Shown one piece after another: positions 1 to 29,262 of a DNA stretch of 29,262 nt (position 1 is the first letter of the stretch; the number at the start of each line of letters is the position of its first letter). The position numbers were made by a program, and so were the translations under genes. The notes under the pieces were generated by a model. It was not told where the DNA came from, did no database searches, and saw nothing but the letters and a program-made list of their open reading frames with translations. Source of the stretch: a virus; IMG/VR virus record IMGVR_UViG_3300009183_000275, positions 1-29,262 of that record; one strand, written 5' to 3'.

Positions 1-867
1 ACAGGGCAAGTAAATATTAGTAGTGCAATAGCTTCTAATCCGGTTGTAAATATTACTAATACAACTGCCGGTGGTAGTGGTACTGTAATACAAGCAGGTA
101 ATAGTTATGCTAATTATGCAATGAAGGTATTAAATGCAGCAGGAGACGAAAAATTAAGGCTTGATGGTAACGGTAATTTATTAGTTGGATATACATCAGA
201 CCAAGGATATAAATTTGGTGTAAATGGTACAAGTATTTTTGCAAGTAATATGATAATTGGAGCTTCAAGTGATGCAGGTATTACTTTAGTTCCGGCAAGT
301 GGAACAAGTAAATATCAAACTGCTGGAAGTGGAAATAGTGGTGCAATATGGCACGCAAGTATAGAAACGACTTTTGCTTCCTACGAAAATGCGGGTTGTT
401 CACAAATGGCATTTAAAACTGAAAATAAAGGGTCTGGTACAACTGATACATCAGTTGTCCAAATGGTAATACGTCCAACAGGAGATATTAGAATGACAAG
501 TTTAGTAGCGGCTGGTAGTAGAACTGTTTTAGCGGATGCAAATGGACAATTAAGTGCTCCTGTTTCTGATGAAAGCGTAAAAGAAAACATTATACCGATT
601 GAATATGGTATAAATGAAATTATGCAAATGAATCCCGTTTGGTTTGAATTTATTGATGAATATAAAAATTATGGAGAAGGCAGACAGAATGGTAACATAG
701 CTCAAGAAATGGAAGCGATTATACCAGAAGCAGTATTTACAACTCCTAAAACTGGTAAGATGGGTATTAACTATGACCAATTACACGCAGTATATATAAA
801 AGCTATTCAAGAGCAACAAGCTACCATAACATCATTACAAGATAGATTAACCAAAGCAGGTTTATAA
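1..867 (+). CDS. Tail fibre/spike protein with C-terminal S74 chaperone domain (5' end outside window)
   Basis: The reading frame is open from base 1, so the gene begins upstream; the ATG at 121 is internal to it. The visible part is a Gly/Ser/Thr-rich, beta-structured shaft followed by a C-terminal Peptidase S74 (intramolecular chaperone, endosialidase type) domain. The domain begins with the motif SDESVK at about nt 565, which supplies the Ser and the Lys five residues later that form the known self-cleavage dyad. It continues with the usual region around NGNIAQEMEAIIPEAV and a terminal helix rich in Gln and Leu. In this family the domain trimerises the fibre and then cuts itself off. The gene is the first of a run of adhesin genes. 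S74 assignment is firm; its place in the virion is inferred. Confidence 0.88.
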   Translation, partial: TGQVNISSAIASNPVVNITNTTAGGSGTVIQAGNSYANYAMKVLNAAGDEKLRLDGNGNLLVGYTSDQGYKFGVNGTSIFASNMIIGASSDAGITLVPASGTSKYQTAGSGNSGAIWHASIETTFASYENAGCSQMAFKTENKGSGTTDTSVVQMVIRPTGDIRMTSLVAAGSRTVLADANGQLSAPVSDESVKENIIPIEYGINEIMQMNPVWFEFIDEYKNYGEGRQNGNIAQEMEAIIPEAVFTTPKTGKMGINYDQLHAVYIKAIQEQQATITSLQDRLTKAGL

Positions 868-899
868 AAATAAATAATAAATAATAAAAAATAAATAAT

Positions 900-1073
900 A
901 TGTATCAGGTTCAGTGCCAGTTTATCCCTGGAAATTCCCAAATCTGGGTAGCACAGCTAACCCCCGAAGATCCTATTTATGATTACGATACCGAAAACGC
1001 TGCTTGGGTGCAGGCAGTAGATCTTCAAGAAGCCGATCCAACAGGTAGATTATATAGAGTAGTCTATATTTAA
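900..1073 (+). CDS. Small hypothetical protein (57 aa)
   Basis: This short ORF starts at the ATG at 900 and ends at TAA 1071-1073. It encodes MYQVQCQFIPGN and so on, a Trp/Tyr/Asp-containing and probably soluble protein with no membrane segment. It fills the gap between the S74 fibre gene (ends 867) and the first LamG-like gene (starts 1088). The upstream A/T-only stretch (about 868-899) resembles other leaders here and has no Shine-Dalgarno. It uses richer codons (CCC, CTG, TGG, GTG) than its neighbours, which may mean a separate origin. It could be a small fibre-associated protein, but I do not recognise the family. Frame openness and tight packing are the main support. Confidence 0.6.
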   Translation: MYQVQCQFIPGNSQIWVAQLTPEDPIYDYDTENAAWVQAVDLQEADPTGRLYRVVYI

Positions 1074-1087
1074 TACAAAAATAGAAA

Positions 1088-1849
1088 ATGGCTATAAATT
1101 TTAAAAGAGTTACAGGATTGGGAGGTGTAAACTTCCAAAAAGTTACTAATGGTGGGGTAAATTTTAAAACTCCTGCCGCTGCACCTACTATTGTTACAAA
1201 TGGATTAACATTATACTTAGATGCAGGAAATGCTACATCGTATCCTGGTACAGGAACAACATGGAATGACTTAAGTGGTAATTCAAACAATGGAACATTC
1301 AATACTACACCAACATACAACTCTAGTTTAGGAGGTTATTTTCAATTAAACGGAGGTCAAATTGTACAAAGCTTTCCAAGCAGTATATCACCTGCAGGAA
1401 GTTCACGAACTGTAATGGTGTGGTTTAATATGGCTGATACAACTAGAAGAGGTTTAATTGCAACTAGAGATACCAATAGTAATGGCGGTTGGGCATTTGT
1501 TCTAAATAGAACTGCAGCAGGTAATTTGAGTTATTTTAATATTGCTGGAGGTTTAATTGAAAAAGCAGCTGGAATCACTCCTGATAGTTGGTACATGGCA
1601 ACATTAACATATAACTATTCTACAACTACTGCTGAATTATTTATAAACACAACATCATTAGGGAGCCAATCTTCCTTTAGTGCTGATAGTAATCCTGGAT
1701 TTAATGGTGTAGCTGCTGCTGAGCAACAAAATGATTTTGGCGGTGCATTCAGCGGTAAATACAGTATAGTAAACATATACAGCAGAGTACTAAGTAGTAT
1801 AGAAATACTTCAAAATTATAACTTCTTTAAATCAAGATACGGACTATAA
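1088..1849 (+). CDS. LamG/concanavalin A-like lectin-fold virion protein
   Basis: This 253-aa protein has a short N-terminal segment with an internal GVNFxK repeat (residues about 13-28), likely for docking, followed by a laminin G-like/concanavalin A-like jelly-roll domain (about 38-253). The features of that domain are the opening GLTLYLDAGN, the loop SYPGTGTTWNDLSG, the strand RTVMVWFN, and the closing IVNIYSRVLSSIEILQNYN leading to a KSRYGL end. Such domains bind carbohydrate, and in phages they sit on tail fibres or capsid decorations. It is a paralogue of the next gene. Location among fibre genes suggests a receptor-binding or glycan-binding accessory. The fold call is confident; the ligand and the virion position are unknown. 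Confidence 0.82.
   Translation: MAINFKRVTGLGGVNFQKVTNGGVNFKTPAAAPTIVTNGLTLYLDAGNATSYPGTGTTWNDLSGNSNNGTFNTTPTYNSSLGGYFQLNGGQIVQSFPSSISPAGSSRTVMVWFNMADTTRRGLIATRDTNSNGGWAFVLNRTAAGNLSYFNIAGGLIEKAAGITPDSWYMATLTYNYSTTTAELFINTTSLGSQSSFSADSNPGFNGVAAAEQQNDFGGAFSGKYSIVNIYSRVLSSIEILQNYNFFKSRYGL
1241..1278 (+). repeat. 38-bp exact repeat shared by the two LamG genes, copy 1
   Basis: Bases 1241-1278 are identical to 2025-2062, and the bases on each side differ. The block encodes the SYPGTGTTWNDLSG loop, so the repeat may be protein-constrained or a recombination handle. Confidence 0.85.
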
Positions 1850-1862
1850 AAATAAAAAGTTA

Positions 1863-2642
1863 ATGCCATTAATTCTATCAAATACAAATAGTAACAGTAC
1901 TGCTGGGTACACTCTTCAAATGAGTAATACATTAAATAAAGGCAACCTCGTTATGTCGGCAGCGGCATCACCTTTTATAACTGCAGGATTAATATTAAAT
2001 TTAGATGCTGGAAATGCTGCATCATATCCTGGTACAGGAACAACATGGAATGACTTAAGTGGACAAAATAATACTGGAACATTAGTAGGAAGTCCTGCTT
2101 ATACATCAAGTCCCGGTTATTTTACTTTCGCTGCAAATAAAAACGTTACAACAGCTTTAAGTAATATTGCTTTATCTGCTGCAACTTTTATTGCTTGGGT
2201 TTATTCAACACAAACCCAAAATGGATATACAGGTGTTATATTTAATAGAACTGGGAATGGCGGAAGTACAGTAGCTGCAACTGGTATGGATTTATTTTCT
2301 AGCAATTCAGTTGGATATCACTGGAATGATAGTAGTTCAACCTATAACTGGAATTCTGGATTGTACGTACCAAATAATGCTTGGTCAATGATTGCAATAA
2401 CAGTTAATTCCACTTCTGCAACAGCTTATTTATGCCAATCTAGTGGAATAACAACAGCAACAAACACAGTAAATCATTCACCATTAAGTGGATTAAATTT
2501 CTTTATTGCTTGTGACCCAGCTAGTAAGTCAGCAAGAGCATTCATAGGTAATATTGCAATTACACTGATTTATAATACAGCTTTATCACTATCAGATATA
2601 ACAACAAATTATAACACTCAAAAATCTAGATTTGGATTATAA
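1863..2642 (+). CDS. LamG/concanavalin A-like lectin-fold virion protein (paralogue)
   Basis: This 259-aa protein is a second LamG-like protein 13 bases after the first. It shares the opening GLILNLDAGN, the SYPGTGTTWNDLSG loop, a central AATFIAWVYSTQ strand and the terminal TTNYNTQKSRFGL. The N-terminal about 40 residues differ from the paralogue, suggesting a different anchor. The two genes share an identical 38-bp block over the glycine/tryptophan loop (1241-1278 and 2025-2062) but are clearly diverged elsewhere, which points to an old duplication with local recombination or strong constraint. Likely a glycan-binding adhesin. The start at ATG 1863 gives the longest clean frame; no Shine-Dalgarno is visible. 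Confidence 0.82.
   Translation: MPLILSNTNSNSTAGYTLQMSNTLNKGNLVMSAAASPFITAGLILNLDAGNAASYPGTGTTWNDLSGQNNTGTLVGSPAYTSSPGYFTFAANKNVTTALSNIALSAATFIAWVYSTQTQNGYTGVIFNRTGNGGSTVAATGMDLFSSNSVGYHWNDSSSTYNWNSGLYVPNNAWSMIAITVNSTSATAYLCQSSGITTATNTVNHSPLSGLNFFIACDPASKSARAFIGNIAITLIYNTALSLSDITTNYNTQKSRFGL
2025..2062 (+). repeat. 38-bp exact repeat shared by the two LamG genes, copy 2
   Basis: This is the second copy of the block at 1241-1278, in the same reading frame of the paralogous LamG-like gene. Confidence 0.85.
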
Positions 2643-2655
2643 GAACACCCCTAGA

Positions 2656-2663
2656 TATTTATA
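2656..2663 (+). promoter_or_regulatory. Putative phage late promoter box TATTTATA before the collagen-like fibre cluster
   Basis: The exact TATTTATA lies in the 67-base gap between the second LamG gene and the first collagen-like fibre, 46 bases before the fibre ATG, in the context AGA-box. The same box recurs in other gaps before structural genes. The role is inferred from that recurrence. Confidence 0.5.
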
Positions 2664-2679
2664 CTAGATAAAGTCCACG

Positions 2680-2701
2680 CTTTGGGGACAGTGAACCAAA
2701 G
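2680..2701 (+). other. Leader hairpin upstream of first collagen-like fibre
   Basis: CTTTGG at 2680-2685 is exactly complementary to CCAAAG at 2696-2701, giving a 6-bp stem with a 10-base loop in the leader between the TATTTATA box and the ATG at 2710. No T-run follows, so it is not a terminator. It may affect mRNA stability or translation, or be chance. Confidence 0.3.
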
Positions 2702-2709
2702 AATTAAGT

Positions 2710-3900
2710 ATGGCAAATGAATTTATAGCTCGCAATGGTATTATATCTTTAAGTAATATCCAAATAACAGGTAGCCTGAATGTTACAGGTGGTATCACAG
2801 GTTCTATATCTGGAATGGCTACTACAGCCTCTTACATCAATCTCGCACAAACAGCTTCTTATAATTTACAAGCCATAAGCGCTTCTGTGGCAGTTACTGC
2901 TAGCGCGGCTAGAAACCCCGTATCACAAGGAATTACAGGTGTATTAGGTACTCAAGGTCCGGCTGGAAACGTTGGAACGCAAGGAGGTAACGGTATAGTA
3001 GGTATTCAAGGTACAGGCGGTCCAACAGGAACTACAGCTGCACAAGGTAGAACAGGTACTCAAGGTCCTACTGGTACAACCGTACAGGGTACACAAGGTG
3101 CTTCTAGTAGTAACGGTGATCAAGGCACTTTAGGTGCACAAGGTAGAGTAGGTACAACTGGTCCAACTGGCACAGTAGCAGGACCAACCGGCCCTTCAGG
3201 TCCTACAGGTAGAACAGGCGGATCCGGTCCAACCGGTCCAGTAGGTTCTACCGGTCCAACAGGTCCTCCTGGCCCGCCAGGTCCTCCCGGCCCAACTGGT
3301 TCACCTGGTCCAACAGGCGGACCCGGTCCAACCGGTCCAACCGGTCCTTACTCTACAGCAGCATCTGGCAATTCCGATTATGTTATGAAGTTTACTTCAA
3401 GTACAACAGCAGGTAATAGCTTAATGCAAGATAACGGATCTGCATGTATTGTGTCTAATTACATTTATATGTATGTACCTAGCGGTACTGCCGGTAGAGT
3501 AAATATCACTAAAGTAATTACTGGTAACCCTAGTGCAATAGCTTGTTATTCTAACGGTTCTTATTGTGGCGGTATGGATTACAGTGATAGTGCTACTCAA
3601 TTTCTATCTTCTTCAGATTATAGGTTAAAATACGATTTAAAAGATTTCAACGGTTTATCTTTACTTTCGAGAATTAAAGTATACAACTTTGCTTGGAAGC
3701 TAGACGATACAAGATCTTATGGTGTAGTAGCTCACGAATTACAGGAAATTTTGCCCGATGCAGTTATTGGGGAAAAAGACCGCATGGGATCAGACGGAAA
3801 TATGAAACCTCAAGGGGTTGATTATAGTAAAATAGTTCCTATATTAGTTAAAGCTACACAGGAATTACAGGAAATAGTTACACAGTTAAAAAATAAATAG
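2710..3900 (+). CDS. Collagen-like tail fibre with S74 chaperone domain, copy 1
   Basis: This 396-aa fibre has three parts. The N-terminal [13 protein letters not shown] block (residues 1-13) is almost shared with the next two genes and is followed by GS and TASY repeats; it probably docks to the tail. Residues about 77-213 are a Gly-X-Y collagen-like rod rich in GPTGP and GPPGPP, expected to form a triple helix. From about 222 comes a globular or trimerising part, then an S74 chaperone domain starting at S302-D303 with K307 (the Ser/Lys+5 self-cleavage dyad), [18 protein letters not shown], and a C-terminal helix. It is the first of three tandem paralogues and sits behind a putative late promoter. 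The likely role is host adhesion. Confidence 0.88.
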
Positions 3901-3931
3901 AAGTATTAGAATATGGCAAATGAATTTGTAG
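3894..3931 (+). repeat. 38-bp direct repeat at fibre gene junctions, copy 1
   Basis: Bases 3894-3931 equal 5135-5172 exactly. Each copy spans the stop of one fibre gene, the 12-base spacer and the first codons (MANEFV) of the next. Recombination between them would delete or duplicate a whole fibre gene. Confidence 0.85.
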
Positions 3932-5141
3932 CCCGTAATGGTATTATATCTCAAAACACCCTGCAAGTAACAGGGAGTATGAGTATAAGCAGCGGCGGTA
4001 TTACTGGATCTTTTTCAGGTACCGTAGCAACAGCATCTTATGCGGCTTTAGCTCAAACTGCTTCTTATGCTGCAAACGTACTAAGCGCTTCCTTTTCTAC
4101 TACAGCTGGTTATGCTCTAACTCCAACCGTACAAGGTACACAAGGTACACAAGGTATAGTAGGTGTATTAGGACCTCAAGGTGCCGTTGGTACACAAGGT
4201 GGACAAGGTACGACAGGTAACGTAGGTATTCAAGGCATAGGAGGTACACAAGGTACACAAGGTCCAATAGGAACACAAGGTATTCTTAGTCCTCCCGGTA
4301 CAATAGGTATAATAGGCCCTAAAGGTCCGCAAGGTACAGGACCCGGTTCACAAGGAGCTCAAGGCGGTACAGGCGGTACAGGTCCGCAAGGTGCTACAGG
4401 CTCTCCTGGAGGTCAAGGTACTACAGGTACAACTGGTCCTACCGGTAGAACAGGTCCTGCAAGCGCTGTAACAGGCAGTCCCGGTCCGACAGGCGGTGCT
4501 GGAGGTACAGGTCCACAAGGCGGTACAGGGCCAGCCGGCTCACCCGGTCCTCCAGGTGGTACAGGTCCGAACGGTTTGAGCGGTACCACAGGCTATATTG
4601 CTAAGTATACCTCATCTACTACTGCAGGCAGTGGATATGCATATGACGATGGATCTCAGGTATTGATTGGTAATACTTCAGCTAGTACTAGTGCAGGAAG
4701 TATTTGGATGTATAGACCAGGCGGTGCGGGTTATGGTAGAATAAATGTAATAAAAACATCACCAGGAGGTAATGACGCTGTAGCAAACTATTCTAATGGT
4801 AGTTATGTAGGAGGAATAGTATATGCTGATACTACTTGTAGCTTTCCAACATCTTCTGACTATAGATTAAAGTATGACTTAAGAGACTTTAACGGTACGA
4901 CTTTACTTTCAAGAATTAAAGTATATGACTTTGCTTGGAAAGTAGACGATACAAGGTCTTATGGAGTTATTGCTCATGAATTACAAGAAGTTCTTTCTGA
5001 TGCAGTTTTCGGAGAAAAAGATCGCATGGGATCAAATGGAGAAATTAAATACAAGGGGTGGATTATAGTAAAATAGTTCCTGTATTAGTCAAAACTATTC
5101 AAGAGTTGCAAGAAAGAGTTATACAGTTAAATAGTAAATAG
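3913..5141 (+). pseudogene. Collagen-like tail fibre with S74 domain, copy 2, frameshifted near its 3' end
   Basis: The open frame runs 3913-5076 (387 aa): MANEFVARNGIIS docking block, collagen-like rod (residues about 73-222), and an S74 domain with S315, D316 and K320. After [13 protein letters not shown] the frame turns into YKGWIIVK and stops. In the other frame, from about 5052, the sequence reads [14 protein letters not shown] and continues to a stop at 5139-5141, matching the [14 protein letters not shown] end of copy 1. One base appears to be missing around 5047-5052. As read, the protein loses the last roughly 30 residues of the chaperone domain, including its terminal helix, which would probably hurt trimer formation. 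It may be a real mutation in a redundant fibre gene or a sequence error. Confidence 0.8.
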
Positions 5142-5172
5142 AAGTATTAGAATATGGCAAATGAATTTGTAG
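5135..5172 (+). repeat. 38-bp direct repeat at fibre gene junctions, copy 2
   Basis: This is the second copy of the repeat at 3894-3931, 1241 bases downstream and spanning the junction between fibre copies 2 and 3. The first mismatch after the repeat is C at 3932 versus T at 5173. Confidence 0.85.
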
Positions 5173-6377
5173 TTCGTAATGGTATTATTTCACAGAATAA
5201 TATTCAAGTAACAGGTAGCTTGAATGCTACAGGTGGCATAACCGGATCTCTTTCTGGTACTGCTGCTTCTGCATCTTATGTAATTCTCTCTCAAACAGCT
5301 TCTTATGTTGTAAATTCAGTTAGTGCATCTTATTCGTTTACCGCTAGCTTTACCAATAATCCAAGTCTAACAGGTGCACAGGGTACACAAGGTATTCAAG
5401 GCGGTACAGGAGCACAAAGTGCACAAGGAGGAATAGGACCTCAAGGTACAGGCGGACCTCAAGGTACGCAAGGTACTACGGGTACAAACGGAAATGTAGG
5501 TATTCAGGGCGGACAAGGAGTTACAGGTACACAAGGTACCCAAGGTACACAAGGAGCACAAGGTTCGCAAGGAGCTCCAGGTAGTCAAGGTCCAGGTGGA
5601 ACAACAGGTACACAAGGCGGATCAGGTTCACCCGGCCCTCCCGGCCCTCCCGGAAGTCAAGGTACACTCGGTCCGCAAGGAGGTCAAGGACCAACCGGTT
5701 CTCCCGGAGGTCAAGGCCCAACAGGCGGTGGCGGTCCAACAGGACCTCCAGGCGGACCTGGTCCAACAGGTCCAACAGGCGGACCTGGTCCAACTGGTCC
5801 AAACAATTTAGCTGGTTCTACTAATTATATTGTTAGATTTACAGGGAATCTAGCTGGAACTACCGGTGTTACATACGACCAAGGAACTTTAATACTAGTA
5901 GGCGCTACTACTGCCAGTACTAGTGTTGCAACTGTATGGCTTTATAGAACCGCTAACGGATCTGGAAGATTTAATATTATTAAGACTGCTGGCGGATCTT
6001 ATGACTCTTTTGCAAACTACTACAACTCTACTTATGTAGGAGGAATAACTTACAGTGATAGTGCTACAGGTTTTGCAACATCTTCAGATTATAGGTTAAA
6101 GCACGATTTAAAGAATTTTAACGGTTTATCCTTACTTTCAAGAATAAAAGTGTACAACTTTGCTTGGAAATTAGACGATACAAGATCATATGGTGTTATT
6201 GCTCATGAATTAAAAGAAGTTCTTCCTGATGCAGTGAATGGCGAAAAAGATCAGTATTGTGAAGTCGATCCTACTAACATTAAACCACAAGCAGTTGATT
6301 ACAGTAAGATAATTCCTATATTAATACAATCCCTTCAAGAATTAGAAGAAGCGATTACAGAATTAGAAAGTAAATAA
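5154..6377 (+). CDS. Collagen-like tail fibre with S74 chaperone domain, copy 3
   Basis: This 407-aa protein has the same architecture as copies 1 and 2: MANEFVVRNGIIS docking block, TASY-type repeats, a collagen-like Gly-X-Y rod (residues about 74-217) with more GTQ and GGQ triplets than copy 1, a short head, and an S74 domain opening at S311-D312 with K316. The terminal portion is intact (QAVDYSKIIPILIQSLQELEEAI). Compared with copy 1 it carries a changed loop containing QYCEVDPTN. The three rods differ in length and triplet order while the ends are conserved, as expected for adhesins that diversify by unequal recombination. The three genes probably share the transcript that begins at the 2656 box. 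Confidence 0.88.
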   Translation: MANEFVVRNGIISQNNIQVTGSLNATGGITGSLSGTAASASYVILSQTASYVVNSVSASYSFTASFTNNPSLTGAQGTQGIQGGTGAQSAQGGIGPQGTGGPQGTQGTTGTNGNVGIQGGQGVTGTQGTQGTQGAQGSQGAPGSQGPGGTTGTQGGSGSPGPPGPPGSQGTLGPQGGQGPTGSPGGQGPTGGGGPTGPPGGPGPTGPTGGPGPTGPNNLAGSTNYIVRFTGNLAGTTGVTYDQGTLILVGATTASTSVATVWLYRTANGSGRFNIIKTAGGSYDSFANYYNSTYVGGITYSDSATGFATSSDYRLKHDLKNFNGLSLLSRIKVYNFAWKLDDTRSYGVIAHELKEVLPDAVNGEKDQYCEVDPTNIKPQAVDYSKIIPILIQSLQELEEAITELESK

Positions 6378-6379
6378 AG

Positions 6380-6410
6380 TTGCTTTTTAATTTAAAATAG
6401 CGTATATTAA
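6380..6410 (+). promoter_or_regulatory. Host-type promoter TTG-N20-TATATTAA before the radical SAM gene
   Basis: TTG at 6380-6382, 20 bases, then TATATTAA at 6403-6410. This has the spacing of the Bacteroidetes -33 TTG / -7 TAnnTTTG promoter, matching TAnnTT but not the last two bases. It directly follows the fibre cluster and lies 33 bases before the ATG at 6443. It is the weakest -7 box of the five seen here. Confidence 0.5.
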
Positions 6411-6442
6411 AGATCATACGTTTGTTATAAGAGATATAAATA

Positions 6443-8281
6443 ATGGTTATAAACTTAGTTAAAGATATACTACAGGAGGGTGGTTCAATTCACCCCTTAA
6501 TAATACCTCCAGATACTACCAACGGAACTGGGTTGATGAATCCATCTATTTTTGTACGTAATGGAAGATTGATTGTAAACCTACGTCACGTAAATTACAC
6601 TCTATATCACTGTGAAAACGGTCAATTATTTAATAACCGTTGGGGACCCTTAACATATTTAAATCCCGAAAACGACATTACTTTACGTACTGTTAATTAC
6701 TTTTGTAAATTAGATTCTAATTTTAACATAGGAGACTACTGTACCGTAGATACTACTCGTCTAGATGTTGAACCTATTTGGGAATTTGTTGGACTAGAAG
6801 ATGGAAGACTGGTAGAATGGGAAGGTTTATTGTATTTATGCGGTGTTAGAAGAGATACTACTACAAACGGACAAGGACGAATGGAATTGTCAGAGCTAAT
6901 AGTAAACAATGAAGCTGTAAAAGAGGTTGCGAGAAATAGAATAGAAGCTCCCAATGATCCAAGTTCTTATTGTGAAAAAAATTGGATGCCTGTTTTAGAT
7001 ATGCCCTTCCATTTTGTTAAATGGACTAATCCTACTGAATTAGTAAAAGTAGATTTAAAAACTAATACCTCTAAGACGGTTGTAACAAAAAGACAGGTAG
7101 GAGATCTCGGAAATTTAAGAGGAGGATCTCAAGTAATACCCTATAAAGGAAAAAGAATTTGTATTATTCACGTATGTCATTTTTGGTATACTACTTTAGA
7201 ACAAAAAAATGCTAAATACGATCATAGGTTTGTAGTTTGGGATAAAGATTGGAATATTGAATCTATCTCAGAACCTTTTAGCTTTATGGGAGGTGAGATT
7301 GAGTTTTGTACCGGTCTTGCTGAATACGAGGGTAATTTACTTATTACTTTTGGATTTCAAGATAATGCTGCCTACCTATTGAAAATGCCTACTAAGTTCT
7401 TTGATAACTTCGTAGAGTTTGTAGAAGAAGAAAAAGAGCATTGGAGATCAACTCCATATCCTACTTTAGAATTTACAACTTCTATACCGTCTAAGGGATG
7501 TGTAGTAGATTGTGCTTTCTGTCCTCAAAAAACCTTATTAAATGTCTATGACTCTACCAAGACGATGACATTAAAGAATTTTAAAAAGATAATTGATAAA
7601 TTACCCAAAGAAATTAGAATAACATTCTCAGGATTTACTGAACCTTGGTTAAATAAGCACTGTACGGATATGTTACTGTACGCCTATGAACAAGGGCATC
7701 CAGTATCTGCCTTTACAACAGGTGTTGGAATGACTATAGAAGATATAAAGCGTTTAAAAGACGTTAAATTCACTCAAGGACCTAATGGAGGATTTTGTTT
7801 GCACTTACCTGATCAAGAAAGAATAGCTAAGCACCCTATAACTCCTCGTTATATTGAAGTATTAAAGTACTTTAAAGAAGTACAAGATGAAATTAAAGGT
7901 TTTTACTTAATGTCTATGGGAGAGGTACATGAAGATGTTAAACATATCTTTCCAACAGCACATATACCGACCTTTTGGTCTCGAGCAGGTAACTTATTAG
8001 GTGAGGCAATCATTAAACCTGAATTACAAAAGTTTCAAGATAGGTTTAAGCATATGGATCATGGAGATCAAGAAATGACTTGTGGATGTATAGAAGACTT
8101 ATACCATAATGTAGTGTTACCAAATGGAGATGTATCCCTATGCTGCATGGATTATGGTTTAAAGCATATTATAGGTAATATCTACGATCAAGAATATAAT
8201 GATATAATTCCTAAACCTTTATCTTGCTTCAAACTTTGTCAGACTTGTGAAAATGGAGTAGACCCTAAAACTAAAGCGTAA
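6443..8281 (+). CDS. Beta-propeller / radical SAM / SPASM fusion protein
   Basis: This 612-aa two-part enzyme has an N-terminal region (about 1-330) resembling five-bladed propellers of the GH130/GH43 type: GLEDGRLVEWEGLLYLCGV (117-135), RGGSQVIPYKGKRICIIHVC (226-245), and FCTGLAEYEGNLLITFGFQ (288-306). The second part is a radical SAM domain with CVVDCAFC (C353, C357, C360), which ligates the 4Fe-4S cluster that cleaves S-adenosylmethionine, followed by FSGFTEP (395-401), the usual SAM-contact strand. Its C-terminus is SPASM-like: C547, C549, the pair C567-C568 after LPNGDVSL, a GNI motif, then C595, C599 and C602, enough for an auxiliary cluster. SPASM enzymes commonly modify peptides or sugars. 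The stop overlaps the next start by one base (TAATG), so the two are coupled. The substrate is unknown. Confidence 0.85.
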   Translation: MVINLVKDILQEGGSIHPLIIPPDTTNGTGLMNPSIFVRNGRLIVNLRHVNYTLYHCENGQLFNNRWGPLTYLNPENDITLRTVNYFCKLDSNFNIGDYCTVDTTRLDVEPIWEFVGLEDGRLVEWEGLLYLCGVRRDTTTNGQGRMELSELIVNNEAVKEVARNRIEAPNDPSSYCEKNWMPVLDMPFHFVKWTNPTELVKVDLKTNTSKTVVTKRQVGDLGNLRGGSQVIPYKGKRICIIHVCHFWYTTLEQKNAKYDHRFVVWDKDWNIESISEPFSFMGGEIEFCTGLAEYEGNLLITFGFQDNAAYLLKMPTKFFDNFVEFVEEEKEHWRSTPYPTLEFTTSIPSKGCVVDCAFCPQKTLLNVYDSTKTMTLKNFKKIIDKLPKEIRITFSGFTEPWLNKHCTDMLLYAYEQGHPVSAFTTGVGMTIEDIKRLKDVKFTQGPNGGFCLHLPDQERIAKHPITPRYIEVLKYFKEVQDEIKGFYLMSMGEVHEDVKHIFPTAHIPTFWSRAGNLLGEAIIKPELQKFQDRFKHMDHGDQEMTCGCIEDLYHNVVLPNGDVSLCCMDYGLKHIIGNIYDQEYNDIIPKPLSCFKLCQTCENGVDPKTKA

Positions 8282-9507
8282 TGGACTTACAGTATTGGCT
8301 AAATAATTACATATTAGATCCTTTCAATCCTAAAAATAATTTTAATTTAGGACTTTGCTACGAAGAAATAGGGCAAACAGCTTCAGCTGCTGGGTATTAT
8401 TTAAGAAGTGTAGAGTTTGGTAATGACGACGATCAAATATACGAAGGACTCCTTAGAATGTCTCTATGCTTTGAAAGACAAGGTAGTAGAGTCTTTACAA
8501 CTAAGGGTGTTTTATTGAGAGCGATATCCTTACTTCCAAAAAGACCAGAAGCTTATTTTTTATTAGCGAGAACCTATGAAAGAAGTAGAGATTGGCAAGA
8601 AACTTATACATTGTGTACTATCGCACCTCTAGTTACTACCGATAAGCCTAGAACATTAACAGATGTTGAATATCCAGGGGAATTTGGATTTGTATTTGAA
8701 AAAGCTATAGTAGCTTGGTGGATTGGTTTAATGGATGAATCTCTGCATTTATGGAGGACTTTAAAGAGAGACTATAATCTTCCTCTTAGGTATAAAACTA
8801 CTGTAGAAGATAACTTAAAAAGGTTAGATACAGGAATTAAAGAGCCAATTTTATACAATAAGGCAAAATACGAGCAGTTAAAGTATAAGTTCAAAGGAGT
8901 TTATAATTTAAAGCGAAATTACTCCCAATGTTACCAAGACTTCTTTGTTCTTACAATGTTAGACGGTAAAAGAAACGGAACATACCTAGAAATAGGATCA
9001 GCCGATCCGTTTCACGGCAATAACACAGCTCTACTAGAAAGAGACTTTGAATGGAAAGGAATTTCTATAGATATAGATGCACATTGGGTTGAGAAATTTG
9101 GTAGAGAGAGAAGTAATACGGTAATACAAGGTGATGCTACTAAATTAAACTATTCTGAACTGATTCCAGAAACAATTGTGGATTACCTACAAGTAGACTG
9201 CGATCCTCCAACTATATCTTATGAGGTTTTACAGAAAATACCGTTTCATACACATAAATTTGCTGTAATTACTTTTGAGCATGATTATTATGCCGACCCA
9301 ACTCAAAGTATTAGAGATAAGTCTCGCAAGTATCTAGAGTCTTTTGGTTATAAGCTTGTAGTAAGCAATATTGCACCTGATCAGTACTCTTCCTACGAAG
9401 ATTGGTGGGTACACCCTGATTTAGTAGATAGTAGGATTGTTGAGAAAATGGAGCAAACAGACGGTAGAACTAAAAAAGCTGAAGATTATATGCTTGGCAG
9501 GGTCTAA
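8281..9507 (+). CDS. TPR-like / FkbM-type SAM methyltransferase
   Basis: This 408-aa protein is translationally coupled to the radical SAM gene by a TAATG overlap. Residues about 12-185 are helical repeats of TPR type (NPKNNFNLGLCYEEIGQTAS, then RPEAYFLLARTYERSRDW). Residues about 215-380 form a Rossmann-type methyltransferase resembling FkbM: SQCYQDFFVL, motif I YLEIGSADPF (235-244), acidic strand SIDID (262-266), GDATKL (284-289), and YLQVDCDPP (302-310). FkbM-like enzymes O-methylate sugars and related small molecules. With its partner it may build or alter a glycan or peptide on virion or host. The methyltransferase call is firm; the acceptor is unknown. Such TPR modules in phages also appear in glycosyltransferases, so the repeats may hold a substrate carrier. 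Confidence 0.8.
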   Translation: MDLQYWLNNYILDPFNPKNNFNLGLCYEEIGQTASAAGYYLRSVEFGNDDDQIYEGLLRMSLCFERQGSRVFTTKGVLLRAISLLPKRPEAYFLLARTYERSRDWQETYTLCTIAPLVTTDKPRTLTDVEYPGEFGFVFEKAIVAWWIGLMDESLHLWRTLKRDYNLPLRYKTTVEDNLKRLDTGIKEPILYNKAKYEQLKYKFKGVYNLKRNYSQCYQDFFVLTMLDGKRNGTYLEIGSADPFHGNNTALLERDFEWKGISIDIDAHWVEKFGRERSNTVIQGDATKLNYSELIPETIVDYLQVDCDPPTISYEVLQKIPFHTHKFAVITFEHDYYADPTQSIRDKSRKYLESFGYKLVVSNIAPDQYSSYEDWWVHPDLVDSRIVEKMEQTDGRTKKAEDYMLGRV

Positions 9508-9534
9508 GTATTGGAGGTCTTCGAATTTATTAGA

Positions 9535-9542
9535 TATTTATA
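9535..9542 (+). promoter_or_regulatory. Putative phage late promoter box TATTTATA before 9566
   Basis: The exact box lies in the 58-base gap after the methyltransferase, 23 bases before the ATG at 9566, with the same AGA prefix as at 2656. It likely starts the tail sheath/tube unit. Confidence 0.5.
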
Positions 9543-9565
9543 TATAGTAAACAAAACTTAAACAT

Positions 9566-9790
9566 ATGGTATTTGGAATTATCATCATAGCTATAGCAGT
9601 AATTGTTGCTGTACTATTGAACAAAGCAAAAATCTCTAAGATAGCTAGTCAAGTTGAAGAAACTATAGCACCAGCTATTGAAGAAATTAAGGAAGTTGTA
9701 CAAAAAGCAGAAAATGCAGCTCCTAAAAATAAGACAATAAAAGCTGCTTCAACAGCTGTTAAAAGTGTAAAAACTAAAAAACAAAAATAA
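9566..9790 (+). CDS. Small single-pass membrane protein with Lys/Ala-rich tail
   Basis: This 74-aa protein has an N-terminal hydrophobic helix (residues about 2-18, VFGIIIIAIAVIVAVLL), an amphipathic helix rich in Glu (about 25-50), and a very basic Lys/Ala/Thr-rich tail. It is not a recognised family. A one-helix membrane protein with a charged tail next to late genes could be a holin-like, spanin-like or virion membrane-contact protein, but nothing in the sequence decides between these. It is one base from the next gene and probably co-transcribed with it from the 9535 box. Confidence 0.7.
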   Translation: MVFGIIIIAIAVIVAVLLNKAKISKIASQVEETIAPAIEEIKEVVQKAENAAPKNKTIKAASTAVKSVKTKKQK

Positions 9791-9791
9791 A

Positions 9792-10043
9792 ATGAGCAAC
9801 AAGGTTACATTAACTCCAGAGGAATTAGTAAAATTCCAAGCAACTAGAAAAGAAGTCTACGAAATAGTAGGAATCTTAGGCGATTTAAATTACAGAAAAA
9901 CTCTTTTAGATCTTGAATTAGAGGGTTTAAAAGAACATATCAAGCAAGCTACCGTAGCAGAAAGAACCCTTTTAAAGGAGTTTGGTGAGAAGTACGGAGA
10001 TGGTTCTATTAACATAGAAACAGGCGAAATTACTACATTATAA
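9792..10043 (+). CDS. Small coiled-coil hypothetical protein
   Basis: This 83-aa protein is predicted mostly helical, with heptad-like leucines (about 8-65: LTPEELVKFQATRKEV through KQATVAERTLLKEF), ending in a short GDGSINIETGEITTL strand pair. There is no signal or membrane segment. It starts one base after the previous stop, and the sheath gene follows after a gap holding a variant late box. No family is recognised; it could be an assembly factor or a small virion subunit. Confidence 0.65.
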   Translation: MSNKVTLTPEELVKFQATRKEVYEIVGILGDLNYRKTLLDLELEGLKEHIKQATVAERTLLKEFGEKYGDGSINIETGEITTL

Positions 10044-10071
10044 TAATTTAGGTTTTGCCATCGTTACCAGC

Positions 10072-10079
10072 TATTTATT
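10072..10079 (+). promoter_or_regulatory. Putative late promoter box variant TATTTATT before sheath gene
   Basis: One mismatch from TATTTATA, in the 56-base gap before the sheath gene and 20 bases ahead of its ATG at 10100. A dedicated promoter for the abundant sheath protein would make sense. Confidence 0.4.
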
Positions 10080-10099
10080 ATCAGAAATAAACACATAAA

Positions 10100-11872
10100 A
10101 TGGCAGAAGCATTAATTAGTCCTGGCGTTTTCCTTAGAGAAAACGACCTTTCTCAAATAACAGCAGGTCCAATTACAGTAGGATCAGCTTTAATCGGCCC
10201 TACAGTAGTAGGAAAAGTAAATACTCCAACCCTTGTAACTTCATATTCTGAGTATAAGGCTAAGTACGGTACTACTTTCGTTTCAGGAGGTAATACACAA
10301 GAGTACTTAACTTCTCAAGCAGCTTATAATTACTTCCAACAAGGAGGTACTTCATTGTTAGTAACAAGAGTGGCTAGTGGTTCTTATACTGCAGCTACTT
10401 CTTCTATGGTTATTAATAGCCTAGGATCAGCTTCTTTCCAAATAAGTACTTTATCAGTAGGTACAGTAATGAATAACAGCCAAGGTGCTACTACAGCAAC
10501 TAACGGGTTATTACCTTCTGGTTCAGCTGACAACGTTAGATGGCAGATAACTCAAGCTGATACAGCTTCAGGATACTTTACCTTACTTGTTAGACAAGGA
10601 AACGACTATACACAAGGTCAGACAGTATTAGAGACTTGGACTAACCTATCTTTAGATCCAAACCAAAATAACTATATTGCATACGTAATTGGAGATCAAG
10701 ACCAAAACGTAGCTACTGATGAAAGCGGTGCTGCTTATTTAAACATAACAGGTAGCTACCCTAACAGATCTAACTACATTAGAATATCTAATGTATTCTT
10801 CCCAACACCAAACTACTTGAACCCACAAGGTCAAGCATATGCAGCTTACACAGCTTCAATTCCTTTAAACGGTAGTGGATCAGCAAACGGATCTTTCGGC
10901 AGCGCAACTGGTGCTTTATACGGAGGTCTATTGACAAATGGTAGTGCATCTGTTGCATTAAATTTATTCGAACAAATACCAACAGTAGCTGCATCTGCTG
11001 CTGCTAACAATATTCAAGGATTAGTTAACACTAATTACGATACAGCAATTAGCTTACTTGCAAATCAAGATGCTTATGTCTATAACGCAATTTACGCACC
11101 AGGTATTACTAATCAAAACGCTGCAAGTCAAGTATCTACTCTATTAAGTACGGTTCAAAATCGTGGTGATGCTATCGCAGTAGTAGATATGGTTGGATAC
11201 AATCAAGCAATTAGTACAGTAGCTACTGGAGCTCAATCTTACGATAATTCTTATGGTGCTACTTATTGGCCATGGGTTCAAGTAAGATCTACAGAGACTG
11301 GTAGATTAAATTTCGTACCAGCTTCTACTATCATACCAGGAGTATATGAGTACAATGATAAAGTATCTGCTGAGTGGTTTGCACCTGCAGGTCTTAACAG
11401 AGGAGGTTTACCAACAGTAATCCAACCTGAAAGAAGATTAACTGTAGCTCAAAGAAACACTCTATACAACGCTAAGGTGAACCCAATTGCAGTATTCCCA
11501 GGTCAAGGTACAGTAGTATACGGTCAAAAGACATTACAAGCTAGAGCTTCTGCTTTAGATAGAGTAAATGTAAGACGTTTACTAATTGCATTAAAAGGAT
11601 ACATTGGACAAATCGCAGCTACATTAGTATTTGAACAAAATACAGCCGTAACTAGAAACAAATTTATATCTCAAGTTAATCCTTACTTAGAATATGTACA
11701 ACAAAGACAAGGTTTGTATGCATTCAGAGTAGTGATGGATGAGACTAACAACACACCAGATGTAATTGATAGAAACTTACTTGTAGGTGCTATTTACTTA
11801 CAGCCAACAAGAACTGCTGAATTTATCCAATTAGACTTTAACATCTTACCAACAGGTGTAACTTTTGGATAA
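10100..11872 (+). CDS. gp18: Contractile tail sheath protein (gp18 family)
   Basis: This 590-aa protein has the classic sheath opening ISPGVFLRENDLSQI (residues about 6-20), then VGSALIGPTVVGKVNTPTLV and SEYKAKYG, the conserved N-terminal strand pair that links neighbouring sheath subunits. The C-terminal part has RLTVAQRNTLYNAKVNPIAV, GQKTLQ, DRVNVRRLLIALKGYI and the closing beta strand region LNTLPTG-type ending in FNILPTGVTFG, all typical of gp18/Pfam phage sheath. The variable middle (about 100-330) is the exposed protrusion domain. It polymerises around the tube and contracts on infection. Length is close to T4 gp18 (659 aa). ATG 10100 fits the family N-terminus. Confidence 0.95.
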   Translation: MAEALISPGVFLRENDLSQITAGPITVGSALIGPTVVGKVNTPTLVTSYSEYKAKYGTTFVSGGNTQEYLTSQAAYNYFQQGGTSLLVTRVASGSYTAATSSMVINSLGSASFQISTLSVGTVMNNSQGATTATNGLLPSGSADNVRWQITQADTASGYFTLLVRQGNDYTQGQTVLETWTNLSLDPNQNNYIAYVIGDQDQNVATDESGAAYLNITGSYPNRSNYIRISNVFFPTPNYLNPQGQAYAAYTASIPLNGSGSANGSFGSATGALYGGLLTNGSASVALNLFEQIPTVAASAAANNIQGLVNTNYDTAISLLANQDAYVYNAIYAPGITNQNAASQVSTLLSTVQNRGDAIAVVDMVGYNQAISTVATGAQSYDNSYGATYWPWVQVRSTETGRLNFVPASTIIPGVYEYNDKVSAEWFAPAGLNRGGLPTVIQPERRLTVAQRNTLYNAKVNPIAVFPGQGTVVYGQKTLQARASALDRVNVRRLLIALKGYIGQIAATLVFEQNTAVTRNKFISQVNPYLEYVQQRQGLYAFRVVMDETNNTPDVIDRNLLVGAIYLQPTRTAEFIQLDFNILPTGVTFG

Positions 11873-11893
11873 TAAACTATAAAAACTCGTTCG

Positions 11894-12622
11894 ATGAACA
11901 ATAAAACAAGAATTAGATTACATTTATCTAAGAATTTATTTGAATCTCTATCAAGAGAAATTTTAGCAGAAGCTAAAGTTAATGGCGGCGGCGCTTATAC
12001 AGTAGCTGTAAAGACTCCTAAGACTGGTAAAATCAAAGAAGTAAATGCAATGGCAGATACCGATAAGATGAAAAAAATGGAAGAAAAAATGTCTTCCAAA
12101 GAGAAAATGGCTAAGGGCTTATATAATGAGGTAGACGCTGAAATGGATACCAATAAGATGAGAACCATGGAAGAGGGTCCTAAAGTAAAGCATGATGTTG
12201 AGTCTTTAAAGAAAGCTAAGGCTAAGATTGAAAAAAAATTAGCTGAAATGCAAATTAACGTAGCCGAAGAAGATAACGTAAGCGAGGTAAAATCTGCTGA
12301 CGAGATAAAAATGAACGATATCTACTTCTTTACTCAGTCAACAGATAAGTACGGACAATCAGGAAAAGCAGCCCCTATTAAGGTAAAGGTTTTAAGTGCA
12401 TACAACGACGAATGGTTTAGTGTAGAAGTACAAGAAAACGGTCCTGATCATAAGAGAGGAGAGAAAATTAAAGCTTCGTATGTTAATTTATTTCCGTTAA
12501 CTACTCACTTTAGCGGTAGTAATGAACCTATAGATGAGAAAAGCAAAGCCGCTGGTACACACTTACACAAGCCACAAGCTCCACCTAGTTTAAATGAGTT
12601 ACGTAAGCAAGTTAAAAAGTAA
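11894..12622 (+). CDS. Hypothetical protein between sheath and tube
   Basis: This 242-aa protein opens with RIRLHLSKNLFESLSREILAEAK (residues 6-28), an amphipathic helix, then a Lys/Glu/Met-rich charged stretch with an imperfect internal repeat (DTDKMKKMEEKM at 55-66 and DTNKMRTMEEG at 85-95), a coiled region about 100-120, and a small C-terminal beta domain (about 135-200, with NDIYFFTQSTDKYGQSG). It ends in a Pro/Lys-rich tail. I do not recognise the family. Its place between sheath and tube, which are adjacent in T4, suggests a virion or tail-assembly role. It starts 21 bases after the sheath stop with no box of its own, so it is probably on the sheath transcript. Confidence 0.7.
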   Translation: MNNKTRIRLHLSKNLFESLSREILAEAKVNGGGAYTVAVKTPKTGKIKEVNAMADTDKMKKMEEKMSSKEKMAKGLYNEVDAEMDTNKMRTMEEGPKVKHDVESLKKAKAKIEKKLAEMQINVAEEDNVSEVKSADEIKMNDIYFFTQSTDKYGQSGKAAPIKVKVLSAYNDEWFSVEVQENGPDHKRGEKIKASYVNLFPLTTHFSGSNEPIDEKSKAAGTHLHKPQAPPSLNELRKQVKK

Positions 12623-12631
12623 TAGATAAGA

Positions 12632-12639
12632 TATTTATA
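12632..12639 (+). promoter_or_regulatory. Putative late promoter box TATTTATA before tail tube gene
   Basis: The exact box follows AAGA in the 33-base gap and lies 16 bases before the tube ATG at 12656. The short gap containing little else supports a functional role. Confidence 0.5.
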
Positions 12640-12655
12640 TTAAATACACCGCAAG

Positions 12656-13141
12656 ATGCCAGTATTAGACCCAAATGAAATAATGTTTACAGCGTTTGAA
12701 CCAACTGTTCAAAACCGCTTTATAATGTACATAGACGGTATTCCTTCTTTTATGATTAAAAGTGCAACTGCACCAAACATCAACTTAGGAGAAGTTAAAA
12801 TCGACCATATCAACGTTTACCGTAAGATCAAAGGTAAGGCTGAGTGGCAAGATATGACATTAAATTTATACAATCCAATCTCTCCTTCAGGACAACAAGC
12901 CGTAATGGAGTGGATTCGTTTATCACATGAGTCTGTTACAGGACGTGATGGATATTCTGACTTCTACAAGAAAGACTTAAACTTGTCTATCTTAGGACCA
13001 GTAGGTGACGTAGTGAGTGAGTGGATTATCAAAGGAGCTTTTATTAAGACATCAAACTTTGGTTCTTATGATTGGTCTAACCAAGATGCTATCACAATTG
13101 AATTAGGTATAGGAATGGATTATTGTATCCTTAACTACTAA
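12656..13141 (+). CDS. gp19: Tail tube protein (gp19 family)
   Basis: This 161-aa protein matches T4 gp19 in length (163 aa) and pattern: NRFIMYIDGIPSFMIKSATAP (residues about 20-40), the conserved first strands of the tube fold; then VYRKIKGKAEWQDMTLNLYNPI; GQQAVMEWIRLSHE; a helix with GYSDFYKKDL; and a final strand set with SEWIIKGAFIKTSNFGSYDWS. It forms the hexameric rings inside the sheath. All four arginines use CGN codons, unlike the AGA that dominates most genes here, consistent with very high expression. A strong terminator follows 18 bases after the stop, closing the sheath/tube unit. Confidence 0.95.
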   Translation: MPVLDPNEIMFTAFEPTVQNRFIMYIDGIPSFMIKSATAPNINLGEVKIDHINVYRKIKGKAEWQDMTLNLYNPISPSGQQAVMEWIRLSHESVTGRDGYSDFYKKDLNLSILGPVGDVVSEWIIKGAFIKTSNFGSYDWSNQDAITIELGIGMDYCILNY

Positions 13142-13158
13142 TCGATTTAAAATACTAA

Positions 13159-13185
13159 GAAAGCCGCCTTTTTGGCGGTTTTTTT
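13159..13185 (+). terminator. Rho-independent terminator after tail tube gene
   Basis: AAGCCGCC (13161-13168), a loop of five Ts, then GGCGG and seven Ts (13179-13185). The five C-G pairs extend by a G-T and A-T pairs. This is the clearest intrinsic terminator in the window. It separates the sheath/tube unit from the promoter at 13197. Confidence 0.92.
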
Positions 13186-13196
13186 ATGTAAAACAG

Positions 13197-13227
13197 TTGG
13201 AAAGTACGGAAAAAGTCCGTATATTTA
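13197..13227 (+). promoter_or_regulatory. Host-type promoter TTG-N20-TATATTTA before 13246
   Basis: TTG at 13197-13199, 20 bases, then TATATTTA at 13220-13227, one base from TAnnTTTG. It follows a terminator and precedes a single small gene by 19 bases. Confidence 0.65.
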
Positions 13228-13245
13228 GGTATAAAAATAAGAGTT

Positions 13246-13503
13246 ATGACACAAGAAACCGTATTGATATACTTTATAGGCTTTATTGCAGCTATTTTCG
13301 TATTGAGAATGCTTAGATTTACTATTACCCTTCTTTTTAGTATGGTAGAAGATACTCTAAGAGAGTCTTTTCCGAAATACGATAGTACTCTAAGAGACTT
13401 CTTTCTAAAGATAGATTTTGCAGTGAATAAACTGCGAATTTTAGGTATTCGCTGGCATTTTATTGCTGCTTTCTTGTATGTAACCTATGCTGTAGCTCAC
13501 TAA
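13246..13503 (+). CDS. Small two-helix membrane protein, moron-like
   Basis: This 85-aa protein has an N-terminal hydrophobic segment (residues about 6-20, VLIYFIGFIAAIFVL, bounded by R21 and R24), a second hydrophobic patch (25-34), a charged amphipathic middle, and a C-terminal segment (about 69-83, HFIAAFLYVTYAVA). It has its own host-type promoter and a terminator just upstream, so it is expressed apart from the tail genes around it, as morons are. T4 Imm, which blocks DNA entry by superinfecting phage, is also about 83 aa with two membrane segments; that is a likeness in size and topology, not a homology I can show. The leader ends in AATAAGAGTTATG, like other genes with this promoter class. 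Confidence 0.72.
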   Translation: MTQETVLIYFIGFIAAIFVLRMLRFTITLLFSMVEDTLRESFPKYDSTLRDFFLKIDFAVNKLRILGIRWHFIAAFLYVTYAVAH

Positions 13504-13520
13504 AAAAGTTAACCCCTATA

Positions 13521-13528
13521 TATTTATC
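13521..13528 (+). promoter_or_regulatory. Putative late promoter box variant TATTTATC before chaperone gene
   Basis: One mismatch from TATTTATA, in the 47-base gap before the ATG at 13551 and 22 bases ahead of it. It would return late control to the tail genes after the independently promoted gene at 13246. Confidence 0.4.
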
Positions 13529-13550
13529 AATATATAACTAAATTAAGATT

Positions 13551-14306
13551 ATGGACAATGAAAAAATGAAGCTCCCTACGGAGAACGTTGAATTACCTTC
13601 AAAAGGACTTATTTACCCTACAGAAAACCCTTTATCTTCAGGGGTAATTGAAATGAAGTATATGACTGCTAAAGAAGAAGATATTCTTTCCAATCAGAAC
13701 TTCATTCGTTCAGGAGTAGTATTCGATAAGCTATTAAGATCTCTTATAGTATCTAAAATCGATTACGATGATTTATGTATTGGAGATAAAAATGCAATTT
13801 TGATTGCAGCACGTATTCTAGGGTACGGTAAGGACTATCAGATTAAGTATCCTCACCCAAAAACAGGTGAAGATGAAGTAATTACATTGGATTTAGCTGA
13901 GATTAAGAATAAAGATATAGATTATAGCTTATTACAGAATAAGAACGAATTTACCTTTGTTTTACCTCAATCTAAGAACGAATTAGTATTTAAAATATTG
14001 ACTCATAGAGATGAAAGAGTAATAGAAGAAGAATTAAAAGGACTTAAGAAAGTTAACCTATCAGGCGAAGTTACAACTAGACTAAAGCAAGCAATTCTTG
14101 CAGTAAATGGTGATAGAGATAAGAAAGCCGTTAGAGAGTTTGTAGAAAACTACTTACTTGCTTCAGATGCAAGAGCTTTGAGAGAATACATGAAAAAGGT
14201 AAATCCAGATTTAGATATGACCTTTACGTTCATTGGATCTGATGGCTACACAGAGGAGGGTGTAGATTTACCGCTAGGGGTTTCCTTTTTTTACCCTAAC
14301 GCCTGA
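13551..14306 (+). CDS. T4 gp26/gp51-type baseplate or tail assembly chaperone, short form
   Basis: This 251-aa protein matches the T4 baseplate protein family (Pfam T4_baseplate, gp26/gp51 type): ENVELPSKGLIYP near residue 11-23, GVIEMKYMTAKEEDIL, SGVVFDKLLRSLI, a GDKNAILIAARILGYGKDY segment, and the tail VDLPLGVSFFYPNA. In T4 these proteins assist baseplate hub assembly. The gene lies between tube and tape measure, where many phages encode the tail assembly chaperone (lambda G/GT). The stop at 14304-14306 comes 12 bases after a run of seven Ts (14286-14292), and the +1 frame continues for 91 more codons. It is thus the likely G-like form, with a longer GT-like product made by frameshifting. 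Confidence 0.82.
   Translation: MDNEKMKLPTENVELPSKGLIYPTENPLSSGVIEMKYMTAKEEDILSNQNFIRSGVVFDKLLRSLIVSKIDYDDLCIGDKNAILIAARILGYGKDYQIKYPHPKTGEDEVITLDLAEIKNKDIDYSLLQNKNEFTFVLPQSKNELVFKILTHRDERVIEEELKGLKKVNLSGEVTTRLKQAILAVNGDRDKKAVREFVENYLLASDARALREYMKKVNPDLDMTFTFIGSDGYTEEGVDLPLGVSFFYPNA
14286..14292 (+). other. Candidate programmed frameshift site (seven Ts)
   Basis: Frame 0 reads TTT TTT TAC. Slipping +1 or -2 on the T-run keeps perfect Phe-tRNA pairing and enters the frame that stays open to 14566. The -1 frame meets TAA at 14297, so -1 shifting is excluded. A sequencing overcall of one T would give the same picture. Confidence 0.6.
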
Positions 14307-14568
14307 GTATAGAGCCTCAGTTTTTACTCAAATCCACGAAATAATATTCTTTGGTAAAGGAGGCTATGATTGGGAGACTATATACAATATGCCTATATGG
14401 CTTCGTAAGTTTACTTTCAATCAAATCAATGAATACTACAAGAAAGAACAGGAAGAATACGATAAAGTACAGGGAAAGAGTCAGATAGTGACAGCTAACA
14501 AGCCTCTTGCAAAACCCGGCATTCCAAATCAACAACCTACATATACGAGCAAAGTGTCTAAAAAATAG
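14293..14568 (+). CDS. Downstream T-like extension of tail assembly chaperone (reached only by frameshift)
   Basis: The +1 frame has 91 sense codons from 14293 to the TAG at 14566-14568. It reads TLTPEYRASVFTQIHEII, then FGKGGYDWETIYNMPIWLRK, KFTFNQINEYYKKEQEEYDK, and a Pro/Lys-rich end. The protein-like region lies upstream of the only ATG (14389), and this frame has a TAG at 14275, so there is no ordinary start that would include it. Reading through the T-run gives a 338-aa fusion. The string DWETIYNMPIWLRKF followed by a NEYYKKE helix resembles small proteins found at this place in other phages, which in lambda-like systems contact the tape measure. It immediately precedes the tape measure gene. 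Confidence 0.7.
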   Translation, partial: TLTPEYRASVFTQIHEIIFFGKGGYDWETIYNMPIWLRKFTFNQINEYYKKEQEEYDKVQGKSQIVTANKPLAKPGIPNQQPTYTSKVSKK

Positions 14569-14584
14569 GCACTTTCTCTTTTTC
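14551..14584 (+). terminator. Possible terminator hairpin at end of chaperone region
   Basis: AAAGTGTC (14551-14558) pairs with GGCACTTT (14568-14575), 8 bp with one G-T pair and a 9-base loop, followed by CTCTTTTTCT. It overlaps the T-extension stop codon and precedes the late box at 14613. The interrupted T-tract makes it weaker than the one at 13159. Confidence 0.45.
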
Positions 14585-14612
14585 TAAAAAGGATCAAAAG
14601 TCCGATAAGCTC

Positions 14613-14620
14613 TATTTATA
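14613..14620 (+). promoter_or_regulatory. Putative late promoter box TATTTATA before tape measure gene
   Basis: The exact box ends 3 bases before the ATG at 14624 and 27 bases before the in-frame ATG at 14648. If transcription starts a few bases after the box, only 14648 has a leader like the other late genes. Confidence 0.5.
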
Positions 14621-14647
14621 TACATGAAGCTATTTAGTAAATTTTAT

Positions 14648-16834
14648 ATGGCAGATCCTCCAAATGGAGGCGGGTCCGGTCCTAGCGATAGAGATATTAG
14701 AAACGCTGAAGAGTTGAACAGACAATATTCTGAAATGCAAAGGACTCTCAGAGGCATAGGACCTGAGCTATTGAACGAGATTAATGAACAGATGGAGTTT
14801 CTAGATGAAACTGTTCAAGACATTGTAAAAAGTATCGGAAAAGATTTAAATAGAGAAATTCAAAGTAGTATTAGACTTACTAAAATACTATCAGATAGCG
14901 AAAAGGGAATAGGAAAGAGCCTAACTACTCAAGTAAAGGTACAGGAGCAAATTAAAGTGGTAGAAGAGAGGAGAAAGTCAATAATGAGTCTTATGGAAGA
15001 ATTAGTAGGCGAAAATATAGTAATGACAACAGCGATGGTAAGGCTACAAGAGAGTCTACTAGAAACATTAAATAACCAAGACGAAGCATTACAGAAGCAA
15101 TTAATTAAACTTACAAAATTTGAAAAGTTACTAGGAGGTATTGGCGGGGTATTAAAAGGTTTATCTAAAATCCCGATCGTAGGCCAGTTTATTAAAGCAG
15201 ATGAAGTACTTGCTAAAATGAAAAAAACCGCAGAAGAAGGCGGCAGTAAGATGAAAGTATTTTGGGAAGGTACAGATACTTTATTTAAAGGTATAGGGAT
15301 GAGCTTAATAGGTTTAATAGTACCTGCTTTAAAATTTGTAGTTGATGCAGTAATACAGTTTGATCAAAAAGCATTTGATATTGCTAAAAATTTAGGTACT
15401 TCTGCAGATGAAGGAGAGCGCTTACAGAAAAATTTCCAACAAATAGCTATTAATTCTGGTAATGCAGCGTTAATGAGTAAAGACGTAGCAAAAAGTTTTA
15501 CTGAGATTTCAAATACCCTAGGTTTTTTAGTTCCTTCATCTGGAGCATTTGCTGAATCTGCTGCACTTATACAAAAGAGACTTGGTGCATCGGCAGAAGA
15601 TATGGCCGTATTAGCTAGACAGTCTGCATTAAACGGACAAACCTTAGAACAAACTTATGCTACGTTAAGTGCTAGTAGGGTAATAGAAGGGGTAAGAAAT
15701 AAATTAGCTCTAACAAATAAACAAATATTAGACGGCATTGCTAAAACAAGTGCTGCTATTGTTATTAATTTTAAAGGCAGTACGGAAGCTCTTGCTAATG
15801 CAGTTATTAGAGCTGCTAAATTAGGTACTACATTAAATGATGTTAATAAACAAGCGGAGTCTTTAATAGATTTTGAATCAAGTATACAAAAAGAGTTTGA
15901 AGCACAAATTCTAACTGGTAGAGATATTAACTTAACAAAAGCTAGAGAACTTGCTTTATTGGGTGATACTCAAGGCTTGATGGAAGAATTAAATCGTCAA
16001 CAAGTCACTTACGATTCTTTTACTAAGCAGAATGTAATTCAAAGAAAAGCAGAAGCAGACGCAATAGGTCTAAGTGTTGAAGAGTTGTCAAAGAAGTTAC
16101 TTGCACAAAAACAAGCTAATGCCTTAGGTGCTGAAGAGGGACAATCTTTACAAGAAAGATATAACGATTTAATGAAAACTGCCGATGGACAGAAGCGAAT
16201 TAAAGAAGAGTTAACCGCACAAGAACAAGCTGACTTGAGAAGAGCTTCAATGCAAGACAGATTTCAAGCCGCTGTTGAGAAGTTGAAAGATACTTTAGGA
16301 AGTATGTTAGGAGGAGATGGACCTGTAGGTAAGATGGTTAATGCTTTTGCTTCTTTCGTAGGCGATACTAAGAAAATGACAGCTTTAGGAAACACTTTAA
16401 AGAGTATTTTTGAATCTATCAGTAAGACTATAGAGCGCTTCCCGCAGATTTTAAGTGCTTCAGTAAGTATAATGAAGGTACTAGTATCTCTATCTATAGC
16501 CAGAGCTGTAGCTAGTATAGTAGCTTCTTTAAGTACAGTTCCTATAGTAGGAGCAGCAGCAGGAGCATACGCAGGCTACAAAGCCTATAACTGGCTAGAT
16601 GGTTTAGCTAAAGGAATAGGAGGAGGAGCACCAGGTATAAGCATGCCAACTGAAAGCGGAATGACTCAACCTCCTACCGGCTATAACACGCAATCGCAAT
16701 CTGAAAATGAAGGAAAAAATAACACAAAAACACCGGTAGTAAATCTAAACGCAAATATACAAGTTGGAACAGAGGGATGGGGAAAACAAACTTTAATTGC
16801 TCTACAACAACATCACGGAACAACACTTAGATAA
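14648..16834 (+). CDS. Tail tape measure protein
   Basis: About 728 aa from the ATG at 14648 (MADPPNGGGSG); the frame is also open from ATG 14624, eight codons upstream, but that codon nearly abuts a putative promoter box. The protein is a long helical, coiled-coil-rich chain (about 20-160), with hydrophobic helices (around 215-240, and about 615-660 with SLSIARAVASIVASLSTVPI then a Gly/Ala-rich stretch), and the segment EAQILTGRDINLTKARELAL, which is common in myovirus tape measures. In this family the protein sets tail length inside the tube and may enter the cell. At about 1.5 angstrom per residue this fits a tail near 110 nm. It follows the chaperone gene, the usual order. Confidence 0.85.
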   Translation: MADPPNGGGSGPSDRDIRNAEELNRQYSEMQRTLRGIGPELLNEINEQMEFLDETVQDIVKSIGKDLNREIQSSIRLTKILSDSEKGIGKSLTTQVKVQEQIKVVEERRKSIMSLMEELVGENIVMTTAMVRLQESLLETLNNQDEALQKQLIKLTKFEKLLGGIGGVLKGLSKIPIVGQFIKADEVLAKMKKTAEEGGSKMKVFWEGTDTLFKGIGMSLIGLIVPALKFVVDAVIQFDQKAFDIAKNLGTSADEGERLQKNFQQIAINSGNAALMSKDVAKSFTEISNTLGFLVPSSGAFAESAALIQKRLGASAEDMAVLARQSALNGQTLEQTYATLSASRVIEGVRNKLALTNKQILDGIAKTSAAIVINFKGSTEALANAVIRAAKLGTTLNDVNKQAESLIDFESSIQKEFEAQILTGRDINLTKARELALLGDTQGLMEELNRQQVTYDSFTKQNVIQRKAEADAIGLSVEELSKKLLAQKQANALGAEEGQSLQERYNDLMKTADGQKRIKEELTAQEQADLRRASMQDRFQAAVEKLKDTLGSMLGGDGPVGKMVNAFASFVGDTKKMTALGNTLKSIFESISKTIERFPQILSASVSIMKVLVSLSIARAVASIVASLSTVPIVGAAAGAYAGYKAYNWLDGLAKGIGGGAPGISMPTESGMTQPPTGYNTQSQSENEGKNNTKTPVVNLNANIQVGTEGWGKQTLIALQQHHGTTLR

Positions 16835-16835
16835 T

Positions 16836-17066
16836 ATGGCATTATTAGGACAAATAAAAAAATCACAGTTAAGTAAACAAGGACGAACCAATCCTACAGG
16901 ACAATTTGAAGGAACTCCTCAAAATGTCGCTACTGTATTAAGAGGTTCTTCCGTACCCTTAGCTTCTTCTGTAATACCTGTAATTGAAAATCCAATAGAT
17001 GTTACATATGGTGCAAAACCACAACCAACCTATTTAGATTACTTGAGAGCTTCTAATAAAACATAA
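16836..17066 (+). CDS. Small hypothetical baseplate-region protein
   Basis: This 76-aa protein starts at ATG 16836, one base after the tape measure stop. The frame is open further upstream to a TTG at 16797, but that would overlap the tape measure gene by 38 bases, so ATG 16836 is preferred. The N-terminus MALLGQIKKSQLSKQGRTN is basic; the rest is rich in Pro, Thr and Val and ends PTYLDYLRASNKT. No motif is recognised. Its place between tape measure and baseplate genes, with 3 bases to the next ATG, suggests a small baseplate or tail-end component. Confidence 0.68.
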   Translation: MALLGQIKKSQLSKQGRTNPTGQFEGTPQNVATVLRGSSVPLASSVIPVIENPIDVTYGAKPQPTYLDYLRASNKT

Positions 17067-17069
17067 TTT

Positions 17070-18865
17070 ATGCCATTAATTAATTTCAAGACTAATTTTA
17101 CTAATTTAAGATTTGGCATGGATCAACCGGGAGGTGGAGATAGTGGTCAACCATTCATCCAATCCCCTATTGAGACTGCTAATACCCCTACGGAATTTAA
17201 AGATTTTTACAATCTTAATAGAACTAGCTTAGACTTTCCAATAAGAGGGGGAGCGATAAGCTCTCTAGTAGATGGAGGATATACAACACAAGCTGCTATT
17301 ATAGATTTAGAGCGTATTAAGAAGTTTTTTAAATCCGCACCACAAGGTGAGACTTTTATTAATAAGCAGAAAGGATTACAATTAACCAATCCGATAACAC
17401 AAGTTCCTAACTCGCTACAGTTTCTAGGGCTTTCTTTAGGTAATGCAGTTATACCTACAACACAGGTCTATAATCCAGCAAATACTTTAGCTCAAGTAGG
17501 AGTACAGGGAAATGGAACACATTTTAATAGACACGGAGTTAGTCCGAATGCATATGAGTCTGTTTATCAGACATATCAGTATATTCAGGCGCACCTCAAA
17601 ACAATACAGAAGTAACTAATAGATTATCTATCCTACGTGCTTTAAAATTAGTAGGAACTACAAACTTCCTTATAAATTCAGATTTAACTACCGGACTTAG
17701 TCTTGATCCATTACTTGTTGAGAGATTAGGTATTTCAACAATCCAAAATCAATTATTTAACTATCCAGGAGGTCCTGGTTCAAATTACGGTATTGGCTTT
17801 ACAAGAATCTTTAGAGCCACTGATACTAATATTACTAAGTTAAGTCAAACTAGACCTGATCCTCGCTTTACTGCTAATGGAAGTATAGCACAGCCTTATT
17901 CTGCTATTGCTTTTACCTATCAACAGCTAGCTCAACAAACAGGCTCTTATGCAGCAGGTAAAACACCTCTAACAACAAACATACAAGACTTTAGAAATCA
18001 ACTACCAGCCGGAGTATCTGGTACTGCTAGATCAGATTACTCTTTGTACAACATAGCTAATAAAAATAACAATTCCACTAAGAGAGGTTTAGGTATTGGT
18101 AACCCCGGCTCTCCTATTCAACAAAGTAACGTATTTAATGTTCGAAGAGTTACAGATATTGGTAGTGATTTAGTAAACTTAAATCCTTTCTTTTATTATA
18201 CACAAGACGGAGCAGGAGAGCAAACTCCATGGACAGCAGGAGGGCAAGATACCAAAGATATTATTAAGTTTGCTTTTGAATGTATAGATAATAATCAACC
18301 CTCACAAGCTATTGGACTTGTATTTAGAGCTTTCTTTGATGGTCAAATTAGTGATTCAAATACAGCAGAATATAATACATTTAAATACCTAGGAAGAGGT
18401 GAAACTTTTAGAACTTATCAAGGATTTGATAGAACAATTGGATTTACATTTAAGGTATTTTGTCAAAGTAGACAAGAGATGCAACCTCTATACACTAAAT
18501 TAAATAACTTAGTATCCCAAGTATACCCAGACTATTCTCCTACCTCTAATTTAATGAGAGGAAATGTTGTTAAATTGACAATTGGCGATTATATTTATAG
18601 AATGCCAGGATTTTTAGAGAATGTAAATATAACTATTGATAATAGTAATACCCCTTGGGAAATTCAATTAAAAGGAGCATTAGAAACAGACGTAGCAGAA
18701 TTACCTCATATGGTTACTGTTGCATGTACATTTAAACCAATTATGGATATTTTACCGAGAAAAGCTACATTCGGTGATCTAAATGTACCTCTTATTGCAA
18801 ACGGAGGCTTAATGTCTCAAGGAGCATTAACTCAAGTTCCAACAGTTCAAAATAATCCTGTTTAA
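17070..18865 (+). pseudogene. Baseplate protein (tube-initiator-like), one gene split by a frameshift
   Basis: Two open frames make one gene. Frame A runs 17070-17615 (MPLINFKTNF, then INKQKGLQLTNPITQVPNSL). Frame B is open 17558-18865 and carries NRLSILRALKLVGTTNFLIN, later the LGRGETFRTYQGFDRTIGFT block, and GDYIYRMPGFLENVNITID near the end. Frame B has no ATG near its start, only a TTG at 18044 well inside conserved-looking sequence, so bases 17616-18043 are coding and not a gap. The switch lies between 17558 and 17613 and equals one missing base (or a -1 shift). The full product would be about 598 aa. The C-terminal part looks like tail tube-fold baseplate proteins such as gp48/gp54, but this is tentative. 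Confidence 0.75.
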
Positions 18866-18875
18866 TAAAACATTT

Positions 18876-19181
18876 ATGCAATCTAGATACCAAAACATAC
18901 CAGTCACAAAGCTAAATGTTACAAGTAGTATGTATTACCAGACTAATATCTATCCTGAAATACAGCCAACCAATACAGACTACTATGTAATTGCGACTGC
19001 AGACGATAGATTAGATCTATTAGCATATGATTTCTATCAAGATTCAAATCTTTGGTGGATTATTGCTTCTGCAAACGCATTACCAGGTGATTCTATGTAC
19101 CCTCCCGTAGGTATGCAGTTAAGAATCCCAACAGACTTACAAACAGTAGTAAACTCCTATAATTCAGAGAATAATGGCTGA
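18876..19181 (+). CDS. gp53-like baseplate wedge protein with LysM-like fold
   Basis: This 101-aa protein contains the tract DDRLDLLAYDFYQDSNLWWI (residues about 43-62) followed by IASANALPGDSMYPPVGMQL and IPTDLQ. This is the pattern of LysM-like modules in phage baseplates, where the chain folds onto the baseplate core and does not necessarily bind peptidoglycan; T4 gp53 has such a module. Length is shorter than T4 gp53 (196 aa). Its stop overlaps the hub gene start by 8 bases, indicating coupled translation. The LysM-like call is good; the gp53 equivalence is an inference from fold and location. Confidence 0.7.
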   Translation: MQSRYQNIPVTKLNVTSSMYYQTNIYPEIQPTNTDYYVIATADDRLDLLAYDFYQDSNLWWIIASANALPGDSMYPPVGMQLRIPTDLQTVVNSYNSENNG

Positions 19182-22100
19182 GATGTTATCTAACGTCATT
19201 GGTGCTCCATTTTCAGAGTATGTTTTGACACAATTAAGCTTAAGAGCAACGCATAATAGTTCTCTCACTAGAACTAATGACGAAGTAATGTTTATAGCCA
19301 ATAAAACGGCCTGGGTAAGATTAACTTCCTCTGTACAGATTAATAAAAATCAAGAAGTTCTAAATGTAGGAGCAGGAACTCTACCTGGCTTTAAACCCGT
19401 GAGTATACCAAACCCTTTGCTAAATCAATACTATAAAAGCCTATTAGGAACTCCCGCTATTGGATATAATGATTCAGACTCTTTAAGAAAAAATTGGATA
19501 CTCGAAGCAGGTACTTCTATTTCAACTGGCGATGGTATTGATTTAAGATCTGGAATAGGACCAGAAGGTGCTTATGGATTAGGAGGAACTGAAGAATTAG
19601 GTTATAGACCTATGCCCGGTTTAACTTCGGTGGAAATAGATACAGTAGGTACTTTAGGTTCATTAAGACAAGCCAATATTCAATTTAAGGTTTGGAATAT
19701 AAATCAACTTAATGTTATGGAAGCCCTATACTTTAGATTAGGCTACTCTATGATACTTGAGTGGGGACATACACAATACTATCAAAACAAAGGAGTAGGA
19801 AAGCAAGGCACTTTCGTAACAAACACATACGGTCTTGATCTTTTTTCAAGTAAAATGAGAAAGGAAGAGGTCCAACAGAAAATATCTAAACTTACTTACG
19901 ACTCTAGCGGTAACTACCAAGGTATGCTTGGTATAGTTAGTAACTTCAACTGGTCAATGAATCAAGAAGGGGGTTACGATTGTACTGTTAAGTTAATAGG
20001 ATTGGGAGCAGTAATTGATTCATTAAGAATTAACTCTTCTTATAAAATGCCAGACTCTTTACAAGAAATCTACGACGCACAGCAGGCTATGCAAAAAAGA
20101 GAGCAGCAAGAAGCAGAAGAATTAAAGAAAAAGTTAGACCGTCAAAAAATAGGGCTAACCTCTGTACCTGTAACGTTTCCTAAAAACATCGACGAAGTAT
20201 ATACTGTATTATTTGCAACGGATTTAGGAGAAGAAGCAAAAAAGACTTCTGCTCAAGAATTTTTTAGAACAATATCTTACTACTCCGATTATCAATCTGA
20301 TCCAACACTTTCTAACTATATTCCTGATTATTATTATAAAGCAGTAAAAGGAGGAAAAGATGCAGTTCCAAAACAAAGAGAGGAAATTGATAAAGTAGCA
20401 GGATTATTTATAACAACTAAAGACGCAAAACTTAACTTTAAAGCAACAATTCCAGCTAACGTTACAGTTAATTATCCGCAACCTATTAAACTAGATACTT
20501 CCTACTTTAATAAGCGATACCAAGAGTATACTACTGCCTACCCTAGCCCTAATCAGAATAACTTTATTCTTACAACTAAAACTTTAGGCTTTAATAATGT
20601 TTTACTTGAAACATTATTTCCAAGTAGCCAGGTTAGAGACTCTATATTAGAAAATGTCATAATTATAGAACCTGAATCTAAAAGTATTATTGATGTTTCT
20701 ACTGCTTATTTAGCTACACTTGAAAACAAATACAGAGATCGAGCTTATATAAGAGAGGTAGTAACTGTAGTACTACCTTATATAGGAAGAATACCAGGCG
20801 TTATTGAAGGTACTACTATAGATAAGACTTTTTTTGTAGCTATTAAGTTTATTCCGAGTACTGCTTCAGTTATAGCAGCAGACCTATTTTCGTTTTTTAA
20901 TAACTGGTTAAACAACAAATCTGGTATAGCAAATGTAATAGATATACAAACCGATATTGTAAATCAGAATAAGGATACTTACTATAAGAATTTATACATT
21001 ACTGCAAATATACCTACAACCACACCAAAAGACCCTACTATACAAATTATTACTAACGATACTAGTTACATCGCTGCTACTCTTTCACGACCTGAAGAAC
21101 AAACAATTACACCTCCTGTACCAGAAATTGCAAATGAGGGTGATACAGCCGGAGACATCAATAGTACAACTTCCGGTCAAGTAGATCCAGGAGAGCGATT
21201 TAATTCTGCTTTACATATAATGCTTAATGTAGTTAAAAGCCAACTTAAAACAGAAGCTAGTAAACGTACGGGTGTTACTTCTGCATCACTACTACCAACT
21301 ACAAAGTTATTATATAATGACGGTATATTAAATGGAGTACTAGCTGATAAAGCTGGTAGAATAGAATCTGTAACACCGCTTAATGATGTAAGGCAATTTG
21401 ACTTACTACAATATGCTTTAAAAGGATTTAATAGTAATTTAATGTCCGACCCTACTGTTTATAACGAGGTAGAAAGCGTAAAGTTTGATAAGCTATGTAC
21501 GGGATATTTAATTCCTTATGTACAGAAAGACGCAAAAGGACTCCCGAACTATCCAACTTACATAAAGTTCGGTTACTTATTAGCTTTTTTAAATAATATG
21601 TGCCTTATTTACGATTCAACTCAAGATACAGATAAACACCCCTACGTCTATCTTGACTTTAATCCAGAGACAAATTTATGCCTAAGCAATCCTCAACACC
21701 TTTCTGTTGATCCCTATACGTGTATGATTCCCTTTCAAGGCACTGATGACGATTATATAAAAATATTTCCAGAAGGTATATCAAGAGAATCTCTTAGTAA
21801 GGAATTTAATAACGCACCTTTAACAGATACACTAAATACAGTATCTAAAAGTATGGAAAGTTTTAAAGGTAACACTCTATACCAAGGTAAGACAATGGAA
21901 ATTTTACTTAATATAGATTTCTTACTTGAAACTTTAAAACAATATACCTCTAATGATAGAGAGCATGCAATTAACCTTAAAGGTTTTTTAGATGCTATTG
22001 TAACCGGTGTAAATAAAGCAACAGGTAATATTAATTTATTTAGAGTTGCTTATAGAGATGATTCCAATACTATAATTATTAAAGATGATCAGTTTGTACC

Positions 22101-23442
22101 TTCTTTACAAGGAGAAAGTACATCTATGGAAAGTGTTAACGGTAATCAAGTTATATATAACGACACCCTAGGCCCTATAGTACCAAGATACGGACAACTT
22201 CCTGTATTTGGTGTAAAGAGCTTAGTAAGAGAAATGCAATTTCAAACCGACTTATCAACAGCAATATCAAATCAAATCGCTATTTCAGCTCAAGCAAGTA
22301 CAGGGTCTGTAAATTCAACCGACCACTCCCCTTTCAGTTATTTAAATGTAAATTATTCTGATGCTTATAAGCCTTTTGTAAGAAATGTAGCAGCCGCTAA
22401 AATAACCACAAAGCCAGATGAAGATAAATTAGCAATAAACGATCTTAAACAAGCAGGTCAGTTTAATCAACATTTACGAAGTATTTATAGTATTAATACC
22501 GATAAAACATTATCGACAGGTAAAATTGATATGGCTACTAACTATTACATTAACAGCATGTCTAACTTAAAAGCTACTGACGGTATAACTTCGGCAGCTC
22601 CCTTCATACCTGCAAATTTAAGTTTAACTTTAGACGGTATTGGCGGTGTGATTATGGGACAGGCTTTTACTATTGACCAAGATAGACTTCCTTTATCTCT
22701 TAGAAGTGTAGACGACCCTACCCATACTAAAGTAGGTTTTATTGTAGTAGGATTAACTCATACTGTTCAAAATAATCAATGGCTTACTAAAATTAGAGGA
22801 CAAATGATTAAGCTTAGAGATACAACAAATTACGCTACAAGATTAACTCCTATTACTTCTTCACAAAAGACAAAAGCAAATACGGATAATTCAAGAATTA
22901 CTATAGCAAACACTCCTTGGAGTGCAGCCTTTATTAGCTATGTAATGCAACAGGCCGGAGTTACATCTTTCCCTCTTAACAGTAACCATTTAGCTTATGC
23001 ACAAAAACTTAGAGCTACTTACCCGCCAAATTCTACAGATAAAAACGGATTTAAAGTTTTAGACACTACTACCACTAAAATAGAAGTGGGAGATTTAATA
23101 GTAAAAGGAAGAAGCGGTAATAACGTATCTTTTAATACTAAAGAGTGGTCAGGGAATGGTCATGGAGATATTATAGTAGGTATTAACAGCAATACTGCTT
23201 TATTAGTGGGCGGTAATGAAGGCGATACTGTACAACAAACATCAGTCGGACTCGTTGACGGTAAGTTAGGCAAATCTGATTTCTTTGTAATACTAAGACC
23301 GCCAAAAGACTCAGTGAATAAAATAGTAAGTATTACTAAAGCTGAATATAAGAATTGGAGTACTGGGAAGTGGAAAGAAGATACTGCTGCTGCCCGTCAA
23401 AGTTTAACAGCTTATTATAAAACTGTTGGAATAAACGTATAA
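19174..23442 (+). CDS. Very large baseplate hub protein with C-terminal DUF2272/CHAP-like domain
   Basis: This 1422-aa protein is the largest in the window. The N-terminal third has hub-like segments: GYRPMPGLTSVEIDTVGTLG, VWNINQLNVMEALYFRLGYS, ILEWGHTQYYQNKG, and a FNWSMNQEGGYDCTVKLIGL strand typical of central baseplate/hub proteins. The middle is long and diverse with a Lys/Glu helix at about 300-325. The C-terminus (from about 1240) has PWSAAFISYVMQQAGV (W1249, S1250), H1272 in SNHLAYAQ, and GHGDIIVG (H1330), the layout of DUF2272/CHAP-type cell-wall peptidase folds. The position where CHAP/NlpC enzymes have the Cys nucleophile carries Ser here, as I recall for DUF2272. It likely joins hub and peptidoglycan-degrading functions that are separate proteins in T4 (gp27, gp5). 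Confidence 0.78.
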   Translation: MAEMLSNVIGAPFSEYVLTQLSLRATHNSSLTRTNDEVMFIANKTAWVRLTSSVQINKNQEVLNVGAGTLPGFKPVSIPNPLLNQYYKSLLGTPAIGYNDSDSLRKNWILEAGTSISTGDGIDLRSGIGPEGAYGLGGTEELGYRPMPGLTSVEIDTVGTLGSLRQANIQFKVWNINQLNVMEALYFRLGYSMILEWGHTQYYQNKGVGKQGTFVTNTYGLDLFSSKMRKEEVQQKISKLTYDSSGNYQGMLGIVSNFNWSMNQEGGYDCTVKLIGLGAVIDSLRINSSYKMPDSLQEIYDAQQAMQKREQQEAEELKKKLDRQKIGLTSVPVTFPKNIDEVYTVLFATDLGEEAKKTSAQEFFRTISYYSDYQSDPTLSNYIPDYYYKAVKGGKDAVPKQREEIDKVAGLFITTKDAKLNFKATIPANVTVNYPQPIKLDTSYFNKRYQEYTTAYPSPNQNNFILTTKTLGFNNVLLETLFPSSQVRDSILENVIIIEPESKSIIDVSTAYLATLENKYRDRAYIREVVTVVLPYIGRIPGVIEGTTIDKTFFVAIKFIPSTASVIAADLFSFFNNWLNNKSGIANVIDIQTDIVNQNKDTYYKNLYITANIPTTTPKDPTIQIITNDTSYIAATLSRPEEQTITPPVPEIANEGDTAGDINSTTSGQVDPGERFNSALHIMLNVVKSQLKTEASKRTGVTSASLLPTTKLLYNDGILNGVLADKAGRIESVTPLNDVRQFDLLQYALKGFNSNLMSDPTVYNEVESVKFDKLCTGYLIPYVQKDAKGLPNYPTYIKFGYLLAFLNNMCLIYDSTQDTDKHPYVYLDFNPETNLCLSNPQHLSVDPYTCMIPFQGTDDDYIKIFPEGISRESLSKEFNNAPLTDTLNTVSKSMESFKGNTLYQGKTMEILLNIDFLLETLKQYTSNDREHAINLKGFLDAIVTGVNKATGNINLFRVAYRDDSNTIIIKDDQFVPSLQGESTSMESVNGNQVIYNDTLGPIVPRYGQLPVFGVKSLVREMQFQTDLSTAISNQIAISAQASTGSVNSTDHSPFSYLNVNYSDAYKPFVRNVAAAKITTKPDEDKLAINDLKQAGQFNQHLRSIYSINTDKTLSTGKIDMATNYYINSMSNLKATDGITSAAPFIPANLSLTLDGIGGVIMGQAFTIDQDRLPLSLRSVDDPTHTKVGFIVVGLTHTVQNNQWLTKIRGQMIKLRDTTNYATRLTPITSSQKTKANTDNSRITIANTPWSAAFISYVMQQAGVTSFPLNSNHLAYAQKLRATYPPNSTDKNGFKVLDTTTTKIEVGDLIVKGRSGNNVSFNTKEWSGNGHGDIIVGINSNTALLVGGNEGDTVQQTSVGLVDGKLGKSDFFVILRPPKDSVNKIVSITKAEYKNWSTGKWKEDTAAARQSLTAYYKTVGINV

Positions 23443-23445
23443 GAT

Positions 23446-24084
23446 ATGGCATTAAAATACTATCCATCAACTAGAGTTAGAACCAACCTCTATACAGCAG
23501 GAAATGAATACCAATTACCTAACGGGAAACCCTATAGCGGTAGATACTACGAGGTATTTGACGGAACTGTTTATGCAGGTATTAATCCTATAGTTGGAAC
23601 CAATGAACTTTTAACTCCTATTAGCGATAATAGTACTTCTGTAGCAAGATCTGTAAATTCAACTGCTTATGTAACCTCTAAAACCCAAGGCAGTGCAACT
23701 AATCTTCCAGACTCTGACGTAACTTTAACTGAATTAGTTCCTTACTATCCAATCCTAATACCTTCAGACTACCAGCAAGGTTATTTTATAAGATACTTTG
23801 CAAAAAGTGTTACAGGTCCTCAATATGTTATAGAAATATCACAAGCAGATTTTGTACAACTACAAAACGGAAATGTATCCCCTACTGTATTGGGATATGA
23901 ACACACTAGTATGCTTTGGCAATTAACTGGCCCGTTAAAAGATACAAGAATTTCTCAGTATCAAATTCAAGGGGGTGTTTTCGATACAAATAAAAGAGTA
24001 ACAGAAGCAAAAGCAAAAGGATTTAACGGTATTATAGCCTTTATAGGAGGGGATTATACTAAGTATGCAAAAATAACCCCATAA
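23446..24084 (+). CDS. Hypothetical baseplate-region virion protein
   Basis: This 212-aa protein starts 3 bases after the hub stop. It is Tyr/Thr/Gly-rich and beta-like: YYPSTRVRTNLYTAGNEYQL, then PNGKPYSGRYYEVFDGTVYA (about 25-44), a Thr/Ser-rich linker, YPILIPSDYQQGYFIRYF, and a C-terminal helix TEAKAKGFNGIIAFIGGDYT. I do not know a named family. It ends the structural block, and a host-type promoter for the DNA genes begins inside the gap right after it. Likely a baseplate or tail-tip component by context only. Confidence 0.68.
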   Translation: MALKYYPSTRVRTNLYTAGNEYQLPNGKPYSGRYYEVFDGTVYAGINPIVGTNELLTPISDNSTSVARSVNSTAYVTSKTQGSATNLPDSDVTLTELVPYYPILIPSDYQQGYFIRYFAKSVTGPQYVIEISQADFVQLQNGNVSPTVLGYEHTSMLWQLTGPLKDTRISQYQIQGGVFDTNKRVTEAKAKGFNGIIAFIGGDYTKYAKITP

Positions 24085-24087
24085 GAG

Positions 24088-24118
24088 TTGGTTCTTTAAA
24101 ATAGTATTCTTATTTTAC
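24088..24118 (+). promoter_or_regulatory. Host-type promoter TTG-N20-TATTTTAC before the polymerase gene
   Basis: TTG at 24088-24090, 20 bases, then TATTTTAC at 24111-24118, two mismatches from TAnnTTTG. It begins 4 bases after the last structural gene and is followed by the leader TAAATAAATGTTATG, identical to that of denV. It marks the switch from structural to DNA-metabolism genes. Confidence 0.6.
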
Positions 24119-24132
24119 TGTAAATAAATGTT

Positions 24133-25428
24133 ATGTATTTCATCGTCGAGACCGAAGAGCAATTAGCACAGCTCTCTAGACCGGAAAAATGTTTTATAGA
24201 GCTAATGTCTCTTTCTGAGCATACTCACCCCTCTCTAACTACACCGTGCGTATTATATTATAACGATTTCCAGAAAGGTTATATAATTCCAATCAATCAT
24301 TCAGAAGGTTTTTCTTTTTCTATTGAAAAGATTCAGACTTTTCTTCAAGAAATCCCTAAAGTCTACTTGTTAGATCACAAGTGGCATTCTTATTACTTAG
24401 ATCTACCTAATGCAATCGATTTATACTTTACTGCTTTAGATGTAGACGGTAAGGTTGAAGATTTTCAATGCTATACACCAGTACACCTAGACTTCTACGA
24501 AAAGTTTAAATACTCACCAACAGTAAACACTTACATTCCAATCTCAAAGCATTATGAAAGGTGTGAATGTATGTTTGAAATAGTTAAAAAGTACATTGGA
24601 CTGGAGTTAAATACAGAATGGCAGGGTATATACACAGAAGTATATAAATGGGTAGAAGAGCAGGGAATCTTGGTGGATGAAAAGCTCTTTGATAAGTACT
24701 TTGAGACTCCTTGGAAGGGGAGATCTATGAGGGATAGTAGGGTTTATTCAAGTTATAACCTATATAACATTACCTCACGTCCTACTAATGCATTTAATAG
24801 TATAAACTTCCTGGCTTTTAATAAAGATAACCATTCTAGAACGGCTTTTATACCGCAAAACGATGCTTTTGTAGAGTTTGACTTTGATGGATATCATATA
24901 AGATTAATTGCTGATGCAATGCATAGTGATATTCCACAAGATCAATCAATTCACGAGTATTTAGGTAAGCAGTACTTTAATAAAAAAGAATTAACACCAG
25001 AAGAATACCAGGAAGCTAAGAAAATTACCTTTAGGCAGATGTATAACGGAGTAGAGGAGGAGTATATGCACATTGAATTCTTTTTAGACGTATATCATAC
25101 TGTAAGAGCTATGTGGACTACCTATACAAATAATGGTTTTTTAGAGTTACCAAACGGTAGAAAACTTACCCAAGAAAATACGAATCCTCAAAAACTATTC
25201 AACTACTATATCCAGTGCTTAGAAACAGTGAATAACGTGAAAAAACTAAGCAAACTAAAGGAATACCTTCAAAATAAGCAAAGTAAGGTGCTTTTAGTAG
25301 TATACGATTCAATACTAATTGATTATTCAGTAGAGGACGGAAAAGGAACATTAACAGACATTAAAAACATATTAGAAGAGGGTGGATATAGAGTAAAAGC
25401 CAAGAAAGGGCATAACTATAACTTTTAG
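24133..25428 (+). CDS. Divergent family A (Pol I-like) DNA polymerase with degenerate exonuclease domain
   Basis: This 431-aa protein is short for Pol I-like enzymes. The whole polymerase part can be laid on E. coli Pol I: TSRPTN (214-219) on TGRLSS; motif A DFDGYHIR (250-257) on DYSQIELR; IH at 273-274 on DIH; motif B AKKITFRQMYNG (295-306) on AKAINFGLIYG; FLELPNGRKL on YVETLDGRRL; and motif C YDS (391-393) on HDE. Both metal-binding Asp (D250, D392), the motif B Lys (K296) and Tyr (Y304) are kept. The steric-gate Glu is His255, the Arg four before K296 is Tyr292, and the Glu of HDE is Ser393. The N-terminal about 110 residues look like a 3'-5' exonuclease fold (PINHSEGF, LLDHKWHSYY, AIDLYF) without its acidic residues. 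T4 itself uses a family B polymerase. Confidence 0.82.
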   Translation: MYFIVETEEQLAQLSRPEKCFIELMSLSEHTHPSLTTPCVLYYNDFQKGYIIPINHSEGFSFSIEKIQTFLQEIPKVYLLDHKWHSYYLDLPNAIDLYFTALDVDGKVEDFQCYTPVHLDFYEKFKYSPTVNTYIPISKHYERCECMFEIVKKYIGLELNTEWQGIYTEVYKWVEEQGILVDEKLFDKYFETPWKGRSMRDSRVYSSYNLYNITSRPTNAFNSINFLAFNKDNHSRTAFIPQNDAFVEFDFDGYHIRLIADAMHSDIPQDQSIHEYLGKQYFNKKELTPEEYQEAKKITFRQMYNGVEEEYMHIEFFLDVYHTVRAMWTTYTNNGFLELPNGRKLTQENTNPQKLFNYYIQCLETVNNVKKLSKLKEYLQNKQSKVLLVVYDSILIDYSVEDGKGTLTDIKNILEEGGYRVKAKKGHNYNF

Positions 25429-25442
25429 AACAAATTAACAAC

Positions 25443-25450
25443 TATTTATA
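25443..25450 (+). promoter_or_regulatory. TATTTATA box abutting the ATG at 25451
   Basis: The exact box ends directly at the ATG. As a promoter it would leave no leader for this gene, so it may be a chance A/T-rich leader or serve downstream genes. Weaker case than the other boxes. Confidence 0.25.
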
Positions 25451-25870
25451 ATGGAATTTATTAAGTTAACGCAAGAACAATTGAAGAATAAGTTATTTTG
25501 TACATTTTCCCCTAAAGATAAGCTGGAAGATACTTTAGACACCATTAAAGGGGAGTATACTATTATGTATAGTAAAATTTTCGTATTAGAGTCGGAAGAT
25601 TCTGACGAGTATTTATGTACCTATAACATCGAAGTACAGAGCGATAATACAAGAGTACTTCCAAATACTATTTTATTACATAGAAAGAAGGAAACCAACA
25701 CGTTATACACTATTAACAGTTTGAACCTTCTTATTAAGTCCCTAAACGAGGGCATTTTAGATACATCTTTTAGAATTGAGTGGCAAAATTACAGAAACAC
25801 TGTCCTTTTGACTCAAGGTGATGATTTAAGAAAACTTTCTACAAAAATTCACAAAATAGTCAACCTATAA
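25451..25870 (+). CDS. Hypothetical protein in replication cluster
   Basis: This 139-aa protein has mixed alpha/beta character: an N-terminal helix (KLTQEQLKNKLF), a central beta region (YLCTYNIEVQSDNTRVLP), then a helix with NSLNLLIKSLNEGILDTSF, and an end DDLRKLSTKIHKIVNL. There is no membrane segment, zinc motif or recognisable catalytic pattern. It lies between the polymerase and gp32 genes, where T4 keeps gp33 (late co-activator) and gp59 (helicase loader), but I see no sequence likeness to either. Likely transcribed with the polymerase from the 24088 promoter. Function unknown. Confidence 0.65.
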   Translation: MEFIKLTQEQLKNKLFCTFSPKDKLEDTLDTIKGEYTIMYSKIFVLESEDSDEYLCTYNIEVQSDNTRVLPNTILLHRKKETNTLYTINSLNLLIKSLNEGILDTSFRIEWQNYRNTVLLTQGDDLRKLSTKIHKIVNL

Positions 25871-25871
25871 G

Positions 25872-25902
25872 TTGGTATTTCGAATTATTCTACTTACATT
25901 TC
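25872..25902 (+). promoter_or_regulatory. Host-type promoter TTG-N20-TACATTTC before gp32 gene
   Basis: TTG at 25872-25874, 20 bases, then TACATTTC at 25895-25902, one mismatch from TAnnTTTG. It lies 36 bases before the gp32 ATG at 25939, with leader AATAAGTTATG. Confidence 0.65.
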
Positions 25903-25938
25903 CGTATAAGTAAATTTTTTAAACTAAAACAATAAGTT

Positions 25939-26748
25939 ATGGCAATGGACCTATCTGCGATTAAGTCGAAACTTAGTTCGCTACAAACCCAAAAATCAGG
26001 CGGTCAGAAAAGAGACATGTCTTTGATTTTATGGAAGCCTACACCAGGCAAACACTTCGTTCGTATCGTTCCAGCTACATGGGACAGATCAAATCCTTTT
26101 AAAGAGGTATTAGTACATTACGGTATTGGTAACCGTACAATGATTTCATTAGTTAACTTCGGTGAAAAAGATCCGATTGTTGAATTTGCTAAGCAATTAG
26201 CTACAGCAGGGGATAAAGAAAACTGGGTTATGTCTAAGAAGTTAGAACCTAAGATGCGTGTATTCGTTCCTGTCATTGTTAGAGGCGAAGAAGAGAAGGG
26301 TGTACGTTTATGGGAATTCGGTAAGCAAGTTTATGCTGAGTTATTATCATTAGCTGATGATCCTGATGTAGGTGATTACACAGATGTAATTGATGGTCGT
26401 GATATTACGATTGAAACTACAGATGCAGCAACTAACGGTACTGGTTATAATCAATCTAAAGTACGTGTTCGTACTAAAACTACTCCTTTATCAGAAGATG
26501 CTAAAGAAGTTGAGAAGTGGTTAAATACTCAACCAGAAGCATTTACTATCTTTAAGAAATATTCTTATGATGAGATGAAAGAGTCTTTATTAAGTTGGTT
26601 ACACCCTGAAGCGGCTACCGACGAACCAGTAGCACCAGCTACTCCTACAGTAGAAGCACCAGCTTCTGCTAATAAACCAGCATCATTTGCTTTAAATACA
26701 AAACCTAAAGCAAGTATTGACGACGAGTTCGACGAATTATTTAAATAA
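25939..26748 (+). CDS. gp32: Single-stranded DNA-binding protein (gp32 family)
   Basis: This 269-aa protein follows the T4 gp32 plan: N-terminal basic segment for cooperative self-interaction (SAIKSKLSSLQTQKSGGQKR), the core starting LILWKPTPGKHFVRIVP, FKEVLVHYGIGNRTMI, PKMRVFVPVIVR, RLWEFGKQVYAELL, and GRDITIE, and an acidic C-terminal tail ending DDEFDELFK after a Pro/Ala-rich linker, which recruits partner replication proteins. It coats unwound DNA for replication, recombination and repair. It contains no cysteine at all, so the zinc ribbon of T4 gp32 is absent. It has its own host-type promoter and is followed after 8 bases by uvsX. Most arginines use CGT, unlike the AGA-rich neighbours, suggesting high expression. 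Confidence 0.93.
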   Translation: MAMDLSAIKSKLSSLQTQKSGGQKRDMSLILWKPTPGKHFVRIVPATWDRSNPFKEVLVHYGIGNRTMISLVNFGEKDPIVEFAKQLATAGDKENWVMSKKLEPKMRVFVPVIVRGEEEKGVRLWEFGKQVYAELLSLADDPDVGDYTDVIDGRDITIETTDAATNGTGYNQSKVRVRTKTTPLSEDAKEVEKWLNTQPEAFTIFKKYSYDEMKESLLSWLHPEAATDEPVAPATPTVEAPASANKPASFALNTKPKASIDDEFDELFK

Positions 26749-26756
26749 ACAATTAC

Positions 26757-27833
26757 ATGGTAAAAGGAACTAAAGCTTCTCTTAATGAGAGTATAGCGGG
26801 TGCCCTAAAGGGTACCTTTAATCTAGATAGCTTCAAAGAAGCAAAGAACTTATCTAGTACATCGATTAAGATGAAAGAACAAAAATGGATACCTTTATCA
26901 AAAGCCTTTCAAGATTGTCTTTCTATTCCTGGTATACCACAAGGACATATTACCCTTTTAAGAGGTCACTCTGACACCGGTAAAACAACAGCTCTTCTAG
27001 AAGCAGCAGTAAGCGCCCAGAAAATGGGCGTCTTACCTGTTTTTATTGTTACTGAGATGAAGTGGAATTGGGAACATGCCAGGCTAATGGGATTACAGTA
27101 TGACGAAGTAGCTGACGAAAATGGAGTAGTTAAAGACTATAAAGGATTTTTCTTGTATATTGATAGAGAGAGATTAAATAGTATCGAAGACGTAGGTGCA
27201 TTTATTGCAGACTTATTAGACGAACAAAAAAACGGTAAATTACCTTACGACTTATTATTTTTATGGGATTCAGTAGGTAGCATACCTTGTGAAATGTCTA
27301 TAACATCTAATAAGAATAATAACGAGTGGAATGCAGGAGCTATGTCTAAGACATTTGGTAACTTTATTAACCAGAAGATCGTATTATCACGTAAAGAAAG
27401 TCAACCCTATACCAACTCAATGCTAGCAGTTAATAAAATCTGGGTAGCTAAAGCAGAAAACATTATGGCACAGCCTAAGATGAAGAATAAAGGGGGAGAT
27501 ACGATGTATTTTGATTCTTCGTTAATTGTTACTTTCGGTAATGTTACTAGCTCAGGTACAAATAAGATCAAAGCCACTAAAAACGGTAAGGATGTAGAGT
27601 TTGCAAAGAGAACTAAAGTTAGTTGTGATAAGAATCACGTTAACGACGTAACATCTGCAGGTAGAGTTATTATGACTGCACATGGTTTTATTGATGATAC
27701 TAAACAAGCTATTGACGCTTATAAGAAACAGTATTCAAAAGGCTGGTTAAAGACTTTAGGTACTACTGATTTTGATGTAATAATAGAAACTGACGACGAT
27801 AGTAAAGATATTTTTGACGCTTCAGAGGAATAG
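26757..27833 (+). CDS. uvsX: UvsX RecA-like recombinase
   Basis: This 358-aa protein carries the RecA-fold ATPase core: Walker A GHSDTGKTT (residues 70-78), catalytic Glu in VTEMKWNWEHA (E100), Walker B DLLFLWDS (D171), and the downstream polymerisation/DNA-binding region with NKIWVAKAENIM and GGDTMYFDSSL. It ends with an acidic tail. In T4, UvsX forms filaments on ssDNA coated by gp32 and drives strand exchange for recombination-dependent replication. The gene follows gp32 directly, and the promoter of denV lies across its last codons. Length is close to T4 UvsX (391 aa). Confidence 0.93.
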   Translation: MVKGTKASLNESIAGALKGTFNLDSFKEAKNLSSTSIKMKEQKWIPLSKAFQDCLSIPGIPQGHITLLRGHSDTGKTTALLEAAVSAQKMGVLPVFIVTEMKWNWEHARLMGLQYDEVADENGVVKDYKGFFLYIDRERLNSIEDVGAFIADLLDEQKNGKLPYDLLFLWDSVGSIPCEMSITSNKNNNEWNAGAMSKTFGNFINQKIVLSRKESQPYTNSMLAVNKIWVAKAENIMAQPKMKNKGGDTMYFDSSLIVTFGNVTSSGTNKIKATKNGKDVEFAKRTKVSCDKNHVNDVTSAGRVIMTAHGFIDDTKQAIDAYKKQYSKGWLKTLGTTDFDVIIETDDDSKDIFDASEE

Positions 27834-27844
27834 TCGTATCTTTG
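27813..27844 (+). promoter_or_regulatory. Host-type promoter TTTG-N20-TATCTTTG before denV
   Basis: TTTG at 27813-27816, 20 bases, then TATCTTTG at 27837-27844, a full match to both Bacteroidetes promoter elements. It overlaps the end of uvsX and lies 14 bases before the denV ATG at 27859, with leader TAAATAAATGTTATG. The strongest promoter by sequence in the window. Confidence 0.82.
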
Positions 27845-27858
27845 TATAAATAAATGTT

Positions 27859-28248
27859 ATGACAAGGATTAATATCGGAGTACCTCCGCGTGAATTAACT
27901 AACAAGCATTTAATTGCTGAACATAGAGAGATAAAACGTATTCCAAACGTTGTATCAAAAGGTAAATACAACCTTAAGGGTGTTCCACCCCAATTTACTT
28001 TAGGTAAAGGACACGTATCGTTTTTTTATGACAAGCTAGGCTATCTAAAAGAACGGTACGTGAGTCTTTACAATGAGTGTATCATTCGAGGCTTTAATGT
28101 ACAGAACTATGAAGCTTCTTGGGACGGTGTTCCACGGGAGTTAATGAACAGTTATGTACCTACAGAGAGGGATATAGAAATAGTAACAGAAAGGATAGTA
28201 GATAGATTAGCTAATCCAATCGCAAAACAAAAAAAGAATGGATTATAA
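27859..28248 (+). CDS. denV: DenV-type pyrimidine dimer glycosylase/AP lyase (endonuclease V)
   Basis: This 129-aa protein matches T4 endonuclease V (138 aa) along its length: MTRIN start, with Thr2 becoming the N-terminal catalytic amine after Met removal and Arg3 beside it; HLIAEHREIKRIP with E24 at the place of the catalytic Glu; and FTLGKGHVSFFYDKLGYLKE, then ECIIRGFN. T4 DenV flips out and excises UV-induced cyclobutane pyrimidine dimers and nicks the site. It starts behind a full-match host-type promoter and overlaps the RNase H start by 11 bases, so the two repair/replication genes are coupled. The C-terminal Trp/Tyr-Lys-rich end of T4 DenV, important for dimer binding, is replaced by a basic KQKKNGL end. 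Confidence 0.95.
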   Translation: MTRINIGVPPRELTNKHLIAEHREIKRIPNVVSKGKYNLKGVPPQFTLGKGHVSFFYDKLGYLKERYVSLYNECIIRGFNVQNYEASWDGVPRELMNSYVPTERDIEIVTERIVDRLANPIAKQKKNGL

Positions 28249-29251
28249 AAAAATGTTCGCAGAAATGGAGAGTCAAGCTCCTGAAGACTTACATAAAAAC
28301 AGCAAAGTCTTAATTGTAGACTCATTAAATACTTTCTTACGTAGCTTTGTAGCCATTCACCACATTAATCCAGCAGGTAACCACGTAGGTGGCTTAGGAG
28401 GCTTTTTAAAATCGGTAGGTGCTGTTATAAAGCAAATACAACCCACGAGGGTTGTTTTAGTTTTTGACGGTGTTGGCGGTTCTACTAATAAAAGGTACCT
28501 ATATCCTGAATATAAAGCCAACAGACACATTACTAAAATATCAAACTGGGATGCTTTTGATAATCAAGAAGAAGAATCGGAGTCTATTACTAATCAAATT
28601 TTACGTTTAGTTTCTTACTTAAAGTGTTTACCTGTTGATTTAATTGCAATAGATAAAATTGAAGCAGATGACGTAATTGGATACCTTGCAACTAGGTTTC
28701 CCGAAAAAGTAACTATACTATCTACTGATCAAGACTACTTACAGCTTGTATCAGATAAAGTAACTGTCTATTCACCAGTCAAGAAGATAATTTACGACCC
28801 AGCTAGAGTAATAAAAGAGTACGGAATTACACCTCAAAACTTTTTAGTGAGTAAAGTTATACTAGGCGATAAAGGAGACAATGTACCGGGTGTAAAAGGT
28901 ATTGGAGCAAAGACATTATTAAAGCTTTTTCCTCAATTAAAAGAAGAAGAGAAATTTAGGCTGTTAGTTTTACTAGAACATGCAAAGCAAAATATTGCAA
29001 AAAGTAAACATTATGGTGATATACTTAATTTTTCTTATCAATTAGATATAAACCGTAAGTTAATGGACTTAACTAACCCGAATATACCTCAAGAAGATAA
29101 AGTTGTAATAGATAATTTATTACATAATCCAAATAATGAGTACGACCCTACTAAATTTGTAAAATTATACAACGAAGACTTATTAGGTAAGACCTTACTT
29201 AGCCCTCAAATATGGTTAGGTGAAACTTTTGCAAAATTACCTGCCTATTGA
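28238..29251 (+). CDS. rnh: T4 RNase H-type 5'-3' exonuclease (FEN family)
   Basis: This 337-aa protein (T4 RNase H is 305 aa) has the PIN/FEN nuclease plan: VDSLNTFLR (D28), VLVFDG (D77), YPEYKANR, IEADDVIG (E142, D144, D145), STDQDYLQL (D164, D166), GDKGDNVPGV (D211, D214), and a helix-3turn-helix VKGIGAKTLLK for DNA backbone contact. These are the acidic residues that bind two metals. The enzyme removes RNA primers and short adjacent DNA from lagging-strand fragments. The start lies inside denV with an 11-base overlap. The stop is 11 bases from the window end, and a TATTTATT box (29252-29259) follows. Confidence 0.92.
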   Translation: MDYKKMFAEMESQAPEDLHKNSKVLIVDSLNTFLRSFVAIHHINPAGNHVGGLGGFLKSVGAVIKQIQPTRVVLVFDGVGGSTNKRYLYPEYKANRHITKISNWDAFDNQEEESESITNQILRLVSYLKCLPVDLIAIDKIEADDVIGYLATRFPEKVTILSTDQDYLQLVSDKVTVYSPVKKIIYDPARVIKEYGITPQNFLVSKVILGDKGDNVPGVKGIGAKTLLKLFPQLKEEEKFRLLVLLEHAKQNIAKSKHYGDILNFSYQLDINRKLMDLTNPNIPQEDKVVIDNLLHNPNNEYDPTKFVKLYNEDLLGKTLLSPQIWLGETFAKLPAY

Positions 29252-29259
29252 TATTTATT
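29252..29259 (+). promoter_or_regulatory. Possible late box variant TATTTATT at window end
   Basis: It immediately follows the rnh stop, one mismatch from TATTTATA. The downstream gene lies outside the window, so the role cannot be judged. Confidence 0.3.
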
Positions 29260-29262
29260 ATA

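What the first reader, a model, noticed from the sequence alone, without database searches (positions are those of the whole stretch)
2656..29259. Recurrent TATTTATA box in gaps before virion genes: candidate late promoter, inverted relative to T4
Exact copies at 2656, 9535, 12632, 14613 and 25443, and one-mismatch copies at 10072, 13521 and 29252, lie in intergenic gaps that together make up little over 1 kb. By rough base-composition reckoning, well under one exact copy would be expected there. Most precede structural transcription units by 16-46 bases. The box is the exact reverse complement of the T4 late box TATAAATA. Either this lineage has a late sigma (gp55-like) with a changed specificity, or the boxes fire on the other strand.
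Basis: partly seen in the sequence, partly recalled or inferred. Interest (0 to 1): 0.72.

Follow-up and report, generated by a model that had tools for sequence, protein, structure and literature searches.

The report
Phage late-gene promoter box, conserved
The recurring TATTTAT box is very probably the switch that turns on virion genes late in infection in a large group of aquatic phages related to T4, and their genomes carry a previously unlabelled distant cousin of T4's late-gene activator that probably reads it.

Summary
All eight listed copies are present. TATTTATA occurs 5 times in 928 bp of gaps against 0.3-0.8 expected, and 4 times in the remaining 28 kb (+ strand). The core is TATTTAT. 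In uncultivated relatives it is retained before sheath (65 of 66 distinct upstream regions), tube (58/63) and hub (40/43), and is nearly absent before most genes that lack it in the window (7 of 373; 34 of 438 counting all rows). It is enriched in gaps genome-wide and on the genes' strand in the complete relative Flavobacterium phage immuto (38 of 64 copies in 5% of the genome; reverse complement 13 of 42), in an 80-kb contig of the window's lineage (27 versus 1) and in Microcystis phage Mel-JY01. The boxes therefore read forward; the 'other strand' option is not supported. Replication genes carry host-type TTG/TAnnTTT promoters instead. Immuto gp118, annotated hypothetical, is a distant gp55 homologue (profile E 2.7e-8; sigma-region-2 fold in the model); homologues exist in two large contigs of sheath relatives. 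No gp45 clamp or gp33 was detected. Best reading: a late promoter with changed specificity, read by a gp55-type sigma. That the sigma reads this box is inferred. No transcript ends were available.

The parts
2656..2663 (+). exact TATTTATA box, 46 nt before tail-fibre-like gene 2710
   Evidence: the single ortholog found also has a box (1 of 1)
9535..9542 (+). exact box before small gene 9566
   Evidence: 5 of 5 orthologs have TATTTAT
10072..10079 (+). TATTTATT box 20 nt before the tail sheath gene (10100)
   Evidence: 75 of 76 orthologs, 65 of 66 distinct upstream regions; sheath by PHROG 23
12632..12639 (+). exact box 16 nt before the tail tube gene (12656)
   Evidence: 58 of 63 distinct ortholog upstream regions; tube by PHROG
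13521..13528 (+). TATTTATC box 22 nt before the baseplate hub gene (13551)
   Evidence: 40 of 43 distinct ortholog upstream regions; hub by PHROG
14613..14620 (+). exact box 27 nt before the likely true start (14648) of gene 14624-16834, whose position matches the tape-measure gene
   Evidence: 4 of 4 distinct ortholog upstream regions; the second ATG matches the start of the more distant orthologs
25443..25450 (+). exact box abutting the ATG of gene 25451
   Evidence: 38 of 48 distinct ortholog upstream regions; several distant orthologs have it about 20-30 nt before the ATG
29252..29259 (+). TATTTATT box at the contig end; in relatives the same sequence precedes a gene that looks like an HNH homing endonuclease, inserted before the helicase gene
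   Evidence: L225, L229, L235, L237
25872..25902 (+). host-type promoter candidate TTG-N20-TACATTTC before the ssDNA-binding protein gene (contrast class)
   Evidence: read; TTG-N17-21-TAnnTTT in 31 of 53 distinct ortholog upstream regions, box in 1 of 53
27837..27844 (+). host-type -7 box TATCTTTG before gene 27859 (contrast class)
   Evidence: read; 16 of 24 orthologs host-like, 0 of 24 with box

Best explanation
TATTTAT(A/T) is the -10-type element of the late promoters of a group of T4-related, mostly Bacteroidota-infecting phages. Host RNA polymerase carrying a phage gp55-type sigma factor (the immuto gp118 family) reads it on the coding strand and starts transcription a few bases downstream, giving a short leader before the first ATG of virion transcription units. 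Early and replication genes use host-sigma promoters (TTG...TAnnTTT). Shown: conservation, strand, position, gene class, existence of a distant gp55 homologue with a sigma-region-2 fold. Inferred: that the box is a promoter, that this sigma reads it, and when it acts.
For: Orthologous upstream regions keep the box at window-box genes in 210 of 229 distinct sequences and at 12 no-box genes in 7 of 373 (dropped rows in the full report). Immuto: 38 of 64 + copies in gaps, reverse complement 13 of 42; 10 of 14 annotated structural or lysis genes with a gap of 20 bp or more have it, against 4 of 16 annotated metabolic, replication or other non-structural genes (P 0.026). Contig G002 of the window's lineage: 27 box versus 1 reverse in gaps, before portal, prohead region, PhoH, sheath, tube, hub and tape measure. 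Mel-JY01 has the box about 34 nt before the ATG, with a separate GGAG-type ribosome site between, so the box is not a ribosome site. T4 late region as mirror control: TATAAATA within 60 nt upstream of 12 of 49 genes and TATTTATA of 5; immuto 6 and 24 of 233. Sigma: gp118 N-domain versus gp55 profile prob 95.2, E 2.7e-8, score 53.6 against a maximum of 20.4 in 40 shuffles; the AF2 model (pLDDT 78.6) gives 50 of 50 listed PDB chains that are sigma factors as I read their titles, T4 gp55 third (7d7c_F, Z 9.7, 125 aligned, rmsd 6.9). Sigma homologues in G002 and G001.
Against: No transcript data. The window lacks the sigma gene (29-kb fragment), 12 or more of the environmental sheath-relative contigs show none, and neither do the 10 contigs, all fragments. 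LR756508 has a gp118 homologue (40%) but no TATTTAT upstream of 22 ORFs in 27 kb. Some non-virion genes carry the box (GroES, PduO, NrdF, PhoH in immuto). Pfam Sigma70_r2 and PHROG 234 matches to single members are all weak or below threshold. Boxes do not follow T-runs more than other gap positions (9 of 38 against 16%). In the hub set 10 of 43 upstream regions also fit the host pattern.
Confidence: 0.75

Rival explanations
1. The box is a variant -7 element of the host housekeeping sigma (TAnnTTTG) or of a host alternative sigma; no phage sigma is involved.
For: TATATTTAT, common at the hub gene, also fits TAnnTTT; 10 of 43 hub upstream regions fit TTG-N17-21-TAnnTTT. Flavobacteria use TAnnTTTG (PMC9723704, passages read).
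Against: The two bases before TATTTAT vary (GA, GC, AA, AC, CA, TA) where the host box needs TA; host-like pattern 0 of 66 at sheath and 0 of 48 at gene 25451; the two classes separate by gene. The same box occurs in Mel-JY01, recorded from a cyanobacterium.
Confidence: 0.15
2. The box is a translation or mRNA-stability signal in the leader, not a promoter.
For: Bacteroidota mRNAs lack Shine-Dalgarno sites (abstract of PMC6847099 in the listing) and AT-rich leaders may matter; the box lies about 20 nt before the ATG.
Against: Only 34 of 233 immuto genes have it within 60 nt, mostly at gaps and not inside gene runs; Mel-JY01 has the box plus its own GGAG site further downstream; at gene 25451 it abuts the ATG.
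Confidence: 0.06
3. The boxes are T4-type TATAAATA promoters firing on the opposite strand.
For: Exact reverse complement of the T4 late box.
Against: Genes lie almost all on the box's own strand; in G001, with 16 ORFs on one strand and 70 on the other, own-strand TATTTAT versus opposite is 3 v 0 and 17 v 7. T4-orientation copies at 6435 and 27845 are not conserved as far as tested (27859: 0 of 24 TATAAATA; 6443 had no orthologs).
Confidence: 0.02
4. Chance in AT-rich gaps.
For: Some 8-mer reaches 5 copies in 5-20% of random gap sets.
Against: Conservation and strand asymmetry in many relatives.
Confidence: 0.01

Closest known systems
T4 late promoters with gp55 / gp33 / gp45
   Same: Single short AT-rich -10-type box before virion genes, no shared -35; gp55-family sigma-2 protein encoded by relatives
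   Different: Box is TATTTAT(A/T) not TATAAATA; the sigma has an extra C-terminal domain of about 90 residues and no visible clamp motif; gp45 (PF02916) and gp33 (phrog_254) not detected in six relatives
T4-like cyanophage, KVP40 and Aeh1 late promoters
   Same: In silico late boxes of T4 relatives (PMC2988020 section 9, read)
   Different: Reported as highly similar to T4's, or changed only at -13/-12 (Aeh1)
Bacteroidota housekeeping promoter (-33 TTG, -7 TAnnTTTG)
   Same: TTT core, AT-rich
   Different: Different conserved positions and different gene class in these phages
Flavobacterium phage vB_FspM_immuto (Immutovirus)
   Same: Nearest named relative (sheath 54%); same box, same gene order around sheath
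   Different: Box often followed by AATAAA-like rather than the A(C/G)TAGA-like sequence seen at many sheath boxes of uncultivated relatives

Membership tests
T4 late promoter | TATAAATA at -13 to -6 | tested here: not met
   The box is its reverse complement; TATAAATA in gaps not conserved
T4 late promoter | no conserved -35 element | tested here: met
   Box-aligned consensus per gene shows no element shared across all genes; sheath sites share TTT about 16-18 nt before the box
T4 late promoter | lies before virion/late transcription units | tested here: met
T4 late promoter | late RNA 5' ends about 6 nt downstream of the box | not testable with these tools
   no RNA data
gp55 late sigma (immuto gp118 family) | sigma-region-2 homology to gp55 | tested here: met
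   hhalign E 2.7e-8, 0 of 40 shuffles; fold match to 7d7c_F; single-sequence HMM scores weak
gp55 late sigma (immuto gp118 family) | C-terminal hydrophobic sliding-clamp-binding motif | tested here: not met
   none seen in the alignments, by eye
T4 late transcription system | gp45 sliding clamp | tested here: inconclusive
   PF02916: 0 of 6 relatives, T4 found; divergent or fragmentary genomes not excluded
T4 late transcription system | gp33 co-activator | tested here: inconclusive
   phrog_254: 0 of 6 relatives, T4 found
Bacteroidota sigma-A promoter | TAnnTTTG with TTG about 19-21 nt upstream | tested here: not met
   0 of 66 sheath, 1 of 63 tube, 0 of 48 gene 25451; 10 of 43 hub by overlap
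sigma-4 or gp33 identity of the gp118 C-domain | sequence similarity | tested here: not met
   no better than shuffles

The most novel reading that the evidence does not exclude
These phages use a one-piece late sigma: a gp55-type sigma-2 domain fused to a C-terminal domain that replaces gp33, working without a T4-type sliding clamp and reading a box that is the reverse complement of T4's. This would be the natural fused late sigma that a 2010 review said had not been found (PMC2988020 section 9). Sequence tests did not show the C-domain to be sigma-4 or gp33.
Probability: 0.25. Interest if true: 0.82.

Novelty: new variant of a known kind. Interest (0 to 1): 0.62.

Why it matters
It gives a usable late-promoter signature for a widespread, mostly uncultivated group of aquatic phages, labels an unannotated sigma family found in hundreds of contig stretches, and makes testable how a gp55-type sigma changed its box and whether late transcription can do without the gp45 clamp.

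Tried and rejected
Chance, ribosome site, opposite-strand promoter and host sigma box were each tested (see rivals). Adjacency to terminators looked striking by eye in immuto but is not significant. A strict Bacteroidota pattern (TTG-N18-23-TAnnTTTG) found no promoters in gaps on the coding strand of immuto (0 of 4), so the host-type class rests on the window's lineage only. The idea that the gp118 C-domain is sigma-4 or gp33 failed by sequence. Foldseek against the PDB gave no match at E 0.001 or below; only the VIA second look did. A profile search of PDB sequences found nothing. The single-sequence structure model was poor (pLDDT 49.7) and was not used. RM378 and the jumbo phage LR756508 show no box upstream of ORFs in the parts read. 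Literature: TATTTATA with promoter and phage gave 3 papers, none about such a promoter as listed; Flavobacterium/phage/late promoter/sigma factor gave 0; searches gave no prior description in their listings; PMC4360716 and PMC9723584 hold none of the words promoter or sigma. The library is open-access only.

Full report
WHAT THE WINDOW IS. A 29,262-base uncultivated virus record, 35.7% GC, genes on the + strand as I annotated them: tail-fibre-like genes, sheath, tube, hub, a gp53-like wedge, gp32-like SSB, UvsX-like recombinase, an endonuclease V-type repair enzyme and an exonuclease. The nearest named phage is Flavobacterium phage immuto (sheath 54% identical).

THE BOX IS REAL. Coordinates are confirmed and counts exceed composition models. 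The window alone is not decisive: after allowing for choice of 8-mer, 5-20% of random gap sets have an equally frequent 8-mer, and one-mismatch copies are not strand-specific.

CONSERVATION. I took 80 sheath-selected and 80 SSB-selected loci, located orthologs of each window gene by tblastn (alignment starting within the first 15 residues) and asked whether TATTTAT lies in the 60 nt upstream (distinct upstream sequences). Window-box genes: sheath 65/66, tube 58/63, hub 40/43, 14624 4/4, 9566 5/5, 25451 38/48: 210 of 229. Genes without a box in the window: 11894 0/22, 14389 1/15, 16797 0/8, 17070 0/25, 18876 1/22, 19174 0/21, 23446 3/44, 24133 0/47, SSB 1/53, 26757 1/48, 27859 0/24, 28238 0/44: 7 of 373. 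Rows left out of these sums: 2710 1/1 (box gene), and 900 3/6, 3913 1/1, 5154 1/2, 9792 22/56 (no-box genes). With them the totals are 211 of 230 and 34 of 438; gene 9792 shows that the box is gained or lost in front of some genes. The other window genes had no ortholog by this rule. These counts are of related sequences, not independent events.

GENOME-WIDE. Immuto, all 160 kb: 38 of 64 TATTTAT in 8,488 gap bp (4.48 against 0.17 per kb coding); reverse complement 13 of 42. Boxes stand before terminase, portal, sheath, tube, hub, tape measure, a tail spike and a virion structural gene, but also before GroES, PduO, NrdF and PhoH. Structural or lysis genes 10 of 14, annotated metabolic, replication or other non-structural genes 4 of 16 (P 0.026), hypothetical 18 of 66, counting gaps of 20 bp or more. 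The 118-160 kb virion region has 15 of 25 such gaps with a box, the 60-78 kb block of small genes 2 of 32 (P 1.6e-5; regions chosen after seeing the data). G002, an 80-kb contig whose sheath is 78% identical to the window's: 27 box versus 1 reverse in gaps; G001 24 versus 5; Mel-JY01 (45 kb) 9 versus 2; sigma-selected loci 220 versus 118; sheath-selected 391 versus 58; SSB-selected 123 versus 15 (tests, Mel-JY01 not significant at P 0.065). T4's late region gives the mirror image, TATAAATA over TATTTATA.

DIRECTION. Median distance from box to ATG is 20 nt in sheath loci. In G001, which has ORFs on both strands, the box is on the gene's own strand in both sets (3 v 0 of 16; 17 v 7 of 70).

NOT A RIBOSOME SITE. 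In Mel-JY01 the box lies about 34 nt before the ATG with a separate GGAG-like site between.

SECOND PROMOTER CLASS. SSB (31/53), 24133 (17/47) and 27859 (16/24) orthologs carry TTG-N17-21-TAnnTTT, the flavobacterial housekeeping type (PMC9723704, passages read), and lack the box; sheath 0/66. The window's own SSB gap shows it (25872-25902). Immuto did not show the strict form of this pattern.

A SIGMA FOR IT. PHROG 234 (T4 gp55) touched immuto gp118 (78174-78872, 'hypothetical') at E 0.008. Eighty relatives were fetched. Profile comparisons: E 6.1e-6, 1.2e-6 with divergent members, and for the N-domain alone 2.7e-8, score 53.6 against at most 20.4 for 40 column-shuffled profiles; against E. 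coli sigma-2 domains only 16.0 (shuffles up to 14.3), so the tie is to gp55 more than to sigma factors in general. The alignment-based model (pLDDT 78.6) was compared by VIA with 589 Foldseek-ranked chains: all 50 rows listed are sigma factors by their titles (three 'RPS' and one 'SIGA' cross-linking models counted from recall of the B. subtilis names), and T4 gp55 (7d7c_F) is third, Z 9.7 over 125 residues, rmsd 6.9. Foldseek itself was not significant, and Z of this size can occur for helical proteins by chance, but a list made only of sigma factors is hard to get that way. Homologues lie in G002 (contig positions 74130-74813), G001 and Mel-JY01; that search also rang in G016 and G017, which had been brought in by the sigma itself. 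The other environmental sheath-relative contigs of that search and the 10 contigs showed none; all are fragments. LR756508 has a 40% homologue without the box, so box and sigma are not strictly linked.

HOW IT PROBABLY WORKS. By analogy with T4, the sigma-2-like domain would load on host core polymerase and read a -10-like box with no -35. T4's gp45 and gp33 families were not detected in six relatives while T4 itself scored, and the family lacks a visible gp55 clamp tail. It has instead a C-domain of about 90 residues of unknown identity: tests against sigma-4 and gp33 failed. PMC2988020 (section 9 read) states that a natural fused late sigma had not been found; this family is a candidate, not a demonstration.

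ODD SITES. The 14613 box is 27 nt before the likely start 14648. The 25443 box abuts a conserved ATG in near kin but sits about 20-30 nt upstream in several distant kin, so start or transcript form there is unresolved. The 29252 box matches relatives in which it precedes a gene that looks by eye like an HNH homing endonuclease, inserted after the first codons of the helicase gene.

VERDICT. A conserved late-promoter element of changed specificity with a probable cognate gp55-type sigma: a new variant of the T4 late system, unproven at the RNA level.

Noticed in passing
17070-18865: One gene is split by a frameshift near 17600; both halves are in the same frame in 27 of 29 relatives that have both, so a local sequencing error or mutation. 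The first-pass gap 17616-18043 is really coding.
   Followed up: yes
29240-29262; L225, L229, L235, L237: In these relatives a gene that looks by eye like an HNH homing endonuclease with its own TATTTATTATA box sits between the exonuclease and the helicase, at codon 5 of a duplicated helicase start.
   Followed up: partly
   Followed up: yes
L187 7184-7411 (Mel-JY01): Mel-JY01 encodes ribosomal protein bS21 and has GGAG-type ribosome sites, while the window's gaps and most immuto gaps seen lack them; its sheath and sigma resemble Bacteroidota phages although its recorded host is a cyanobacterium.
   Followed up: no
2710-6377: Three tandem paralogous tail-fibre-like genes with near-identical starts (MANEF.(A/V)RNGIIS) and collagen-like repeats.
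   Followed up: no
sheath upstream regions, window 10040-10099: Beyond the box, sheath promoters share TTT about 16-18 nt upstream and, in many relatives, TA(C/G)TAGA(T)AAA downstream, mostly not seen at the other boxes.
   Followed up: partly

Follow-up and report, generated by a model that had tools for sequence, protein, structure and literature searches.

The stretch of DNA analysed here (the window) is a virus record of 29,262 bases that represents a T4-like myovirus. The tail sheath of this phage has its nearest relative in Flavobacterium phage immuto (54% identity), so that a host among the Bacteroidota is likely. Three collagen-like genes span positions 2710-6377, and at least two of them carry an S74 domain according to Pfam; GPT is the commonest triplet of the first, and the third lies 65 bp upstream of two intact open reading frames, ORF A (6443-8281, 612 aa) and ORF B (8281-9507, 408 aa). 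ORF A encodes a propeller (module P) followed by a radical SAM domain (module R), and ORF B a TPR domain (module T) followed by a methyltransferase (module F). The coordinates are collected in Table 1. The original prediction, which was made from the sequence without database searches, had seen in a fibre locus an enzyme of three modules that is coupled to a TPR/methyltransferase protein, with the stop of the first gene overlapping the start of the second; both points stand, the overlap being a single shared base (TAATG, 8279-8283). The same architecture was found again in independent contigs and is therefore the result of neither chance nor misassembly.

Table 1. Features of the fibre locus and the adjoining cassette in the window.
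Feature	Position	Strand	Basis or remark
Collagen-like fibre gene with S74 chaperone domain, likely substrate	2710..3900	+	Pfam Collagen 5e-13, Peptidase_S74 1e-10
Collagen-like fibre gene, likely substrate	3913..5076	+	Gly-X-Y runs of at least 8 triplets, 44 triplets in all
Collagen-like fibre gene with S74 domain, likely substrate	5154..6377	+	42-triplet Gly-X-Y run; Collagen 5e-10, S74 4e-11
Module P, five-bladed propeller	6443..7420	+	ORF A aa 1-326; AlphaFold and Foldseek/VIA
GLED(G/A)R motif of P	6791..6808	+	aa 117-122; D120 aligns with the mannose-recognition Asp of GH130
Module R, radical SAM with auxiliary-cluster (twitch) C-terminus	7433..8275	+	ORF A aa 331-611
CxxxCxxC [4Fe-4S]-SAM motif, C353/C357/C360	7499..7522	+	invariant in 30/30 R sequences
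Auxiliary-cluster cysteines C547, C567/C568, C599, C602	8081..8248	+	C-x14-G-x4-C ... C-x2-C; invariant in 30/30
Module T, TPR domain	8281..8838	+	ORF B aa 1-186; Pfam TPR_17 1.2e-8; model
Module F, divergent class I FkbM-like methyltransferase	8866..9504	+	ORF B aa 196-408; secondary structure of the model
Right edge of the variable region	9534	.	synteny with sister phage L171 resumes

For module P no usable annotation was obtained from Pfam, PHROGs or NCBIfam, and a sequence profile search of the PDB with the whole of ORF A returned nothing useful; structure alone provided one. In an AlphaFold model of ORF A built from 92 sequences (mean pLDDT 91), P is a five-bladed propeller whose nearest structures lie in the GH130/GT108 clan of mannoside phosphorylases and mannosyltransferases, members of which fill all top Foldseek/VIA rows (Z 18-24), with GH43 next at about 17. 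The superposition on 9gph (Teth514_1788) covers 276 residues (VIA Z 23.6, rmsd 3.6, 13% identity) and that on 6q4z (Leishmania MPT-2) reaches a VIA Z of 18.7. P also possesses the mannose-subsite residues Asn73/Asp131/Asp344 (numbering of B. fragilis MGP): N33, D120 and D307 are invariant in an alignment of 21 P sequences, and this invariance extends to the P of an Actinomycetia phage at 26% identity. After correction of the offset in PDB numbering, their counterparts are N28/D98/D287 of Teth514_1789 and D92/D281 of Teth514_1788, i.e. mannose-recognition residues, and the likewise invariant E119 corresponds to the Glu that marks the GH130_NC group (PMC4264767). A weak profile alignment with the GH130 phosphorylases 7fip and 9fj8 (E 0.6-1.1) has GLED(A/P)R, the N-terminal Asn and the C-terminal Asp in register. 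The Pfam models for GH130 gave no match (up to E 0.1 for ORF A, up to E 1 for the divergent P of locus L004), and for that reason we do not file P as a member of the family, although it has the GH130/GT108 fold and active-site residues. The fold together with the invariance of N33/D120/D307 and E119 makes P very probably an active carbohydrate enzyme. The propeller-like N-terminus that had been predicted is thus a propeller, but the description was generic and missed its GH130/GT108 nature, which is the key to the function of the cassette.

Module R belongs to the radical SAM superfamily by its CxxxCxxC motif and its fold, and the Pfam match to Radical_SAM (aa 348-502, 3e-8) agrees with the three cysteines originally pointed out, the positions of which were exact. 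Beyond this motif ORF A has cysteines at 547, 549, 567, 568, 595, 599 and 602, of which C549 is found in 28/30 and C595 in 22/30 R sequences. The seven-cysteine motif of SPASM domains, CX9-15GX4C...CX2CX5CX3C...C, goes with two auxiliary clusters. Its first half is present in R, no cysteine follows C602 up to the C-terminus of ORF A, and the Pfam SPASM model matches above cut-off over 46 of its 67 positions (aa 549-592, 6.9e-6). Because only four ligand-type cysteine positions of the auxiliary region are invariant, R fits a BtrN-like twitch domain with one cluster and not a full SPASM domain. BtrN itself (4m7t) superimposes with a VIA Z of 16.9 (218 aligned residues, rmsd 3.5, 21% identity), and DesII is also among the Foldseek matches. 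The predicted SPASM-like cysteines at 547-602 are therefore present and the structural model has the expected radical SAM fold, but the reading of a two-cluster SPASM has to give way to one that is twitch-like.

The model of ORF B (pLDDT 96) combines a TPR superhelix with a class I methyltransferase. The former is also recognised by Pfam above cut-off (TPR_17) and has OGT and SPINDLY among its best Foldseek matches, at VIA Z values of 15-17 that are common to many TPR proteins; as TPR folds are generic, the likeness to OGT is weak evidence. The LEIG and LQxD(C)(D/E)P motifs of F are invariant or nearly so. Structural comparison of ORF B with BFVD ranks phage proteins named 'Methyltransferase FkbM' first, and after them come many glycosyltransferases from giant viruses and phages; the matches listed for ORF B in a fold search of the PDB are TPR proteins, F not being separately represented. 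FkbM was not found in ORF B by either PF05050 or TIGR01444, and hhalign relates F weakly (probability 8%) to canonical FkbM modules. Of the TPR/FkbM-type methyltransferase proposed at the outset, the TPR domain and the class I methyltransferase thus hold, whereas F can only be called FkbM-like. The use of S-adenosylmethionine by both enzymes and a role related to glycans, both likewise proposed, are likely.

Two scans of IMG/VR, the first of which alone gave at least 599 matching stretches, yielded about 155 loci; these sets are bound to the database, are partly cleared of relatedness and include many short contigs. In 67 of 73 non-redundant loci P adjoins T or is fused to it. P+TF, PR+TF (the window), P+T, P+TF+R, P+TFR, P+TR and PTF are among the architectures, whose frequencies carry a bias from the choice of queries. 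The constant unit is therefore P+T, and the fused pair of the original prediction, although it recurs, is one of about ten arrangements around a propeller-TPR core. Among the modules that are swapped around this core are FkbM (1e-26), GT2 (2e-6), GT25 (9e-7), two types of methyltransferase and DUF6445. For instance, in DSL-LC02, of which there is an assembled genome only, P is followed by T-FkbM-R, and in the cultured Synechococcus phage S-SCSM2R (host WH7803) by T-F-DUF6445. R is frequently absent where P+T is retained, true FkbM modules stand beside F in relatives, and GT11, carbamoyltransferase and 2OG oxygenase genes occur as neighbours. No description of the cassette was met in the papers that we searched, and that on DSL-LC02 is silent about it. 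A scan of genomes placed P on contigs of MAGs or genome bins in only eight matches, with P followed by T in 8/8; a cellular origin appears unlikely, and contamination by phage or prophage likely.

The cassette occupies what appears to be a swappable slot. The sister phage L171, whose sheath is 95% identical to that of the window phage, aligns by blastn with window positions 9534-12024 at 84% identity and not at all upstream of 9534, i.e. synteny restarts right after ORF B. Instead of the collagen-like genes and the cassette, it has genes for a carbamoyltransferase, an APS kinase, an S74 fibre, 2OG oxygenases and an SGNH-like protein, as well as a weak match to a sulfotransferase. Another relative (L005) retains the cassette at 71% nucleotide identity, and P is absent from 80 loci around the closest sheath relatives (0/66 clusters).

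A link with collagen-like fibres is seen beyond the window as well. The 5 kb upstream of P include a collagen-like ORF in 14/25 loci, the downstream side in 1/45; with S74 ORFs included the numbers become 19/25 and 1/45. As an independent anchor we used loci picked by collagen DNA alone. P was present in 20 of 120 (GTQ)4 loci (18/98 clusters), T being present in 26 of the 120, and P in 0/118 (GPQ)4 loci (0/108 clusters; Fisher p 6e-7), a contrast that may partly mirror phage lineage or habitat. Triplets containing Thr make up 51% of the collagen near the cassette, 44% in the window and 21% in the GPQ loci; since GTQ loci that lack P are similarly rich in Thr, a high Thr content is by itself no predictor of the cassette. 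Moreover, of the cassette loci whose flanks are long enough, about half have no collagen-like gene nearby, P is absent from about 80% of the GTQ-collagen loci within the DNA examined, and in S-SCSM2R (P-T-F) the nearest long collagen-like run is 6 kb away. At locus L272 a methyltransferase gene and a GT25 gene come next after the P-T core and face two collagen genes, and an Asp/Asn hydroxylase, a sulfotransferase and an APS kinase are encoded near this core. GT25 is the family of the collagen galactosyltransferases.

The original prediction had also seen, just upstream of the pair, a promoter-like string of the class that precedes DNA-metabolism genes, and had taken it as a hint that the pair acts during takeover, possibly on a host surface glycan, a metabolite or a peptide. 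In the window, 5 copies of TATATTAA were counted where 6.6 are expected, and for the spaced promoter pattern, with 2 mismatches allowed, the numbers are 40 and 38.6; the idea of an early promoter was therefore rejected. TATAAATA at 6435-6442 abuts the ATG of ORF A and is too near to it for the ORF A mRNA to start there in the normal way. The box that is enriched between genes is TATTTAT (8 in 2.0 kb of intergenic against 7 in 27 kb of coding DNA), but the timing of expression can not be read from such counts or from other sequence alone. With the promoter match at chance level, action during takeover loses its basis, and the co-occurrence with collagen fibres points to the virion.

The reading that we prefer, with a probability of roughly 0.57, is that of a widespread, modular phage cassette for building and tailoring glycans on the collagen-like tail fibres of the phage itself. 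The computed folds, the conserved active-site residues, the P-T core, the reshuffling of modules, the location of the cassette and its joint occurrence with Thr-rich collagen genes are the observations from which we infer a donor, an acceptor, a reaction for each module and the fibre as substrate. P would move a hexose, most likely of the mannose type, from a nucleotide sugar or a sugar 1-phosphate to Thr/Ser of the Gly-X-Y repeats directly, or to a first sugar that is already there. T may dock the fibre chain, as the TPRs do in OGT and SPINDLY, F may cap the sugar by O-methylation, and R may oxidise or otherwise rearrange it, like BtrN and DesII on sugar-like substrates. P+T would then be the constant engine, with F, R, GT2, GT25, the extra methyltransferases and DUF6445 as interchangeable decorators, and each phage would consequently show a different fibre glycan.

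The fibre-adjacent position would also arise from a shared need to match the receptor if the enzymes were to remodel host surface glycans or nucleotide-sugar precursors during infection, resulting in superinfection exclusion or in less sticking of virions to debris. Enzymes of the FkbM, GT2, GT11 and GT25 types are found in LPS and capsule loci too, which, like the carbamoyltransferase and GT11 among the cassette neighbours, suits such a role. One GH130 activity targets a motif present in O-antigens (PMC8950772). We nevertheless consider it unlikely, as neither ORF A nor ORF B shows an evident membrane anchor or export signal, no flippase, ligase or polymerase was seen among the neighbours scanned, the association is specific to Thr-rich collagen genes, and the same slot in L171 holds 2OG-oxygenase-like and sulfotransferase-like genes.

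More improbable still is a modification of the fibre polypeptide itself, in which R would act on backbone or side chains in a RiPP-like manner, F would methylate the peptide and the propeller would only bind. Peptides are frequent substrates of SPASM/twitch radical SAM enzymes and a TPR domain could present one, but the retention of all three mannose-site residues makes P unlikely to be a mere binder, the nearest solved folds of R (BtrN, DesII) act on aminocyclitol or sugar substrates, and R is often missing where P+T stays. True phosphorylases occur within both GH130 and GT108 (PMC8950772), and P could accordingly supply mannose 1-phosphate in auxiliary metabolism, with the other modules as unrelated passengers; the constant pairing of P with TPR, the shuffled fusions with transferases and the fibre-linked position make this the least probable reading, and a very improbable one.

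A further step from glycosylation of the fibres, which we propose only tentatively and would not bet on, is that P+T represents a new type of protein O-glycosyltransferase, i.e. a TPR-guided propeller that starts or extends Thr glycans on collagen-like fibres, with plug-in SAM-dependent and radical-SAM tailoring that diversifies the sugar coat of the virion. The glycosylation of phage fibres has been little explored so far. A swappable kit as common as the IMG/VR matches indicate could decide how a virion binds its receptor, how stable it is or how antigenic; it also points to a so far unrecognised use of the GH130/GT108 fold and of radical SAM chemistry by a virus, and the minimal P+T+collagen loci are easy material for a direct enzymatic test.

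In comparison with the GH130/GT108 enzymes (Teth514_1788/1789, Leishmania MPT-1/2/4), P shares, besides the five-bladed fold, GxED(P/A)R, the Asn and two Asp of the mannose subsite and, with GH130_NC, the Glu preceding the Asp. It differs by its identity of 9-16%, which is below Pfam detection, by its fusion to radical SAM or adjacency to TPR and by its almost exclusive occurrence in viral contigs; mannosyl transfer or phosphorolysis would be its predicted activity. The characterised GH130/GT108 enzymes act on oligosaccharides and, to our knowledge, none acts on protein. With BtrN and DesII, R shares the fold, CxxxCxxC and the cysteine set for one auxiliary cluster, but it is fused to P or to T-F modules. 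OGT and SPINDLY likewise tie a TPR domain to a glycosyltransferase for protein substrates, with a different catalytic fold, whereas in the cassette TPR and P are mostly encoded as separate proteins. Each idea in the proposal has precedents of its own. The PBCV-1 protein A064R, a GT-GT-methyltransferase fusion that builds a virion glycan, and the mimivirus protein L230, a collagen hydroxylase/glucosyltransferase that glucosylates collagen (PMC9614988), are likewise enzymes of several domains that viruses encode for glycans of their own, and L230 acts on a viral collagen-like protein as we propose here; they belong to eukaryotic viruses, however, and have unrelated GT folds without a radical SAM, GH130-type or TPR module. 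In C. difficile, SgtA is encoded beside bclA3 and O-glycosylates Thr in the collagen repeats of BclA3 (PMC7157674); in this system and that of Bacillus BclA, as in the window, a glycosyltransferase gene lies beside that of a Thr-rich (GPT) collagen-like surface fibre, although these fibres are those of bacterial spores and SgtA is a conventional GT and not a propeller.

The motif TATTTAT(A) occurs 8 times within the 2.0 kb of intergenic sequence of the window, as against 7 times within 27 kb of coding sequence, and it constitutes a candidate late-promoter box for the phage group to which the window belongs. The ATG of ORF A, which encodes the propeller and radical SAM modules, is immediately preceded by a perfect TATAAATA (window 6435-6442); only 2 of the 11 copies of TATAAATA in the window are found on the coding strand.

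Features in the window and in related loci
Feature	Position	Content or setting
TATTTAT(A)	e.g. 2656, 9535, 12632, 14613, 25443	window intergenic regions, a short distance 5' of several genes
Sister-phage (L171) island	L171:74-9403	carbamoyltransferase, APS kinase, cytidylyltransferase-like, sulfotransferase-like and several 2OG-Fe(II) oxygenase ORFs; S74 fibre amid them
APS kinase, Asp/Asn hydroxylase and sulfotransferase genes	L272:2893-5123	adjoin the P-T-GT25-collagen locus

Three contigs of a single Rhodobacteraceae bin, Water_Bin34 (L163, L164 and L166), each carry the propeller module (P) followed by the TPR-methyltransferase fusion (TF), and are probably phage contigs that were binned into it. 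On one phage contig, a second, divergent P copy (L156:9257-10867) lies 3' of the P+TF pair.

The L171 island possibly represents another fibre-decorating island in the same slot as the window cassette, and the genes listed for the related locus L272 are suggestive of phage-encoded sulfation.
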